This document shows, piece by piece, positions 1 to 64,000 of a DNA stretch of 64,000 nt. Both the position numbers and the translations under genes were made by a program. Source of the DNA: Bythopirellula goksoeyrii (GTDB lineage Bacteria > Planctomycetota > Planctomycetia > Pirellulales > Lacipirellulaceae); assembly GCF_008065115.1 (NCBI RefSeq), contig NZ_CP042913.1, forward strand, positions 2,702,338 to 2,766,337, written 5' to 3'. Position 1 is the stretch's first letter. Each line of letters starts with the position of its first letter. The notes beneath the pieces were generated by a model that was not told where the DNA came from, searched no databases, and saw nothing but the letters and a program-made list of their open reading frames with translations.

Positions 1-1
1 C

Positions 2-148
2 CCTGTGTGCGACGTCATTGATTTCGAATACCCCGACCGCTCGAATCGCTACTGGCATACCACAGCCGACACGCCGAACCGCTGTTCGGCGGATTCACTG
101 GGCAAAGTCGGCTTGGTGATGCTGGAGTGGCTGCGGTCGGCCGAGTAA
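2..148 (+). CDS. M28 family peptidase, C-terminal fragment
   Basis: Only the last 48 codons lie in the window; the reading frame is open from the first bases and ends at a TAA. The peptide contains IDFEYPDRSNRYWHTTADT followed by SADSLGKVGLVMLEWL. This is the usual end of M28 zinc aminopeptidase-like proteins, where a WHT.xDT segment carries a metal-binding histidine and an S.xSL..VG..VL helix follows. The family comprises exported or periplasmic zinc aminopeptidases and glutaminyl cyclotransferase-like proteins, so this is probably an exported hydrolase. Substrate cannot be told from the fragment. No start codon is visible. Confidence 0.7.
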   Translation, partial: PVCDVIDFEYPDRSNRYWHTTADTPNRCSADSLGKVGLVMLEWLRSAE

Positions 149-200
149 TTTCCAGCGGTTGGCCCTATTGCAACATGCACATCAGAGATAGCATGAGCTA

Positions 201-857
201 ATGCTTCCTGATCCTTTGCGATTGACGATAGCCTTGCTGCCGGTAGTTTCTTACTGCTTGATGCTGGGGATATTGAACGCGCGGCGCAAGCCATTTATCA
301 CAACAGGTGGGGCTGACCTGGCGACTCTGGGGGTTGCGCTCTCGGGTTTGGTCTTTATTGGCCCCATCGAATTATTCCGTCCTGAAGCTGCCTCCGTGGA
401 GTTCGGTGGGTACGTGTGGCTGTTTCTCCTGGTGCTCTATTGGCTCGCCATCTGGCTCACAATGCTTCTGGCGCGGCCTCGTCTGGTGATCTACAACATC
501 AGCTCGGAAGAACTTCGCCCCGTCTTGTCCGAGGCAGCCCGCAGCCTTGATCCTCAAGCGCGATGGGCCGGCGATAGCCTCTCGATGCCAACGGTGGGAA
601 TCCAGCTGCATCTGGAAACTTTCGAAATCATGCGCAATGTTTCCTTGGTCGCCAGCGGCTCGAAGCAGAATCTTGCCAGTTGGCGACAGTTGGCCGGACT
701 GCTCGGCTCCAGGCTCGACGGACTCTCGGTGGATTCCAACCCGCGCTGGTTGGGAATCGTGCTATTTGCGATAATCCTCTTGGCCACTAGCATGGTCCAC
801 ATGCTGAATCACCCCCAGCAGATCGCCCAGGCGATGCAGGAGATTTTCTCCTATTGA
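201..857 (+). CDS. Hypothetical integral membrane protein
   Basis: 218 residues, not recognised as a named family. Hydrophobic segments lie at about residues 8-25, 40-57, 68-90 and 183-202, with a soluble stretch of about 90 residues (95-180) between the third and fourth. The soluble part reads as an alpha/beta fold and is probably cytoplasmic, since the residues flanking TM3 are positive (ARPRLVIYN). It follows the peptidase fragment after 52 bp on the same strand and may be co-transcribed with it. It is convergent with the ASCH gene downstream. The ATG has no clear Shine-Dalgarno sequence. Confidence 0.6.
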   Translation: MLPDPLRLTIALLPVVSYCLMLGILNARRKPFITTGGADLATLGVALSGLVFIGPIELFRPEAASVEFGGYVWLFLLVLYWLAIWLTMLLARPRLVIYNISSEELRPVLSEAARSLDPQARWAGDSLSMPTVGIQLHLETFEIMRNVSLVASGSKQNLASWRQLAGLLGSRLDGLSVDSNPRWLGIVLFAIILLATSMVHMLNHPQQIAQAMQEIFSY

Positions 858-875
858 GGGAAGACACGCCGCATG

Positions 876-1190
876 TCACTTAGATGGCTGAGGATCCTGC
901 AAGTGAAACACGACGCGATAGGCCTGGTAGCCTGCTGCTATTTTGTCCGCGTAGAGAGAATCGAGTTCAGCCTGCAGTGCCAAGGCTGTGGGAAATCCAT
1001 CTGGGATAGCGTCGGCGTCGGTTAGTTCATCAATCTTGACTTCCTGCACGCTGTCTATCGTGATGTAGCCTGCACCAGGGATATAGCTCCGCTGGCCGTC
1101 ACGCATCATACGATGCTTCCACAAACGAATCGTTTGGGTTTTTTCTCTGCTACGAATGGCGGGCAGAAACTTCTTCTTGAACAAGAGCAT
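876..1190 (-). CDS. ASCH domain protein
   Basis: 104 residues. The N-terminal LLFKKKFLPAIRSREKTQTI, then RLWKHRMMRDGQRSYIPGAG and ITIDSVQEVKIDELTDADA, follow the ASCH pattern (a small beta-barrel fold related to PUA domains): a basic K..F...I..G.KT.TIR motif and a strand-rich middle ending before the EL.D.DA..DGF helix. ASCH domains are thought to bind RNA or modified nucleotides, and some cleave modified ribonucleosides. The length fits a stand-alone ASCH protein. It is convergent with the membrane protein upstream and ends 18 bp from its stop. The biological substrate is unknown. Confidence 0.7.
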   Translation of the reverse strand: MLLFKKKFLPAIRSREKTQTIRLWKHRMMRDGQRSYIPGAGYITIDSVQEVKIDELTDADAIPDGFPTALALQAELDSLYADKIAAGYQAYRVVFHLQDPQPSK

Positions 1191-1253
1191 GGCTTAGATC
1201 GTAGCCGCAGAACACTCGACTTGCCAAGGAGTCGCAGGTGGTACAGGTTCTCG

Positions 1254-1342
1254 AATGACCAATGTCCAATGACCAATGACCAAGAGCCATTGAGTTAGTT
1301 CTCCGGCTGATATTGGTCGTTGGAAATTGAAAATTGGTCATT
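1254..1342. repeat. Long-hairpin word repeat, GACCAAT type
   Basis: Arm 1 (1254-1283) repeats AATGACCAATG/TCCAATG. Arm 2 (1313-1342) is its approximate reverse complement built on TTGGTC. About 30 bp of imperfect pairing surround a 29-nt loop. The element lies in the 313-bp spacer between the start of the ASCH gene (minus strand) and tRNA-Gly. The rest of that spacer shows no convincing gene. It is the same word family as the element after ffh at 15440-15523. Confidence 0.75.
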
Positions 1343-1503
1343 TCCCGAACCGGCAAGTACCATTGGTTGTTTGGTGACTCATTCCCGGGGATTTTACCAC
1401 TCCGGGCAGGCCAAATCCCCTTGCGTACGCCAGAGGTGGGCCTATAATTCGGGAATCGTTACTGTGCCTCTCGGGCATTAGGCAGGGGGGTGCAGAACGG
1501 ACT

Positions 1504-1576
1504 GCGGGTGTAGCTCAGTTGGTAGAGCACAACGTTGCCAACGTTGTTGTCGTCGGTTCGAACCCGATCACCCGCT
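1504..1576 (+). tRNA. tRNA-Gly (GCC)
   Basis: A complete cloverleaf of 73 nt. Acceptor arms GCGGGTG and CACCCGC (1504-1510 with 1569-1575) pair fully, with discriminator T at 1576. The D-arm reads TAGCTCAGTTGGTAGAGCA. The anticodon arm is CAACG-TTGCCAA-CGTTG, giving anticodon GCC. The T-arm contains GTTCGAAC. CCA is not encoded. It lies 226 bp before trigger factor on the same strand. Confidence 0.97.
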
Positions 1577-1802
1577 CTAAGCACGAGTCCCGGCGAAAAA
1601 GCTGGCTGAAATCCAGCGAGTATCGCGGGACTGCCGATAGAGTTCGCTTCGAATTGGAGCCCGCCCCCGCTTTCTTGGCCTTCCACTTGGGGAGGCACAA
1701 TTGCTGGTAGCGGGTTCTTGGTTTTTTAGAAGATAAGTTTCTTGCCGCCGGACTACCCAAGTTGAGGTTTTCCAGGCGAGATTTTCGCAGAGAGAAAAGT
1801 CC

Positions 1803-3269
1803 ATGGCAGACGAAGAACAACAAGCAGATACGCTGACCGCTGAGGAAGATCAGCCACTCAACCTTCAGGTGGAGGTCACCAGTCCCAGCGATTGCGAACG
1901 TCACGTGACCGTGACCGTCTCACGCGAGGACATCGATCGTTATATGAACGATGCCTACAGTGAGCTGATGCCGAGCGCTAACGTACCGGGGTTCCGTATC
2001 GGTCGGGCTCCTCGCAAGTTGGTGGAAAGCAAGTTCAAAAAAGAAATCGCCGAGCAGATCAAGGGATCTTTGCTCATGGATAGCTTGACTCAGATTAGCG
2101 AGGAACAATCCTTTACCGCGATCAGCGAGCCCGATCTGAATCTCGATGCCGTGGAGGTCCCCGATGACGGGCCAATGACGTTTGAGTTCGACATCGAAGT
2201 TCGCCCTGAATTCGACATGCCGAAATGGAAGGGTGCAAAAATCGAGCGTCCTGTGCGTGATTTTACGCCCGCCGACGTCGATCAGCATTTGGAAAAGATG
2301 TTGGCTCGCTACGGACAACTTGTTCCTCACGAGGGGACTGCCGAGGAAGGGGACTACCTGACGGTCAATATCACGACCTCGTGCGATGGAAAACAACTCG
2401 AAAAAGAAGAAGAACACGTTCTGCGAATTCGTCAGAAGCTCAGCTTCCGCGATGGCGAAATCGCTGACTTCGCGAAACTGATGGGTGGTGCCAAGGCCGG
2501 GGACCACCGCAAGGTGGAGTTGGAACTTACCCAGGATGCTCCGAACGAATCCCTTCGCGGGAAAAAAATTAACGTGGACTTCGAAGTACTAGAAGTCAAG
2601 AAACTGAAGCTCCCCGAGTTGAACGAAGAATTTCTCGCGGAAATAGGGGACTTCAAGACCGAGGGCGACCTTCGCGACGCAATCGGCGACAGCCTCAAAC
2701 GGCAACTCGAGTATGAGCAGCAACAAAAAATCCGCTCCCAGATCTCCGCTCTGCTCACCAAATCGGCAGATTGGCAATTGCCGCCATCCTTGTTGAAACG
2801 ACAGAGTGCCCGGGAATTGGAACGCACCGTCATGGAATTACGCCGGGCTGGTTTCAATGAAGCTGAGATTCGTGCCCGTGAAAATGTCCTTCGTCAGAAC
2901 AGTGCCGCCTCAACAGCCCGCAGCCTGAAAGAACATTTCATTCTTGAGCGGATCGCTGAAGAAGAGAACATTGAAGCCCAAGAGGGCGATTTTGAGAAAG
3001 AAATCTTCTTGATTGCCATGCAGAGTGGCGAGTCGCCTCGTCGTGTGCGTGCCCAGATTGAGAAACGCGGCCTGATGGACGTATTGCAGAATCAGATCGT
3101 CGAGCGCAAGGTGCTTGAACTAGTGCAAGAACATGCCAAGTTTTCCGACAAACCCTTTGAGCCGGAGAATCTCGACGTCGAAGCAGTGAATCTAGCCGCC
3201 GGTGGTGGAGAAGGTCCCGCGTCTGCGAGCGAACCAGCACCAGAATCAACTGAGGCCACCGAAAGCTGA
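1803..3269 (+). CDS. tig: Trigger factor, ribosome-associated chaperone
   Basis: 488 residues; trigger factor binds nascent chains at the ribosomal exit tunnel and has peptidyl-prolyl isomerase activity. The ribosome-binding signature GFRIGRAP is at residues 63-70. A typical PPIase-like (FKBP) region follows at about 175-260, where GDYLTVNITT and GGAKAGDHRKVELEL are recognisable. The helical substrate-cradle domain runs from about 270 to 445. Both termini are longer than in E. coli: an acidic N-terminal stretch of about 20 residues and a low-complexity tail rich in A, E, P and S from about 450. It opens a tig-clpP-clpP cluster on one strand, an arrangement common in bacteria because newly made misfolded proteins are passed to the Clp protease. 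Confidence 0.95.
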   Translation: MADEEQQADTLTAEEDQPLNLQVEVTSPSDCERHVTVTVSREDIDRYMNDAYSELMPSANVPGFRIGRAPRKLVESKFKKEIAEQIKGSLLMDSLTQISEEQSFTAISEPDLNLDAVEVPDDGPMTFEFDIEVRPEFDMPKWKGAKIERPVRDFTPADVDQHLEKMLARYGQLVPHEGTAEEGDYLTVNITTSCDGKQLEKEEEHVLRIRQKLSFRDGEIADFAKLMGGAKAGDHRKVELELTQDAPNESLRGKKINVDFEVLEVKKLKLPELNEEFLAEIGDFKTEGDLRDAIGDSLKRQLEYEQQQKIRSQISALLTKSADWQLPPSLLKRQSARELERTVMELRRAGFNEAEIRARENVLRQNSAASTARSLKEHFILERIAEEENIEAQEGDFEKEIFLIAMQSGESPRRVRAQIEKRGLMDVLQNQIVERKVLELVQEHAKFSDKPFEPENLDVEAVNLAAGGGEGPASASEPAPESTEATES

Positions 3270-3381
3270 ACTATCACTTAAATGGATTGAGTTGTCGCCG
3301 TGAGGGGACGAGACGAGAATTGCCTTAGCGTCAATATCATCGGTTGACTGTCAGGAATAGGTTTCCAAAAAGGGAGTTGAT

Positions 3382-4032
3382 ATGAATTACGAAACGTCGG
3401 CCGAGAATTCCTTCGATCCTCGGTTTGCCGCTGCGATGCGCGACTACCAGCGTCAGCGTCAGATGACACTGGGCGATCTCTTGCTGGAAAACCGTGTGAT
3501 CTTTCTGCAGGGCGAAATCTACGATGGCAATGCCAATGAGCTTGTCATGAAACTGCTCTATTTGCAAAGCGAGAACCGTCGCAAGGATATCCATTTCTAC
3601 ATCAATTCGCCTGGTGGCAGTGTGAGTTCAACGCTTGCGATCTACGATACCATGCAGATGATTTCCCCTCCCGTGGCTACCTATTGCGTGGGGTTGGCTG
3701 CTAGTGGTGGCGCAGTTCTGCTCGCTGGTGGAGAAAAGGGAAAACGCTTCGCGCTCAAACATTCAAAAGTCATGATTCATCAGCCCCATGGCGGAGTGGG
3801 AGGCCAGGTCTCGGATATTGAGATCCAAGCCAATGAGATCATCCGCACTAGGGAAATCCTCAATGGCATCTTGGCTGAGCACACTGGCAAAACCATCGAA
3901 GAAATCCACAAAGCTTGTGATCGCGACCACTATATGACTGCTACTGAGGCCATGGAATACGGTGTCGTCGATGACATTCTTATTAAACAACCCGCACTAG
4001 GTGGAGAACCGGAAGACGACGATGACGATTGA
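3382..4032 (+). CDS. clpP: ATP-dependent Clp protease proteolytic subunit, copy 1
   Basis: 216 residues. Catalytic triad Ser108 (LAASGGA), His133 (MIHQP) and Asp182 (CDRDHYM); the spacing of 25 and 49 residues equals that of E. coli ClpP, so the peptidase should be active. The N-terminus is longer than usual and the C-terminus ends in a run of acidic residues (EPEDDDDD), absent from the second copy. The residue after the nucleophile is Gly rather than the usual Met (ASGG against ASMG in copy 2). A purine-rich AAAGGGAG precedes the ATG. It lies 112 bp after tig and 73 bp before the second clpP. The two may form a mixed tetradecamer, which is an inference. No clpX is present in the window. Confidence 0.95.
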   Translation: MNYETSAENSFDPRFAAAMRDYQRQRQMTLGDLLLENRVIFLQGEIYDGNANELVMKLLYLQSENRRKDIHFYINSPGGSVSSTLAIYDTMQMISPPVATYCVGLAASGGAVLLAGGEKGKRFALKHSKVMIHQPHGGVGGQVSDIEIQANEIIRTREILNGILAEHTGKTIEEIHKACDRDHYMTATEAMEYGVVDDILIKQPALGGEPEDDDDD

Positions 4033-4105
4033 GTCAGGTAACTCAGCCAACGTTGCTCGATAAAAATCTTTCGCATTCGTCCCCCCAACCAATGGATTGC
4101 CCGTC

Positions 4106-4693
4106 ATGTCGCTAGTTCCCTTTGTCATCGAAAAATCAGGCCGCGAAGAGCGGGCCATGGACATCTACAGCCGTTTGCTCAAGGACCGCATTGTCCTGAT
4201 GGGCTCCGCTGTGAACGACGATGTTGCCAACAGCATTGTGGCTCAATTGCTGTTTCTTCAGTCCGATGATCCCAAGGCAGATATCCACTACTACATTAAC
4301 TCCCCTGGGGGCAGTGTCACTGCTGGAATGGCTATCTATGACACCATGCAGTTTGTCACTTGTGATGTAGCTACTTATTGCCTGGGCCAAGCAGCCTCTA
4401 TGGGGGCCTTGCTCTTGGCTGCTGGCGCTGCTGGCAAACGGCATGCCCTGCCAAACTCCCGTATCATGATTCATCAGCCTTCTGCCGGAATGGAAGGCAC
4501 CGCCGAGGATATCATGATCCATGCGACCGAGTACCGCAAAACCAAAGACAAGCTCAACCGCATCTTGATCGAGCACACGGGCCAGACCCTCGAGCAAATC
4601 GAGCGAGATACCGACCGCGACCATTTCATGTCCGCAGCCGACGCCTGCGAATATCGAATCATCGATAAAGTCATCGAGAAAATGGAAATGTAG
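4106..4693 (+). CDS. clpP: ATP-dependent Clp protease proteolytic subunit, copy 2
   Basis: 195 residues from the ATG at 4106. An in-frame TTG at 4097 would add three residues, but neither start has a strong ribosome binding site and the ATG gives the usual family length. Triad Ser98 (GQAASMGA), His123 (MIHQP) and Asp172 (TDRDHFM), again with canonical spacing. This copy is closer to the standard ClpP sequence than copy 1. The INSPGGSV segment, which helps form the oxyanion hole, is present in both. It is the last gene of the tig-clpP-clpP run, followed by a hairpin-forming repeat rather than by clpX. Confidence 0.95.
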
Positions 4694-4732
4694 GATGGGA
4701 GAACGCATGTAGGGGCAACATTGCAGCGATTT

Positions 4733-4856
4733 AATGGCGAATGACGGAAATACCCAAGCACGAAAGAATGACTAAAAACAAGTGCCCTACAAGGGGCCAG
4801 CTTTAGTCATTCGTATTTCCGACTTCTTTCGTCATTGGGTATTTCATCATTCGTCA
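4733..4856. repeat. Long-hairpin word repeat, GAATGACGAAATACC type
   Basis: Arm 1 (4733-4774) carries GAATGACGGAAATACCCAAG then CACGAAAGAATGACTA. Arm 2 (4804-4856) carries the reverse-complement words TAGTCATTCGTATTTCCGAC, TTTCGTCATTGGGTATTTC and ATTCGTCA. It begins 40 bp after the second clpP stop and fills much of the 346-bp spacer before the next gene. The rest of that spacer is pyrimidine-rich (4857-4910) and shows no gene. Confidence 0.7.
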
Positions 4857-5039
4857 GTTCCCCCTAATCTCTCCCCTTCCTTCAGGCCTCCTCCCCCTGC
4901 TAGCATCTTCGATCTCGCTTGACGGTGCCTACCGGTTTTCTTATTTCATACCTCCCAAATGGCTTCGGCGGGGTACGTGCGCAACGGCTCTACTGGTTGC
5001 CTGAAATCTCTTTTCCCTGAGTAAGAGTCGAGCTGAGTG

Positions 5040-6437
5040 ATGCCAACAGCGAACGATACAACAGGTTTCAACTTGAACAGGCGCCTTTACCCTGCGCTGC
5101 TGTTGGGCACTTTGATGGCCTCGTTGTTTGCGACCTCAGGCTGTCGTTCGACGCGTGACAATCAGATCGATATCCTGGAACGGGAACTACGTGCCCAGGA
5201 AGATTATATCTACGAGCTGGAGGACTATGTCGTCGAGTATTCCGACAAATTGCGGCAATGCCGTTGTTCTCAGCCACACGTGGCATCCGTGACCAAACCC
5301 ACTCCTGCACCCAAGCAAACTTCGAAGTCCAACACAAGACAATCTACACAATCTACAGTCGAGAAGAAACCTGCACGGAGAACTCTACAGGAACCTCGTG
5401 AGGAATCCATCCTAGATTCAGTCGAACCTGCCTCGGAGCCTGCAGTCGAGTCAGAAGTCCCTGTCGAAGAACTTGAAGTCCCTGAATTGGATTTGGAAAT
5501 CGGCGAACCGATTAGTTCTGACGAAGAGCATGAAGCTGCAATCCTGGCAGATTCCGAGGGCATCGAACACGAACAAGACCCTAATACTATTAGAATCCCC
5601 AATCCGGTAGCCTATCAGACCGCCGGCTATGATGAGTTGGAAGAATCCACGGATATTCCTTTCGAAGTAGAAACGTTGGAGAATCTCGACGACACCGAGG
5701 CTGTCGCCGAAGCAGAAACGCAGAGTCCGTCTGTCCGCAAGGCAGAACGACTCGTCATCGCTTACGTTTTCCGCGATTCCACCGAGTCGCCAAAACCAAG
5801 TAGCTTGCTTTCGGTTATTGAAGCGCGAGATTCCAGAAATGAGCCTGCTGCCTTCGATGGCAAAGTTTCGCTGATGGTAATGCAGGGAGACCCTGAAGCG
5901 CCAACTCGTATTAAGCGGTGGGATTTCACCGAGGAAGAAACTGCTGCAGCGTGGCAGACTTCACAATTTGGCGACGGCCTTCACTTGGAGCTGCCGTTGG
6001 AAGACACTCAGCTTCCTGAAGGTCCTTTCGAATTATGGGTCCGCCTGGAGTCGGCAGATGGTGGCAAACTGCTCTCCCAGATCCCCATGGAGGCCCAAAC
6101 TCTCGCCACCATGGAAGATGTTGATGTCGAGCAGATGGCAGACGGAGCTTTGGAGTCTCCACTGGGGGAAACAGAAGAAGCAGAAATCGCCAGCATTAAT
6201 CCATTGCGTTCTGGAAACAAGAAAAGCGTTTCCACGACGCCCCTGGCATCAGTAGACTCGGCTTCGAAAGCCGAGCCTCAGTGGCGTGCCGCTACCCACT
6301 TCAGCTCGGGTGCGAATTCCGGATTCTCTACAACTGCCACTGAGAAAAAGTGGAACATTAGCACAACTCCAATCCCGCGCGATTCCCAGCCAGCTTCCAC
6401 AACCGCTGGCAAGCAGCGGTGGACCTCGCGCCGATAA
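5040..6437 (+). CDS. Hypothetical lipoprotein with N-terminal coiled coil
   Basis: 465 residues from the ATG at 5040 (a GTG directly before it is in frame). Residues 15-37 form a lipoprotein signal peptide with lipobox TSGC. Just after the acylated Cys lies a heptad-rich segment (IDILERELRAQEDYIYELED) that should form a short coiled coil. The middle, about residues 80-220, is low complexity and rich in Glu, Pro, Ser and Thr. About residues 235-345 read as a compact beta-rich domain (LVIAYVFRDSTE, FDGKVSLMVMQGD, PFELWVRLESADGG). The tail is Ser/Thr-rich. The overall design suggests an envelope-anchored protein whose globular domain is held away from the membrane by a flexible linker. Function is unknown. 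Confidence 0.7.
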   Translation: MPTANDTTGFNLNRRLYPALLLGTLMASLFATSGCRSTRDNQIDILERELRAQEDYIYELEDYVVEYSDKLRQCRCSQPHVASVTKPTPAPKQTSKSNTRQSTQSTVEKKPARRTLQEPREESILDSVEPASEPAVESEVPVEELEVPELDLEIGEPISSDEEHEAAILADSEGIEHEQDPNTIRIPNPVAYQTAGYDELEESTDIPFEVETLENLDDTEAVAEAETQSPSVRKAERLVIAYVFRDSTESPKPSSLLSVIEARDSRNEPAAFDGKVSLMVMQGDPEAPTRIKRWDFTEEETAAAWQTSQFGDGLHLELPLEDTQLPEGPFELWVRLESADGGKLLSQIPMEAQTLATMEDVDVEQMADGALESPLGETEEAEIASINPLRSGNKKSVSTTPLASVDSASKAEPQWRAATHFSSGANSGFSTTATEKKWNISTTPIPRDSQPASTTAGKQRWTSRR

Positions 6438-6585
6438 TGCCTTGCCATGCAGATTCCGTGTCACTCGAAACGGAGTCGTTTGAGTGACCCCTTGTAGATT
6501 TTCCCATCGTTGGCTGGTATTATCCGTCGGTAAGCTTTTTCTCACTGTTCCTGAGCAAACTTCCGCTGTACGAGGAGATCTCTTC

Positions 6586-8076
6586 ATGGCACGCATCTGC
6601 ACGGTGTTGACCTATTTGTCGTTTTGTCTTTTGTTCATTGATAATGTTCAGGGCGGTGAGTTCGATGAACTGCTCTACAAGGTCCCCGCTTCGGCCAACA
6701 CATTGGTTCTGATCAATGTCGAGCAAACCTTGCAGGCTCCGATAGCTCAGGAAGAGGGATGGGGAAAGAAGCTAGAACTTGCTTACGTTGAGCGTCCGAT
6801 TTTTCTCCCTCCGGAAGCAAATAAATTAGTGCTGGCGGCTGCGTTGCAACCGAGTCAAAACTTTTCGCAACTCTGGGAGTTGGGAGTGATGCAACTTAGT
6901 GAGCCAATGTCACTGCGTTCTATCGCACGCAGCGAGGGTGGATACCTGGATACCATCGATGGAACCGAAGCTGTTTGGACTCCAAGCGATGCCTACTTCG
7001 TGAAGCTAGATGACCAGGAACTGGGCGTTATGTTTCCGGCTGAGCGCCAGTTCGTTTCGCGTTGGTTAAACTTTGCCAACAAGAATAATGAAGTATCTCT
7101 CACGGAGTATCTCAGAGAGGCGACCCGATTGACTAACGAGAAGGTCCAGATTCTTATGGCAATCGATTTAGCCAATGTCGTACAACCACACGAGGTTTTG
7201 CAGACGATAGAAGCCTCGTCCTCTTTCAAGAAAATTGACTTGACTCCCCAAGAGATCGTGCCGATTCTGGCAAGTCTCCAGGGTGCTATCTTGCGGGTCG
7301 CGGTTGGCAAGGATGTCCAAGGGCAATTGCGGATCGATTTTGGTAGTGACATCTCTGCTCTCAAACCTATCGCTAAAGATCTGATCCTCTCAGTATTAGG
7401 AGATATGGGCGCCAACATCTCCGACTTGGAATCCTGGAAGTTCGACGTCAAAGAAAAAGCCATCCACATGCAAGGTCCCTTGTCTCAAGACGGTCAGCGC
7501 CGGGTCTTCAGCGTGATTGAACTCCCCTCTACCAAATTCAGTCAACTCAAGGATTCTACCGGCGAGAGCCAAACCTCCGAAGCGACTCCTGAGAGTCAAA
7601 TTCGCGAAGCATCGATCACTTACTTTCGAGCGATTGATGTCCTCGTGAAGGATCTCCGTCGCGATTTGCAAGGCAACAAGGCAAGTGCGGCAGTCATGGA
7701 GCGTTACTCTCGCAAGATTGATCGCATGCCCATCTTAAATGTTGATCCAGAGTTGCTAGATTTCGGCGGCCACTTGGCAACGACCCTTCGTTCGATGGCA
7801 CTCGCCAAGCGGCAGGGTGGGATCGCCTACGGCACCGCAACGGCAGGCATGGGGGGCGGAGGCTATAGCAATTACTCGATTGACTACGGCTATTTCGGCA
7901 ACCTCATTGGCGATGCGTACTCCGGCGCCCGATCAAGCGCCGCTGATCGCTCGGCAGCACGAGCCCAATCTATGGCAGCAGCCAATAGCTCGCGGGTCGA
8001 AGGCTTCAAGCTGATCGACGACGCTACGGCCGTTATCAGACGCAAGATGACCGAGAAATACCAGGTGGAATTTTAA
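6586..8076 (+). CDS. Hypothetical exported protein
   Basis: 496 residues from the ATG at 6586, chosen because CGAGGAGA lies just upstream and because it starts a clean signal peptide (ARICTVLTYLSFCLLFI, cleavage probably near GG-EF). The longer in-frame start at 6484 would add 34 residues with no signal character. The mature protein opens with a segment about keeping a protein-inhibitor-like form (LLYKVPASANTLVLINV) that I recall from planctomycete exported proteins, but I cannot name the family. Near the C-terminus is a Gly/Tyr/Ser-rich segment (AGMGGGGYSNYSIDYGYFG). It lies 148 bp after the lipoprotein on the same strand and ends before a strong terminator. Confidence 0.65.
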   Translation: MARICTVLTYLSFCLLFIDNVQGGEFDELLYKVPASANTLVLINVEQTLQAPIAQEEGWGKKLELAYVERPIFLPPEANKLVLAAALQPSQNFSQLWELGVMQLSEPMSLRSIARSEGGYLDTIDGTEAVWTPSDAYFVKLDDQELGVMFPAERQFVSRWLNFANKNNEVSLTEYLREATRLTNEKVQILMAIDLANVVQPHEVLQTIEASSSFKKIDLTPQEIVPILASLQGAILRVAVGKDVQGQLRIDFGSDISALKPIAKDLILSVLGDMGANISDLESWKFDVKEKAIHMQGPLSQDGQRRVFSVIELPSTKFSQLKDSTGESQTSEATPESQIREASITYFRAIDVLVKDLRRDLQGNKASAAVMERYSRKIDRMPILNVDPELLDFGGHLATTLRSMALAKRQGGIAYGTATAGMGGGGYSNYSIDYGYFGNLIGDAYSGARSSAADRSAARAQSMAAANSSRVEGFKLIDDATAVIRRKMTEKYQVEF

Positions 8077-8108
8077 CATTGTCTGTTTGACAACAACAGA
8101 TAAACGAA

Positions 8109-8142
8109 AAAAGCCTCGTCCCGATCTCGGAACGAGGCTTTT
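8109..8142. terminator. Bidirectional intrinsic terminator
   Basis: Perfect 11-bp stem AAAAGCCTCGT / ACGAGGCTTTT with a 12-nt loop. It is flanked by an A-run on the left and a T-run on the right, so it can work in both directions. It lies between the convergent exported-protein gene and GAPDH. Confidence 0.9.
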
Positions 8143-8164
8143 ATTTTGAGAGCTGCTTAATCGA

Positions 8165-9214
<1,050 letters not shown>

Positions 9215-9474
9215 TCATCCGGTTGCCCCAACCGGCGATAAGTCTGAACAGCCGACAGGCAATTCGGACACGGTATACGATAGCGGCCACAAGGCAGGGG
9301 CACACACCGGAAGCTGACACATCCGGCCCGCCAGATACCTGGCCGTGCTAGGTGGAAGCTGAATCGGCGATTATAACGATCTAGAGCGGGTCCAACAACT
9401 AGCTGGGAAAGGCGGTAATTGCGTTAGAAAACACCCACTTCACATCACCCACATCTGTCGACGAGCGTGATGTG

Positions 9475-10347
9475 TCAGCTTCCGGGATGTGCTTCCAGGT
9501 AACCCAGAACTCGTGCCGCCACGTCAACACCTGTCACCTCCGCCAGAGCCCGCCAGCCGGGCACCGCGTTCACCTCAATCGCATAGAGACGCCCATCACG
9601 GGTCGGCAGCAAATCGACGCCAGCCAACGGGGCCCCAATCGCCGCCGCTGCTCGCTGGGCTAGTTCGGCTAGATCGTTGGTAACCTCAAGCGGCTGGCCA
9701 GTCGCCCCGCGACTGATGTTGGTCCGCCAATCCAGCTCGTTGCAGCGGCGTATCCCCAAAACATCGTCACCCAAAACCAACAAACGCAAGTCGCAACCTT
9801 CGTGTTCGAGAAACTCTTGTAGATAAAACACGGAATCGACCGCTGCGAGAGCCTTGAAAGTGCGTATTGCGATAGTCTCATCGCTGAGCCGCACAATCCC
9901 ACGCCCTTCGGAACCGAAGAGTGGCTTGAGCACCACGTCGCCTCCCAGGGAATCAAAGGCTCTCAAAGCTTGCTCGACTGTTTGGCATGTGATCGTGCGA
10001 GGAACCAACATTCCAGCCGCAGCCAAGCGCGTCGTCGCGAGATACTTGTCCACGGCCACTTCAATGGCGCGAGGCGGGTTGATCACTGTGACGCCAGCCT
10101 GCGCCAGGTTGGCCAGCGCGTCCATGCGAAAGATGATTTGCTCCAGCGACCCCGGCGGCATGGAGCGGACTAGCAAGGCGTCGCATTCGTTGAGAGTCTG
10201 CTCGGCGGTGTGGACTGTGGTATCGCCACCCACCGTGGAGGCAAGCTTCTGGTAGTCAACCGGGACAATTTCGTGCCTTTCCCCGGCAGCACGTGTTAGG
10301 TCATTGGTGTACCAACTACCAGCATTGCCGAGAATCGCGATTCGCAT
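9475..10347 (-). CDS. ATP-grasp ligase of the RimK/MptN type
   Basis: 290 residues with an ATP-grasp fold. The N-terminal part starts IAILGNAGSWYTNDL. The ATP-binding region spans about residues 100-270, with DKYLATTRLAAAGMLVP, VVLKPLFGSEGRGIVRL (the phosphate-gripping glycine loop) and the metal-binding end AIEVNAVPGW. Family members attach glutamate or similar amino acids to a carboxylate; examples are RimK, LysX and the tetrahydromethanopterin glutamate ligase MptN. It lies directly downstream of mch on the same strand (49 bp gap). That supports a role in finishing the side chain of tetrahydromethanopterin, but the substrate assignment is inferred from neighbourhood only. Confidence 0.75.
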   Translation of the reverse strand: MRIAILGNAGSWYTNDLTRAAGERHEIVPVDYQKLASTVGGDTTVHTAEQTLNECDALLVRSMPPGSLEQIIFRMDALANLAQAGVTVINPPRAIEVAVDKYLATTRLAAAGMLVPRTITCQTVEQALRAFDSLGGDVVLKPLFGSEGRGIVRLSDETIAIRTFKALAAVDSVFYLQEFLEHEGCDLRLLVLGDDVLGIRRCNELDWRTNISRGATGQPLEVTNDLAELAQRAAAAIGAPLAGVDLLPTRDGRLYAIEVNAVPGWRALAEVTGVDVAARVLGYLEAHPGS

Positions 10348-10396
10348 GTGGGTCCAATACTAATAGGCGAGCCGGCTCGTCCTCGAGCCCGAACAA

Positions 10397-11356
10397 CTAC
10401 ATACCGCTGAACGATCGTTCCAGTACTTCTTCGTTCACTTCACCAAACCGAAAGCAGCTGCCCGTATCAAGATTCACAAACTCAATCACCGCCGGGCTGA
10501 ACAGGAGCGGATCGACCTTGTAGAAATCGTTGCCATACTCAGCGAGAACTTCAGCAAACGGACGGCCATAGTCGGGCGAGGCGGAACTAGGAGCACGCGG
10601 ACCGATCTCTGCGAGTGATTCGTCGTCACCGTGCACTTCCAGAGTGACCTGTCCCCCGTAGAGAATTGCATCGTTCGTGCGTCCAATCGCGGCAAAGTCG
10701 TCCTTGACCAAGGGAGGAAGTGGAGCCGTCCCACTACCCGTTTCAATGCGCGAGAGGTCAAACTTCAATTCATGCAGCTTGTGCAATGCCGTCTCGACAC
10801 TACGGGCAACGATCTGTAAAGTTCCACAAATCGAACTCGTAGGCGCCACGAGCAGTGTCAATTGTTCCGGCACTACGTCACACTTTTCGGCAATTTCAAG
10901 GCACACTCGCTCTGGCGGAAATTTCGCCGTCTCCAGCACACCCACGGCCTCGCTTGCATCTTCCCTGTACCCAATCTCATCAAACAACGCCTCCCGCCCC
11001 GCCGCAGCCCGCATCGGTCCCGACCCCATGGCGAAAAACTTATCGCCTTTGATCTCCCAACCCGCGTATTGCGATGCCAGGCAAGCAGCGACGGGCTTTT
11101 GAGTTGAAACTCCCACAGTCGGCCAGGCTTTATCTTTTGGCATGTCGAGAGTGACCTCTCCCAAGTCCGCCAGGCAAACACGAGCAAGGTAAATTGCCGC
11201 CTCTTTGCTTCCGGGGACTTCGATCCCCATGTCGATGAGTGTCGTGCCGCTGTCGAGTGTTTTTACTGCAATTTGGAGTGTTTCTGCTCGGGGGGGGATT
11301 TCTTGGCAGAGTACGCCGGCGCGATCATTGAGTTGGATTTCGGAGAGGTCAGACAT
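10397..11356 (-). CDS. mch: Methenyltetrahydromethanopterin cyclohydrolase
   Basis: 319 residues. Interconverts 5,10-methenyl- and 5-formyl-tetrahydromethanopterin in the C1 pathway that oxidises formaldehyde in methylotrophs and occurs in planctomycetes and methanogens. Close to Methylobacterium Mch as I recall it: YAGWEIKGDKFFAMGSGP, APTSSICGTLQIVARSVE, GRTNDAILYGGQV, SSASPDYGRPFAEV and DFYKVDPLLFSPA all fit. I took the ATG at 11356 as start because it gives the family length; the frame stays open upstream by 31 codons without family similarity. It is followed by the ATP-grasp gene. Other H4MPT pathway genes are not in this window. Confidence 0.93.
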   Translation of the reverse strand: MSDLSEIQLNDRAGVLCQEIPPRAETLQIAVKTLDSGTTLIDMGIEVPGSKEAAIYLARVCLADLGEVTLDMPKDKAWPTVGVSTQKPVAACLASQYAGWEIKGDKFFAMGSGPMRAAAGREALFDEIGYREDASEAVGVLETAKFPPERVCLEIAEKCDVVPEQLTLLVAPTSSICGTLQIVARSVETALHKLHELKFDLSRIETGSGTAPLPPLVKDDFAAIGRTNDAILYGGQVTLEVHGDDESLAEIGPRAPSSASPDYGRPFAEVLAEYGNDFYKVDPLLFSPAVIEFVNLDTGSCFRFGEVNEEVLERSFSGM

Positions 11357-11599
11357 GGATGTGAAGATAACGGAAGGCACAGCTTTGTGCCAGCGACCAA
11401 CCATTGGTACCGTTCCCGAGAGATATCTGCATCTGGAAATCATTCCCATTTCTATTGCATTGTCTTTCTGCTGCTCAAATCAAACTATTTGACCAATTTC
11501 CTCCTGATTTTCCCAATAGTGTGTCATTCAAGACGAATTGCAATGTCTTGAGGGCTTGTTTCGCCTTGCACGTTCCAAACTAGAGCTAGGAGATTCCAC

Positions 11600-12148
11600 G
11601 TGAAAATTCCGCTGATTGCAATCGCCGTTATACTCATTTTCTCCTCGAACAGTTGCCTATTCGCAGATGAGCCATCTGAGCTGTTCATCCAACTGCGTGA
11701 TATGGACAGTACGATCTTTGAGGAGGGTTTCAATAAGTGCAACGAAGAGGTTCTGCGAAGTGTTCTACATGAGGATCTCGAATTCCTTCATGACTTGTCA
11801 GGCGAATCGGAATTCGATGGATTCATCAAATCAATCCAAGAGAACATTTGCTCCAATCCTCATGGCAAACTTACCCGGAAGGTGGTCCCAGAAAGTCTGT
11901 CTGTGTTCCCACTCAAGAAGGATGGAACGACCTACGCCGCGGTTCAGTTCGGAGCACACGAGTTTTATTTTACTCCAAATGGAGGATCAGCGAACCGAGT
12001 CTCCAGCGGTCGTTTCATTCATACTTATTTTTTGAACGAGGGAGAATGGAAATTGAAACGTGTCATTAGTTACGATCATCAATCGGCGTCCCCAGACGAA
12101 CCCCGCGAAATTGAGAGGCCCCCAGAGCCTATACGGGGGGCAAATTGA
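11600..12148 (+). CDS. Exported NTF2-like (SnoaL/DUF4440-type) protein
   Basis: 182 residues. Starts at a GTG with TAGGAG eight bases upstream. Residues 1-22 form a signal peptide (IPLIAIAVILIFSSNSCLFA). The mature part resembles the small cone-shaped NTF2-like fold: an N-terminal helix pair with FNKCNEEVLRSVLHEDLEFL, then a strand ending in GRFIHTYFLNEGEWKLKRVI. Such domains are often described as DUF4440 or SnoaL-like and can bind small ligands or mediate dimerisation. No catalytic residues can be assigned. It stands alone between the divergent mch gene and the convergent AAA ATPase. Confidence 0.6.
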   Translation: MKIPLIAIAVILIFSSNSCLFADEPSELFIQLRDMDSTIFEEGFNKCNEEVLRSVLHEDLEFLHDLSGESEFDGFIKSIQENICSNPHGKLTRKVVPESLSVFPLKKDGTTYAAVQFGAHEFYFTPNGGSANRVSSGRFIHTYFLNEGEWKLKRVISYDHQSASPDEPREIERPPEPIRGAN

Positions 12149-12243
12149 ACCCGGTAGGTTCATGCGATTCGTCGGGGAGTGAGCGCAGTGATATCCCCGG
12201 GCTTATCGTGATAGCCAACACCATCTCTGTGCTACGTTGACCC

Positions 12244-13581
12244 CTACAATCCCGCGAAGTAGTTTTTCACCGCAACGTCTACCGTCTGACGCGTCACCGC
12301 CAGGGGCTGGTTGTGGAATTCGCAGTAATTGCGGATCTGACGTAAGAGATCGCGGGGGTGGCAGAAGCGCAAAGGGCGCTGGGATGGCAAGTAGTGCTTC
12401 TCTAGTAGATAGTCCACTGCCTCAGGGTCGCACTGGCAGTCGATTTTGCTGGCAAGTTCGTGAAACAGTGCCACGTACTCTTCGGTCGTTGGGCCTTCGA
12501 CTTCGATCTTGTAGGGGATACGTCGTAAGAACGCTTCGTCGACCAAGTCGCTAGGCTCCAGGTTGGTAGAAAACACGATCAGCATGTCGAACGGCACGGC
12601 GATCTGACGGCCGCTCGAGAGGTTCAGGTAGTCGTGGTGTTTCTCCATCGGCACGATAAGTCGGTTCAAGAGTTCTGAGGTGGGCATACGCTGGCGGCCA
12701 AAATCGTCGATGACCAGGGCGCCGCCATTGGCACGTAGTTGGACTGGAGCTTCGCTAATTCCCGTTTGCGGGTTGACCTGGAGATCGAGTTGCTGCATGG
12801 TCAATTCACCGCCGACGACGATCGTGGGACGACGAATCAGGATCCATCGTCTGTCGTAACTGATATCCTTCAACTGAGGCAATTCAACCGCCTCGTGGCT
12901 GCGTGGGTCGTAGAGTCGCACCAGCTCCCCATCAATCGTGACCGTGCGGGGAATCCAGAGGTACTCGCCAAAGGCACTCACGACCAGCTCGGAGAGGCAT
13001 GTCTTGCCGTTGCCTGGAGGGCCAAACAGGAACAGACCTCGACCATCGTTGATTGCTTGGCCGAGTTGACTGAGCAGGTTTTCACTCAGGCACATTTCAC
13101 TGAACGCGCTGCGCAACTTCTCCATCGTAAGACTGCTTAGTTGAATCGACTGCTTGCTAATGGCAGCCATGTAGGCATCCAAGGAAACCGGAGCTGCCCC
13201 GGCGTAGGAACAATGTTGATCCTCGCGGCGAGCCCGATCGAAACCGGCTTCGGTGAGTTGGAACACAAAGTCTTCCAGACCCGACGAACCTTTGATGGCG
13301 ATCATCAGTTCAGACCGCAATCGTTCCAATGGCTGCTGAATGATGTGGCGCGGTAGATGCATCGACTCGGCGATGGTGCGACCTGTGACGGTGCCCCTTT
13401 TCAGAAGCAACTTCAGGATTAGCACCTCCAGATCGTGTGCTTGGAGTCCCGTGTCTTCGATTTCTGCGGGCTCCGGAGGAATGAACCGCACGGGGGATCC
13501 TTCAGGAGTGTGCAGTCTCTTCTCGACTGTCTGTTGGGCGTTTGGAACAGGTATCGGAGCTTCAAGGATTTCACTAGCCAT
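12244..13581 (-). CDS. AAA-type ATPase with N-terminal winged-helix region
   Basis: 445 residues. About residues 45-120 look like a winged helix (LEVLILKLLLKRGTVTGRTI, then PRHIIQQPLERLRSELMI). An ATPase core follows: Walker A GPPGNGKT near residue 195, a Walker B-like ALVIDDFG near 300, and an arginine-containing LRRIPYKIEVEG segment typical of AAA lids. The combination resembles ATPases I recall in planctomycete genomes, annotated only as ATPase. Cytoplasmic; it has no membrane segment. The partner complex is not visible: neighbours are an exported NTF2-like gene and ffh. It could act as a remodelling ATPase or a regulator. Confidence 0.7.
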   Translation of the reverse strand: MASEILEAPIPVPNAQQTVEKRLHTPEGSPVRFIPPEPAEIEDTGLQAHDLEVLILKLLLKRGTVTGRTIAESMHLPRHIIQQPLERLRSELMIAIKGSSGLEDFVFQLTEAGFDRARREDQHCSYAGAAPVSLDAYMAAISKQSIQLSSLTMEKLRSAFSEMCLSENLLSQLGQAINDGRGLFLFGPPGNGKTCLSELVVSAFGEYLWIPRTVTIDGELVRLYDPRSHEAVELPQLKDISYDRRWILIRRPTIVVGGELTMQQLDLQVNPQTGISEAPVQLRANGGALVIDDFGRQRMPTSELLNRLIVPMEKHHDYLNLSSGRQIAVPFDMLIVFSTNLEPSDLVDEAFLRRIPYKIEVEGPTTEEYVALFHELASKIDCQCDPEAVDYLLEKHYLPSQRPLRFCHPRDLLRQIRNYCEFHNQPLAVTRQTVDVAVKNYFAGL

Positions 13582-13772
13582 TGCAATGCCTGCTTTGCGT
13601 GTGCGACAAGAGGGCGGGAGCTTGGGGCATGATGCGCGCAGAAGGTCCCCTACTGGACTCTTGGTTTTGAAATTGGGGTTGTCTAGCGAGGAAGGTCGTT
13701 TGGGGCTTGTTCCCAGCGAATCGCGAAATAAGTTTGCCAGTCCTAGCGGTAATACTGGAAAAGAGATTTGTC

Positions 13773-13837
13773 ATCCCCGCGCAGGCGGGGACCCGGGACC
13801 GAGTATGTTTCATAGGGGTCCCCCCCTGCGCGGGGAT
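13773..13837. repeat. REP-like inverted repeat
   Basis: Two arms, ATCCCCGCGCAGGCGGGGAC (13773-13792) and its near reverse complement GTCCCCCCCTGCGCGGGGAT (13818-13837), separated by about 25 nt. The word is of the CCCCGCGCAGGCGGGGA type seen in REP elements of other phyla. It sits in the 378-bp spacer between the divergent ATPase and ffh genes. A smaller hairpin (CCCCCGCGCTCGGGGG) lies at about 13903-13918. No gene is seen in the spacer. Confidence 0.65.
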
Positions 13838-13959
13838 AACGGGCAAGTTGCAGGATTTCACATCTCCGCCGAATCCGTTAGAATTCGAGATTCACGCCCA
13901 TTCCCCCGCGCTCGGGGGGGTGAGCAGTCACGAACTACATCCCACTAGCGGTACCACTT

Positions 13960-15444
13960 ATGTTTGAAGCCCTCCAAGATGGTCTGACCTCTGCGTTCAA
14001 GACGCTCCGAGGCAAGGGCAAACTCTCCGAAGCCAACATGCGCGACGGCCTGAAGCTGGTCGAGAAATCGTTGCTCGAAGCGGACGTGAGCTTCCCGGTC
14101 GTCCGGCAATTCATGGCCGATGTGACCGAGCAAGCCGTCGGCGAGAAGGTGCTCAAATCGCTCGATCCCAGCCAGCAGGTCGTGGGCCTCATTTACCAGG
14201 AACTGGTAAACATGATGGGGCCGGTCGACAATTCGCTTCATCTCCTTGGCAAAGACCAGGTAACCGTATTGATGATGTGCGGGCTGCAAGGTTCCGGGAA
14301 GACGACCACCTGCGGCAAGCTGGGCCGGATGCTCAAAGAGTCGGGTCGCAAACCGCTCATGGTGGCCGCTGACTTGCAGCGACCTGCGGCGATCGACCAA
14401 CTGCATGTAATTGGCGAGCAACTAGGGATCGAAGTTTTTTCGGATCGTGGCCAGAAGGACCCCGTCACGGTTTGCAACGAAGCACTCAAGCAGGCAAAGA
14501 AACTGGGTGCCGACGTTGTGATTCTTGACACAGCTGGTCGATTGCATGTCGACGACGAATTGATGGGCCAGCTGCAGCGAATCGACCGCCAGTGCAATCC
14601 GCATCAGGCGTACTTGGTCGTCGACGGCATGACTGGTCAGGATGCGGTCAATAGCGCCAAGGCGTTCAACGAAGCCTTGGAACTCGATGGCGTGATTCTC
14701 ACGAAGATGGATGGCGATGCCCGTGGTGGGGCGGCGATTTCAGTGAAGCATGTTACCGGCGTACCGATCAAGTTCATCGGCACCGGCGAGCACCTGGATG
14801 CCCTGGAGGAATTCCACGCAGACCGGATGGCAGGCCGCATTCTGGGTCAAGGCGATATTATGACCCTTGTCGAAAAAGCCCAACGCGAATTCGACCAGGA
14901 CGAAATGCTCCGCCAGGAAGAGCGGATGAAGAAAGGCGAGTTCACACTCGACGATTTCAAATCGCAACTGAGCCAAATCAAAAAGCTCGGCCCGTTGCAA
15001 AAAGTGATGGGCATGATTCCTGGCATGAGCGGCATGAAGGATGCTATGGGCGACATGGATCCCGAGCAGGACATGAAGCGGCTATTTGGGATTATCGATT
15101 CGATGACGGCTGACGAACGGCGGAATCCAACCAAGACGATCGACCAAAGTCGCCGCCGCCGGATCGCCGCCGGCTCGGGCGTCGAGCCCCACGAAGTGAA
15201 TGAATTGGTTAAGCAATTCGACGTGATGGCCACCATGATGACCCAACTTGCCGGCAAGGGGATGCGGGAACGGATGAAGATGATGCGGCAAATGCAGTCG
15301 GAGATGACCAATCCCAATGCCCAGCTTGCGAAGAAGAAGCAACCCACCGGTAAGCGGCTTTCGCCGGCAGAGAAGGCCAAGCTCAAAAAAGAGCGAGAAA
15401 AAGAGATGCGTCGTAAGAAAAGAGAGCAGCGGGGGAGAAAATGA
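13960..15444 (+). CDS. ffh: Signal recognition particle protein Ffh
   Basis: 494 residues; binds signal peptides and 4.5S RNA and delivers ribosomes to FtsY at the membrane. NG domain: N-terminal helices, P-loop GLQGSGKTT starting at residue 108, DTAGRL and [10 protein letters not shown] motifs. The C-terminal M domain (from about 320) is Met-rich ([39 protein letters not shown]), as needed for signal peptide binding. It ends in a strongly basic Lys/Arg tail. It leads the ffh-rpsP-trmD-rplS run. Its TGA stop lies inside the first arm of a hairpin repeat. Confidence 0.97.
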
Positions 15445-15523
15445 CCAATTCCCAATGAACAATGACCAATTTTGGGCTGCGAATCAAATCCTTTTGGTCA
15501 TTGGTCATTCGACATTGGTCATT
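15440..15523. repeat. Long-hairpin word repeat, GACCAAT type, overlapping the ffh stop
   Basis: Arm 1 (15440-15473) contains GACCAATT and AATGACCAATTTT. Arm 2 (15492-15523) is TTTTGGTCATTGGTCATT followed by CGACATTGGTCATT. The TGA of ffh (15442-15444) lies within arm 1. The element fills the first 80 bp of the ffh-rpsP spacer and uses the same word as the copy at 1254-1342. Confidence 0.8.
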
Positions 15524-15655
15524 TCCCCTCTTACCCCTTGTCAGACACCCCCCAAATCTGGCAGAATTGTGGGTTTCCAGCAGCGAGAGCGGCCCCAACG
15601 GTCGCTAATCAATATTTCAGTTTGATGTAGTCAAAGATCAGGCGAGGAGAACTTA

Positions 15656-16171
15656 GTGGCAGTCAGAATTCGATTAAAGAAGATGGGTCGGACCCATCGT
15701 CCCTTTTTCCGTGTGTGTGCGTTCGATCATCATGCCCCCCGCGATGGGAAGGCTCTGGAAGAACTGGGCGTTTATGACACCAGTGTAGCCGACACGGATG
15801 CGCGTGCCGTACTTAATGGGGAGCGGATTGCCTATTGGCTTAGTGTGGGTGCCCAGCCGACAGAGAAGGTGGCTGTGCTGATCAAGAAGTACGGCAAGGA
15901 TGGCACCCACCTCGCCCAGCAGCAAGAGGCTTTGTCTAAGAAGGCTCAGCCAAAGGTCGTGCCCGATCCTGGTGCCCCTGCCTCACTGCCCAAGAAAAAA
16001 GAAGAAGAACCAGCTCCAACGGAAGCTGCCGCAACAGAAGCTCCTGCAGAGGTAGCAGCCGAGTCTGCTCCCGCAGAATCTACAACGGAACCACCGGTCG
16101 CCGAGACCGCTACCGAAGAGAAGCCTGCCGAAACAGCTGCTGCACCCGAAGAAGCTGCTGCGAAAGAGTAA
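15656..16171 (+). CDS. rpsP: 30S ribosomal protein S16 with long acidic tail
   Basis: 171 residues, about twice the usual S16 length. The first 85 or so residues are a standard S16 (VRIRLKKMGRTHRPFFRV, ARDGKALEELGVYD-like DGKALEELGVYD, ERIAYWLSVGAQPTEKV). The rest is a low-complexity extension of Ala, Glu, Pro, Thr and Lys. It starts at a GTG with GGCGAGGAG upstream. Downstream are trmD and rplS, the conserved bacterial order. S16 is an early-assembly protein of the 30S subunit; the tail probably projects from the ribosome, and its role is not known to me. Confidence 0.95.
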   Translation: MAVRIRLKKMGRTHRPFFRVCAFDHHAPRDGKALEELGVYDTSVADTDARAVLNGERIAYWLSVGAQPTEKVAVLIKKYGKDGTHLAQQQEALSKKAQPKVVPDPGAPASLPKKKEEEPAPTEAAATEAPAEVAAESAPAESTTEPPVAETATEEKPAETAAAPEEAAAKE

Positions 16172-16176
16172 GGAGA

Positions 16177-16258
16177 AGGTGGAGTAGGTGAGTGAGTGAG
16201 AAGGTATGTATGTGGAATTTGACCACTCACCTATTCACTTACTCACCTACTCACCTCA
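16177..16258. repeat. Long-hairpin word repeat, GGTGAGT type
   Basis: Arm 1 (16177-16205) is AGGTGGAGTAGGTGAGTGAG then TGAGAAGGT. Arm 2 (16222-16258) repeats CACTCACCTA/TTCACTTACTCACC. It begins 6 bp after the rpsP stop and ends 6 bp before the trmD start, so it occupies nearly the whole spacer. Confidence 0.8.
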
Positions 16259-16264
16259 CACCAA

Positions 16265-16945
16265 ATGCGTTTCGATGTGCTGACTTTGTTTCCGGAAATG
16301 TTCTCTGGTTACATGACGCAGAGCTTGTTAAAGCTCGCCATCGATCGCCAACTGGTGCAGATTCATCTGCACAACATAAGAAACTGGAGTCGAGACAAAC
16401 ACCAATGTGTCGACGATCGCCCCTTCGGTGGCGGCCCCGGGATGGTGATCAAGCCCGAGCCGACAGTCGAAGCGGTCGAAGAAGTACAAACCTTGGATGC
16501 AAATCCGGGGAAGCTGGTCATGCTGACCCCACAGGGGGAAACCTTGAACCAGCAGGTGGTCGAGCGTTTAGCCACACACAAGCGACTTGTGCTCTTGTGT
16601 GGACGCTACGAAGGATTCGACCAACGCGTGTGTGACATCCTGCAGCCTGAGGAGTTGTCGATCGGCGACTTTGTCCTCAACGGCGGGGAAGTGGCAGCGA
16701 TGACGGTGATCGACACCGTAATCCGCCTCGTGCCCGGCGTGTTGGGAGACGAAGAGTCGAGCCATGTGGATTCCTTTTCCACAGGGAATCGCCTCCTTGA
16801 GCATAGCCAATACACTCGTCCGCGTGAGTATCGCGGACACCAGGTTCCGGAGATTCTCCTTAGCGGAGACCATCCCCAGATTGCAGCCTGGCGAGAAAAG
16901 AATAGTAGAGACCGGACCCAAGAGCGGCGACCCGACTTGCTCTAG
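16265..16945 (+). CDS. trmD: tRNA (guanine-37-N1)-methyltransferase
   Basis: 226 residues. Methylates G37 of tRNAs reading CNN codons, preventing frameshifts. SPOUT fold with the deep trefoil knot that binds S-adenosylmethionine: LCGRYEGFDQRV, then SIGDFVLNGGEVAAMTVID and RLVPGVLGDEESSHVDS. The N-terminal MRFDVLTLFPEMF and C-terminal TRPREYRGHQVPEILLSGDH are diagnostic. Length is normal, slightly short of E. coli TrmD. It sits between rpsP and rplS, as in most bacteria. Confidence 0.96.
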   Translation: MRFDVLTLFPEMFSGYMTQSLLKLAIDRQLVQIHLHNIRNWSRDKHQCVDDRPFGGGPGMVIKPEPTVEAVEEVQTLDANPGKLVMLTPQGETLNQQVVERLATHKRLVLLCGRYEGFDQRVCDILQPEELSIGDFVLNGGEVAAMTVIDTVIRLVPGVLGDEESSHVDSFSTGNRLLEHSQYTRPREYRGHQVPEILLSGDHPQIAAWREKNSRDRTQERRPDLL

Positions 16946-16974
16946 CGGACACGTAGAGAAATGAAAGTGCTATT

Positions 16975-17043
16975 GGCAATTAGCGGTTAGCTTTTAGCCA
17001 GACTTGAATCCACTAACGGCTAATAGCTAACAGCTAACAGCTA
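16975..17043. repeat. Long-hairpin word repeat, TTAGCTG type
   Basis: Arm 1 (16975-17000) is GGCAATTAGCGGTTAGC then TTTTAGCCA. Arm 2 (17014-17043) is TAACGGCTAATAGC followed by TAACAGCTAACAGCTA. The element fills most of the trmD-rplS spacer and ends 18 bp before the rplS start, so the rplS leader begins with a hairpin. The same word occurs at 56047-56116. Confidence 0.8.
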
Positions 17044-17061
17044 TTGAACAAGGAATAAACA

Positions 17062-17433
17062 ATGAGCCAAGACATCATTAAATTAGTCGAACAATCGAGC
17101 CTCAAGGAAGATGTGCCCCAGTTCGAAATCGGCGACTCCGTCGACGTACATACCCGTATCCTGGAAGGGGACAAAGAGCGCATCCAAGTCTTCTCTGGGG
17201 TAGTCATCGCCCGTAGTGGCTCCGGCTCCAAAGAGATGTTCACGGTCCGACGTATCGTCGACGGCCAAGGGGTCGAGCGGAAGTTCCCCATCCATTCACC
17301 GCGGATTGCCAAAGTAGAAGTTAAGCGAAGCAGCGTCGTCCGCCGTGCCAAACTTTACTTCCTCCGTGAGCGGTCCGGTAAGGCCGTCCGTCTGAAGGAA
17401 CGCCGCACCGATCGGGTCAAAGCCGGTAAATAG
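17062..17433 (+). CDS. rplS: 50S ribosomal protein L19
   Basis: 123 residues; L19 lies at the interface between the 30S and 50S subunits. Recognisable L19 segments: [58 protein letters not shown] and [16 protein letters not shown]. Length is normal. AAGGAATAA precedes the ATG. It is followed after only 4 bp by yraN, so the two are almost certainly co-transcribed. Confidence 0.97.
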
Positions 17434-17437
17434 TCAT

Positions 17438-17875
17438 ATGACTTCGCTACTCACTTGGTTGCCGTTCTCATTTCGATCGGCTCCCAAGTCGTTAGGCGAA
17501 CGAGGTGAAATTGCCGCGGCTCGGTTCTTGAAACGTGCCGGCTACCGCATTGTCACAACTCGGCACCGCAAGCGGTATGGCGAGATCGACATCATTGCCG
17601 TCGACTATTCCGCTAGTTCTGACACAGTCGTGTTCGTGGAGGTGAAAACCCGTCGCCTCGATGATACTACGCAACCGGCAGAAGCGGTCGACTCGGCTCG
17701 ACAACGGAGGCTTACCCACGCCGGGCTCGCCTTTCTCAAGGGACATGGTCTACTCGAATATGCCAGCCGGTTCGACGTGATCGAGGTCGTCTGGCCCGAG
17801 AACCAGAAGCTTCCCAGCATCCGCCACATCCTCGATGCATTTCCAGCCGTGGGACAGGGGCAGATGTATAGTTGA
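17438..17875 (+). CDS. yraN: YraN family (UPF0102) endonuclease-like protein
   Basis: 145 residues. Typical UPF0102 pattern: LGERGEIAAARFLKRAGYRI, then RYGEIDIIAVD with the metal-binding acid, then VVFVEVKTRRLDD (the E.K catalytic core of the restriction-endonuclease-like fold), and a basic RQRRLTHAGLAFLKGH. Family members are linked to Holliday-junction or DNA processing, but a physiological role is not settled. It follows rplS immediately, as in many genomes, and its end overlaps a possible TTG start of the next frame. Confidence 0.9.
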   Translation: MTSLLTWLPFSFRSAPKSLGERGEIAAARFLKRAGYRIVTTRHRKRYGEIDIIAVDYSASSDTVVFVEVKTRRLDDTTQPAEAVDSARQRRLTHAGLAFLKGHGLLEYASRFDVIEVVWPENQKLPSIRHILDAFPAVGQGQMYS

Positions 17876-17934
17876 AGGCCAATCGGCCTCGACAGCCGTT
17901 TGACGCGGATCTGCGATTTACTGACAATTGCAGC

Positions 17935-18876
17935 ATGGCAGTTCCCTTACGACATTCTCCAGTTTGGCTACTTGCTCTGAACTTGCTGTTCGCAAGTTTT
18001 CTTTTCTTGCCATTTTGCTCCTCTCTGGCCGTTGAGAGGTCTTCTACACCCCAAGCAGTGAATGCGACTCGCTTTCCCCATCTGCACAACTTGCAACGTC
18101 TTTCCGAGCGCATCTACGTTGGCGCGGAACCCCATGAAGACGTGGCGTTTGCCGAACTCGCGGAGTTAGGCGTTCTCACGGTGGTGAGCGTTGACGGGGC
18201 TAAGCCGCAAGCGGCTGCGGCGCGACATCATGGATTGCGTTATGTGCATATCCCCATTGGATATGATGGCGTCTCAGAGGAAGCAGGCAAGTCGCTTGCT
18301 CAACTTGTGCGCTCTGTCGAAGGTCCCATCTATATCCATTGCCACCATGGAAAACATCGCGGACCGGCGGCGGCAGCGGTTGCGTGCATTGCCGAAGGAA
18401 CGGTCGATCACAAGGAAGCAATCGAAATCCTCAAACGATCGGGCACCAGCAGCGACTATGCCGGTTTGTGGAGGGATGTCGAAGCATATCAACCCCCGGC
18501 TGAAGACGCGACTTTGCCCGCTCTTGTGGAGGTCGCCGAGGTAGATTCACTAACCGCGGCCATGGCTCAAGTCGATCGTGCGTCGGATCATCTTAAACTC
18601 TGCCAGGCAGCCGATTGGCAACCGATGGCAGAGCATCCTGACATATCCGCCCGTCAGGAGGCTTTGCTGCTGCGTGAAGGACTATTTGAAGCGGCTAGGC
18701 AACTCACAGCTGAGCAGAGGTCTGATACACGCTTGGCGAGTTGGTTTGGCTCAGCACTGAGGTCCGCCAAAGAACTAGAACATGCTCTTGAAGCGAAGAA
18801 TTCTGATCTAGCTGCCCAAAAAATGGAACTACTTCACAAGAGTTGCCAACAGTGTCACTCGGCGTATCGGGATTAG
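17935..18876 (+). CDS. Exported dual-specificity-type phosphatase fused to a c-type cytochrome domain
   Basis: 313 residues from the ATG at 17935, where a good signal peptide begins (WLLALNLLFASFLFLPFCSS); the frame is open to a TTG at 17872 that overlaps the yraN stop. Residues about 45-180 read as a protein tyrosine phosphatase-like domain: RIYVGAEPHEDVAFAEL, VLTVVSVDGAKP and the P-loop HCHHGKHRGPAA, a complete CX5R signature. After a linker, about residues 205-313 are helical and end in KSCQQCHSAYRD. A single CxxCH heme site at the extreme C-terminus is the layout of class II cytochromes (cytochrome c' fold). Both parts should be periplasmic. Fusion of the two is unusual; its substrate is unknown. 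Confidence 0.75.
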   Translation: MAVPLRHSPVWLLALNLLFASFLFLPFCSSLAVERSSTPQAVNATRFPHLHNLQRLSERIYVGAEPHEDVAFAELAELGVLTVVSVDGAKPQAAAARHHGLRYVHIPIGYDGVSEEAGKSLAQLVRSVEGPIYIHCHHGKHRGPAAAAVACIAEGTVDHKEAIEILKRSGTSSDYAGLWRDVEAYQPPAEDATLPALVEVAEVDSLTAAMAQVDRASDHLKLCQAADWQPMAEHPDISARQEALLLREGLFEAARQLTAEQRSDTRLASWFGSALRSAKELEHALEAKNSDLAAQKMELLHKSCQQCHSAYRD

Positions 18877-18931
18877 AGAAAACCCGTAGCCGTGTCGTAG
18901 CACGGCACACGGCGCATTGGGTATTGGCTCG

Positions 18932-19633
18932 CTAAGCCGCAAGCGGCTTTTGTGCCAGGCAGACCCAATCCCAGGGCGGTATTGCGTCGGACGCGTCCAG
19001 GCCATCGTCGTCCCACGGGTAGTGAACTTCCCGAAGGTGATCGACTTTCATCCCTCGTCCCACGAGCGCGCGACGAAGCTCCTGACGCGTGTAGTGCTTC
19101 TGCTCCGTGTCGCGGCGGTTGACGAGATCGGCCTCGGTATCCAAAGTTCCGCCAAACGCCTCGGAATCATGTTCCGCTACATGACGAGCGGATTCCAGTG
19201 ATGGGACTACTAACAGCAGATGCCCGCCGGGCCGCACCAGTTGCACTACGCTATCCCACTGACGAGTACGAAGAGCAGCATTGGGGGAAGTAATCACGTT
19301 AAGACAAGCAACCAGATGGCCGACTGTACCAAGCTGTGCACCAGCGTCTTCTAAAGGAAGCGTCTGCCAGGTTGCATGGTTCAACTCTCGGCAGAGGCCA
19401 CGAGCCCGCCGTACCATCGCCGAAGCGAAATCAAAAGCGACTACTTTGCCATATCGTCGGCCAAACTGCTTGGCAAAAGTCCCAATGCCACACCCCGCGT
19501 CAACCAGAGTTTGCCGCCGCGTAGGGTGCGCTGCGTCTACTAGTTCGACAAGCTGCTCGCCGCTACTAGCCGTGATGTCGCAGACAGATTTTTCAAATTC
19601 CGCTGCCAGACAGTTCCAATCTTGGTAACTCAT
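18932..19633 (-). CDS. Class I SAM-dependent methyltransferase
   Basis: 233 residues. Rossmann-type methyltransferase: motif I TLVDAGCGIGTFAKQF near residues 42-57, an acidic end of strand 2 (VVAFDFASAMV), and a GGHLLLVVPSLES segment matching post motif III. The substrate cannot be read from the sequence. It stands alone in its direction. It is convergent with the phosphatase-cytochrome gene, and 30 bp separate its start from the stop of the next minus-strand gene, with which it may share a transcript. Confidence 0.8.
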   Translation of the reverse strand: MSYQDWNCLAAEFEKSVCDITASSGEQLVELVDAAHPTRRQTLVDAGCGIGTFAKQFGRRYGKVVAFDFASAMVRRARGLCRELNHATWQTLPLEDAGAQLGTVGHLVACLNVITSPNAALRTRQWDSVVQLVRPGGHLLLVVPSLESARHVAEHDSEAFGGTLDTEADLVNRRDTEQKHYTRQELRRALVGRGMKVDHLREVHYPWDDDGLDASDAIPPWDWVCLAQKPLAA

Positions 19634-19663
19634 GAAAAGAGGGACGCCTTCCCAACCGACTTA

Positions 19664-20215
19664 CTATTTTAACAGTTTAAAAGATTCAATGACTCGAGTG
19701 GCCTGATCAGATTGCGCGAAATCTGGGGCACCGAGGGCCATCAGTTGGTAAAGTCTCGTTCCGACTAAGTAGAATCGACAGCGAGCCTCTCCATTGGCTG
19801 CTGGAATTGTGAAACGGAATTGAAGGCCCGGATGCGATTTATCCAGTGCGATACTCTTGCTCTCGACGAGTTCTCCTTGAAATACCTCTTGAAGTCGGTC
19901 ACGACCCGATACAAGTGCCGACGCCAACTCCTTTGGCCCCTTCCCTTCCAGATTCGGATTCTCCTGGTACGAGATCAGATAGACCCCTTGCTCCATGGGA
20001 ACCGTGTACTGATGCTGTGTCTCCTGGGCATCCCCTACGGTTGTCTTCTCGTACAGCGGCTCCCCAGGTAGCCCGATGCTGAATTGTCCAGCCTGATTCT
20101 TGAACTCGACCAATTCTGCTACTACTACCTGCTCCACTGCCCGCAGCGACGCTATCGGCAAGAGTAGGATTGAGGCTAAACCGAACGCTATTAGCCACAG
20201 TAAAGAGATTTTCAC
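19664..20215 (-). CDS. Hypothetical exported protein
   Basis: 183 residues from the GTG at 20215, chosen because GTGGAG lies ten bases upstream and the start gives a clean signal peptide (ISLLWLIAFGLASILLLPIA). A TTG at 20233 is in frame. The mature protein (FKNQAGQFSIGLPGEPLYEK; ISYQENPNLEGKGPKELASA; RFYLVGTRLYQLMALG; ATRVIESFKLL) resembles in outline the PsbP-like or DUF1795-type fold, where a precursor strand pair is followed by a long helix and a final F..SF.. helix. I would not go further than that. It lies upstream of the methyltransferase on the same strand. Confidence 0.6.
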   Translation of the reverse strand: MKISLLWLIAFGLASILLLPIASLRAVEQVVVAELVEFKNQAGQFSIGLPGEPLYEKTTVGDAQETQHQYTVPMEQGVYLISYQENPNLEGKGPKELASALVSGRDRLQEVFQGELVESKSIALDKSHPGLQFRFTIPAANGEARCRFYLVGTRLYQLMALGAPDFAQSDQATRVIESFKLLK

Positions 20216-20360
20216 TCTTCTTAGTCTCCACAATAAAGTCCTAGAATAGATAAATCTTACGAAACAGATATGATGATAATATACTATCCCGATCTAATTC
20301 GTATTCCTTGCCAGCAAAACTTCACGAATTCTCCGATGTTGGTTTTTAACTCTTTGGTAT

Positions 20361-20663
20361 CTAAAAAGGAAGTTCACCCGACCCTTTAGCTTCTGCACGA
20401 CAGATCTCGACTTCACAAGAAAGCTCATGCAATTGCAAACCTGGACGCAACGGAAAGTGAGCTCTGGCGCCATCGGGCATGTTTCGCAACTCAACATCAA
20501 GTTCCGCCATGTATTTCAAAAGGTCGGAAAGATAAGCCATTCCATCACTGTCGCCCATAATAGTAACTTTGACTACCTGCCCATTGAGAAGAGTAGGCGC
20601 GATTGACAACGTACCGTAATGTGCTGGCACATCAGAATAGCTATCTGTAAGTTCTCTTGCCAT
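20361..20663 (-). CDS. Small protein, possibly Imm32-like
   Basis: 100 residues from the ATG at 20663. A longer frame reaches back into the PQQ-protein gene but is unlikely, since it would overlap coding sequence on the same strand. Features: MARELTDSYSDVPAHYGT at the start, then MGDSDGMAYLSDLLKYMAEL, then HFPLRPGLQLHELSCEVEIC. A glycine-marked helix over L..LL..A followed by a L...S.E..I strand resembles immunity protein 32 (Imm32) as I recall it, but the match is by eye and weak. It lies 52 bp downstream of the PQQ-type gene and may share its transcript. No toxin gene is nearby. Confidence 0.5.
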   Translation of the reverse strand: MARELTDSYSDVPAHYGTLSIAPTLLNGQVVKVTIMGDSDGMAYLSDLLKYMAELDVELRNMPDGARAHFPLRPGLQLHELSCEVEICRAEAKGSGELPF

Positions 20664-20715
20664 TCTGTTTGATTCATTCGCTATCAAGAGGCCGAGGATG
20701 CGGTCATTCTGGGCA

Positions 20716-22164
20716 TCACTCCGCAATCGAATACAAATGTCCCGAAGTACGGATAATAATCTCATTGCCGACAATAGCTGGGGTCGCATCGATCGGTTCG
20801 TCGAGCATGTTGGTTGCCAGGACCTCGAATTCGGGGCCATGCTTGAGGACTGTTGTCGTGCCGTTGCGACCCGCAATGTAGATCCTGCCATCGGCGGCGA
20901 CCGGGGAAGAATAGACCGTGTCCATATCGGGTAGCCGCTTGCCCCGATAGATCACTTCCCCCGTGTCGGCATTGTAACAAGAAAGAATCGCGGTGTTGGC
21001 CTTGGTAAAATAGAGTTGGTCGTCATAGAGCAATGGCGAAGGGACATAAGGGGTGTCACGTTCGATGTGCCAGGCGATCTCATCGCTATCGGTGATGTCT
21101 CCTTTGGCGCTAAGGGGGATGGCATATAACGCTGAACCACGATGACCAGTCATGCAGAACACCAAGTCTCCGTGAAGCACAGCCGTGGGAACAGGATTGC
21201 TGGCTTGCCCCCCACATTCCCAAATGACTTCTCCGTTGGAAAGATCGTAGCCCCGAGCCCGATTCATGCCGTTGATGATAATTTGCACTTTGCTATCGTA
21301 CTCCACAATGAGTGGCGTGAGCCAGGTAGACGCTTCATCCCGTTCTACCTTCCACTTGCTTTCACCCGTGTTGGCATTGAGTGCGGTAATAAAAGATTGC
21401 CCTTCGTGATCCCAAATGATCACGAGCGTATCTTTGTACAACGCGGGAGAAGATCCCTCACCAAAGGAACCCCGCATGGTCTGATCGCCTAGATCTCTTT
21501 GCCAGCGAAGTTTGCCATCCATGGTGTAGGAATAGATGCCCCGCGAACCGAATGAAACATAAATGTTTTCGCCATCGGTCACCGGCGTCGCGGAGGCATA
21601 ACTGGACGTGCCGTGATGCCCTTCGTGAGGAATCGCCTCGCAAGCAGTTTCTTGCCAGACTAGTTCCCCCGTCTTGCGATCCAGGCACATGACAATGAAT
21701 TGATAGTAATTGGTAGGAGCCTCTGCTCGTCCGAAGCCACCTCCCCGACGGCCGCGGCGACGACGCTCGCCATCCCGAGGTCTTTCGCCATCTTGAGGAG
21801 GCTCTGCTTGAGCTAGCAACCCGTCGCGATCAGTTGCCACCAGTCGGAACGGAGCATGATCGGGTTCAGGGACGATACGACTCGCCGTATTGTCAGTTGA
21901 GTCAGCCGTTCGATCGGTCTTGATTGCGGTCTGAAGATAAATGCGATCCCCCCAGACCGTAGGTGAGCCGCTGCCCTGACCAGGGATTTCGACTTTCCAG
22001 CGGATGTTTTTGTCCTCGCTCCATGTAGTGGGTGGATTGCCATGCGGCGCTACTCCCGTGAACTCGGGCCCGCGAAAGCCGGGCCATTGGCGTGAAGCTT
22101 CTTCGCCGAAGGAAGAATTGGCGGCCACTAACAAGGACACGATCAAACAAGCGTACCTGAACAT
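20716..22164 (-). CDS. Exported PQQ-type beta-propeller protein
   Basis: 482 residues with signal peptide (FRYACLIVSLLVAANSSFG). The repeating pattern of a WD-like beta-propeller is clear: GDRIYLQTA, YIYVSFGSRGIYSYTMDGKL-type blades, LNANTGESKWKVERDE, AIPLSAKGD, SCYNADTGEVIYRG and IYIAGRNGTTTVL. Blades end in W or G-rich turns as in PQQ-binding quinoprotein-like domains and BamB. No PQQ-enzyme active-site motif is seen, so a structural or binding role is more likely than dehydrogenase activity. Around residues 130-150 is an Arg/Gly-rich insert (GERRRRGRRGGGFGR). This is a typical planctomycete exported propeller, also represented at 59898-61259. Confidence 0.85.
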   Translation of the reverse strand: MFRYACLIVSLLVAANSSFGEEASRQWPGFRGPEFTGVAPHGNPPTTWSEDKNIRWKVEIPGQGSGSPTVWGDRIYLQTAIKTDRTADSTDNTASRIVPEPDHAPFRLVATDRDGLLAQAEPPQDGERPRDGERRRRGRRGGGFGRAEAPTNYYQFIVMCLDRKTGELVWQETACEAIPHEGHHGTSSYASATPVTDGENIYVSFGSRGIYSYTMDGKLRWQRDLGDQTMRGSFGEGSSPALYKDTLVIIWDHEGQSFITALNANTGESKWKVERDEASTWLTPLIVEYDSKVQIIINGMNRARGYDLSNGEVIWECGGQASNPVPTAVLHGDLVFCMTGHRGSALYAIPLSAKGDITDSDEIAWHIERDTPYVPSPLLYDDQLYFTKANTAILSCYNADTGEVIYRGKRLPDMDTVYSSPVAADGRIYIAGRNGTTTVLKHGPEFEVLATNMLDEPIDATPAIVGNEIIIRTSGHLYSIAE

Positions 22165-22466
22165 GATTCGGCTCTCCGCATAGGATTTCTTGTATCGAGT
22201 TTGAACAGAGCGATAAGAGTTCGCCTTTGTTTAGCCATTTATTCTATAGACCAAGGAAATGTGAATCCTAGTGCAATTCTGGAGTAACTTGTGTGAATAT
22301 CTGAATCTCGTGGTCTTAGCCAACTATTTCTTGTTATATTTAGCGAGTAGTTGGCAAACTAGAGAATCCTTGTCGTACGATTCGATCCCATGGAGGTCGC
22401 CCAATTGAGATATGAGTGTCAGGCCAGATGGCCTGAGCGACTTGTGTTACGATGAGGCAACAGAGC
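22165..22466. other. Divergent promoter region with small inverted repeats
   Basis: 302 bp between the PQQ-protein gene (minus) and the ABC transporter operon (plus). Two inverted repeats are seen: GCCAACTA (22319-22326) with TAGTTGGC (22348-22355), and CAGGCC-AGAT-GGCCTG at about 22427-22442. No coding sequence is convincing. Promoters for both directions must lie here, but no consensus boxes are clear. Confidence 0.4.
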
Positions 22467-23363
22467 ATGGATGTCATTGCAACAACTGGACTCTCGTTAA
22501 ACTATGGCAATCGCATGGGGATCGCTTCGGTCGATCTCCAAGTGGCTCAAGGAGAAATCTTCGGCTTTCTGGGGCCAAATGGTGCCGGCAAGACGACCAC
22601 AATTCGAATTCTGTTGGGGTTTTTAAAATCAACGCAAGGTTCTGCTCGGATATTCGACCAGAATTGTTGGACTCACAGCGCCGAGATCAAACGAAGTGTG
22701 GGCTATTTACCAGGTGACCTCCGCCTCTATCCCTGGTTCACTGGCAAGAAGGCTCTTAGTATTGCTAGTTCTATTCGCGGCAAAAACCTTTCTAGCTTTG
22801 GCAAGGACCTTCTTGAGCGGTTCCAATTGGACGGCAACATACCCGTTCGAAAAATGTCGCGCGGAATGAGGCAAAAACTGGGGATTGTCCTAGCACTCGT
22901 ACACGAGCCGAAACTGATAATCCTCGACGAGCCGACTTCGGCGCTCGATCCTTTGATGTGTGACGAACTCTACCGCTGCCTGCGAGAATCCGTCTCAAGC
23001 GGTGCAACAGTCTTCTTTTCCAGTCATACACTTAGCGAAGTGGAACTCCTATGTAGTCGTGTCGCGATTGTTCGAAGTGGAAGAATCATTGCTGACGAAA
23101 CCATGGACGCCCTGCGGAAGCGAGTGCATCGTTCTGTCGTGCTACGGTTTCAGGAAGCAGAACAAGCCGAACAAGCTGAGCTGCCAAGCTTTCTGTTGCT
23201 CGAGCAGCGCAACGGCAAGGTGTGCCAATGTGTGCTGACGGGTACAACGCCCCAATTGATTGCCTGGGCGACTCATCAACCACTGGAAGATTTGTCAGTG
23301 AGTCCCCCCAGTCTTGAGAGCTTGTTTCGCCGATTTTATGAGCCGCAGGAGATCGGCAAGTGA
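22467..23363 (+). CDS. ABC transporter ATP-binding protein
   Basis: 298 residues from the ATG at 22467, which has TGAGG nine bases upstream; an ATG at 22452 would add five residues. Walker A GPNGAGKTT near residue 41, signature MSRGMRQKLG (a variant of LSGGQ with Met-Ser-Arg-Gly), Walker B LIILDEPTSALDP, and H-loop SSHTL. The C-terminal 80 residues form the extra domain typical of DrrA/CcmA-type subunits. It powers the permease encoded next, whose GTG start overlaps its TGA by 4 bp (GTGA). The pair is an ABC-2 exporter. Substrate unknown. Confidence 0.92.
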   Translation: MDVIATTGLSLNYGNRMGIASVDLQVAQGEIFGFLGPNGAGKTTTIRILLGFLKSTQGSARIFDQNCWTHSAEIKRSVGYLPGDLRLYPWFTGKKALSIASSIRGKNLSSFGKDLLERFQLDGNIPVRKMSRGMRQKLGIVLALVHEPKLIILDEPTSALDPLMCDELYRCLRESVSSGATVFFSSHTLSEVELLCSRVAIVRSGRIIADETMDALRKRVHRSVVLRFQEAEQAEQAELPSFLLLEQRNGKVCQCVLTGTTPQLIAWATHQPLEDLSVSPPSLESLFRRFYEPQEIGK

Positions 23364-24175
23364 TTAGAGGTATACTGCGAAAGACGCTCTACGAAACCTG
23401 GGTTCTGCATCTGGCATTTGGTCTCGCACTTTTTGTGGTGGGAATGTTGCTGACGATGTTACTTCCCCAACTAGAGGAAGGATTGAATCAGTTTTTGTCT
23501 ACGTTGCCCTTTGTACGTACGTTTATCCAAGCACTTCTTGGTGACGACTTTGGCGGAAACATCAATGCAGAAACGTTGCGAGCTATTGTATGGGTCCACC
23601 CAACTGTCTTGACACTATTGTGGGCTCAAGAGATTGTTTTCTGCACACGGCTCCCCGCGGGGGAAATAGACCGCGGGACGATCGACATTCTGCTTAGCTG
23701 GCCCGTCTCGCGGATTAAGCTGTATGTGAGCGAGACCTTAGTCTGGCTCATTTCAGGATTTTGGCTTTGTGGGATGCTCCTAGCGGGGCATAATGTCGCG
23801 AGTTTCTTCGCTCCGTCCCAGGGGGGACATGCTCTGACAAAGTCGTTGGTCGTGGTCGGCAATCTGTACTGCGTTTACTTTGCTGTTGGAGGCGTTGTTC
23901 TACTCATCTCAACGCTGAGCAATGTCAGGGGGCGAGCGATGGCCACGGCTTTCGGGTTGGTGGTGGCTTCGTTTTTACTCAACTTCCTGATTCAATTCTG
24001 GCCAGAAATCGACTTCCTGGGCACACTGGGGATCCTGAGCTACTATCGCCCCGCTAATATTTTGGCCACCGGCGAAGTACCCGTCGGCGATATGCTGACG
24101 CTCCTTGCCATCGGATCGATTGCGTGGGTCGTGGGACTGATAGTCTTTCGTCGGCGAAACATTTGCACTCTCTGA
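23360..24175 (+). CDS. ABC-2 type transporter permease
   Basis: 271 residues with about six transmembrane segments (near 17-36, 75-92, 118-140, 165-188, 197-217 and 242-262). A periplasmic loop follows TM1 (residues 38-72). The motif ELDRGTIDILLSWPVSR-like AGEIDRGTIDILLSWPVSR is diagnostic of ABC-2 permeases, where the ATPase contacts the coupling helix. Starts at a GTG that overlaps the ATPase stop, so translation is coupled. Two copies of this half-transporter probably assemble with two ATPases. Confidence 0.88.
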   Translation: MIRGILRKTLYETWVLHLAFGLALFVVGMLLTMLLPQLEEGLNQFLSTLPFVRTFIQALLGDDFGGNINAETLRAIVWVHPTVLTLLWAQEIVFCTRLPAGEIDRGTIDILLSWPVSRIKLYVSETLVWLISGFWLCGMLLAGHNVASFFAPSQGGHALTKSLVVVGNLYCVYFAVGGVVLLISTLSNVRGRAMATAFGLVVASFLLNFLIQFWPEIDFLGTLGILSYYRPANILATGEVPVGDMLTLLAIGSIAWVVGLIVFRRRNICTL

Positions 24176-24335
24176 GCGATATCTCACAGGCAATTCTGGT
24201 ATTTTGTGCTGGTAACTTCGCTCTTCTGTTGGTAACTTTCTTTGTGGATTGTCCAGTATTTTGCTACTCCCATGTGAATGGCAATCAGGAATCTGATCAA
24301 CCCTCTACAACTTGCTCTAATCAGGAGTTCTTGCC

Positions 24336-25559
24336 GTGGCCAGTGTTCGAACGCGACTCTCAATCATGATGTTTCTCCAGTTTTTTATCTGGGGGGCTTG
24401 GTATGTGACGGTCGGCAACTACATGACGGCCCATGGCATGTTTGATTATGTCTCTTGGGCTTATACCGTGGGGCCAATTGCCGCGATTATCTCACCGGTA
24501 TTCTTGGGAATGATTGCCGATCGTTTCTTTGCTACGGAACGCGTTCTCGCCACCATGCACTTGATTGGTGCCTTGAGCATGTTCGCCGTTCCTATGGCGG
24601 CAGAAGCTGGACCAGGGTACATGATTGCCATGCTGATGATCCACATGTTGGCATACATGCCAACTCTGGGACTCACCAATACCCTCGCATTTCACAACAT
24701 TGTCGATCAGGAGCGAGACTTCCCTTTGATACGCGTGTTCGGCACAATCGGGTGGATCGCGGCAAACTGGGTCGTGAGCAAATGGCTTCATGGCGACAAG
24801 GAGGCAGTTCAATTCTATGTGACCGGAATCGCCAGCATAGCATTGGCGGCTTTCAGCTTAACACTGCCCCACACTCCACCTCCGGCGGCAGGAAAGAAAG
24901 TAACTCTCGGCGAAATCTTCGGCGTCGACGCGTTGGCGCTACTCAAAGAATGGCCATTTATGGTGTTCATACTCGGTTCATTCCTTATCTGTATCCCCCT
25001 GGCAGCCTATTACGCTTTTGCACCCGTGTTTGTCGAGAAGATCGGATTTGAAGATGTGGCGTTCGCGATGTCCTTTGGGCAGATCTCAGAAATCGTGTTC
25101 ATGTTGTCGATGCCATTGTTTTTCCGCCGGCTCGGGGTGAAATGGATGCTCTTGGTGGGAATGGCTGCGTGGGTTGCCCGCTACGGCCTGTTCGCAGCGG
25201 CAGATGATGGCAACATCAAGTGGATGGTCATGCTGGGAATCTTGCTCCATGGAATTTGCTACGATTTCTTCTTTGTGACAGGGTTCATTTACACCGACAA
25301 AAAATGCTCCAAAGAAATTCGTGGCCAGGCCCAGGGACTCTTGGTGCTGGTAACTCAGGGACTTGGCCTCGGCATCGGAGCGCAAGTCGTCGGGAGATTG
25401 GTTGCGAACTACACTACTGCCGGAGAACCCCCAGTCACCGATTGGGGAAGCTTCTGGATCGTCCCCGCCGCCATGGCTGGAGTCGTGATGCTGCTGTTCG
25501 CGTTCTTGTTTAACGATCGAGCGGTGGAGGAGAAAGTCGAGGCTGAGACAGCAGAATGA
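24336..25559 (+). CDS. MFS transporter of the nucleoside:H+ symporter type
   Basis: 407 residues, about 12 transmembrane segments, GTG start with CAGGAG eight bases upstream. The N-terminal RLSIMMFLQFFIWGAWYVTV and the following segment match the NupG/XapB nucleoside:proton symporters, as do RVFGTIGWIAANWVVSKWL and GICYDFFFVTGFIYTDK in the second half. Planctomycetes carry several paralogues usually annotated as MFS or nucleoside transporter. Substrate is probably nucleosides or a related sugar, by family. It lies 160 bp after the ABC permease on the same strand and is convergent with the symporter gene. Confidence 0.85.
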   Translation: MASVRTRLSIMMFLQFFIWGAWYVTVGNYMTAHGMFDYVSWAYTVGPIAAIISPVFLGMIADRFFATERVLATMHLIGALSMFAVPMAAEAGPGYMIAMLMIHMLAYMPTLGLTNTLAFHNIVDQERDFPLIRVFGTIGWIAANWVVSKWLHGDKEAVQFYVTGIASIALAAFSLTLPHTPPPAAGKKVTLGEIFGVDALALLKEWPFMVFILGSFLICIPLAAYYAFAPVFVEKIGFEDVAFAMSFGQISEIVFMLSMPLFFRRLGVKWMLLVGMAAWVARYGLFAAADDGNIKWMVMLGILLHGICYDFFFVTGFIYTDKKCSKEIRGQAQGLLVLVTQGLGLGIGAQVVGRLVANYTTAGEPPVTDWGSFWIVPAAMAGVVMLLFAFLFNDRAVEEKVEAETAE

Positions 25560-25578
25560 AGGTGAAGTTGCGCGAGGC

Positions 25579-27324
25579 TTACGCCTCCCGCTCGCCTTGG
25601 TTCGATTTGCGTGTTAGCAGCGAAACCAGAATCAATGTGGCAAAACCCAAAGGAATCGTCACGATCCCCGGTTGGCTAAATGGCACCAAGGCGTCTTCTG
25701 CTGGGAGGCCGTAGACCGCCGAGAAGGTGTCTGCGCTGAGCAATATCCACGCCAGCGAACTGGTCATGCCCACGACCACAGCAGCGATAATACCCTGCTT
25801 GGTGACGCCCTTCCAGAACAGCAGCATCACCAGCGAAGGCAAGTTGGCCGAGGCAGCAACGCTAAACGCCCAGCCAACCAGGTAGCTGACATTGAGCTTC
25901 TCGAATAGGATACCCAGCACGATGGCAATTACTCCGACAACGACTGAGGTGATCTTGGCGACCCGAACTTGCTCGTGATCGGTAAGCTTGATTCCAGTGA
26001 AACATCCAGCCAGATCGTGCGCCACTGCACCAGCAGATGCCAGAATTAGACCGCTTACGGTGCCCAACACTGTTGTGAAAGCGATGGCAGAAATAATGGC
26101 AAATAGCAACTCGCTCATGCTTTTTGCCAAGAGCGGGGCGGCCATGTTGCTGTTGGTCACGTCCATCGCGCCGCTCGTCATTGCTCCCAGACCCATATAG
26201 AGCGTCAACACATAAAAGAATCCAATACAACCGATGCCGACAATCGTGCTCTTGCGGGCTGCGGCTTCGTCCTTGACCGTGTAGTAGCGAATAAGGATAT
26301 GTGGCAATGACGCTGTACCGCAAAAGAGCGCGAGCATCAGTGAGAGGAAGTTTAGCTTCTCAGAAAACTTATCTCCACGGATACCCTTGAATTTTGGATG
26401 TTCGCCGGGCCGCAAAACCTGGCTGCCGGGCGTGGGCTTGGGTAAATAGGTCGTGGTTACTGATCCATCCTCAGCAGTAGATTTCGCACTGGTCCACAGC
26501 ACGACCTCACTTTGCTGCAGGGTGCTAAAGAACTCTAGGGGGCCTAGTGGACCCGTGCTGGCTTCACCGCCGGGTAAACGAACTACGGAGCCAACGGGCC
26601 GCAGTGTTGCCTCTCCGGGTCCAGTGCCAAACGGCAAACCGTTGACAATCTCTTTTCCATCGGGAGTGACCGTCACCGTCTGTGGCTCTGGTGTAGTGGG
26701 ATCAACATCAAATCCTCGCTGAAGAATCATCACGGTGAGCACGGCACTAAAGATCACCAAAAGCGACCCTTTGAGGAACTGCACCCAAGTGGTCGAAACC
26801 ATGCCCGCAGTGACAACGATGAAGATGACCACCGCGCCGACGATGACTACACCTGCCCAGTGGGGCAAACCCAGCAGCGGTTGCACTAGCACCCCGGCAC
26901 CGACCATTTGCGGAATAAGATAGAACACGCTCACGGCCAACGTGCTTAGTCCCACCGCCAGCTTGATACCGGGTGAATCAAAACGCGAATTGAGTGCATC
27001 GGCAAAGGTAAATTTACCCAGTCGCTTCATCGGCTCGGCAACAACGAAGAGCGCTACGACCCAACCAGCCAGATATCCAATCGAATAGAGAAACCCATCG
27101 TAACCATGAAAGGCGATCATTCCGCAGATGCCTAAGAACGACGCAGCCGAGAGGTAATCCCCCGCGAAGGCCACGCCATTCACGAACCAAGGAATCTGCC
27201 CATGGGCAGCAAAATAGCCAGCTGAAGATTTGGCCCTACCGCCAAGATAGAAACTTAGCCCTAGTGTGATTCCGACGAACAGAAAGAAAATGGCGACCGC
27301 GAGAAACGAAGGCGTGTAAATCAC
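25579..27324 (-). CDS. actP: Sodium/solute symporter, acetate-permease type
   Basis: 581 residues from a GTG at 27324, which is preceded by GGAGGAAGAGCA, an excellent ribosome binding site, and overlaps the stop of the DUF485 gene. About 13 transmembrane segments. The start of the core, FVGITLGLSFYLGGRAKS and NGVAFAGDYLSAASFLGICG, matches ActP-type cation/acetate symporters. Between TM segments lies a soluble insert of about 90 residues (roughly 200-290), Pro/Gly/Thr-rich (PTTPEPQTVTVTPDGKEIVN), longer than in E. coli ActP. The transported solute is probably a short-chain monocarboxylate. Confidence 0.85.
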   Translation of the reverse strand: MIYTPSFLAVAIFFLFVGITLGLSFYLGGRAKSSAGYFAAHGQIPWFVNGVAFAGDYLSAASFLGICGMIAFHGYDGFLYSIGYLAGWVVALFVVAEPMKRLGKFTFADALNSRFDSPGIKLAVGLSTLAVSVFYLIPQMVGAGVLVQPLLGLPHWAGVVIVGAVVIFIVVTAGMVSTTWVQFLKGSLLVIFSAVLTVMILQRGFDVDPTTPEPQTVTVTPDGKEIVNGLPFGTGPGEATLRPVGSVVRLPGGEASTGPLGPLEFFSTLQQSEVVLWTSAKSTAEDGSVTTTYLPKPTPGSQVLRPGEHPKFKGIRGDKFSEKLNFLSLMLALFCGTASLPHILIRYYTVKDEAAARKSTIVGIGCIGFFYVLTLYMGLGAMTSGAMDVTNSNMAAPLLAKSMSELLFAIISAIAFTTVLGTVSGLILASAGAVAHDLAGCFTGIKLTDHEQVRVAKITSVVVGVIAIVLGILFEKLNVSYLVGWAFSVAASANLPSLVMLLFWKGVTKQGIIAAVVVGMTSSLAWILLSADTFSAVYGLPAEDALVPFSQPGIVTIPLGFATLILVSLLTRKSNQGEREA

Positions 27325-27551
27325 TGCTCTTCCTCCGTTGGTCCACAGAGGGCGCCGTAGATGAGTGCCAGTACAAACGCAGCCATGATCAGGCCAAAAC
27401 CATACCAAATGGCGACATTCACTCCCATAAAAGGAGTGGCGTCCATCGTGGCGGGCCAAAAGGTATTTAGAAGTACGAAGCCACCATAAAGCAACAGGTA
27501 CAAAGAGAACAACGCCAGGCCAATCCGCGAATTTCGAGAGTTCATGGGCAT
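27321..27551 (-). CDS. DUF485 membrane protein, partner of the symporter
   Basis: 76 residues with two transmembrane helices (about 10-30 and 45-66). DUF485 proteins (YjcH in E. coli) are encoded directly upstream of acetate symporters, and this gene overlaps the symporter start by 4 bp (GTGA). The family role is thought to be support of the symporter. The sequence is short and the match is largely by position, two-helix pattern and length. ATG at 27551 or 27545 could both be used; neither has a clear Shine-Dalgarno. Confidence 0.75.
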   Translation of the reverse strand: MPMNSRNSRIGLALFSLYLLLYGGFVLLNTFWPATMDATPFMGVNVAIWYGFGLIMAAFVLALIYGALCGPTEEEQ

Positions 27552-27690
27552 GATTGAGGAGGATTACGTTGAGAAGCCAAAAAGGCTGGACACACAGTGC
27601 CCCCAAGATAGCCCAACTGCCGTTCCAATCAAAGAGCCCTCCAGTTGAATCAAACTGTCTGGACCAGATTCGTTCTTAGCCAAAATGATT

Positions 27691-27777
27691 TTAGCCACGG
27701 ATGAAACACGGATTGTCACGGATTTGATTGAGGCTCCAATTCTTATCCGTGTTTGATCCGTGTCGATCCGTGGCTAA
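27691..27777. repeat. Long-hairpin word repeat, CACGGAT type
   Basis: Arm 1 (27691-27723): TTAGCCACGGATGAAACACG followed by GATTGTCACGGAT. Arm 2 (27745-27777): ATCCGTGTTTGATCCGTG then TCGATCCGTGGCTAA. Both arms are 33 nt and each holds three copies of CACGGAT or its complement, phased 9-12 nt apart. It lies just beyond the stop codon of the DEAD-box helicase gene (minus strand). Confidence 0.85.
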
Positions 27778-27802
27778 ATATTCTTCCTGACGATCGAAAG
27801 CC

Positions 27803-29146
27803 TTACTCACCTGTCTTTGCAGGTCGTGGGCGACGTTTGGGGCGGCGAGGCTTACTGGAGTTAGCTTGTCCTCCAGATTTCTGCGTACCCGCTTTGGGCG
27901 ACTTTGGACGCGTAGAACCGGACTGAGGTTTCTTGCCATAGAATTTTCTGCCGGAGGACCTTCTTGGCCGCGGCGAATCTCCTTTCGCTCCGGTATTGGA
28001 CCTCTCCGGCAGGGCATATTCCGCGTGCGTAACCTCCACATCGATCGCACGGCGAGTAAGCCGCTCGATCTGACGTAGGCGGCCACGCTCTTCACCACCA
28101 CAGAATGAAGTGGCAATTCCACTGGCACCTGCTCTGCCAGTCCGGCCAATACGATGAACGTAAACCTCCGGGACTTCAGGCAACTCGTAGTTGATAACGT
28201 GTGAGACTGAGTTGACATCAAGCCCTCGAGCCGCAATATCGGTGGCAACCAGTACAGGGGGACGATTCGATTTGAACTGCTCCAGAGTACGCGCCCTGGC
28301 ATTCTGGCTTTTATTGCCATGAATTGCAGCAGCACGAATGCCGTCGCGCACAAGTTGTTTGACGATCTTGTCCGCCCCATGTTTGGTGCGAGCAAAAACC
28401 AACGTGCGTTCCCAGGCCGTATTTTGCAGATAATGCGTGAGCATTTGCGGTTTGTGATGCGTGTTGACGAAGAAGACGGATTGTTTGACCGTCTCAACCG
28501 GAGAAGAATTCGGAGACACTTGAAGATGCTTTGGATCATCAAGCCACTGCCCTGCCAGTCGCCGGATCGCATCAGGCATGGTTGCAGAAAACATCAAAGT
28601 TTGGCGATCATTGGGTACGGCGTCAACAATCCGCTTCAAATCAGGCAAGAAGCCCATGTCGAGCATTTGGTCGGCTTCGTCAAGTATCAGGATTTCCACC
28701 TGTTTCAGATCAACATGTCCCTGATTCATCAAATCCAACAGACGTCCAGGTGTGGCCACTACGATATCGACACCTTTCTGCAAGGCGCGAACCTGGGGAT
28801 TCTGGTTCACTCCGCCGTAGATGGTGGTTGTGTGCAGCTGCGTGAATTTTCCGTACTTGGCAAAGCTCGCGGTGACTTGCACGGCCAGTTCACGCGTAGG
28901 TGCCAAAACCAACGAGCGGATCGGTCGCTTGCGGAGTTTTGTGCGTTTGTCACCGGCCAACGCATGGAGGGTTGGTAATGCAAACGCTGCCGTCTTGCCC
29001 GTACCAGTTTGGGCACAGCCCATGAGGTCGTGACCTTCAAGTACGATGGGAATCGCCTGGGCCTGGATGGGAGTAGCTGTCTCATAGCCTTCGCCACAAA
29101 TCGCACGGAGCAAGTACTGAGACAAACCTAAATCTTCAAACTTCAT
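27803..29146 (-). CDS. DEAD-box RNA helicase
   Basis: 447 residues from the ATG at 29146. All helicase motifs are present: Q motif (FEDLGLSQYLLRAICGEGYE with TPIQAQAIP), Walker A AQTGTGKTA, TPGRLLDL, DEAD box (ILDEADQMLDMGF), SAT, and the HRIGRTGRAG arginine fingers. The tail from about 375 is long and rich in Lys, Arg, Ser and Pro, an RNA-binding extension of RhlE-like helicases. It probably unwinds structured mRNA or helps ribosome assembly; such helicases are often cold-induced. A cold-shock protein gene lies 1.3 kb away, divergently oriented. Confidence 0.93.
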   Translation of the reverse strand: MKFEDLGLSQYLLRAICGEGYETATPIQAQAIPIVLEGHDLMGCAQTGTGKTAAFALPTLHALAGDKRTKLRKRPIRSLVLAPTRELAVQVTASFAKYGKFTQLHTTTIYGGVNQNPQVRALQKGVDIVVATPGRLLDLMNQGHVDLKQVEILILDEADQMLDMGFLPDLKRIVDAVPNDRQTLMFSATMPDAIRRLAGQWLDDPKHLQVSPNSSPVETVKQSVFFVNTHHKPQMLTHYLQNTAWERTLVFARTKHGADKIVKQLVRDGIRAAAIHGNKSQNARARTLEQFKSNRPPVLVATDIAARGLDVNSVSHVINYELPEVPEVYVHRIGRTGRAGASGIATSFCGGEERGRLRQIERLTRRAIDVEVTHAEYALPERSNTGAKGDSPRPRRSSGRKFYGKKPQSGSTRPKSPKAGTQKSGGQANSSKPRRPKRRPRPAKTGE

Positions 29147-29149
29147 CAA

Positions 29150-30471
29150 ACAGTTCTCTCTTTCAGAGGATACAGTGCGAGCGCAAAGGCAGTACTCTGC
29201 CAGGGTGGGCGCTCGACTAGGTGGGTTGTTTTAAACGCCCAACATGCCGCGGACGTTGTAGGGGTTTAGCTCGACCAACGTTGCAGCGATTGCGCAGAGC
29301 ATTCCTGTGCTAATCAGCTCAACTAGTGGGAGGCTCGCGATACAGATTTCCCATTCGAGAAAATACTGCAGGGGCCTCAGGAGCAAGAGAATCAGTCGCG
29401 GTCGGAGAGCAAGATACCAGGGCGGAAACTAAACGTTCGCCCAAGAGACCGCTACAGTCGATTTTGAATGATCCGGAGACGGACTAGCCGCCCCGGTCTC
29501 GCGCCTTCATAACTATCGGCAGCGTAAGTGTAGCAGAATGGGGTAGAGAGTCAATAGTTGCCCGGAGCTAGCGTTTGTTGGAGTATGAAGTACTGTGGCC
29601 GTTCAGACCTCATTTTCAAGGGTTGTTCTAGCTGTTATACGGCAAATAAAATGACAATTAATTACTAACTTCCCGACGTAATGTGAGCCTATTCCATTGG
29701 CGCTGACTCTTCCACAGACGAGTCACTCTCATGATCTTTGATCTCTACGATCCCTTCTTTTCGCTTACGGCGACGCTCACGCTTTTCCTCATTTTTCCGC
29801 TTTTTTTCCATTTCACGACGCATCTTTTCAAAGGTGTTTTGGTTTTTGGCCATTTACGATCCTGGGTTGAAGTTCGAATTGAGTAGGGGATTCAAGTCAG
29901 CAAATGACTTGGCGGATTCCCTGCCAATCACGAACTGATACGTCATATCAGTGCCCATTGTATCGGCCCCCTGGGGTTCTAGGAACCTTTGAATAGTAGA
30001 AACCCTTTTGCAGAGGTTGGGGATGGCTTGGCCAGGAATGCTTGCTTGGGAGGGGGAACACTGCACTGCCAGGACGTCATACTAGAAACAGAGGCCACTT
30101 AATTTCAGGTATTTTTGAAAGTCAGAGAAGGTTTATCGACTCTCAGGCCTCAAACACGCTACAATAGGAAGTGGTAAAAGGAAAGCAAAGGCGACGCAAG
30201 ATGCTTTGCTGGGGGTTTGTCGACATAGTTAATTAGAATCATATCTAGTTACCAAATGTCGACTCTATTCACTAGCGTTCTTCTTAACTCGACCATTGGT
30301 TAGTTTGGCATCGTATTGCCAGTCCTGTTCCGATGGTTGGTCCATTGTTGGCTCAACTTGCTTTCCTCCTTACGCCGCTCCACAGTGGGGCGGCATTAGC
30401 TGGGCCGTACGTGTACTGCACGGTGCGTCGGCCGGGTTCTATTTCGTTCTGCGTGCAAGGAGTGATGCGAA
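29150..30471. other. 1.3-kb intergenic region with one small gene
   Basis: Between the helicase (minus) and the cold-shock gene (plus). It contains the 54-codon gene at 29689-29853 and an uninterrupted frame on the minus strand at 29231-29428 with no early ATG or GTG, whose product ends in NPYNVRGMLGV. The last 200 bp before the cold-shock gene are rich in inverted repeats (for example GCCGC at about 30373 with GCGGC at about 30391), so the cold-shock mRNA may have a long structured leader. Nothing else is convincing. Confidence 0.5.
29689..29853 (-). CDS. Small basic conserved protein
   Basis: 54 residues. Starts at ATG 29853 with a protein beginning MAKNQNTFEKMRREMEKKRK, continues with a second basic cluster (KREERRRKRKEG-like: EKRERRRKRKEGIVEIKDHE) and ends in an acidic tail DSSVEESAPME. 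About 40% of the residues are Lys, Arg or Glu. I recall short proteins of the MAKNQNTFEK type from planctomycetes and other bacteria, but with no assigned function; RNA or ribosome binding would fit the composition, and the neighbouring helicase and cold-shock genes would fit too. The stop is TAG at 29689-29691. Confidence 0.7.
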   Translation of the reverse strand: MAKNQNTFEKMRREMEKKRKNEEKRERRRKRKEGIVEIKDHESDSSVEESAPME

Positions 30472-30669
30472 GTGTCGCAAGGTACTATTAAGAAGTTGAC
30501 TGAAAAGGGTTTTGGATTCATCGAGGGCGAGCGGGGAGATATCTTCTTCCACAGTTCTGCTGTCGAAGGTGAAGGCTATGAGAGCCTCCGCGAAGGACAA
30601 AAAGTAGAGTACACGGAAGGACAGGGCCCCAAGGGGGCACGTGCGGAAAACGTTAAGGTCTTGGCCTAA
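30472..30669 (+). CDS. Cold-shock domain protein
   Basis: 65 residues, GTG start with AAGGAG nine bases upstream. The five-stranded CSD fold is recognised from KKLTEKGFGFIEGERGDIFF (RNP1-like KGFGFI and RNP2-like DIFFH), then SSAVEGEGYESLREGQKVEY and GPKGARAENVKVL. Binds single-stranded RNA or DNA and acts as an RNA chaperone; can serve in cold adaptation or general post-transcriptional control. It ends before a strong terminator. Confidence 0.95.
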   Translation: MSQGTIKKLTEKGFGFIEGERGDIFFHSSAVEGEGYESLREGQKVEYTEGQGPKGARAENVKVLA

Positions 30670-30720
30670 GACCCGCATGAAAGCTGCCAGAATCATTTCT
30701 GGCACAAGAAACTCTCGGTC

Positions 30721-30757
30721 GCCCGGTGGCTGAAAGCCACCGGGCGGCTTTATTTTA
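30721..30757 (+). terminator. Intrinsic terminator after the cold-shock gene
   Basis: Perfect 11-bp stem GCCCGGTGGCT / AGCCACCGGGC (30721-30731 with 30735-30745) with loop GAA, followed by GGCTTTATTTTA. It lies 52 bp beyond the cold-shock stop codon. Confidence 0.85.
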
Positions 30758-30829
30758 GCCGCGCCGGCTGGCAAGTCGCGTAGCGGTTTGCATGATGCTT
30801 TGGCAACGTGCGAAGAAAGTAGTGCGATC

Positions 30830-31042
30830 ATGGAGAACAACACCAAACCCCTTCCTCTTAACACGACCACGCATGGTAAGACTTGCCCAATTTGCGGCAA
30901 GAACTCCTATTCACCTGCCGGCATACATCCCCAGTGTGCTATTCAGCAAGCCGACGCCCCACGTCAAAAGAAACTGGCCGACGAAAAACGTGCCAGAAAG
31001 CTCCGTGAGGAATCCAGCAAAGCTGTGACCGCTAAACGGTAG
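30830..31042 (+). CDS. Small zinc-finger-like protein
   Basis: 70 residues from the ATG at 30830. An in-frame TTG at 30788 would add 14 residues. Cys-rich motif CPICGKNSYSPAGIHPQC (CxxC then HxxC) looks like a treble-clef or ribbon zinc site. The rest is basic and helical: QKKLADEKRARKLREESSK. Small proteins of this type occur in planctomycetes; function unknown. It lies 85 bp beyond the cold-shock terminator, so it probably has its own promoter. Confidence 0.7.
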   Translation: MENNTKPLPLNTTTHGKTCPICGKNSYSPAGIHPQCAIQQADAPRQKKLADEKRARKLREESSKAVTAKR

Positions 31043-31085
31043 TCCGTTTTTGTAGCTGCGCTAGTCAGCACGTGAAATGAACCGC

Positions 31086-31562
31086 TCAGGCAAGCGGGGC
31101 ATCGCTTCGTTCCACGACGGCACTTAGATAGAGCAAAGTCGAGCCGGTGTCTTTGGATAAATCCTGATGACGGAGCATGCCGAGTGCTTCGCGCATGACG
31201 TCTCGGCGGCTCACTTGTCCCACGAGTACACCATCTTCCAGCACGGGAAGCCGTCGATAATTCGTTAGCAAGAATACCTGAGCCATCGACAAGAGGTGGG
31301 TATCCGCTTCGATAGTCATTGCCTCGGTGTTCATGAACATCCGCACTTGGTTACTCGGCAGTTGTTCATAGGCTGCATCCAAGAGAACCTGCATGCTGCA
31401 CTTTTCAGAAAAAACACCTAAATAGTTTCCGAATGGATCAACGACAGGCGCTCCGGAGATTCGCTTCTTGAGCAAGAGCTCTACAGCTTCAATAACATCC
31501 ATGTCTGGGCTGAGTGTAACCAGCCTGGTAGTCATGCAATCGCGAGCGGTAATTTCACACAT
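31086..31562 (-). CDS. Protein with paired CBS domains
   Basis: 158 residues with two CBS repeats: residues about 8-60 (ARDCMTTRLVTLSPDMDVIE, with ISGAPVVDPFGNYLGVFSE) and about 78-132 (EAMTIEADTHLLSMAQVFLL, with YRRLPVLEDGVLVGQVSRRD). Stand-alone CBS pairs bind adenine nucleotides and act as energy or redox sensors. A tandem pair of palindromes with core GTGAAANNTTTCAC lies 133-175 bp upstream, so the gene is probably regulated by a dimeric transcription factor. Confidence 0.9.
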   Translation of the reverse strand: MCEITARDCMTTRLVTLSPDMDVIEAVELLLKKRISGAPVVDPFGNYLGVFSEKCSMQVLLDAAYEQLPSNQVRMFMNTEAMTIEADTHLLSMAQVFLLTNYRRLPVLEDGVLVGQVSRRDVMREALGMLRHQDLSKDTGSTLLYLSAVVERSDAPLA

Positions 31563-31694
31563 GGCTTGATGCTCCGCAGGGCCTTCATTATCGGCAACTA
31601 AGAACTAAGAAATAGAAAAACAGAAAAGTGTTGAACACCAACCAGCTTAACATCCGGATCATCTAGATTGCTAGTTGAAAAAGCAAGAAACGAG

Positions 31695-31736
31695 TTGTGA
31701 AAGATTTCACAACCTCCACTTCGTGAAACTTTTCAC
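31695..31736. promoter_or_regulatory. Tandem palindromic operator, GTGAAA-NN-TTTCAC
   Basis: Site 1: TTGTGAAAGATTTCACAA (31695-31712), with perfect 9-bp arms when one flanking base on each side is counted. Site 2: GTGAAACTTTTCAC (31723-31736). Both share a 14-bp core GTGAAANNTTTCAC with centres 26 bp apart. Site 1 fits both the Rex consensus TTGTGAA-N4-TTCACAA and the CRP/FNR-type TGTGA-N6-TCACA. Site 2 fits the CRP-type less the first base. They sit upstream of the CBS gene (minus strand). Confidence 0.7.
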
Positions 31737-31754
31737 ATTGTTGAATAGCTCGCC

Positions 31755-31829
31755 GAGTCGATATCGACTCCCATACCACAAGGGAGAGGATTCGTCGCGG
31801 TATGGAAGAATTACGACTCGGGGAGTCGT
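31755..31829 (-). terminator. Terminator-like hairpins after the M29 gene
   Basis: Just downstream of the aminopeptidase stop on the minus strand is ACGACTC-GGG-GAGTCGT (31813-31829), a 7-bp stem with a 3-nt loop. It is followed by CCATACC/GGTATGG arms (31771-31777 and 31799-31805) and by a perfect 16-bp palindrome GAGTCGATATCGACTC (31755-31770). No long T-run follows, so activity as a terminator is uncertain. Confidence 0.4.
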
Positions 31830-31835
31830 GCTTCT

Positions 31836-32948
31836 TTACAGTCCTGCGTTGAGCTCTTTGAGATCAGCCGGTAGGAAATGGCCATCTTTGCGGATCAGTT
31901 CGTCATCGAACCAGATATCCCCACCGCCATAATCTGCGCGTTGAATGAGCACTAGATCCCAGTGAATTCGACTATTGTTGCCGTTGTCGGCTTCTTCGTA
32001 GGCCTGCCCTGGAGTGAGGTGAAAGCTGCCGCCGATCTTTTCGTCGAACAGTGTATCGAGCATCGGTTCACGGACGCGATTGTTTGTCCCGAGCGACCAC
32101 TCACCGCAGTAGCGGGCTCCTTCATCGGAATCGAGTATGGCATTGATGCGTTCGGTGTCGCTTGACTCGGCTCGAATGATCTTGCCGTCTTTGAACTCGA
32201 ATTCGATGTCACTGAACACAGTCCCCTGATAGCGCGACTGAGTGTTGAAGCGGATTATGCCATTGATACTATCGCGGACCGGCGCGGTAAAGACTTCCCC
32301 ATCAGGAATGTTGCGTTCGCCATTGCAGGGAATTACGGGGATATCCTTGATCGAGAATTCCAACGCCGTCCCCGGGGCAGTGATACGCACTCGATCAGCG
32401 GCCTGCATGCGGGCTACTAGCGGTTCTTGGGCTTTCCCCATCGCCTTGTAGTCGGCAGTACATACATCGAAGAAAAAATCCTCGAAGGCCGAGGTGCTCT
32501 TGTTGGCAGCCTGCGCGAAAGAATCCGTGGGATACCGCAAAACCACCCACTTTGTATCCGGCACTCGAACAGCCCCGTGAACTTGCTTCCACCAATGTTG
32601 CTGAAACAAGTCCATCCGATCATGGGGCACGTCGGCAAACTGGCTACTGTTGTACGCACCACGGATACCAACATAGGCCTGTACCGATTTCATGCGGGCA
32701 CCCTCGAATTCAGCCGCAGCCTTCATGCTCGCTTCGGTCGCCGTGCGATAGAGGGACCGCAGAATGGCATTGTTCTTCCAACTGACCAGTGGTACCGCCC
32801 CGCGCTCGGCAGCACCCTCCACCAAGGCCGTAACCAAATTCGGCTCTGGCAAATCAAACGCCTCGATCAAGATGTGTTCTCCCGACTTCAGAGAACAACT
32901 ATGATCGAGCAACAAATTGGCAAGCTTATCAATTCGTGAATCATGCAT
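31836..32948 (-). CDS. M29 family aminopeptidase
   Basis: 370 residues. M29 (AmpS/AmpT type) leucyl aminopeptidases need two metal ions. Family signatures: LLDHSCSLKSGEHILIEAFD at the N-terminus, PCNGERNIPDGEVFTAPVRD (metal-binding Glu), EWSLGTNNRV, KIGGSFHLTPGQAYEEADN and SRIHWDLVLIQ (metal-binding Glu, His and Asp). Length is normal. Cytoplasmic; it has no signal peptide. It stands alone, divergent from the acyl-CoA dehydrogenase-like gene and ending near two hairpins. Confidence 0.92.
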   Translation of the reverse strand: MHDSRIDKLANLLLDHSCSLKSGEHILIEAFDLPEPNLVTALVEGAAERGAVPLVSWKNNAILRSLYRTATEASMKAAAEFEGARMKSVQAYVGIRGAYNSSQFADVPHDRMDLFQQHWWKQVHGAVRVPDTKWVVLRYPTDSFAQAANKSTSAFEDFFFDVCTADYKAMGKAQEPLVARMQAADRVRITAPGTALEFSIKDIPVIPCNGERNIPDGEVFTAPVRDSINGIIRFNTQSRYQGTVFSDIEFEFKDGKIIRAESSDTERINAILDSDEGARYCGEWSLGTNNRVREPMLDTLFDEKIGGSFHLTPGQAYEEADNGNNSRIHWDLVLIQRADYGGGDIWFDDELIRKDGHFLPADLKELNAGL

Positions 32949-33112
32949 AGGAAGTGAGTGGCTAGTAGTTAGTGGCAGGGATCACACACACGCAAAAGGG
33001 CCGCGAGTCTACGGCCGCTGGTCTTCAGTCCCAAATATCATCCCTCTACATCACGTCTAGCACAAGGTAGAATAGTGATATCGACATTGATTCTTGACGA
33101 TAAGGAATAAAG

Positions 33113-35029
33113 ATGACTTCAGAAACACAACCCGGCGACGAACACGAAGCATCGTTTGCTGAGACTGCGCTTAAACTCGGCGGCAAGAGTTCCGACGAAG
33201 CCCGCCGCACGGGGGCGATCGACAAGGCCGACGACCAAGTCGAAGCCCTCTTTGCCCCGCAATATCAGACGGTGAACTCTCCCGCACACCGTGCCGTGTG
33301 GGATCGTGGAGTGCCGGTAGAGCTTTTTCAGAGTACTACTGTTACTCTAAGCGCCGACATCCAGCGGGTGATGGACGACTCGGTCACCCTAGTCCGGAAA
33401 CATCGCTCTGCCAATACCTTGCTTGACGAACAGGGCAAGATTACCGAAGCCGTGATGCAGGAACTTGCTTCGGTCGGCTACTGGGGTCTTTTGGTCGACA
33501 AAGAATTCGGTGGCTCTGGAACTCCTTTTGCGGAGTTCGCGCCGTTTTTGACTCGCATGGCCATGGCCGATCCCACCATTGCCGGCCTGGCGTCGGTTCA
33601 CGGATGCATCGGGGCAGTGGACCCCGTGCGCACATTTGGCACTGCAGAACAAAAACAGCGATTCTTGCCGGGACTGGCCGATGGATCGCGGCTCAGTGCG
33701 TTTGCTCTCACCGAGCCCTGTGCGGGAAGCGACCTCACTGCACTCCGAACTTGCGCGGTTCTTGATGGCGACGACTATGTCGTTAACGGTGAGAAGCTTT
33801 TTATCACCAATGTCGTTCCGGGACGCACCATCGGCTTGGTATGCTTGATCGAGAATCGCCCTGCCGTATTGATCGTTGATTTGCCGAAGACTGAAAACGA
33901 GCATTTCCAACTCCGTAAGTACGGCCTGTGGGCGCTCAAGCAGACTTATAACCGAGGAATTATTTTCAATGATTTCCATGTCCCTGCCGAGAATCTGCTT
34001 CAGCCGACTCGTGGCGACGGGCTTACGATTGCATATCACGGGTTAAACCTGGGAAGGGTAGCCCTTTGTGCCAATGCTGCGGGCACGATGCGGATTATGC
34101 TCGCGAGCATGATCCCTTGGGCTAATTTCCGCGTCACATACAGCGAACCCATTGCCCGGCGCGAACTTGTGCAGCGACGAATGGCCCAAATGGCAGGACT
34201 CATCACAGCCTGCGATGCCCTAGTGGCGTGGTGTGCTGGACTGATCGACCGGGGTTATCGTGGCGAGATGGAATGCATCATCGCCAAGATTTTCGGTAGC
34301 GAAGCCCAGAAACACGCAGCGATCGAACTGTTCATGAAAACTCATGGTGGCCGCTCGTTCCTCCATGGGCACCTGTTGGGTGACAATGTGCACGAATATC
34401 TTGCCCCATGTATCTACGAAGGTGAGGGAGAAATGCTTGGCATGGCCTTCTTCAAATCGCTTGTAAAACACCACGGGAAAACCTATTTCGAACCGGTTGG
34501 CAAAGCACTTGCTGCTGCGGGCATTAAGAAAATGAACCCGCTGAACCCGGCCCATATTTGGGCTCTCAAGAGCGTGGCGTTTCCCTATCTGAAATGGCTC
34601 GTCGCACGCCGCCTTTTGCCGACTGCCAAGAGTGAACTACCCACGATGCCCCCCGTCCTTGCTCGCCATGCGGAATTCGCCTGCAACGCATTGCAAGACA
34701 TGGCACTAGAAATCTCCAACACGATGAGCAAATTTCAATTGTCGCTCGCCGACCGGCAATGCCGCATGGCTGAGCTCTCATTGCGTTGCCAGAGCCTAAT
34801 CACGGTGCTTTGCACTGCTCTGTACGGAGCGCGCCAAAGTGACGAAATAGTTCGTGATGCGGCTAATGTATTCTGTCAGGAACAGATACAGCAATACACA
34901 GGTCGCCGCCCGTCGAATGCCTACTACCGCCAGGTGACTGAGTTGGGTGCAGCGATAGCCGATGGAAAATTCCAGAGCATCGCAGGACTTGATCCGGATG
35001 AGATCCTGATGAAGTATGAAAAGCAATAA
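33113..35029 (+). CDS. Acyl-CoA dehydrogenase family protein
   Basis: 638 residues. About 100 residues of extra N-terminus precede the standard fold. Residues about 125-260 hold the alpha and FAD-binding beta domains ([29 protein letters not shown]). The C-terminal helical domain has [20 protein letters not shown]-type sequence and [14 protein letters not shown], where the Glu after Tyr aligns with the catalytic base. The tail beyond residue 440 adds about 190 residues ([20 protein letters not shown] and on). The long form resembles large bacterial acyl-CoA dehydrogenases acting on long or unusual acyl chains; substrate unknown. AAGGAATAA precedes the ATG. Confidence 0.85.
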
Positions 35030-35044
35030 GGCCGACTTTTGGCT

Positions 35045-35785
35045 CTATTGCTTCGCGACACTTGCCTTAAATGGCAGTGCCAAGACTGCCCCTGCGATGA
35101 AACCTCCGATATGTGCTCCGTAGGCGACCCCCGTCTGATCTCCTCCAAGCAATCCCAAACCACTGACTATTTGGAAAGCAAACCAGAATCCCACCGCAAC
35201 AAAGCCAGGAACATCGGTCACAAAACGGATCAAGAGAACCAACACCTTTCGATGCGGATGCAACACTAGATACGCCCCCATCACTCCTGAGATCGCCCCT
35301 GAGGCACCGAGACAGGGGATCAATGCTGACGGGCCCGTCGCACTGACAAAGACATGCGCAAGAGAAGCCAAAACACCGCATAGCAGATAGAAGACCAGAT
35401 AACGTACTTTGCCAAGATCATGCTCGATGTTGTCACCAAAGATCCACAGAAACCACATGTTGCCTGCCAGGTGGGCAATTCCTGCGTGCATGAACATCGC
35501 TGTAAACAACGTCAGGTAAACCGGAATCGGTGTTGAACGCAATCCGGGAATCGTGACTTCCTGCACCCCGATCGCCGTGTTCATGCGGACCTTTTTGTCT
35601 TCAGTCACCACATCATGCCCCGATACAATCTCCGCTGGCACCGTGGAATAGGAAAGCGTGAATTTGTCGTTCTTGCCCATCCCCTGAAACACGACAAAGA
35701 CCACGACGTTGAGCACGATCAAGATGATGTTCACCAGGGGAAATGATGTACGATCGGCGTTGTCGTCGCTCAGAGGGAATACCAT
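35045..35785 (-). CDS. Rhomboid family intramembrane serine protease
   Basis: 246 residues, about six or seven transmembrane helices. Catalytic Ser162 in GASGAISGVMG and His225 in GAHIGGFIAG; also HLAGNMWFLWIFG with the oxyanion His/Asn pair (residues 105 and 109). The extra-membrane loop between TM1 and the next helix, about residues 37-85, is longer than usual. Rhomboids cleave transmembrane segments of other membrane proteins. The gene is convergent with the acyl-CoA dehydrogenase, 15 bp between stops. Confidence 0.93.
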   Translation of the reverse strand: MVFPLSDDNADRTSFPLVNIILIVLNVVVFVVFQGMGKNDKFTLSYSTVPAEIVSGHDVVTEDKKVRMNTAIGVQEVTIPGLRSTPIPVYLTLFTAMFMHAGIAHLAGNMWFLWIFGDNIEHDLGKVRYLVFYLLCGVLASLAHVFVSATGPSALIPCLGASGAISGVMGAYLVLHPHRKVLVLLIRFVTDVPGFVAVGFWFAFQIVSGLGLLGGDQTGVAYGAHIGGFIAGAVLALPFKASVAKQ

Positions 35786-36099
35786 ATAGGGCTCTTACTC
35801 ATCTGGCAGAGATCGGAAATAATCAACTCAGGGAAACCGCATTATCAGATGGGCACAGCCTGAAATACAAGCCGTTTGTCTGACAACTTTCGCACCATGG
35901 CAGTTCATTCTACAGACTGATTCCTCGGTAGAATGATAAACTTTTCGGGTTGCTCTCTTTCTTCCGGCATTTGTAAATCCTACATGCCAACTACTTGACT
36001 TGCCGCAGCCCGCGAGCGCGCCTGGTCTTAGGGAGCGTGGTATATTTTCACATTCCCCCAATACCAGTAGCTTAGTCGCTTTCTGGCCGCCCCGTTCTC

Positions 36100-37833
36100 A
36101 TGGAGGAGACGTTTGCACTTGTGAAAGGCCCGATACGCAACTCTCTGTTTTGGCGCAACATTCTCTGTGTCGCCGTCTGCCTGTTGATTAGCAGCGGTTG
36201 CAGCTTTCTGCCTCGAAAGAAAACCGTTTGGCAGCAACCTTGTTACGCTGAACCTAATCCGGATGGCATCGGAAACTGGTCGCTGGCGGTCGCGGAGGAA
36301 AGCTATGCAGCCGCACAGCATTCCGAGGCCGCCGAGTGCCCCGACTGCGTCGACCTCTATTATCAGGCAGCCACCACCAGTTGGCCTGTGATGGAACGTG
36401 AACTTGCCAAGCAAGGTAAGACCTCAGTTCGATCTGCCGAACTTCATCGCTCAGCGGTTGCCAAGCTGCTCGTAACGGCTCAGAGATTTGGTCGTTGGGA
36501 TCCGTGCCGCGGAGTTACCGTTTCCACGACCTGTGGGAAGACCCACTTGCCGACGACGTATCAAGGATTCACTTGGGGACCGGAAGAATTTCGGCAACTT
36601 GAACCCGCCGGCAATTATGCCTCCCCTAATATATCTCGTGCGTTTCGCAATGGAGGGCTAGGAGTGCCATTGGTCGTAGTACGAGAGACGGCATACCGCC
36701 AGCCTTTCACTCAGAAGGAACGGATATTCTCTGCTACTGCCGTATTACGGCCGAATGACTCGCAGTCGGGCTACCAACTCGAATTTCATGATCCGTTGCG
36801 TGAGAACACGACCGTCGTAGCGGGAACTCAGGTTCCGCTGGCTAACGATATTACCGCACCTTTTGTCTTTGCAACGCAAGGGGAGAATCGACAGTGGCTC
36901 AATGGTTTTCTCTTGCCAGGAAGGGCCGACGATCGCGATGGCCTGTTCATGATCGAGCCATTTCAGCCAGGAAAGATCCCCGTTGTTTTCATTCATGGTC
37001 TGCTCAGTGATCCGGCCACATGGGTTGATGTTATCAACGAACTCCGCGCCAAACCGGAGTTGAATGAACATTACCAATGGTGGGCCTTTCGTTATGCCAC
37101 GGGTGAGCCTTTCCTGACCAGCGCGGCTAGGTTACGGCGTCAGATGACAGAGCTTCGACAAACATACGATCCCACCCATTGTGATACTGCGCTGTCTCAG
37201 ACCGTGTTGGTCGGACACAGCCTGGGAGGCCTAGTTGCCAAGCTCCAAGTTACCCAAAGCGGCGATCGACTCTGGCGAACCGTCGCCGACCGGCCGCTGG
37301 CGAATGTCCTGACGACTCCACAAACACGCCGTGACTTGCATGACGCATTTTTCTTTCCGCCCTCAAACTCCGTGGCTCGAGTCGTCTACATCGGCACCCC
37401 TCACGAGGGTTCACCCTTGGCACGTCGCCCCATCGGACGACTCGGCTCAGCGCTCGTAGACCCTTCTGAACGCTCTGAGATGATGCACAGTCAACTCGTC
37501 TGTGATAATCCGAATCTCTTCAGCCCCGAACTCCAGAAGCGTTTCCCCACGAGCATCGATCTCCTGGAGCCGACAAGTCCCTTGTTGAATGCTACGCTGG
37601 CGTTGCCCTATTCGCCCTCGGTGGCTTTGCATTCGATCGTGGGCTACGGCTATCACACATGCACCGGCGAACCCTCCGATAGTGTGGTTCCCGTTCATAG
37701 TGCGCGACTGCAAGGCGTCCAAAGCGAGAAAGATGTACAGGCCAAACACGAGTATCTCCACCGCGACCCAATCACAATAGCTGAGATAGCCCGTATCCTC
37801 CGTATCCATTTACGCCAAAATGGTCTCTACTGA
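36100..37833 (+). CDS. Lipoprotein with alpha/beta-hydrolase (lipase-like) domain
   Basis: 577 residues. Signal peptide with lipobox SSGC (residues 28-35), so anchored to the membrane. The GTG at 36121 is an alternative start, since GGAGGAG lies 12 bases upstream. The hydrolase domain spans about 285-570: the strand PVVFIHGLLSDPATW (oxyanion region), the nucleophile elbow VLVGHSLGGLVAK, and a late His in KHEYLHRDP; the acid is probably in GEPSDSVVPVHSA. About 250 preceding residues have no recognised domain and start soon after the lipidated Cys. Likely acts on lipids or esters in the envelope. Confidence 0.82.
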   Translation: MEETFALVKGPIRNSLFWRNILCVAVCLLISSGCSFLPRKKTVWQQPCYAEPNPDGIGNWSLAVAEESYAAAQHSEAAECPDCVDLYYQAATTSWPVMERELAKQGKTSVRSAELHRSAVAKLLVTAQRFGRWDPCRGVTVSTTCGKTHLPTTYQGFTWGPEEFRQLEPAGNYASPNISRAFRNGGLGVPLVVVRETAYRQPFTQKERIFSATAVLRPNDSQSGYQLEFHDPLRENTTVVAGTQVPLANDITAPFVFATQGENRQWLNGFLLPGRADDRDGLFMIEPFQPGKIPVVFIHGLLSDPATWVDVINELRAKPELNEHYQWWAFRYATGEPFLTSAARLRRQMTELRQTYDPTHCDTALSQTVLVGHSLGGLVAKLQVTQSGDRLWRTVADRPLANVLTTPQTRRDLHDAFFFPPSNSVARVVYIGTPHEGSPLARRPIGRLGSALVDPSERSEMMHSQLVCDNPNLFSPELQKRFPTSIDLLEPTSPLLNATLALPYSPSVALHSIVGYGYHTCTGEPSDSVVPVHSARLQGVQSEKDVQAKHEYLHRDPITIAEIARILRIHLRQNGLY

Positions 37834-38031
37834 GTGGCTTCAGGTGACAGTCTCGAAGTCTCGACTGAGAAGGAGGAAATACTTCCTATCGTAGCGAATA
37901 CGCCGATAATAGGTTCTCGCGGTTTGATTTCTTATTTGCGTCCGAGCTACTGTAACCTAAACCTATAATGAGTAAATAAACTTCAAGATCTTCTTGGTCC
38001 AAACCTGTCTTATTTTAGGAAGGAAAATCCC

Positions 38032-38613
38032 ATGTCTACAGATTCACCTGCCGTTGCGGCAACTGAGAAACTTCATGAATTACATCAACTGCGCGAACAC
38101 TGGTGGGCGTTCTTAGCGCTCGGCATCGCTTTAATTGTGATCGGGTCGATTTGTATTATTCATCCATGCGTCGCTTCAGTAGCTTCGGTCGTACTGTTTG
38201 GATTCTTGCTGTTGGGGGGTGGAATTGCCCAGATTCTCAGCTCTTTCCTGGCGGCCCGATGGAGCGGCACGCTCATGCATTTGTTTGTCGGTGTACTCTA
38301 TGGAATAGTCGGTTTTATGATCATCGACGCTCCCGCAGAAAATACTCTGCTCCTTACGAAGATTCTGGCAATCTTTCTGATGGTGGTTGGACTGATTGAT
38401 ATCCTTTCTTCGCTTATGCAAAGGTTTCACGGTTGGGGTTGGGTGCTACTAAACGGCGGTGTCACATTCCTTCTAGGACTCCTGATAAACCGCCAGTGGC
38501 CAAGTTCTGCGTTGTGGGTCATTGGCCTGTTCATCGGTATCGAGATGATTTTCAACGGCTGGTCTTGGATCATGCTGGGCTTGGGAATCAAGCCGCATGC
38601 AAAGGCTGCCTAG
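38032..38613 (+). CDS. HdeD family (DUF308) membrane protein
   Basis: 193 residues with six transmembrane helices in three pairs. Typical HdeD pattern: HWWAFLALGIALIVIGSICI, FLLLGGGIAQILSSFLA, GVLYGIVGFMIIDAPAENTL, LLGLLINRQWPSSALWVIGL and GIEMIFNGWSWIMLGL. E. coli HdeD is an acid-stress membrane protein. AGGAAGG precedes the ATG. It stands alone with its own terminator. Confidence 0.93.
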   Translation: MSTDSPAVAATEKLHELHQLREHWWAFLALGIALIVIGSICIIHPCVASVASVVLFGFLLLGGGIAQILSSFLAARWSGTLMHLFVGVLYGIVGFMIIDAPAENTLLLTKILAIFLMVVGLIDILSSLMQRFHGWGWVLLNGGVTFLLGLLINRQWPSSALWVIGLFIGIEMIFNGWSWIMLGLGIKPHAKAA

Positions 38614-38650
38614 GGACCGCTCAATAGTAAAGAGAAGTTAGAACTCAAAG

Positions 38651-38686
38651 GGCTGGTCGCCAATCCCGGTGACCAGCCTTTTTGTT
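38651..38686 (+). terminator. Intrinsic terminator after the HdeD gene
   Basis: Stem GGCTGGTC / GACCAGCC (38651-38658 with 38671-38678), 12-nt loop, then TTTTTGTTTT. It ends the HdeD transcript and faces the convergent ankyrin gene. Confidence 0.85.
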
Positions 38687-38737
38687 TTCCGCACAGTCAT
38701 GCCGCAACACGGCACTCGGCCCAGCGAAGCAGTCAGA

Positions 38738-39448
38738 CTACTGCGTCAACAAATTCACGACATCAGTGTGTCCGTTTTGTGTGGCAAAATCGAGGGCCGT
38801 GTCACCATCCACATCCCGGATAGTTGGATCTGCTTGGTGCTTTAAGAGAATCTGCACCACTTTAAGTTGACCCTCAGCAGCGGCATGCATGAGCGACGTA
38901 AAGCCTTCACCCGTATCAACCGCATTGACATCGGCACCGGCGTCAATCAGCAACTCTACCGTCTCGCCGTTGTCAGCGGTTGCAGCAAACATGAGTGCGG
39001 TACGCCCGAGGGCATCACGATGGTCTAACTCAGCCCCATCGTCTAGCAAGAGTTTCACAATGGGTGTGTGCCCATTAAACGCCGCCAACATCAGCGCAGT
39101 CCGTTGCTGATCATCCGCCTGATTGACATCGATTCCTCCATCGATCGCCTGCTGAACCTTTCTGCCATCTCCAGCTAAGGCAGCATCCTGGAATGCCGAG
39201 AAATCGACTTCAACCTGTTCAGTTTCGGGGGTTGAAACATTTTGCGTCTGCTTTTTCGTTTCCTCTGAGGTCTCTTTCGCCGATCTCTGAGGCACGTCGA
39301 CCGGAGAGTCGTTGCTGATCGGTTCTTCTACTCCCATCTTTGCCAACTCTTCTGACTGCTCGCAACCGATCAGTAACATCACCAAAGTTGCCGAGAAAAT
39401 AATACTCATAGACCAACCACAGCAGACTCGAAGGTCAGGAGTTTTCAT
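38738..39448 (-). CDS. Ankyrin-repeat lipoprotein
   Basis: 236 residues from the ATG at 39448 (an in-frame start at 39493 would add 15 without a signal). Signal peptide with lipobox LIGC. After a low-complexity stretch (Ser, Thr, Glu, Gln; about 25-75), four to five ankyrin repeats follow: ALAGDGRKVQQAIDGGIDVN, RTALMLAAFNGHTPIVKLLL, RTALMFAATADNGETVELLI, TSLMHAAAEGQLKVVQILLK and DTALDFATQNGHTDVVNLLT. Ankyrin domains bind protein partners. It is presumably on the periplasmic side of a membrane. Confidence 0.9.
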   Translation of the reverse strand: MKTPDLRVCCGWSMSIIFSATLVMLLIGCEQSEELAKMGVEEPISNDSPVDVPQRSAKETSEETKKQTQNVSTPETEQVEVDFSAFQDAALAGDGRKVQQAIDGGIDVNQADDQQRTALMLAAFNGHTPIVKLLLDDGAELDHRDALGRTALMFAATADNGETVELLIDAGADVNAVDTGEGFTSLMHAAAEGQLKVVQILLKHQADPTIRDVDGDTALDFATQNGHTDVVNLLTQ

Positions 39449-39493
39449 AAGGTATGCCTGGATAGGTAATTTCGGAAGCAGGGAGCTCTTCAA

Positions 39494-40026
39494 TCCCTCG
39501 CTTTCAAACGGGGCATTGAGTGCTTGAGACGGCCAACCAATGTTAATGATTCACCACAAGAATCAAAGAGCAGAGCCCGATGCGACTCGAACCCATGACC
39601 GACAGTTAAATGTGCCTTCTTGCCAGTAGAACGCATTGACCACACTTTGCATAGTAGTCTATTTTAGGCCTTCTAGCTTCGGCTACGTTACAACATTGGA
39701 TCGCCAATGTGACACTCTTGCGAATGGGTGAACAGTGGAGTGATGCCAACATCAAAGGAGTCACTGTGTTGATGTAATGGCTGGGAAGTCTCTCGGGTTA
39801 CTAGTAGGCGTATTAAGTCGATGAGACGCTTTTCTCTATGGTTGATCTATAGTTTGATTTCAGCACGAGCACTATATTTCGTTGAGATGTAAGCATGCGG
39901 CATCGTTGGGTACTACCTTCGTAGCAAAGTTCACTTGTTCCGCTACTTTGGTTAGTGTTGCGATAGCTCACAACTTTTGAACATGCCTTAATCAGTGAAA
40001 GAACCAAGTACGGGTGGTGTCAAAGG
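39494..40026. other. 533-bp intergenic region
   Basis: Between the divergent ankyrin lipoprotein and the SSS symporter. It contains a tRNA-like fragment (39572-39635, listed separately). The remainder has AT-rich stretches before the symporter gene and shows no gene. Confidence 0.4.
39572..39635 (-). pseudogene. tRNA-like fragment, 3' part
   Basis: On the minus strand, GGTCATGGGTTCGAGTCGC and ATCGGGCTCT look like the T-arm, acceptor 3' strand and discriminator of a tRNA, preceded by TTCT-ACTGGCA-AGAA, a good D-arm. The T stem has one mismatch and the anticodon stem is poor. No 5' acceptor strand (GAGCCCG) is present. It is probably a degraded tRNA gene, possibly left at an old integration site. 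Confidence 0.4.
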
Positions 40027-41622
40027 ATGATTGCAGCGGTTTTTTTCACCGGAGTCGATTGGGCAGTACTGATCGGCTACTTCGTAGGCATCATGGCGCT
40101 GGGTTTGTTCTTTTGGCGGCGCAACAATTCTGCTGACCAATTCACCTTGGGTGGGAGATCACTCCCAGGCTGGTTGTGTGGACTTTCGATCTTCGCAACC
40201 TACCTGAGTAGCATTAGCTATCTGGCCTTGCCAGGAAAAGCGTTCGTGGATAACTGGAATGTCTTTGTCTATTCCTTGGGTATCCCTTTGGCTGCGTTTA
40301 TCGCAGTGCAGTATTTTGTGCCCCTCTATCGCAATTCAGGAGAAGTCTCGGCCTACTCTTTGCTTGAGACGCGATTCGGACTGTGGGCCAGAATCTATGC
40401 GAGCTGTTTCTACTTACTCTACCAAGTCGCTCGAATCGGCGTGGTAATGTATCTGATGGCGTTGCCCATGGCAGTATTGTTCGGTTGGGATATCCGTAAA
40501 GTGATCATCGTGACCGGAGGGATCGTGACGGCGTATTCTTTCGTTGGCGGAATCGTCGCTGTGATTTGGGCAGATGCTATTCAGGCGATCGTCTTAATGG
40601 CGGGGGCGATTCTAGCTCTAGCCATTCTACTGGCAGGGATGCCTGGAGGTCCCACGGAAGTAATCGAAATTGCCAGTGAGGGCGGCAAGTTCTCGCTCGG
40701 AAGTAAGTCCCTGTTAGATGTTTCTCAGCCGACAATTTGGGTCGTGCTTGCCTTTGGATTGTTTGACAATCTGAGAAACTTCGGCATTGATCAGAGTTAT
40801 ATTCAGCGCTACCTCTCTGCAGAAACAGATGGAGAAGCGAGAAAAAGTGTGTGGTTTGGTGCGTTACTTTATGTTCCTGTCAGTGCCCTTTTCTTATTCA
40901 TCGGCTCTTCTCTTTATGCCTACTACGTGACTCATCCTGCTGATACGCAAGAGGTGCGAGTCATCGTTGCAGAGCAAAGGTTGATGCAAGCTGGCGTGCC
41001 GGTTGATTCCTCCAGTTACCAGGAGCAACTTAGCCGTACAGCGAGCGAGCTGACCGACAAAGACTTAGGAGACCGTGTATTCCCGCACTTTATCGCAGCG
41101 AATCTTCCCCAAGGTGCTCGCGGGCTGTTGATCGCGGCAGTCTTCGCAGCAGCAATGAGTACCGTCTCGACCTCCCTCAACTCTTCAGCCACCTTGGTAA
41201 TGAGCGACTTCTACAAGCGTTTGTTGAGACCCGAATCGACCGATGCGCAGCACGTAGGTGTACTACGCGGTGCGACTATCGTTTGGGGAGCGATGGGAAC
41301 GATCATGGCGCTCGTGCTAGTACGGCTGACGGAAAGTGCACTCGATGTATGGTGGCTGATGTCGAGTGTCTTGGGCGCGGCAATCGTCGGTCTATTCCTC
41401 CTGGGATTGATGGTACCTAAGATCACCAGCAGAGGAGCTATTGTCGTTCTCGGCGTGGGAATGCTCGTAATTGCGTGGATGACCTTTTCCATAAGCAACT
41501 ACTGGCCGGAATCGCTTAGCCGTTTCGCCAGTCCATTTAACTCATTCTTAGTAATCGTCATTGGGCCGACGACGATGGTGCTTTTAGGCTTGTTGTTCTC
41601 ACGACGAAAATCGGTCCACTAA
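40027..41622 (+). CDS. Sodium/solute symporter family protein
   Basis: 531 residues with about 13 transmembrane helices. SSS family signatures: GYFVGIMALGLFFWRRNNSA followed by DQFTLGGRSLPGW, SIFATYLSSISYLALPGKA, VARIGVVMYLMALPMA and, later, AAMSTVSTSLNSSATLVMSD. The last contains the conserved Na2-site Ser residues. Related to sodium/sugar and pantothenate-like symporters often found in planctomycetes. Substrate unknown. It stands alone, convergent with the methyltransferase operon. Confidence 0.9.
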   Translation: MIAAVFFTGVDWAVLIGYFVGIMALGLFFWRRNNSADQFTLGGRSLPGWLCGLSIFATYLSSISYLALPGKAFVDNWNVFVYSLGIPLAAFIAVQYFVPLYRNSGEVSAYSLLETRFGLWARIYASCFYLLYQVARIGVVMYLMALPMAVLFGWDIRKVIIVTGGIVTAYSFVGGIVAVIWADAIQAIVLMAGAILALAILLAGMPGGPTEVIEIASEGGKFSLGSKSLLDVSQPTIWVVLAFGLFDNLRNFGIDQSYIQRYLSAETDGEARKSVWFGALLYVPVSALFLFIGSSLYAYYVTHPADTQEVRVIVAEQRLMQAGVPVDSSSYQEQLSRTASELTDKDLGDRVFPHFIAANLPQGARGLLIAAVFAAAMSTVSTSLNSSATLVMSDFYKRLLRPESTDAQHVGVLRGATIVWGAMGTIMALVLVRLTESALDVWWLMSSVLGAAIVGLFLLGLMVPKITSRGAIVVLGVGMLVIAWMTFSISNYWPESLSRFASPFNSFLVIVIGPTTMVLLGLLFSRRKSVH

Positions 41623-41731
41623 CACGTCAAATTCCGCCATTGGGAGCAATCGGGGAACAGGCTCCCAAATGTTCTTGCAAACAGTTCACCAGACGAGAGC
41701 CATAGCGCGTTGTCCATTTACATTCGTTGTC

Positions 41732-42649
41732 CTACCCCTCTTCCACCATCGCAGCTAGCCTTTTTGTATTAATCAGCATCTGAGCAACCAAATTATGAGG
41801 AGTCGACCAATGCTTGCCGATTCCCAATAAGAAACTACCGATCTGCAATTGCCTGGGAAGTCGTCGTGGTTTGGCCGATTCGCTCTTTTCAAAAACGATT
41901 GGGTTCCAGAAGAGCTGACCGTCAACCGGAAAGAGACCGTGAGGTGCATACAGCGTGTGAAGATCGCCGCTATATCGACGATTACTTCGCAAGTGTGTCG
42001 TCACGGCAGGGTGGAGATAATGGAACGGAGCGTGAATGAAAAGTTTTCCTGAATCTCGCAAGTTGCTGCTGAGCCATCCAACCAATGAGAGCGGATCGGG
42101 GACATGCTCTAACACGTCAAGGCAAATCACCGCGTCAAAAGAGTTCGGCTCAAGTTGCTCCGGAGTGTCAAGCATGGTGACTTGGAGATTGCCTCGCTCA
42201 AAAATCCGACGGGCGAATTCGGCACACTGTTGGGAGATTTCGAAATAGGTTACCTCATGACCGAGTTGGGCCAGATAGTAGGCGTCGATTCCCAAACCGT
42301 CGCCAAAAGTTAGGACTCGCTGGGGCGCAGTTGAGACTTTGGCAAGGTACTCTCCAATCCAGCTTCGCATTTCGTTCTTTAAACCCGACCTATTCCAAAC
42401 GAGCGTCTCATAAAGGAACGCATCAGTTGAGGCATAAAACTGCTCTAATTCGGAACTCCACTCGTAGAACTGAATTCCTTTCTCAGCCATAGCTCGCCGC
42501 ACACTTCCTCCCAGGTCGGTATGCTCCTGCTTGAATTGAAATGCAACCTGATCCGTCGGCGTCTCACTTATCTCTGCAATCAGCTCGATTAAGAACTTAT
42601 TGATTCGCAGGGGAGGGATGAGAGGATCGACACTTGCTGAAGTAATCAT
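41732..42649 (-). CDS. SAM-dependent methyltransferase
   Basis: 305 residues. Rossmann core: motif I VLTFGDGLGIDAYYLAQLG around residue 112, acidic strand 2 end VTYFEISQQCAEFA, and ICLDVLEHVPDPLSLVGWL followed by GKLFIHAPFHYLH. The N-terminal 90 residues form an extra helical region and the C-terminus a basic segment (SAKPRRLPRQLQIG). It is the last gene of a four-gene minus-strand operon; its ATG overlaps the glycosyltransferase TGA (ATGA). It probably methylates the product of that pathway. Confidence 0.85.
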   Translation of the reverse strand: MITSASVDPLIPPLRINKFLIELIAEISETPTDQVAFQFKQEHTDLGGSVRRAMAEKGIQFYEWSSELEQFYASTDAFLYETLVWNRSGLKNEMRSWIGEYLAKVSTAPQRVLTFGDGLGIDAYYLAQLGHEVTYFEISQQCAEFARRIFERGNLQVTMLDTPEQLEPNSFDAVICLDVLEHVPDPLSLVGWLSSNLRDSGKLFIHAPFHYLHPAVTTHLRSNRRYSGDLHTLYAPHGLFPVDGQLFWNPIVFEKSESAKPRRLPRQLQIGSFLLGIGKHWSTPHNLVAQMLINTKRLAAMVEEG

Positions 42650-43878
42650 GGGGTTTTACTAACCTCATTCATGGTGAGGTACTCTAGCATGTGAATGCCA
42701 TCGGGAGGAATGACTTCATAGGTGATGCCGCTCCATTTGACTCGCTTGGCAATGGCTGCCGCGAACATGGCATAGCTAATTATGACGAATGATACCGGCA
42801 GGACTCCTAGCATGCGGCATCGAGCGGGCCAGTCGATTTTCGGAAATTCGATACCCTGTACCTTCAAAGCTCTCCGAGAAATGGACCGATGCAGCCATTC
42901 GGAGAGAATCTGACAAGAGATGATTTCCAGAACGAGTCCGCCCAACATGATTCCACCCAAGCGGCCGTAGCCGCTGATTAGGCCGCACACTCCAACGCAC
43001 AAGAAACCAGTAAAAACGATATAGACTAACGACAGGCCAATCAATAGCGGAATCCATCCTGGATGATACAGTCGCGTCCATAAGAGTTGCCTCTTCATGA
43101 AATTGAAGACCGCACTCAGGGAGCAACTTTCTTGATTGAGAATCATCACGTCAGGTTGTACTTCAATGCTTAGTCCGGCATGCCGAGTCAATTTTTGAAA
43201 GATAACCTCCTCACTAAACGAGTCAGCGATTCCATCATGATAGCTTTCGGTATTGAACAGAGATCGCTTGATGGCGAGCGAACCTCCCCAAGTAGCTCGT
43301 ATAAAATACATAGGGGGTACACAGAGGGTATTGTAAAAGAACCGAGTGAGTCCTCCCACAGAGTGCACCGTAGGATCATACCAACGATTGCCCGTCACAA
43401 GCCCAACGCCTTCGACTAATAGCGGCCGAATCAAGTCCCGAAGCCACGTCGGATAAGTGAGCGTATCAGCATCGGCAAGGACCACGGCACCAACGTTGTC
43501 GGGCAAACTGCCAATGCATTGCATGACAGCGCTCGTTTTGAGATAAGCATTCGATAAAGGATTTTCCAGATAGGAGATTTCCAGTGAGGTGCCTGGATTC
43601 TTTGCACTCCATTCTTGGATAATCGCGTTCGCTGGATCGGTCGGGTGATCGATGACTGCATACACTTGATACCGTGGGTAATCTTGGCCCGCAAGTCGAG
43701 TTAGGCACTCGTTCAAGGTTGGAGATGCTCCTCTTGCGGCTAAAATTATCGCAGCATTTGGTAACTCTGCTTCTTCGATCGGCGGTAGTTCGTAGTCGGA
43801 AAACCAGTGGAGATAATGTGCCACACCCCACACGGGAACCAGCACCATTAGTCCGATCAGGCTCAAGGTGATCAACAT
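42646..43878 (-). CDS. Membrane glycosyltransferase, GT2/ceramide-glucosyltransferase type
   Basis: 410 residues. N-terminal membrane anchor (LITLSLIGLMVLVPVWGVAH), then a GT-A catalytic domain: PNAAIILAARGASPTLNECL, AVVLADADTLTYPTWL (the metal-binding DAD), ADSFSEEVIFQ (acceptor base region) and RQLLWTRLYHPGW, a Q..RW-like signature. Three or four hydrophobic helices follow. The layout fits processive or lipid-acting GT2 enzymes such as ceramide glucosyltransferase. It probably glycosylates a lipid in the inner membrane. Neighbours: acyl reductase-like gene upstream (14 bp), methyltransferase downstream (4-bp overlap). Confidence 0.85.
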   Translation of the reverse strand: MLITLSLIGLMVLVPVWGVAHYLHWFSDYELPPIEEAELPNAAIILAARGASPTLNECLTRLAGQDYPRYQVYAVIDHPTDPANAIIQEWSAKNPGTSLEISYLENPLSNAYLKTSAVMQCIGSLPDNVGAVVLADADTLTYPTWLRDLIRPLLVEGVGLVTGNRWYDPTVHSVGGLTRFFYNTLCVPPMYFIRATWGGSLAIKRSLFNTESYHDGIADSFSEEVIFQKLTRHAGLSIEVQPDVMILNQESCSLSAVFNFMKRQLLWTRLYHPGWIPLLIGLSLVYIVFTGFLCVGVCGLISGYGRLGGIMLGGLVLEIISCQILSEWLHRSISRRALKVQGIEFPKIDWPARCRMLGVLPVSFVIISYAMFAAAIAKRVKWSGITYEVIPPDGIHMLEYLTMNEVSKTP

Positions 43879-43892
43879 AAGAGCATAGAATG

Positions 43893-45458
43893 CTACGCAG
43901 GTTGAGATTGGTCTTTGCGCGGCAAAAGATCGTAATCAGATCTGTCGCAAGCCTGGTCCGCAACAGCCCGTCCCAAGGCCACGATAAACAATTGCTCAGG
44001 CGATCCATCCACACCACTGGAAACCTTTGCCTTCAAAGTACTCAAGGGTCCTGCAAGTTTCTGCCCTTGGGAAAGATCTCCGCTTGAGTCCTTTTGCATC
44101 AGGGCTACGAGCAGATCGGCTGGCATGGTGATTGTCGCACAACTTGAAGAATTGCTTCCAGGTTTTAACGCAATGATTTGATCGCCCTTCAAGGTGATGA
44201 TCCATTGCCCACCACCAGGACCAGTGAGATCGAGGCAAAGTTCCTGTTTGGGATGCTGATTCTCGAAGGGTTGATCTTGCCGAGTCGGAACATTTCTCAC
44301 GGCCTTCTCAAGCAACTTGCCCACATTTAAGGGGTTCCGAGCCTCTGGAAGGCGGCGTTTCCCCCAATTGTCTTCCTCTCCATACTTCATAAAGCGGTGG
44401 AACATTGCTTCATCGATAACAGGGCAGGGGAGATGCCCAGCAAACTTCTCCAAATTGGTCAAATCGAATTCGGGATCGCTATATTCATAGTCCCGGTACA
44501 AGGTGGAGTTCTCGTAGGCATGGCGTTGCAATTCCCCGTCAGAGAGTTCCAGCTCTTCGGCATGGCCGATGAACTCCACGCCGGTCGAATTGAAATAACT
44601 GCAACCCGCCTCGATCATCTGGCGAGGGGTCATTCGCACTTGTGGCGCGATATGAAAGGTTCTGCCGTGTGCTTCGGTATTGCAGAACAAGTGGCTAATA
44701 ACCGCCGCTGCCCAATCGACGGGAATCACGTTACGTTGTTCTTCTCCGGTTAGATGGAGCTGCACTTCTGTGCGACGAACGCCATCGGAATCGGGCTCCG
44801 TGTTGCGGGCCAGTATGCACATAATCTTGAGATAAAGGAACAGACCATGATAGGTGTTCGTGTAGCCGGTCCGGGAATCGCCAGCAATCACAGCAGGGCG
44901 ATAAACAGTAAGTTCTTCGATGAAGTCGTCACCGCGAACTAATTGTTCAGCCTGAAGTTTGCTCTTTTCGTAATCGTTGCGGAAAGCCTGTCCGCAGTCG
45001 AGTTCAGATTCATACACCCGATCCTCGCGCATTCCGCAGACGTAGGCGGTCGAGACATAGTGAAGTTTGCGAATATTCGTATCGTGGCAAAGCTGCAATA
45101 CATTGTGAGTGCCACCGACATTTGTTCGCCATGGTTCGCCATCGGCTTCCTCGAGGAACGTCAGTGATGCGGCACTATGAATGACCGCGTCGCAATGCTC
45201 GGCAATCCACTGACGTGATTCTTCGTCGAGACCTAGATTTTCCTCAGTGATGTTTCCAGCAAGAATGACGGGGCGACTCAATTGCATCTGCAAGTCGTTT
45301 TCCCAGAATTGCAGGATCGATTCTATCCGCTGCTGAATTGTCTGCTGGCGGCTTGGCCGAACAACCACGGCCAGTCTCTTGCCGGCCAGTAACAAATCAC
45401 GAAGCAGGTATCGCCCCAGTAGGCCGGTGGATCCGGTCAAAAGTGTGTACTTTGCCAA
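43893..45458 (-). CDS. NAD(P)-dependent thioester-reductase-like protein with C-terminal SCP2-like domain
   Basis: 521 residues from a TTG at 45458 with CGAGGAAAG upstream. N-terminal Rossmann motif TGSTGLLGRYLLRDL, VIHSAASLTF, VSTAYVCGM and the active-site NDYEKSKLQAEQL (YxxxK), the extended SDR pattern of thioester reductases and fatty acyl-CoA reductases. The last 110 or so residues (from about 410) resemble an SCP2 lipid-binding domain (GQWIITLKGDQIIALKPGS, MPADLLVALMQKDSSGDLSQ). Such a fusion suggests reduction of a fatty acyl or polyketide thioester with substrate held by the C-terminal domain. Confidence 0.8.
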   Translation of the reverse strand: MAKYTLLTGSTGLLGRYLLRDLLLAGKRLAVVVRPSRQQTIQQRIESILQFWENDLQMQLSRPVILAGNITEENLGLDEESRQWIAEHCDAVIHSAASLTFLEEADGEPWRTNVGGTHNVLQLCHDTNIRKLHYVSTAYVCGMREDRVYESELDCGQAFRNDYEKSKLQAEQLVRGDDFIEELTVYRPAVIAGDSRTGYTNTYHGLFLYLKIMCILARNTEPDSDGVRRTEVQLHLTGEEQRNVIPVDWAAAVISHLFCNTEAHGRTFHIAPQVRMTPRQMIEAGCSYFNSTGVEFIGHAEELELSDGELQRHAYENSTLYRDYEYSDPEFDLTNLEKFAGHLPCPVIDEAMFHRFMKYGEEDNWGKRRLPEARNPLNVGKLLEKAVRNVPTRQDQPFENQHPKQELCLDLTGPGGGQWIITLKGDQIIALKPGSNSSSCATITMPADLLVALMQKDSSGDLSQGQKLAGPLSTLKAKVSSGVDGSPEQLFIVALGRAVADQACDRSDYDLLPRKDQSQPA

Positions 45459-45598
45459 TGTTCTCTTTCCTCGTCTAGCGGATTAAATGCCGCCGCCTTC
45501 CTTTTCGCTCACATTCACAAGCCCGCCATTCTAGGCGAGCCCCACCAGACGGGCAACCGGTCGAACATGGGCCCGCCACAGGGGTATTGTGATCTGTT

Positions 45599-47950
45599 CT
45601 AAGAATTGTCAGTTTCAGGCGAAGGCAGTTTGTCTGCCTGAAAGAAACCTCCTGTACGCCCCAGGAGAAGGGCAGGAAGTACCACGAGATCCCCCACCAG
45701 GGCTACGGAGAGCATTGCGAACATAAGCCAGGCAAAACGGGCAATAGGTACAAAAGGGCTAAGTGCATAGACGAGCAGACCTAGTCCGCAGATGAGAGTC
45801 GTTTCGAGCATTGCCAACCCACACTGGCGATAGGCCAATGCGACCGCTTCTCGGCGATCGCTACCTTGGCTGAGACCCCGACGAAACCACGAAAGAAAAT
45901 GCAAAGTGTCATCCACAGCGATTCCCAAGGCAACACTTGCTGTGAGCAAGGAGCCGATATCGACCCTTACGTGGATCAATCCCATGGCACCAAAAATAAT
46001 TGCGCATGGCAGTAAATTGGAAATCATCGAGACCCCGCCCGCAAGCAAGCTCTTGATTCCGATCTGCCCGCGTTGTAGGGGAGAAGTTGCCTCCCTCCAT
46101 GCTGGCCATAGATGGACAAACGCCAACAGGACCATGACAACTGAGATCAGCCAGGCGGCCGACAAAAAACCGGCCTTTAGGTCAACCAACATTTGCCGCT
46201 GTGTCTTTTGCACCAATGGCACTCCACCACAATAGACAAGCGACGTATTCTTGAATCCGAGTGCGCTTGCTTTCTCTAGGAGTGGGTCGAGTTCGTTGCT
46301 CAATGAATTCATGACTTCGCTGAACTTGAATATACTGCCTGCATAGGTGCGGGCACTAATTCTCCAGAGTTCTTCGTTGGGAGCTTCGGCGAAGAAGCCG
46401 TTCTGGGCAAACTCTGTGCGAAAGTTTTCCAGCTGGTTGTTAATGAACGTCTCACGGGCCACCTGGAACGGGCGGCGACTCTTGCGCTCGATTGGCGGGG
46501 CAAAGGTGGCAGCCGAAATGACAGCTCCAATCTGTGGGTGGTTGTCGACAAGACGAGCAATCGTTGCCACTAGGCGGAGTTTATCCAACATCCCCGGGGC
46601 GCTGCTCCCCGCTTCGGCATTAGGCATGCGCAGCACGATTTCAAGTGGGACCAAAGGACCGATATTCTCCTCGAACCAATCGTAATCCTGGATGATCCGC
46701 GAGTCATGGGTGAATAAATCGTAAACACGCGCGCTGGTTTGAAGTTGGGAGATTCCCCAACCACTCACGATAAAAGCAATCACGGTTGCAACCAGAATCG
46801 GCCACCGCAATCGTTGAACGATGTTTTGGAGAGTCGTCCAGGCAGTTGATTGGGGAGGACTCTCATCGGGATCCTCAGGCAGTAGCTTCAGCCTGGGGCC
46901 AAGCCATGAGAGCTGGCAGGGAAGCAATATAAACAGGATTCCTGTAGAAAGTAGCAATCCGACCGTGCCAAAAAAGGCAAACTTATCGACAGGTACCAGT
47001 GAACTAACCATCAGAGAGATCAAGCCAATCCCTGTTGTGGTCGTCGACAACAGACAAGGAACCAGTGCGTGCCTCATGGCCTGCGCAGGGGCATCTTCCA
47101 GGGAGACTTCACGGAGGCTGTCACGATAGTAATTCAACACATGCACGCACGTCGATACGGCCAGCACATACACTAGCGAGGGCACAATCAGCAAGACGCT
47201 ATCCATTTGCGTCCCTGAGAGCGTTATCACTGCCAGGCTCAACTGCTGACAAAACAAAGCGTCGAAGAATACGATAACGGCTAGTCCGACACTGCGAAAC
47301 AAGAGCACCATCAATAAGATACTCAGCCCATAAGAACCCAACATCATCGCAGCCATGTGGCGGTTACTTGCTTCGTCGATTGCCATCGAGTCGAGCGTCA
47401 GTCCAGCGAGGTGCAGATCGTTCTTAGTCAGACTCTTTTCTTGCTGAGCCCATTGTTCAATGGTCTGAACGACTTCGTCCCGATAGGGCCAACCCTCTTC
47501 AGACATCAATACTAACAGACAACCGGTTGTACTCTGGTCGCACGTAAGCCATCCACAGAGTCGTTTCTCAGCCTCCCTCCGCGATAGCGAAAGCGGCTCG
47601 GCCTGCAATTGAGCAATCACATCCTGCGGGGTCATGACTTTTCTAGTCAATACGATTCGCTCCCCATCACCCACGTCGATAGGGCTGCTCAGGAGATCGG
47701 CTAGCTCAGTTGCCCGTGGATCTTCGAGCGTAAAGCCATCCCAACTCACTACGAGCAAATCGTCAGAAACAAAGTGTTTTTGAAACCAGCGTAGGTCGTT
47801 CGTCTCTGCAAACGATTCCGGAAGCCAATCATCCGTATTAGTCGATCCCCCTTGAAAAGCTTCCAAGGCCTTCCATACCACGAAAGGATAGACGAGTAGC
47901 ACTAGAAGTAAGACAGCATCTCGATGGCGTAGGAAAAAAGAAAACCCCAT
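45599..47950 (-). CDS. RND/MMPL-type lipid exporter
   Basis: 783 residues. Two sets of helices: TM1 at the N-terminus, a first large periplasmic loop (about 35-205), helices to about 370, a second loop (about 400-590), then the final helices. Sequences such as ASNRHMAAMMLGSYGLSILL, FFDALFCQQLSLAVITLSG and LLTASVALGIAVDDTLHFLS fit the RND superfamily; the latter carries the Asp pair linked to proton movement. MMPL/HpnN-type members move lipids or hopanoids to the outer membrane. It is first in the minus-strand operon with the acyl reductase, glycosyltransferase and methyltransferase. Confidence 0.85.
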   Translation of the reverse strand: MGFSFFLRHRDAVLLLVLLVYPFVVWKALEAFQGGSTNTDDWLPESFAETNDLRWFQKHFVSDDLLVVSWDGFTLEDPRATELADLLSSPIDVGDGERIVLTRKVMTPQDVIAQLQAEPLSLSRREAEKRLCGWLTCDQSTTGCLLVLMSEEGWPYRDEVVQTIEQWAQQEKSLTKNDLHLAGLTLDSMAIDEASNRHMAAMMLGSYGLSILLMVLLFRSVGLAVIVFFDALFCQQLSLAVITLSGTQMDSVLLIVPSLVYVLAVSTCVHVLNYYRDSLREVSLEDAPAQAMRHALVPCLLSTTTTGIGLISLMVSSLVPVDKFAFFGTVGLLLSTGILFILLPCQLSWLGPRLKLLPEDPDESPPQSTAWTTLQNIVQRLRWPILVATVIAFIVSGWGISQLQTSARVYDLFTHDSRIIQDYDWFEENIGPLVPLEIVLRMPNAEAGSSAPGMLDKLRLVATIARLVDNHPQIGAVISAATFAPPIERKSRRPFQVARETFINNQLENFRTEFAQNGFFAEAPNEELWRISARTYAGSIFKFSEVMNSLSNELDPLLEKASALGFKNTSLVYCGGVPLVQKTQRQMLVDLKAGFLSAAWLISVVMVLLAFVHLWPAWREATSPLQRGQIGIKSLLAGGVSMISNLLPCAIIFGAMGLIHVRVDIGSLLTASVALGIAVDDTLHFLSWFRRGLSQGSDRREAVALAYRQCGLAMLETTLICGLGLLVYALSPFVPIARFAWLMFAMLSVALVGDLVVLPALLLGRTGGFFQADKLPSPETDNS

Positions 47951-47998
47951 CTATTTGCACAGTTCCGCGGTGCGTTGGCGAAGAGGTAAGAAATGGTC

Positions 47999-48152
47999 TG
48001 CAGATGAACGCGGATCTAGCGGATTAGCGCGGACTCATTCCCCACCAATTCAGACACCTGTTTCGATTGGTTTTGCTGATGACACCTATCTGAGCCAACC
48101 CAGATCATTCAGATCCGTGAAAATCCGCCCAATCAGCGTTCATCCGTGTTCT
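47999..48152. repeat. Long-hairpin word repeat, CGCGGAT type
   Basis: Arm 1 (47999-48041): CTGCAGATGAACGCGGAT, then CTAGCGGATTAGCGCGGACT. Arm 2 (48110-48152): AGATCCGTGAAAATCCGCCC followed by AATCAGCGTTCATCCGTG. Words are GCGGAT and its complement, with an unpaired interval of 68 nt. It starts 48 bp upstream of the RND exporter start and ends 7 bp from the nuoD stop. Confidence 0.8.
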
Positions 48153-48158
48153 ATATTC

Positions 48159-49364
48159 TTAGCGATCGATTTCACCCATCACAATATCCAGCGAACCCAC
48201 GATGGCTGGCACATCGGCAATCAAGCAGCCTGCACACAAGGGGCCGGTGACCGATAGATTGCAGAAGGAGCTGCTGCGTGCACGCGTCCGCCAGGGTATC
48301 GGGGAACCGTCGCTAACGAGATAGAAACCCATCTGTCCGCGTGGTGCTTCCGTTTCGAGGTAGGCCTCACCCACAGGGAGTTTCTGGTTGAGTTTCACAG
48401 GTTCGCCATAATTGCCGGTTGCTGTGCTGTAGTATTCGATCGCCTGGCGGACCAAATCGATGGATTGAATTACTTCAAGCATCCGCACATAGAATCGATG
48501 CCAACAATCGCCAAGTACTGCATCAGAGGGTATTTGGGGATATTTGTGGTCTTTGGGGTAGTGCCCATTTTTCTCAACGATCACCTCAAAGGCGTAACCT
48601 TCGTACATGGCAGTATAGATTTCCTCGCCATCTCGCCGGAGGTCATGGTCCACACCACTTCCTCGAAGTACCGGCCCACTCGTGCCATAGCTAATTGCCA
48701 TCTCCGGCGAGAGAAGGCCGATCCCGGCTGCTCGCTTGACGAAAATCGCATTGGTTGTCAACAACGTGTGGTATTCAGCAATAAGCGGCTCGAACTGATC
48801 CAGGAATGCCGAGCATTTTTCTAGCCAACCCGGTGGCAAGTCAGCAGTTGCCCCTCCGACAGTCAAATAGCTGTAGGTAAGTCTTGCGCCACACGCCTCT
48901 TCAAAAAGATCAAGAATCTTCTCGCGCTCGCGAAAGGCATATAGAAACGGGCTGAAGGACCCGAGGTCCAAGCCATAAGCACCCATGCCAACAAGATGGC
49001 TGGCGATGCGCCCCATTTCGCTAATGATCACCCGCAAGTGACGTCCCTTCTCGGGTGGCTCATACTTCATTAACTTCTCGACAGCCAGTGACCAGCCGAG
49101 ATTCATATTCATGCCCGCGAGATAGTCCATCCGGTCGGTGTAGGGAATCCACTGCCGTGGGGTTAGGTTCTCTCCAATTTTCTCAGCACACCGATGTAAG
49201 TAGCCGATGTGCGGAGTAACCTCGGAGACGATTTCACCGTCGGTACGAAGCACCAGCCGCAACACCCCATGCGTACTCGGGTGCTGAGGACCCATATTCA
49301 CCAACATCTCGTCGGTGCGAACATCAAATTCAATGACCCGAGGGTCGTCGATAGTAGCGGTCAT
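48159..49364 (-). CDS. nuoD: NADH-quinone oxidoreductase subunit D
   Basis: 401 residues. Corresponds to the 49-kDa subunit of complex I, which forms part of the quinone-binding site in the peripheral arm. Signatures: NMGPQHPSTHGVLRLVL, GYLHRCAEKIGE, GRIASHLVGMGAYGLDLG, GPVLRGSGVDHDLRRD, and a C-terminal ADVPAIVGSLDIVMGEIDR. Length is normal. It is the last gene of the nuoI-A-C-D cluster; 18 bp separate it from nuoC. Confidence 0.97.
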   Translation of the reverse strand: MTATIDDPRVIEFDVRTDEMLVNMGPQHPSTHGVLRLVLRTDGEIVSEVTPHIGYLHRCAEKIGENLTPRQWIPYTDRMDYLAGMNMNLGWSLAVEKLMKYEPPEKGRHLRVIISEMGRIASHLVGMGAYGLDLGSFSPFLYAFREREKILDLFEEACGARLTYSYLTVGGATADLPPGWLEKCSAFLDQFEPLIAEYHTLLTTNAIFVKRAAGIGLLSPEMAISYGTSGPVLRGSGVDHDLRRDGEEIYTAMYEGYAFEVIVEKNGHYPKDHKYPQIPSDAVLGDCWHRFYVRMLEVIQSIDLVRQAIEYYSTATGNYGEPVKLNQKLPVGEAYLETEAPRGQMGFYLVSDGSPIPWRTRARSSSFCNLSVTGPLCAGCLIADVPAIVGSLDIVMGEIDR

Positions 49365-49382
49365 ATATTTTCCGTGGCAGGA

Positions 49383-49913
49383 CTACCTGCCTCTGATTCC
49401 GTGATATTCCAAAGGCATTTCATAGTCTTTTCGCAAGGGATGTCCCACCCAGTCTTCCGGACACAGAATTCGTCGCATGTTTGGGTGATCGATGAATTCC
49501 ACTCCCAGCAGGTCGTAAAGTTCGCGCTCATGCCAGTCGGCCGTAGCCCAGATCATGGAAACCGTATCGAGTTGTGGCAAGTTGCCGACTTCATCGTTCT
49601 GCCAGCGCGGGAGCATCACCTTGAGTACCAGGCTGTGCTTGTGTTGCATGCTGAACAGATGGTAGACGACTTCCAAATGAGGTTCCCATTCAGCTTTGGC
49701 AGCCTTCTTTTCATCCGTATGCAAATAGTCCACTGCAGTTATGCTGTTGAGGTAGTCGAAAGCCAAACTCGGTTCGTCGCGAAGATACTGGCACACTTCG
49801 ACGATTCCCTCTGGCGTGACCTCGATCCAGGGATCGACATTTTCCAGATTAGCGCCCGAAATCTTGTCGCCAAATTTCTGCTTGAGTTGGTCAACGAATG
49901 CTTGTCCGCTCAT
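49383..49913 (-). CDS. nuoC: NADH-quinone oxidoreductase subunit C
   Basis: 176 residues; 30-kDa subunit of complex I. Recognised from FDYLNSITAVDYLH, HLEVVYHLFSMQHKHSLVLK, ATADWHERELYDLLGVEFID, HPNMRRILCPEDWVGHPLRK and the C-terminal DYEMPLEYHGIRGR. Separate from NuoD (not fused as in E. coli). It lies 88 bp downstream of nuoA, with no nuoB in the gap. Confidence 0.95.
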   Translation of the reverse strand: MSGQAFVDQLKQKFGDKISGANLENVDPWIEVTPEGIVEVCQYLRDEPSLAFDYLNSITAVDYLHTDEKKAAKAEWEPHLEVVYHLFSMQHKHSLVLKVMLPRWQNDEVGNLPQLDTVSMIWATADWHERELYDLLGVEFIDHPNMRRILCPEDWVGHPLRKDYEMPLEYHGIRGR

Positions 49914-50001
49914 GGTTTCATCACAGAGAGAGTGTTGAGGATATTTGTAATACTATCGCCGACAAATTGGGGGAGCAGCAAACTCTAAGGGCCGAAATAT
50001 T

Positions 50002-50631
50002 CTAAGCCGACAGCACCGAACCACCAGAACGCTGAGTCGCTTCCATCGCACGAGGGGGCGCTCTCCCCACAACTTCGCCGCGCTGATTCGTGGTGGCTCG
50101 CACCCAGTCCAGGTCTCCCCGTCGCCAGACGTACGCAAACCCCACCAGCAAGACGGCAAAGAAAACCGCGATATCTGCGAACGAAGTCAAAGCCAGCTTA
50201 CGCGCAGTGGCACGAACTCCTTCGGCGCCCCCTTCTCCTACGACAGGAGCGGCACCCATTTCCTCAAATCGCATCGCCGCCATCGGCGAGAGTTGGTTCG
50301 CGTCCCCTTCGGAAAGGACTTCTGACGCAACAATTGGCATGTTCGGAGAGGTAAGTTGAGTCGCTTTCCCAAATACCGTGGCCCAAGGAAAAAAGAAGGC
50401 AATTTCGACATCGAAAATGATAAACAGCAACGCAACCACGTAGAAGCGCAAGTCGAATTGTACAAAACTAGAACCGATTACCGGCTCGCCACATTCGTAA
50501 ACCTCGAGCTTCTCTTCATTAGGCAGATTGGGACGGACAAGTCTGCCAATGAGTAGATTCGCAAAGAGAAAGACCGCGGCAACGCCAGCGAACAATGCCA
50601 AATAGGCCACGACTGCAGTAGGTGTTGCCAT
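50002..50631 (-). CDS. nuoA: NADH-quinone oxidoreductase subunit A, with insertion
   Basis: 209 residues, against about 120-150 for the family. TM1 (about 8-28), then NEEKLEVYECGEPVIGSSFV and FDLRFYVVALLFIIFDVEIA with the acidic TM2 (the conserved DVE) and FFFPWATVFGK. The usual third helix is found only at about 150-168 (DIAVFFAVLLVGFAYVWRRG). Between them lies an insertion of about 60 residues (90-150), without hydrophobic character. The C-terminal 35 residues are also extra. NuoA sits in the membrane arm next to the quinone chamber. Confidence 0.9.
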   Translation of the reverse strand: MATPTAVVAYLALFAGVAAVFLFANLLIGRLVRPNLPNEEKLEVYECGEPVIGSSFVQFDLRFYVVALLFIIFDVEIAFFFPWATVFGKATQLTSPNMPIVASEVLSEGDANQLSPMAAMRFEEMGAAPVVGEGGAEGVRATARKLALTSFADIAVFFAVLLVGFAYVWRRGDLDWVRATTNQRGEVVGRAPPRAMEATQRSGGSVLSA

Positions 50632-50693
50632 AATTACTGTTTAATTTCTAAATTAGCCGCGATCGCGATACTGTGCGTCGCAGAGTTCAGCGT

Positions 50694-51242
50694 TTATTGA
50701 TTCGGACCACCATGTACCGGCTCGGTGATCACCTTGGACTGGGCTACCGCCGTCGGATTGAGCGACGATCTGCCCCAAGCCACGTCAAGTGGCAAGCGAG
50801 AGAAATCGACAACACATCCATCCCGGCTATAACAACTCAAATCGTGAGTACCTCCCATGAAAATACAATCCACAGGACATGGTTCTACGCACAACGCGCA
50901 AAACATGCATTTGGTATAGTCGATTGCGTAGCCAGTAATCTTAAAGCCTTTGCCTCCCTCGACTTTTTCTTTGCCGATGTAAATACAATCGACTGGACAT
51001 GCCTTCGCACATTGATCGCACGAAATGCAGGTTGTCAGATCAAAGCGATGGAAGCCCCGATAGCGAGCTGCTACTGGCACCGGCAATTCGGGGTATTCAA
51101 AATGTTCGGTGAATGTCTTTCGATCTGGGCGGTAAGTCTTGAACCAGGTTCGCAACGTTACCCACATTCCGTCGGCAACAGTATACACCGCCTCAAAAAC
51201 GTTTCCCAACCATGGCCAGACTCGTTTGAGTCCCTGGATCAT
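50694..51242 (-). CDS. nuoI: NADH-quinone oxidoreductase subunit I
   Basis: 182 residues from the ATG at 51242, supported by an AAGG eight bases upstream; an in-frame start at 51287 would add 15. Two 4Fe-4S motifs: [19 protein letters not shown] and [20 protein letters not shown], each CxxCxxCxxxCP. These are clusters N6a and N6b, which pass electrons towards the quinone. The N-terminal part ([20 protein letters not shown]) is typical. It is first in the nuoI-A-C-D cluster, an order different from the usual A-B-C-D and so on. Confidence 0.95.
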
Positions 51243-52073
51243 AATTTGCCTTGATCCTCTCCGTTGAATGTCAACCAGCGGTCTCAATGGTAATGAGCAA
51301 CTGCTGCTAGCTTCGTTTAATCAAATGTGCGAAACCTGAATTATAGAACGACTTCCTAACGTCGCAACCGCTAGAAAGCGCGATTTATTCAGCAGGTCAT
51401 GACCTCTAGAGTAGAGCGAGTCCGAGTGAGAATTAAGCGGCTACCAAAGTGGTGCCCGGATAGAGAAATGAACTGACAATTCGACATGGCATAGACTACC
51501 CGCGTGGCATGACAAACGGATGCTGGAATCGGTTACTGCTTGGTCTCGGCACATCCCCCCAGAGCATGGGGCATGCCAGAATTCCTCTTGCGTCCAAAGT
51601 CCAGGAAGAATGCGAGCGAAATCGGGGCCATAAATCAAAAAAAACTTCACAATTTCTAATACTAGCTTCAGTCTGGTGAAAGTTATCAATCGCTGGGATT
51701 GGGATAATTGACAATTCTGGTCCAGAGTAATGTATGGATATAAGTTCCTTTATAGTAATAGTTTACGGAGATCTTAGTGTGGTCCCGGTTGGGGCGGCAT
51801 GCCGAATTCCTTGCTTTTCACACTGAATGGGCGTCAAATTGCATGCCAATTCCCTTCGTTCAGACCGAAATGCCGAGCTTGTGCCCTATCCGATTGCTTG
51901 ACTACGGTCAATCACCACGTAGAGTGGATTACAGGGACTTCACTTGAAGTTCCGCCCGTTTGCGGAAATCCACCTCGTATTTTGACCTTCGGAATTTTGC
52001 AAACAACAACTCGGGGGCCGCGCCGATTTTATCTAAGGTGAAATGAAGGCTCCTGTTACGAAGGAATCGACCC
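51243..52073. other. 831-bp intergenic region
   Basis: Divergent space between nuoI (minus) and csrA (plus). The part from 51600 to 51780 is AT-rich and a likely place for promoters, for example TTGACA at about 51707. Several frames of 60-80 codons exist but have no ribosome binding site or family resemblance. I see no gene or RNA. Confidence 0.4.
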
Positions 52074-52307
52074 ATGCTGGTTTTATCTCGAAAAAAGAAT
52101 GAGAGTATCGTTATCAACGACGACATCACGATCGTGGTCGTTGAGATTCGCGGCGACAAAGTTCGTTTAGGCGTTGAAGCTCCTAAAGAAGTTCCAGTGC
52201 ATCGTAATGAAGTCTACGAAGCAATTCGCCGTAATTTGCCCGTCTCAAACGATACCGCTAATAATGAAGAACCAGCCGAGCGCGATTCTCTCAATTCTGC
52301 TGAGTAA
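52074..52307 (+). CDS. csrA: Carbon storage regulator CsrA
   Basis: 77 residues. RNA-binding global regulator that binds GGA motifs in mRNA leaders. Recognised from [39 protein letters not shown] and [13 protein letters not shown]. The C-terminal tail (residues 60-77, Asn/Glu/Ser-rich) is an addition beyond the standard 60 or so residues. AAGGAATCG precedes the ATG. It stands alone after a long leader region. Confidence 0.96.
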
Positions 52308-52516
52308 TTCCGTAGCCTAGGCTCAAGGCCTGCGATGACAGCTAGGGCGCTTCGGCGGTTTTCCGGGTAAAGATGGCTTCCCCGCTTCTACTCTCCCACT
52401 TGACGTCCGCCGACGATTATCTTACCTGTATAGTCCCACAGCGTAAGTGCGTGTGGCGACAAGCAGCCTGTCAATCATCCCTCCAGCTTCAAGTTGGCCG
52501 AGATGTTATTGATATC

Positions 52517-52588
52517 GGCCCCTTCGTCTAGTGGTTAGGACACCGGCCTTTCACGCCGGCAACGCGGGTTCGAGCCCCGCAGGGGTCA
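52517..52588 (+). tRNA. tRNA-Glu (TTC)
   Basis: 72 nt. Acceptor arms GGCCCCT and AGGGGTC (with one G-T pair), discriminator A at 52588. The anticodon arm is CCGGC-CTTTCAC-GCCGG, giving anticodon TTC. The T-arm has GGTTCGAGCC. CCA is not encoded. It lies between csrA and argC. Confidence 0.97.
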
Positions 52589-52775
52589 TTACATTATCTC
52601 TACAAGCCATTCTGCTTCATAGTAGCAAGAAAGCGGACGGCACACGGAGTGTGCCTGCTCCGTTCCCACATTGCTGAACCCATGGCGGGCGACTTCTGTC
52701 GTTTGTATACTCAAAAGGCTGTGCCCGCAGCGTAGGAAACCTACCTTCACCCTCCAGAGATTTAGGCCAAACTAG

Positions 52776-53786
52776 ATGATCAGAGTGGCAATCCTTGGTG
52801 CTACCGGCTATACCGCCCGGGAATTGTTGGAGCTATTGCTCCGGCATCCCGAAGTGGAGGTCACTGCGCTGGGAACCCGCCAAGAGGATCGCCCCCACCT
52901 TGCAAATGTGCATCCGGCCCTTCGAGGTCGCATTGATCTGTGCCTAGAGAATCTTTCGCCTGCCGAAGTAGCCGAGAGGGCCGACTGTGTCTTCGGCTGC
53001 TTGCCCCATGGTGCTAGTGCAGAAGTCATCGCGGAACTATTGGACAACGACTGCCGGGTAATCGACTTTAGTGCGGACTATCGATTGAATGATCCCGACG
53101 TCTATGAGAAATGGTATCAGGTGAAGCACCCCGATCCCAAGCGGATGGGAAAGACGGCGTATGGGTTACCGGAGTTGTTCCGTGATCAGATTCGCGGAGC
53201 CGACTTGGTAGCGAATCCCGGCTGCTATCCCACCGCTGCGATTTTAGCCTTAGCGCCCTTGCTGAGAGCCGGCAAGGTCAATCCGCAAGGAATAGTTATT
53301 GACGCCAAGAGTGGCGTCACCGGTGCTGGACGCTCGCCCAAAGCACACCTTCATTTCCCCGAGATCAACGAGAATCTCATGCCATATGGTGTCGGCACGC
53401 ATCGCCACACTCCCGAGATCGATCAGATCCTCAGCACTTGGGCGGAAGTGGAAACCAATGTGGTATTCACACCACACTTGATCCCAATGGATCGCGGAGA
53501 GCTGATCACTGCATATGCCGATGTGACTCCCGGCACCACGGAAAATCAGTTGCGGGAAACTTTGCAAGAATTTTACAAGGATGAACCTTTCGTCCGCATC
53601 GTTGATCATCTACCGGGTACAAAGGATGTTGCCCACACCAATTTTTGCGATGTGACGGTGCGTGTTGTCGGCAGCAAAGCGGTGATCATTGGCGCGATTG
53701 ACAATTTGATCAAAGGGGCGTCCGGGGCGGCAGTACAGAATTTCAACGTGGTTTACGGCTTCAAAGAAACAATGGCCTTGCTTTAG
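52776..53786 (+). CDS. argC: N-acetyl-gamma-glutamyl-phosphate reductase
   Basis: 336 residues. Reduces N-acetylglutamyl phosphate to the semialdehyde in arginine synthesis, using NADPH. N-terminal Rossmann motif [20 protein letters not shown]. The catalytic Cys150 is in [17 protein letters not shown]. The later [20 protein letters not shown] and [19 protein letters not shown] complete the match. Length normal. It is followed after 62 bp by argJ. Confidence 0.97.
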
Positions 53787-53848
53787 GGCGTTCGCTATGT
53801 CCCTTCAGAATAGTTGATTGACAATCTGAGTTTTCGGTGGATGGCACT

Positions 53849-55042
53849 ATGGCAGAGAAACTACCCAAGGGTTACCGAGCGGCTGGCGTCTACACGGGCG
53901 TCAAGAGAAACCCCACCAAAAAAGATCTCTCGCTGTTCATCTCAGATCGCCCCGCGATTGCTGTAGGTGTCTACACGCAAAACTTGGTCGTGGCGGCACC
54001 AGTCAAGTTGTGTCAGTCCAGGACCCCCGCAAAGTCTATTCTGGCCGTTGTGGCCAACTCAGGTGTGGCCAATGCCTGCACCGGAGAGCAAGGCGATAAA
54101 GATGCGCTTTTCATGGCCGCCAAGACGGCCCAAACATGTGGAGTCGACCCCGAGCAAGTATTGGTCATGTCGACAGGTGTAATCGGCGAGATGCTGCCGA
54201 TGGACAAAATTTCAGCCGGCATCGACGAGGCCTTTCCGTTGCTCAACACCGATGAGCAATCACTCGTCGATGCAGCTCGCGGGATTCTAACGACCGACAC
54301 TGTCCACAAGATCAAGACTCGGGAGTTTGAGATCGACGGTGTGCAGATTTGCATCACCGGTGTCGCCAAAGGTGCAGCCATGATAGGACCCAACCTGGCT
54401 ACGATGCTGGCCCTGATCCTGACCGATGCGAATATCAGCGCCGACGATGCCGACGCCGGCCTCAAGGACGCCGCCGATGAATCATTCAATTGCATTAGCG
54501 TCGACGGCCACACGAGTACCAATGATACGGTTCTCTTGTTAGCCAACGGGTCAGCAGGTGGCCCCCAACTCTCTGGACCTGCCTTGGCTAAGTTCCAAGC
54601 GACTCTGGTCGAGGTTTGTGAAGACCTGGCCCAATCCATTCCGGCTGATGGCGAGGGGGCATCCCATCTAATTACGGTTGAAGTTCACGGCTGCCAAACA
54701 CGCAGGGATGCCGTCAAAATCGCCAAAACCGTTGCTGACAGCACTTTGGTCAAGACAGCGATTGCCGGGAATGACCCCAACTGGGGACGCATTGTCTCCG
54801 CAGCGGGCTACGCTGGTATAGAGTTTGATCCTGCCAAGGTGAGTCTCCTGGTCAATGGCATGTTGCTATACGATCAAGGCCAACCGGTGAAGTTCGACGA
54901 AGCTGCTGTTTCCGAGTCCATGCGCTCCCAACGCGATACGGGCATTGTGCTCTTGATGGATGGAGGGGAAGCCTCGGCACGATTTTGGACCACCGATCTC
55001 ACTGCGGAATACGTTCGACTTAACGCCGACTACCATACCTGA
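53849..55042 (+). CDS. argJ: Glutamate N-acetyltransferase / amino-acid acetyltransferase
   Basis: 397 residues from the ATG at 53849 (a GTG at 53837 is in frame). Transfers acetyl from N-acetylornithine to glutamate, closing the cyclic arginine pathway; the protein autocleaves at a Thr. The cleavage motif GAAMIGPNLATMLALILTDA places nucleophile Thr185. LPKGYRAAGVYTGVKR at the start and AIAGNDPNWGRIVSAAGYAG later are diagnostic. The stop overlaps the start of the potassium-channel gene by 1 bp. Confidence 0.97.
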   Translation: MAEKLPKGYRAAGVYTGVKRNPTKKDLSLFISDRPAIAVGVYTQNLVVAAPVKLCQSRTPAKSILAVVANSGVANACTGEQGDKDALFMAAKTAQTCGVDPEQVLVMSTGVIGEMLPMDKISAGIDEAFPLLNTDEQSLVDAARGILTTDTVHKIKTREFEIDGVQICITGVAKGAAMIGPNLATMLALILTDANISADDADAGLKDAADESFNCISVDGHTSTNDTVLLLANGSAGGPQLSGPALAKFQATLVEVCEDLAQSIPADGEGASHLITVEVHGCQTRRDAVKIAKTVADSTLVKTAIAGNDPNWGRIVSAAGYAGIEFDPAKVSLLVNGMLLYDQGQPVKFDEAAVSESMRSQRDTGIVLLMDGGEASARFWTTDLTAEYVRLNADYHT

Positions 55043-56067
55043 TGAACCCAGCCCTGAATCGAGCCAGACGCGGTGCCCTGTTTCTTGGCCTCGTTTGCAT
55101 TACCTCGATTCTTTCCTACCATCTGTGGTTCAACAAGCCGCTTCTTGAATCCATCTACTGGACTGTCATCACGGTGGCGGGAGTTGGTTACTCACAGAGC
55201 CCTGAGCCAGATGTCGGATCAGCCCGGCAATTTCTCTCGATTATCGTTATCGTCTTCGGCATGGTGTCGATGGCGTATACCCTTGCCATGTTCATTCAGG
55301 CGATCGTCGAAGGCCAAATCGACCGCGCCCTGGGAGCCAATCGCATGCTCAAGCGAATCGACAAATTGGAAAACCATGTCATCATCTGCGGCTTTGGTCG
55401 GGTGGGACAGAATCTAAGTCACCGCCTGGCTCGACACAATGTGCCTTTTCTGATTATAGACCCCAGTGCGGACTGCCTTGCCGAGGCACGGGCCCAAAAG
55501 TTTCTTACGCTCGAGGGCTTGGCGACCGAGGAAGACGTATTGGTAGCCGCGGGAATCGAACGCGCCAAAACGATCGTCATCTCCGTCAGCAGCGATGCCG
55601 AGAGCGTGTTTTTGACCCTCACCGCGCGAAACATGAACCCTTCGATCCACATTCTTGCCCGGGGTGAACATCCCCAAACAGAAAAGAAGCTACTTCAAGC
55701 TGGTGCGAACGAGGTCATCCTGCCAGCTGTGATCGGTGCCGAGCGCATGGCAGAAAAGATCGTCAATCCAAGCGCTGCGGAGCCGTTTAGATTCAGCGAC
55801 CACTACTCGGGTCTGAATGCCGAACTCGATGAATTCCAATTCACAGCCGAGAGCCCCTTTGTTGGTCAAACTATCGGCGCGGCCGAATCGCAGCACCAAG
55901 CCATGATCGTCGCCCTGCGCAAGGCCACTGGCGAAACCGTGTTCAATCCTGCCAACGAGGAGATTCTGTACCCAGGAGACACCGTCGTCGTCATGGGCCC
56001 CGAAGCCGATCTAGAGAAGTTCTACGAAACCTGTGTCGAAGAGAGGCAGTTAGCTGTTAGCTATTAG
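55042..56067 (+). CDS. Two-helix K+ channel with RCK domains
   Basis: 341 residues. TM1 (about 12-29), pore loop (about 35-50) and TM2 (about 60-85), followed by an RCK_N domain (IICGFGRVGQNLSHRLARH, near residue 115) and an RCK_C domain (about 255-335). The MthK-like plan is clear. The filter region is TVITVAGVGYSQ (residues 41-52): the usual T-V-G-Y-G-D reads G-V-G-Y-S-Q here. RCK domains bind nucleotides or ions and control gating. The last six residues and the TAG stop are encoded by the repeat at 56047-56116. The ATG overlaps the argJ stop. Confidence 0.88.
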   Translation: MNPALNRARRGALFLGLVCITSILSYHLWFNKPLLESIYWTVITVAGVGYSQSPEPDVGSARQFLSIIVIVFGMVSMAYTLAMFIQAIVEGQIDRALGANRMLKRIDKLENHVIICGFGRVGQNLSHRLARHNVPFLIIDPSADCLAEARAQKFLTLEGLATEEDVLVAAGIERAKTIVISVSSDAESVFLTLTARNMNPSIHILARGEHPQTEKKLLQAGANEVILPAVIGAERMAEKIVNPSAAEPFRFSDHYSGLNAELDEFQFTAESPFVGQTIGAAESQHQAMIVALRKATGETVFNPANEEILYPGDTVVVMGPEADLEKFYETCVEERQLAVSY

Positions 56068-56116
56068 CAAGAGTTGGATTTCACTAAAAGCTAACTGCTA
56101 ATCGCTAACAGCTTTT
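56047..56116. repeat. Long-hairpin word repeat, TTAGCTG type, containing the channel gene stop
   Basis: Arm 1 (56047-56070) is CAGTTAGCTGTTAGC then TATTAGCAA. Arm 2 (56086-56116) is AAAAGCTAACTGC then TAATCGCTAACAGCTTTT. It supplies the last six codons and the stop of the channel gene and ends at the first base of the cobL stop on the other strand, so it fills the whole convergent gap. Confidence 0.85.
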
Positions 56117-57357
56117 CACCCCTTCACCGCCGCCACCAGAAACGTCGGATTCAGCGAATCAAACCGCAATCGCTCCAATTGCGGCTTTCCCCGGGCGATG
56201 TTGAACATCCACACTTGCACCTGTGATGTTTTTTGCGTCAGCGCCTTGTTGACTTCATCGAGTCCCTGAATGCTAACCACTACGGCGACCAATCGTCCCC
56301 CGGGATTCAATCGCTCAAACGCCAACTCGGCCAGTCTCGCTATTTCCTTGCCGCTCCCTTCGATAAACACCGCATCAGGATTCGGCAAATCGCTCCACAC
56401 CTCAGGAGCCGTCCCCAAGACGGGGGTTACGTTTGATACGCCGAAACGGTCGGCATTCTCTCGGATGAGCGCTTCGTCTTCTTTGTCCTGCTCGATGGCA
56501 AAAATCTGCCCCTCAGGGGATAGCTGCGCAGCCTCGATGCTCACCGATCCGGACCCCGCCCCCACGTCCCACACCACACTGTCAGAGTGCAAAGCCATCT
56601 GCGCGAGTGCCACGGCCCGCACCTCTGCCGGCGTCAACAAGCCGTGCTTGGGGGTCGATTGCACAAACTCTTCGTCTGCATTACCAAACTTACTGCGAAT
56701 CCGTGACCTGCGAGGTTGGTCGGGGATGTCAGCATCGCGCACCAATACCATCACATTGAGCGGCTGAAACTCCTGTGCGGCAATCTCTGCCACGGTTCCA
56801 CGAGTAACTCGCTCGTTACGAGCTCCCAGGTTCTCGCACACATACACGGTGAAATAATCAATTTTCCGCGCGAGCAACTTCTTCGCGACCATCGCCGGGC
56901 TAATTGCATCCGTGGTAAACAGCCCCACCTTCATGGCTCCACGAATTTTCTCGATGACAGTATCGAGTTTATGATTGGCCAGATTCGTGAGATACGCCTC
57001 GTCCCAGTTTTCTTTCACCCGAGCAAACGCCAACTGCATGCTGCTCACATGTGGGATAATGTCACAACGATCGTTGCCGAGCCGGTCGCAGAGAAACCGA
57101 GCCAACCCATAGAACAAGGGATCCCCATTCACGAGCACGGCGACTTTGGCGTTCCCGGCAGCGTCGATCTCCGAGGCGACCGCATCCAAATCCGTCCCAA
57201 CGATCAGCCGCTTTCCCGGTGCCTCAGGCACCAATGCCAGGGTCCGCTCCTTACCGGCCAAAAGATCGGCACCAAGAATCAACTGCCGAACCGAATTGGA
57301 AACGGCTTCGAGTCCATCATCACCAATACCAATAATCGAAACCGACTGCTTGGCCAC
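56116..57357 (-). CDS. cobL: Precorrin-6Y C5,15-methyltransferase (decarboxylating), CbiE-CbiT fusion
   Basis: 413 residues from a GTG at 57357, preceded by AGGAGG seven bases upstream; the ATG at 57426 would add 23 residues without support and overlaps the terminator hairpin. CbiE part (about 1-200): VSIIGIGDDGLEAVS, LVNGDPLFYGLA. CbiT part (about 225-413): GLLTPAEVRAVALAQMALHS, VVWDVGAGSGSVSIEAAQLS, AVFIEGSGKEIARLAELAFE. Bifunctional methyltransferase of corrin synthesis. No other cobalamin genes are in the window. Behind a leader ORF and a terminator hairpin (see 57387-57552). Confidence 0.93.
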   Translation of the reverse strand: MAKQSVSIIGIGDDGLEAVSNSVRQLILGADLLAGKERTLALVPEAPGKRLIVGTDLDAVASEIDAAGNAKVAVLVNGDPLFYGLARFLCDRLGNDRCDIIPHVSSMQLAFARVKENWDEAYLTNLANHKLDTVIEKIRGAMKVGLFTTDAISPAMVAKKLLARKIDYFTVYVCENLGARNERVTRGTVAEIAAQEFQPLNVMVLVRDADIPDQPRRSRIRSKFGNADEEFVQSTPKHGLLTPAEVRAVALAQMALHSDSVVWDVGAGSGSVSIEAAQLSPEGQIFAIEQDKEDEALIRENADRFGVSNVTPVLGTAPEVWSDLPNPDAVFIEGSGKEIARLAELAFERLNPGGRLVAVVVSIQGLDEVNKALTQKTSQVQVWMFNIARGKPQLERLRFDSLNPTFLVAAVKG

Positions 57358-57386
57358 GTCTATCCCTCCTGCGAACGCGAATATAC

Positions 57387-57417
57387 AAAAAATCGTTACC
57401 CCCAGCGTAACGATTTT
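57387..57417 (-). terminator. Terminator hairpin in the cobL leader (candidate attenuator)
   Basis: On the minus strand: AAAATCGTTAC, loop GCTGGGG, GTAACGATTTT, then TT; a perfect 11-bp stem with T-run. It lies 30 nt upstream of the cobL GTG start and 22 nt downstream of a 37-codon leader ORF. There is no upstream minus-strand gene whose transcript it could end, since the next gene is divergent. Confidence 0.75.
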
Positions 57418-57438
57418 CCGCCGCAACGCAAAGCCGCG

Positions 57439-57552
57439 TCAGCAATCGCAAGTTTGGCCGAGACGCCCCTGGTTAGCCGCGACGCGCCCGGCGAGTCCTG
57501 CTCGTAAGAGTGGATCGCGTTTGCCCCGCCAGCCGAGAAACCCCTGCGGCAC
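57439..57552 (-). CDS. Candidate leader peptide upstream of cobL
   Basis: 37 codons, GTG start at 57552, TGA at 57441-57439. The product begins VPQGFLGWRGKRDPLLRA and ends in GRLGQTCDC. Ribosome binding is weak (GGA nine bases upstream) and the upstream in-frame stop is 15 nt away. It is short for a protein and may instead be part of a structured RNA, since the stretch is GC-rich with many inverted repeats. It is listed because of its position relative to the terminator hairpin. Confidence 0.35.
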   Translation of the reverse strand: MPQGFLGWRGKRDPLLRAGLAGRVAANQGRLGQTCDC

Positions 57553-57634
57553 TTGTCGATCCAGTCAATCTCCGCTCGACTAGAGTGTAGGAGTAAGATT
57601 ACCATGAAGAAAACCTTACACAGGAGAAGAACCC

Positions 57635-58186
57635 ATGTCTCGTTTCATTGCAGCATGCTCCATTGTCTGCCTCGCTTTGTTCACATCGATCGTAGCGGCA
57701 CAGACACCCCAGTTCCCATCGCCTCAAGAGGAACATGAATGGCTCAAGCAGTTCGAGGGTGAGTGGGCTACCTCATCCAAAGCCACGGCTTCGCCTGACG
57801 CTCCCGCCATGGACTGCTCAGGTACGATGAAATCGCGTCAGGTCGGCGGCTTCTGGGTCGTCAATGAAATGCAAGGCGACATCGGCGGCGTTGATTTCAA
57901 CGCCGTGCAGACACTCGGCTACGATCCTGCGAAGAAAAAATATGTGGGCACGTGGGTTGATTCCATGACCGACCACCTCTGGCAGTATGAAGGGACGGTA
58001 GACGAGTCGGGCAAGAAACTCTCACTTGTTGCCGAAGGCCCCGACATGATGGGCACTGGCAAGATGGCAAAATACCGCGATAGCTACGAATTCAAAACCC
58101 GCAATCTGGTCGTCGCAACCGCAGAGATGATGGACGACAAGGGAGAATGGGTCACGTTCATGACCGGTGAAATGAAACGGAAATAA
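57635..58186 (+). CDS. Exported DUF1579 protein
   Basis: 183 residues. Signal peptide (SRFIAACSIVCLALFTSIVA, cut after AQ or AA). DUF1579 pattern: EEHEWLKQFEGEWATSSKAT, GFWVVNEMQGDIGGVDFNAV, TLGYDPAKKKYVGTWVDSMT and MTGEMKRK at the end. Planctomycetes have many such proteins of unknown function, thought to be lipocalin-like barrels. ACAGGAGAAG precedes the ATG. It is 17 bp before the P450 gene and likely co-transcribed. Confidence 0.9.
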   Translation: MSRFIAACSIVCLALFTSIVAAQTPQFPSPQEEHEWLKQFEGEWATSSKATASPDAPAMDCSGTMKSRQVGGFWVVNEMQGDIGGVDFNAVQTLGYDPAKKKYVGTWVDSMTDHLWQYEGTVDESGKKLSLVAEGPDMMGTGKMAKYRDSYEFKTRNLVVATAEMMDDKGEWVTFMTGEMKRK

Positions 58187-58203
58187 CCCAACAGATTTTT
58201 GCC

Positions 58204-59724
58204 ATGAGTCCCTTTGAAGGAGATTGCCAGCCGACCCGCGTGCCGCTGTTGTTCAAGTCGGGGCGTCCGACGCTTCCTTTTCCCCATCCGTGGAATTTCC
58301 AGCGCCCCATCGACATTTTGGATGCCTATTTTTGGCAGGCCGATGAGGAAATCGGCCCCGGACGCCACAATCGCTACTTGGATGTCCCTGGCTTTCCTGC
58401 CGTACTCGTCACTCGAGATCCAGGGATTATCCGCGCAGTCCTTACCTCCACAGGAGACCGCGAGGGGCAGTTCGACCGCGATACACTTCCTTCGACTGGC
58501 ATCGCGCGGGCGACCGGTGAAGATACTCTCCTCTTCGGCAATGGGGCGATGTGGCGCAAGCAACGAAAGGCATCTGCCGCCCCATTTGGCAAAACAGCCC
58601 TCTTCCAAGTGGATGTCTTCTTTAAGTTTGAAGAAACGTTCCGCAAAACAGTGCGACAGCGGCTGCTCGTCCTTCGACAACATCTGCTTGACACCGGGTC
58701 CCCGCGTCTTCAGATCGCCGTCGAGCCAGAGATAAAAGCGTTGATGTTGGAACTGCTGGTGGACTGTTTCTTCGGAGCTTCGATAGACTACCAAGAAATT
58801 CGCGACAAGTATGTTCCTGCATTGGAACGCGTCATCGACCACATTGTCCGCGATACGGTTACCAATCGGCTCGGTTTGCCACGTACAGTGCTGGCAAAGA
58901 TAAGTCGCAGCTATGCCCAAGCCAATCGGGATTTTGCTACCTTCGACGAACTCACCGATCGAGTGCTGGCCGCCAGGCCTACCGGCCGCGGCCTGTGGGA
59001 AAAACTCCAGACGGAAGCCTCCGACGAAGCTCTGCGGAGCAACATCAAAGTATTCCTAGCGGGTGCCTTGGAAGCGACAACTTCGTTTGCCACTTGGGCA
59101 ATCTCTCATCTAGCAAGGAACGAAGCTTGGCAAGAGAAAGTATACCGCGAGGTCGAAGCCATGGCTGATTATTCCCCGGACCAAATCGCTGCCGCTCGGC
59201 ACTTGGGAGCAGTTCTCGACGAGACGCTGCGTCTAACGCCGTCGCTCTATTTTCTACCCCGCAAGGCAACCGCACCCATCCGGATCACCACATCTGACGG
59301 CCGCGAGATGCTCATTCCCAAGAATACGCACATCCTGCTCGACGTCTGGCACGCTAACCGCCATGAGGACCATTGGGGCGCAGCGACGACAGGTTTTACA
59401 GCCACGGAATTTGCCCCCGAACGTTGGGAGCACCTGTCAGCTGAAAAAGGACCCTCGAAGGAACACCTTCACTTCGGGTTCGGACATGGTCCCCGCGTTT
59501 GTCCGGGCAAACACATCGGCCAACTCGAGGTGGCACTCGTGGTGGGAGTTTTTATAAAGATGTTCCGTTTCCGAGCCTTGCATGATGAAAACCCAGTAAA
59601 AGCAGGCGTCTCCACCAAACCCGCCGACGGCACACTGGTCGAACTAGAACTCCGCGAACCCTCCTCCGGAATGACCACTGCAGACGAGTGGGAAATGCTC
59701 CTCAAGAACCCGTCGGATAAGTAA
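58204..59724 (+). CDS. Cytochrome P450
   Basis: 506 residues. Heme-binding loop FGFGHGPRVCPGKHIG with ligand Cys433; ExxR helix in LDETLRLTP; I-helix AGALEATTSFATW with the acid-Thr pair. The N-terminus has no membrane anchor, so it should be soluble. It needs a ferredoxin or reductase partner, none of which is in the window. Substrate unknown; a lipid or terpenoid is possible. Follows the DUF1579 gene by 17 bp. Confidence 0.93.
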   Translation: MSPFEGDCQPTRVPLLFKSGRPTLPFPHPWNFQRPIDILDAYFWQADEEIGPGRHNRYLDVPGFPAVLVTRDPGIIRAVLTSTGDREGQFDRDTLPSTGIARATGEDTLLFGNGAMWRKQRKASAAPFGKTALFQVDVFFKFEETFRKTVRQRLLVLRQHLLDTGSPRLQIAVEPEIKALMLELLVDCFFGASIDYQEIRDKYVPALERVIDHIVRDTVTNRLGLPRTVLAKISRSYAQANRDFATFDELTDRVLAARPTGRGLWEKLQTEASDEALRSNIKVFLAGALEATTSFATWAISHLARNEAWQEKVYREVEAMADYSPDQIAAARHLGAVLDETLRLTPSLYFLPRKATAPIRITTSDGREMLIPKNTHILLDVWHANRHEDHWGAATTGFTATEFAPERWEHLSAEKGPSKEHLHFGFGHGPRVCPGKHIGQLEVALVVGVFIKMFRFRALHDENPVKAGVSTKPADGTLVELELREPSSGMTTADEWEMLLKNPSDK

Positions 59725-59758
59725 TTTCAAACACCACCAGCCACCAACTCGTCCCAGT

Positions 59759-59824
59759 CGAGCCGTAAGTGTAAACGCCCGGAGTTATTCGCTTCGAACT
59801 CCGGGCGTTTACACTTACGGCTCG
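59759..59824. repeat. Perfect 28-bp inverted repeat
   Basis: CGAGCCGTAAGTGTAAACGC followed by CCGGAGTT forms the left arm (59759-59786). A 10-nt loop (ATTCGCTTCG) is followed by the exact reverse complement (59797-59824). It lies 34 bp after the P450 stop. There is no T-run, so it may be a transcript-end hairpin or a small mobile repeat. Confidence 0.85.
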
Positions 59825-59897
59825 CCATGGCTTGCATCTCTACCCCAATGCGCTATCCTCAACCGTAGTCCCAGGCCAACCCAAAGGAGTGAATCAC

Positions 59898-61259
59898 ATG
59901 CCCTTAAATCGATTGAATTGTGTTATCGGTCTACTATGTATCGCCTTCGCTGCGAGCGAATCGGCTTCCGCCGATGATTGGCCACAGTGGCTGGGACCCG
60001 AGCGGGACGGCGTGTGGCGTGAAGATGGGATCATGCGGGAGTTTCCCGCTGAGGGGCCACCTGTGCTATGGCGGACTCCCATTGGCAGTGGGTATTCGGG
60101 GCCATCAATCGTTGGTGACAGGGTTTACATCACGGATCGGCAATTGAACAAGGGCCAGCAGAATTCCGACAATGCCTTTGATCGCTCCCCCACCGTCGGC
60201 AGCGAACGGGTGCTCTGCTTGGATGCTACGGATGGTTCGATACTCTGGACCCATGAATATCCGTGCAAGTATACGATTAGCTATGCGGCAGGGCCGCGCA
60301 CGTCACCACTGGTGGCCGACGGCAAAGTTTACACGCTCGGCGCCGAGGGAGATCTCTACTGCCTCGATGCCAAGACGGGCAAACCTCTGTGGTCCCGCGA
60401 GTTGAAAGAGGACTACGACATGCCTGCCCCCGTGTGGGGTTTTGCCGGGCATCCCCTTTTGGACGGCGACCGGCTTATTTGCCTGGTGGGTGGCAAAGGG
60501 AGCGTAGCGGTGGCATTCAACAAGGACACGGGCGAGGAAATCTGGCGCTCGCTCTCGGCTGCCGAGCCAGGTTACTGTCCGCCGATGATCTACGAGTTGG
60601 GAGGGCGTCGGCAACTGGTGATTTGGCATCCCCAGGCGGTCAACGGGCTCGATCCGGTCACCGGCGAGGTGTTCTGGTCGATTCCCTTCTCTGTGAAGGC
60701 GGGAATGACGATTGCGACACCCCGCAAGGCGGGAGAGAGGCTGTTTGTCTCGGCGTTCTATGACGGGCCAATGCTGCTGGGTTTCGAGAACTCGGAGTCC
60801 GTGCCCGATCTCATTTGGCGCGGCGAAAGCCACAGCGAACGCAACACCGACAAGCTTCATGCGGTGATGAGCACACCCTTCATCGAGGATGGATATATCT
60901 ATGGCGTGGGCAGCTACGGCCAGCTCCGTTGTCTCGACCTCGCCACCGGCGAGCGGATCTGGGAAGACCTGCGGGCCACTGGCTCGACAGGCGATCTCCA
61001 TAGCCGCACCGATCGCTGGGCGAATGCATTCCTCATCAAGCATGAGGACCGCTATTTTATCGCCAATGAACAGGGGGATCTGATCATCGCCGAGCTAACC
61101 CCCGCCGGATACGAAGAAATAAGCCGAGCCCACCTAATCGAACCGGACAACACGATGGCCGGCCGCAAAGTCGTTTGGTCCCACCCAGCATTTGCCAATC
61201 GGCGTGTTTATCTCCGCAATGACAATGAGATCATCTGCGTCGACTTGGCGAAGCCCTAG
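59898..61259 (+). CDS. Exported PQQ-type beta-propeller protein
   Basis: 453 residues from the ATG at 59898 with AAAGGAG eight bases upstream; an in-frame start at 59832 would add 22 residues without signal. Signal peptide LNCVIGLLCIAFAASESASA. Typical blades: DDWPQWLGPERDGVW, YSGPSIVGDRVYITDRQ, GERVLCLDATDGSILW-like RVLCLDATDGSILWTHEYP, KVYTLGAEGDLYCLDAKTG, GYIYGVGSYGQLRCLDLATG, RVYLRNDNEIICVDL. The DWPQWxGPxRxGxW opening is the hallmark of planctomycete propeller proteins. No PQQ dehydrogenase site is seen; role unknown. Confidence 0.88.
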   Translation: MPLNRLNCVIGLLCIAFAASESASADDWPQWLGPERDGVWREDGIMREFPAEGPPVLWRTPIGSGYSGPSIVGDRVYITDRQLNKGQQNSDNAFDRSPTVGSERVLCLDATDGSILWTHEYPCKYTISYAAGPRTSPLVADGKVYTLGAEGDLYCLDAKTGKPLWSRELKEDYDMPAPVWGFAGHPLLDGDRLICLVGGKGSVAVAFNKDTGEEIWRSLSAAEPGYCPPMIYELGGRRQLVIWHPQAVNGLDPVTGEVFWSIPFSVKAGMTIATPRKAGERLFVSAFYDGPMLLGFENSESVPDLIWRGESHSERNTDKLHAVMSTPFIEDGYIYGVGSYGQLRCLDLATGERIWEDLRATGSTGDLHSRTDRWANAFLIKHEDRYFIANEQGDLIIAELTPAGYEEISRAHLIEPDNTMAGRKVVWSHPAFANRRVYLRNDNEIICVDLAKP

Positions 61260-61508
61260 CAGATATGTATCTTGCCAGATGGCTAAGCCGCAAAGTTTAC
61301 GAGGTTGGTAGTTTGTCAATAGTTGCCCCTCAACGCTTATCACTCAGCTCTCAATACATTCTCCCCTCCCCAACCCCCAGATCCCTCCGGTCACTTACGT
61401 TCGCGGCTAGCCAGTCGTCACAGTGTGCCCCAGTCGGTCGCCTTTTTTCAAAGCAAGAATCCAGGTATAATCCCCGTCCCTCCCTAGAGCACCTCCCTCC
61501 TATCGATT

Positions 61509-63116
61509 GTGCCTGCCTTGGACTATTTGGTTTTAATATTCAACGAACAGCCTGTCCTTGCGCTGACTGCCTTGATTGCCGTTGGTACGCTGCTGGGACG
61601 TATCCAATGTTGGGGCATCTCGCTGGGTGCCTCAGGGGTGTTGTTTGTCGCTATGGCCATGGGGCATTGGGGCGTTCGCCTCCCTGAGGTATTCACCGAT
61701 TTGGGGGTCGTGCTTTTCACTTACACGATAGGGCTGCAGGCAGGTCCACATTTCTTGCGCACGGTTCGACGTTATGGACTGTCTTATTTGGTATTGGCGT
61801 TGTTCACTTTGGGAATCGCATGGTTAGTCGCCTTTGCTTCGGCCACGCTGTTGGGTATCGAACCGTCACTGGCCACCGGTATCTATGCCGGTGCGCTCAC
61901 CTCCACTCCAGGCTTGGCTGCTTCACTACAAATCTTGAAAGATCCAACTATCTCGGTCGGCTATGGGGTGGCCTATCCGATGGGAGTCATTGGCGTAGTC
62001 TTGTTCGTTCAGCTTGTTCCTCGTTTGCTGAAAATTGATTGGCAAGTGGAGATCAATCGCTCTGATGCAGGCAACGGCAATCCAGTCGTCGATTCCGCTT
62101 GGCTGCGGATTACCAATCCTCAGCTCGAAGGTAAGACGATCGGCGAAGTCGAGGCGACCTCAATGTCCGGAGCAGTTATTTCGCGTGTCATTGACAAGTA
62201 TGTGGCCATGCCCCCGCAAGCGAGAACACGATTGTGCCTCAACCAATATGTGCGTGTGGTAGGCTCGGAGGAGGAGATCAAGAAACTGGAGTTGCTCTTA
62301 GGGCCTCGGGAGGCGGGGTTCAAAGAACCTCGTTCCGTAATTTCTTCCGCTACTTTGATCGTCACCGAAGAAAACATCTGCGGGAAAAGTCTCAGGCACC
62401 TCCAGTTTCGCGAGCTCTATGGTTTGACGATTTCTCGGATCTGGAGAGACGACTTTGAGTTTGTGCCCCAGGGTCATACGACCCTTGAATTCGGCGACGA
62501 AGTGCGGTTGGTGGGCGATGTGGCGGACCTTGCTAGGATCGAGCCTATCCTCGGCCACAAAGCCCAGCGACTAAATGAAACCCAGTTTCTGCCGTTTGCC
62601 ATCGGGTTACTGGCCGGTGTTGTGCTGGGAAATATTCCAATCAGCCTATCGCCGGCAATTTCCTTTCAGCTCGGCATGGCTGGTGGACCACTCACTGCCG
62701 GCCTAGTTGTGGGACATTTTGGAAGAATATCGAAAATGAATTTTCGCATGCCGGTAGCCGCCCGGCGGTTCGTCAATGATTTGGGCCTGATCTTGTTCCT
62801 AGGTGGAGCAGGCTCCGAGGCCGGTGCAAGTTTCTGGCAAGTGGTGCAGAGTCAAGGTGGAAGTCTCCTACTGGCCTCCGCAATCGTCACGCTCGTACCT
62901 TTGGTTGCCGCTTGGGGATTGGCAAGGCATGTCTTCGGCTGGGATGCGCTCAATTGTCTCGGCGCCGTTTGCGGTGCGATGACCAGCACCCCGGGTCTGG
63001 GTGCCGTCACTCGTGTCGCTGATTCCTCCGCGGCCTCCACTGCCTACGTGGCCGTCTATCCGGTGGCCCTACTTGCTGTGACTTTTCTGGCACCCTTACT
63101 GGGGAGTCTACTGTAA
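61509..63116 (+). CDS. AspT/YidE/YbjL-type putative transporter
   Basis: 535 residues, GTG start. Two sets of helices (about 5-175 and 365-535) separated by two RCK_C-like domains in the middle (LEGKTIGEVEATSMSGAVIS; EENICGKSLRHLQFRELYGL). The repeated motif YAGALTSTPGLAASLQIL and CGAMTSTPGLGAVTRVAD, present once in each half, is typical of the AspT duplication. Family members are aspartate:alanine antiporters and uncharacterised transporters such as YidE. Substrate unknown. Confidence 0.88.
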   Translation: MPALDYLVLIFNEQPVLALTALIAVGTLLGRIQCWGISLGASGVLFVAMAMGHWGVRLPEVFTDLGVVLFTYTIGLQAGPHFLRTVRRYGLSYLVLALFTLGIAWLVAFASATLLGIEPSLATGIYAGALTSTPGLAASLQILKDPTISVGYGVAYPMGVIGVVLFVQLVPRLLKIDWQVEINRSDAGNGNPVVDSAWLRITNPQLEGKTIGEVEATSMSGAVISRVIDKYVAMPPQARTRLCLNQYVRVVGSEEEIKKLELLLGPREAGFKEPRSVISSATLIVTEENICGKSLRHLQFRELYGLTISRIWRDDFEFVPQGHTTLEFGDEVRLVGDVADLARIEPILGHKAQRLNETQFLPFAIGLLAGVVLGNIPISLSPAISFQLGMAGGPLTAGLVVGHFGRISKMNFRMPVAARRFVNDLGLILFLGGAGSEAGASFWQVVQSQGGSLLLASAIVTLVPLVAAWGLARHVFGWDALNCLGAVCGAMTSTPGLGAVTRVADSSAASTAYVAVYPVALLAVTFLAPLLGSLL

Positions 63117-63193
63117 CGGACTCGCAGTAAGTGGTTAGAAATCGAAGATTTTCATTTGCACTCCTTCACTGATTAGCCCCCCATCCCAAATTC

Positions 63194-64000
63194 TCATGCC
63201 ACATAGCAGAGCATAGAATGGTGCGTCACTTGCAAGCTTCCCCGAGCAGGCAGTTCCGGCCCATCGGCCTTGGGATAAACGTCCAGAGGCGCGGCGGCCG
63301 ACGTGTCGAAAAACAACTTCCAGGGCAGACGTCGCAGTTCGCTGGGAATCTGGAATTTCTGTTCCGACGGCCCTGGGTGCAACAACAGCATCACGTTGCG
63401 GGCGATGGGAGTTTCGAGACCTGTCGTACTGAACACACAAATCAAACTCTGGGTAGCATGGCTCCAGTCCATCGCGTCTCCCCCGGGGCTGTACCAACTC
63501 ACATCGGGGAGGTCACCCGCTTTGTGAGGTTTGCCCGTGAGGAAGGTTGCTCGGCGGACCGTCGGCTGCGCCTTACGGAATGCGATCACGGCTTCGCAGA
63601 AACGGAGCATCTCGGAATTGCGTTCGACGAGTTTCCAGTCGAACCAACTCAGGTTGTTATCCTGACAATAGGCATTGTTATTGCCCCGCTGGGTCCGCAA
63701 AACCTCATCGCCAGACACAATCATCGGGGTTCCATGACTCAAGAGCAGCGAAGCCATCAGGTTTTTCGCCTGTCGCAGACGAAGTTCGACGATGGCTTTG
63801 CGTCGCGTCGGACCTTCCACGCCATAATTGGAACTGTAGTTGTTATTGTCCCCGTCGCGGTTGTCCTCTTTGTTGGCCTGGTTGTGCTTTTGCTCGTAGC
63901 TGACGAGATCATTGAGCGTATAACCATCATGCGACGTGATAAAATTGATGCTGTGGTAAGGATCGCGTCCGCTATGCTCATAGAGATCGCTGGAGCCGGA
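63194..64000 (-). CDS. glgX: Glycogen debranching enzyme, C-terminal part
   Basis: 268 residues, open to the window end, so the 5' part is missing. Begins SGSSDLYEHSGRDPYHSINF; then ITSHDGYTLNDLVSYEQKHN and QANKEDNRDGDNNN; MIVSGDEVLRTQRGNNNAYC; NNLSWFDWKLVE; and a C-terminal beta-sandwich. This matches GlgX/isoamylase enzymes of GH13, which cleave alpha-1,6 branches in glycogen. The catalytic Asp and Glu lie upstream of the window edge; the conserved substrate-binding HD of the fourth motif is in SHDGYTLND. It is convergent with the transporter. Confidence 0.95.
   Translation of the reverse strand, partial: SGSSDLYEHSGRDPYHSINFITSHDGYTLNDLVSYEQKHNQANKEDNRDGDNNNYSSNYGVEGPTRRKAIVELRLRQAKNLMASLLLSHGTPMIVSGDEVLRTQRGNNNAYCQDNNLSWFDWKLVERNSEMLRFCEAVIAFRKAQPTVRRATFLTGKPHKAGDLPDVSWYSPGGDAMDWSHATQSLICVFSTTGLETPIARNVMLLLHPGPSEQKFQIPSELRRLPWKLFFDTSAAAPLDVYPKADGPELPARGSLQVTHHSMLCYVA

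Follow-up and report, generated by a model that had tools for sequence, protein, structure and literature searches.

Intergenic hairpins with word-built arms in Bythopirellula goksoeyrii as probable gene-less members of two classes of small dispersed elements

Eight hairpins in a stretch of the Bythopirellula goksoeyrii genome (NZ_CP042913.1, positions 2,702,338-2,766,337 of the forward strand; 64,000 nt, hereafter the window) are probably miniature, gene-less members of dispersed mobile families that fall into two protein classes (Table 1). Long forms with the same arms carry one small gene, whose product is either PF05635, the 23S-rRNA intervening-sequence (four-helix-bundle) protein, or PF13366, the GxxExxY PD-(D/E)XK protein. 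This interpretation builds on the observed arms, the ORFs enclosed by them, the link between word period and protein, the dispersal of arms over loci, and the presence or absence of elements in sister species. The words shared with long forms suggest that the window elements descended from them.

Table 1. Hairpins with word-built arms in the window. Bracketed numbers are labels used in the text where they differ from the first position; shuffles are those folding equally well.
Element	Positions	Strand	Period and remarks	Inverted arms	RNA folding z	Shuffles
ATTGGTC/GACCAAT hairpin	1254..1342	.	period 7; class of PF05635 long forms, by its words	1254-1342	-7.2	0/200
GAATGAC/GAAATACC hairpin	4733..4856	.	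period 7-8	4747-4845	-9.3	0/200
ATTGGTC hairpin 3' of ffh	15439..15524 (15440)	.	period class 7-8 nt	15439-15524	-5.6	0/200
GTGAGTAG hairpin, rpsP-trmD spacer	16177..16256 (16182)	.	period 8	16182-16252	-7.9	0/200
TTAGCTG/CTAACAG hairpin, trmD-rplS spacer	16975..17043	.	period 7	16980-17037	-5.4	0/200
CACGGAT hairpin	27691..27777	.	period ~10; class of GxxExxY long forms, by its words	27696-27762	-8.8	0/200
CGCGGAT hairpin	47987..48161 (47999)	.	period 10; full 46-nt family arms	48003-48144	-5.8	0/200
TTAGCTG hairpin	56047..56116	.	between two convergent stop codons	56052-56113	-3.4	2/200

All eight hairpins listed by an earlier note on this DNA are present, and each folds better than its shuffled versions. 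The inverted arms were detected by a repeat search, those of 16975 by a separate inverted-repeat scan. The hairpins are located in spacers or at the edges of protein or tRNA genes and none is inside an rRNA gene; the only Rfam matches in the window were two tRNAs, with none to an rRNA. The window itself contains no PF05635/S23p gene, which was seen only in the related long forms. A sample of the same genome, comprising the window and 60 pieces of 20 kb (1.264 Mb), contained 75 ungapped inverted repeats scoring ≥16 as against 0 in one shuffled copy. Periodic arms (p≤0.01) occurred in 16 of its 69 gapped hairpins scoring ≥31, where 0.7 would be expected. Five of these 16 are window elements (1254, 15440, 16182, 47999, 56047), while 4733, 16975 and 27691 failed to clear both cuts, 4733 lying below the periodicity cut. 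A strict tandem-array scan, which misses degenerate arms, gave nine intergenic arrays in the 1.264 Mb. The earlier note saw one architecture with words of 7-9 bp: the shared design holds, but the single word range resolves into two period classes, 7-8 nt in six elements and about 10 nt in 27691 and 47999. The recurrence of word families that it described, 1254 with 15440 and 16975 with 56047, was confirmed.

In the long forms, which span about 450-550 nt, tandem words of 7-10 nt make up one arm, followed by a small ORF and the inverted arm. In the discovery cases, PF05635 (E 1.2e-13) is encoded between ATTGGTC arms at locus L083, and PF13366 between CGCGGAT arms at L008 (E 2.2e-38) and between CGCAGAG arms at L062 (E 9e-36). 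A tblastn search of the sequence sampled up to that point with these three proteins found five genes, namely the three themselves, L063 and L209, and inverted flanks scoring ≥40 were present at 5/5, compared with 1.4% of 1500 random places. Three arm pairs, picked by eye, had been fixed before the family search (G254:C12:103505-103980, G052:C127:7836-8315 and G030:C1:312646-313100), and PF05635 scored above the cut-off inside 3/3. With arms called paired at ≤1/200 shuffles, inverted arms accompanied 34/35 PF05635-type and 10/14 GxxExxY genes from several phyla (22/22 and 4/8 on plasmids, 6/6 and 4/4 in genomes, 6/7 and 2/2 in viral contigs), counts that are not independent because L083, L008 and L062 are the discovery cases and H25-H27, H18/H20/H23 and L278/L279 are near copies. 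The plasmid GxxExxY genes without arms come from Sphingomonas, Persicobacter, Treponema and Fusobacteria, and one of the seven viral-contig PF05635-type genes lacked arms as well. Among 592 random small ORFs, drawn from ORFs beyond small intergenic genes too, 25 had paired arms; six were both paired and periodic, one of the six being itself a PF05635 gene. Genome G040 has four PF05635 genes, yet its hairpins are few (16 per 400 kb, one periodic).

The word period followed the protein family. Over all sets, the best period was 7 nt at 32/34 armed PF05635-type genes as against 0/10 armed GxxExxY genes, which had a best period of 8-10 nt in 10/10. Within the plasmids and genomes alone, period 7 was found at 26/28 and 0/8, respectively (Fisher 1.5e-6). 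Some arms failed a blind periodicity test: those of the L008 GxxExxY gene (p 0.22), L062 (0.35), the L008 PF05635 gene (0.47), H19 (0.16) and H22 (0.26).

When the window arms were compared with long-form arms of the class predicted from their period, 0/200 shuffles matched as well for 6/8 elements, and 1/200 and 3/200 for the other two. The top word match of 1254 was the PF05635 element at L083 (0/200), whose words 4733 also matched (0/200), albeit with a modest score (27). The words of the rpsP-trmD hairpin also border a PF05635 gene at L009 16414-16725 in the window's own genome. Both TTAGCTG hairpins matched the long form L057 weakly, 16975 at 1/200 and 56047 at 3/200. The top match of 27691 was the L008 GxxExxY arms (0/200), and similar words border GxxExxY in L282; the arms of 47987..48161 matched the GxxExxY element L008 2654-3201 (0/200). 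By their words, six elements would fit the PF05635 class, two of the six weakly, and two the GxxExxY class.

The earlier note attributed the elements to slippage copying of a short word followed by inverted duplication, adding that some mobility or copying between loci was likely. The second part is strongly supported, as the elements are dispersed and keep a fixed order of word variants. In the first family, units at the same position in different loci had an identity of 0.83, compared with 0.748 within an arm and 0.744 for different positions and loci; a second test, from which CTAACAG was left out and to which CGCAGAG contributed one arm only, gave 0.898 between loci versus 0.747 within an arm (0/200 permutations). 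Since same-numbered units across loci are more alike than neighbours in an arm, the hairpins were not simply made by slippage in place, and in the two families so examined, slippage with inverted duplication at each locus is unsupported as the process that generates elements at present. A fully local origin, by polymerase slippage on a word and template switching in place with no mobile parent, is largely refuted for these two families and seems to us improbable overall. It would suit the pure (AATGACC)n runs at a few loci, the unit gradient TTAGTGG-TCAGTGG-GTGAGTGG at L152 and the different words carried by orthologous spacers of other genera, and slippage does seem to act as a secondary process. 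Against it, besides the unit positions, the same two protein families are enclosed by the arms, and the same arm variants recur in other families and beyond the class: a planctomycete from a class other than that of the window has 46 occurrences of one 28-nt arm (≤2 mismatches).

Arms of two types can be joined in one element. By hand count, an AAGCACC-type and an AAATCCC-type arm were joined in 10/13 close arm pairs of genome G254. In the CGCGGAT family, 22 pairs comprised 9 mixed, 9 with both arms A, 1 with both B and 3 unclear, and two distinct arm types per element are not the rule there. The 22 CGCGGAT elements gave no sign of target-site duplication (2.14 versus a null of 2.04 ± 0.20; 0/22 of ≥6 nt). 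The nhmmer seeds ACTCACC, CACGGAT and GTTGTCCG returned no matches, nor did plasmid blastn with the bare ATTGGTC and CGCGGAT hairpins. A viral-contig scan found none with the ATTGGTC arm and 15 contigs with the CGCAGAG run.

Comparison of orthologous spacers for gain or loss, as the earlier note proposed, showed that, at several sites, one of two sister species carries an element that the other lacks. The 1254 hairpin is absent in the sister-species genome G004, 47987..48161 is absent at the corresponding G004 site, and 56047 is missing from G004 as well as from four other genomes of the same genus. By eye, a degenerate ATTGGTC-like stretch follows, in G004, the stop codon that corresponds to that at the 4733 site, and a CGCGGAT-type remnant stands in the 27691 spacer. 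The right arm of the 15439 hairpin is retained there upstream of rpsP, ffh being about 75 kb distant; the words of 16177..16256 were also found, and those of 16975 in a diverged form. An apparent heptamer indel at 16975 between G000 and G004 was a by-eye impression unsupported by alignment. In genome G008, the gene that ends in 47987..48161 has a CGCGGAT hairpin (L126 516-659) at a distance of about 150 nt. The spread of word-armed elements is patchy (2/199 phylum-wide genomes, the window genome counted).

REP/REPIN elements mobilised by RAYT (Y1) transposases would also be dispersed hairpins, and the genome has 15 Y1_Tnp matches with hairpins in their flanks. The word elements likewise follow stop codons without target duplications, and word-family stretches occur in the 5-kb surroundings of 4/15 Y1 loci (L153, L154, L158, L163). 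However, paired arms directly at Y1 genes, found at 12/26, were periodic in only 1/26 and belonged to other families, and word arms border PF05635/GxxExxY genes instead. As word repeats do not directly flank Y1 genes, we judged RAYT a very unlikely mover.

Seven of the eight window hairpins either overlap a stop codon or start at most about 40 nt from one. The ffh stop codon (15442-15444) is inside the first word of its hairpin, that of the minus-strand gene 48159-49364 in the right end of 47987..48161, and the stop (56065-56067) of ORF 55042-56067 is provided by 56047. The exception, 1254, is flanked by the start side of ORF 876-1190(-) on one side and a tRNA at 1504 on the other. In samples from three genomes, 19/32 placed periodic hairpins were ≤30 nt from a stop, as against 32% under random placement (p=0.0015), and ordinary hairpins were so at 50/76 against a null of 33%, hairpins inside crude ORF calls being left out (32/64 periodic, 112/188 ordinary). 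Ordinary hairpins being near stops at least as often, the proximity that the earlier note had put forward is real, yet not special to the word-armed elements. An excess of stop codons in inward-reading arms of this genome (92 versus 51, sign p 0.08) was suggestive only. Transcription terminators or 3'-end stabilisers selected gene by gene, with incidental words, would explain strong stems close to stop codons but have a very slim chance, given at most four consecutive T in the 20 nt past the stems checked, and so no U run, their lack from the same sister-species spacers at 3/8 sites, their family-wise dispersal and the ORF in the long forms.

MITEs are short, non-coding, dispersed inverted-repeat elements. 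REPINs, too, are described as short non-coding inverted-repeat elements with many dispersed copies (PMC3116915, available part). The elements here differ from both in that no target duplication was found (CGCGGAT elements), no known transposase is involved and the arms are word arrays. They resemble classic MITEs in having terminal inverted repeats in common with a coding parent (L083, L008, L009), whose protein is PF05635 or GxxExxY and no known transposase.

Comparable kinds of heptamer array are the cyanobacterial STRRs and the TAACTGA repeats. The TAACTGA arrays of Beggiatoaceae, cyanobacteria and Bacteroidetes are patchy across phyla, with 7-nt indels between strains; unlike the present arms, they are direct repeats, in Beggiatoaceae mostly just 5' of start codons, and the available part of the paper describes no ORF link (PMC4679880). 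The GGGAATC heptamer arrays of Xanthomonas, similar in Nostoc, are mostly intergenic; two species have 186 and 183 repeat patterns, and 70 and 75 cases of close inverted site pairs. The arrays lie close behind the 5' neighbouring ORF and mostly at the same gene pairs in sister species, where their length and sequence vary (PMC4692102, available part). They share with our elements the inverted pairing of intergenic heptamer arrays, but form one word family, treated as G-quadruplex repeats, with no coding parent described in that part. In Geobacter metallireducens, by contrast, opposite-strand sites made of four octamers or five heptamers in tandem were read as binding sites of a global regulator (PMC2700814, available part). 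Inverted heptamer-array pairs have thus been published, although the earlier note knew of no formal description; the link to a gene is absent from the available parts of these two papers. Open full-text literature, as far as available, did not connect word arrays with GxxExxY or, outside rRNA, with PF05635, and six word-array sequences were not found there as text strings. The term GxxExxY appears a single time each in 2 of the 5.39 million papers covered, one use being a passing mention.

The Coxiella 23S rRNA intervening sequence (IVS) is a stem-loop called selfish, with complementary ends, an S23p-family ORF and a patchy spread; tandem GACAGAT heptamers of strain-variable number stand just before the ORF, and the RNase III site is at the first of them (PMC4990558, available part). 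The window hairpins likewise form a stem from complementary ends, and PF05635/S23p is coded by the related period-7 long forms. Whereas IVSs lie within rRNA genes, the window-type elements are intergenic, in many copies and mostly without an ORF, and a second class has the GxxExxY protein instead.

We propose that class 1 would comprise arms of period 7 (sometimes 8) around the PF05635 protein, and class 2 arms of period 8-10 around the GxxExxY protein (PF13366). Once the ORF is gone, the arms would persist as a hairpin, roughly 60-160 nt long, and copies of it would go on being made around the genome, the gene-less hairpin being to the long form what a MITE is to its parent. The protein would recognise its own periodic stem, and copying might be performed by the protein itself or by a nuclease or reverse transcriptase in trans; we know of no enzyme for the PF05635 class. 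The stem may be tolerated at gene 3' ends because, when transcribed, it can supply stop codons and may be a substrate for RNase III, whose cleavage of rRNA intervening sequences has been reported.

More broadly, we see an even chance that these elements represent a class of tiny mobile elements that crosses phyla and pairs one small protein with a stem of set period. The arms would be the protein's recognition site, a regular binding ladder; the rRNA IVS would be a special instance, inserted into rRNA, and many of the intergenic heptamer arrays that lack an explanation would be gene-less remains. The word period is predicted to tell the protein family, which is testable in all genomes. Such a class would tie together three puzzles: what the intergenic heptamer arrays of several phyla are, how rRNA IVSs arose and spread, and what two families of small orphan proteins do.

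All eight intergenic hairpins described in the earlier note proved real. They lie in the single-contig, 6,473,141-bp genome of this planctomycete (G000), whose nearest named relative among the genomes compared is Bythopirellula polymerisocia Pla144 (G004; TrmD 93%). The window elements are gene-less. A few arm pairs are spaced by about 450-550 nt, and such long forms enclose one small ORF. When the arms of each window element were scored against those of ten long forms, the best-matching class agreed with the word period for all eight. By eye, the CACGGAT arms of the GxxExxY contig L282 also closely resembled those of 27691.

Word-armed hairpins and other repeats, in window coordinates unless a locus is named; for the eight elements, the comparison with G004 was by eye
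Feature	Word period or description	Best-matching long form	Stop codon supplied to neighbouring gene	Site in G004
1254	7-8 nt	L083 (PF05635)		no element
4733	7-8 nt	L083 (PF05635), weaker		degenerate stretch, different word family
15439	7-8 nt	L083 (PF05635)	15442-15444	right arm retained
16177	7-8 nt	L009 (PF05635), same genome		retained, same words, altered form
16975	7-8 nt	L057 (PF05635), weak		retained, same words, altered form; no heptamer indel on alignment
27691	about 10 nt	L008 (GxxExxY)		degenerate stretch, different word family
47987	about 10 nt	L008 (GxxExxY)	48159-48161	no element
56047	7-8 nt	L057 (PF05635), weak	56065-56067	no element
13770-13840	GTCATCCCCGCGCAGGCGGGGACCC hairpin, REP-like			
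about 57466-57531	GTTAGCCGCGACGCG repeat			dispersed in genome
59754-59830	perfect 28-bp hairpin CGAGCCGTAAGTGTAAACGCCCGGAG, REP-type			
L126 516-659 (G008)	CGCGGAT hairpin			
L152 985-1077	long tandem array			

In the long form L083 from genome G014, ATTGGTC arms surround a 127-aa protein of PF05635, a four-helix-bundle family presumably related to Avd from diversity-generating retroelements. This protein had one solved-sequence match, 2rld. L008 (CGCGGAT arms) and L062 (CGCAGAG arms) each enclose a GxxExxY (PF13366) protein. A tblastn search with these three proteins against the loci collected by then returned five genes, namely the queries, L063 and L209, all between inverted arms; as high a score occurred at 1.4% of 1500 random places. 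Furthermore, three arm-pair positions, chosen by eye among AATGACCAATGACCAAGCMCCAATGACC matches in genomes G254, G052 and G030, were recorded ahead of the PF05635 family search, which found a match above cut-off within each of the three. The alignment of eight GxxExxY proteins revealed one invariant D and one invariant K, with E or D two residues ahead of the K, the pattern expected for a PD-(D/E)XK nuclease site. Its family name and this motif make the GxxExxY protein a putative nuclease.

The association extends to other phyla. We scored all 30 matches listed by two plasmid searches (28 records; three further places were left out). Arms flanked 22/22 PF05635-type genes, and 20 of these pairs were periodic (p<=0.05). 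The genes come from Cyanobacteriota, Chloroflexota, Bacteroidota and Spirochaetota, and their arm words include TAATTCG, AAGTCGC, AATTCGC, AATCCCC and GTGACCA; the type was assigned by tblastn, and 19 of the 22 are annotated as four helix bundle protein and three as hypothetical. Four of eight plasmid GxxExxY genes were armed, with CGCAGAG words in Gemmatirosa, CACAGAG in Bernardetia and Bacteroides, and ACAAAT-like words in Prevotella. Genomic genes were armed in 6/6 PF05635-type (five periodic) and 4/4 GxxExxY cases (two periodic), or 5/5 and 2/2 excluding the discovery cases L083, L008 and L062. In a viral collection, seven of 17 pattern stretches encode PF05635-type relatives and two of 17 encode GxxExxY relatives, with arms at six and both, respectively. 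As controls, 25 of 592 random ORFs of 100-170 aa, intergenic or not, were paired, six of these periodically, including the PF05635 gene of L057, and 12/26 Y1_Tnp genes were paired, one periodically. The best period was 7 for 26/28 armed PF05635-type versus 0/8 armed GxxExxY genes (Fisher 1.5e-6), or 32/34 versus 0/10 with the viral-collection contigs, a tally that also counts genes whose period is individually non-significant; near copies among plasmids make the arm and period counts less independent than they appear.

On Nostoc and Anabaena plasmids (L249, L251), cas2 and cas1 flank the PF05635-type element, and on two Nostoc plasmids (L252, L262) XisH and/or XisI genes are located just past it; XisH/XisI are noted in genomes with TAACTGA repeats (MacGregor 2015, PMC4679880). 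The element comes right after a helicase-type gene on plasmids L250, L254, L256, L270 and L271; the annotation of this gene is DrmD on two of them, and on three a methylase or restriction gene follows.

Within the phylum, the AATGACCAATGACCAAGCMCCAATGACC arm (<=2 mismatches, genome-wide) occurred 54 times in G052, 51 in G030, 46 in G254, 30 in G024, 27 in G016, 9 in G017, 3 in G135, 2 in G046, once in G000 and not in G004. G254 belongs to the window's phylum but lies outside its class. By hand count, ten of its 13 close arm pairs join an AAGCACC-type to an AAATCCC-type arm, two are alike and one has a pure run. Pure four-word runs were less frequent (G024 22, G254 17, the other eight genomes <=6 each), many being the AATGACCAATGACCAAGCMCCAATGACC arm caught within 2 mismatches. 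In a 199-genome draw across the phylum, matches occurred in G000 and G254 only; reversed-pattern controls gave zero for all three counts. TTGGTCATTGGTCA was present in 21/59 relatives, where the reversed pattern matched once, in one genome.

In the two families compared, word-armed hairpins appear to be copied, not made in place. The earlier note had proposed copying between loci, which the unit comparison bears out: units at the same position agreed across loci at 0.83 for CGCGGAT (52 arms) and 0.898 for ATTGGTC, the latter reached by 0/200 ordinal permutations. Its other proposal, slippage copying of a word and then inverted duplication, finds no support in these two families: within-arm agreement was 0.748 and 0.747, against 0.744 and 0.748 for different positions across loci. 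The 53 CGCGGAT arms come from two samples, 1.264 Mb of G000 and 183 kb of G004, where the stretches were partly chosen for such matches only in the latter; the ATTGGTC test used 21 of 30 arms, with units 1-2 biased by the discovery method for most loci and unit 3 unbiased. The CGCGGAT arms are of two types, A and B, and 22 hairpin pairs divided into nine mixed, nine A+A, one B+B and three unclear. No target duplication was detected for 22 CGCGGAT elements.

In the by-eye comparison with the sister species G004, three elements are absent, two are kept, one is partial, and two spacers hold degenerate stretches of other word families. The right arm of 15439 is retained, yet ffh lies about 75 kb off, so that a rearrangement breakpoint lies at the element or close to it. 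The G008 hairpin lies about 150 nt from the gene adjoining 47987. A by-eye survey of rpsP-trmD or trmD-rplS spacers at 30 loci, including the window's own and G004, found different-word arrays in other genera at L094, L098, L100, L105, L113, L114 and L116, and none in the stretch viewed of the remaining loci.

Other repeats were also observed. Hairpins very similar to CGAGCCGTAAGTGTAAACGCCCGGAG flank a Y1 (RAYT) transposase gene on both sides at L158, a family similar to GTTAGCCGCGACGCG surrounds a Y1 gene at L160, and hairpins similar to GTCATCCCCGCGCAGGCGGGGACCC occur elsewhere in the genome sample. The L152 array grades from TTAGTGG through TCAGTGG to GTGAGTGG and looks like local slippage. 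CGCGGAT elements are dense in the G004 stretches L135 and, above all, L136; in L135 they adjoin different word arrays, e.g. TTAGTGG. Periodic-hairpin arms held more stop codons when read inward than outward, 92 versus 51 (G000), 117 versus 78 (G030) and 48 versus 28 (G023) in the samples, non-significant by sign test in each genome.

The word-array design and rRNA intervening sequences are already published. In the full-text literature searched, subscription papers being outside the search, we found no joining of arrays to intervening sequences, GxxExxY class, period rule or miniature families. Beyond the architecture, enclosed genes, dispersal and presence or absence observed here, the GxxExxY class may be copied by its own protein, and the PF05635 class perhaps by a trans-acting nuclease or reverse transcriptase. 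In Coxiella, the rRNA intervening sequence is excised by RNase III and carries tandem heptamers at the cut site ahead of the ORF (PMC4990558). Given this precedent and the three elements that supply a neighbour's stop codon, the window elements may be tolerated much as the Coxiella sequence is, and stems close to gene ends could be cut harmlessly by RNase III.
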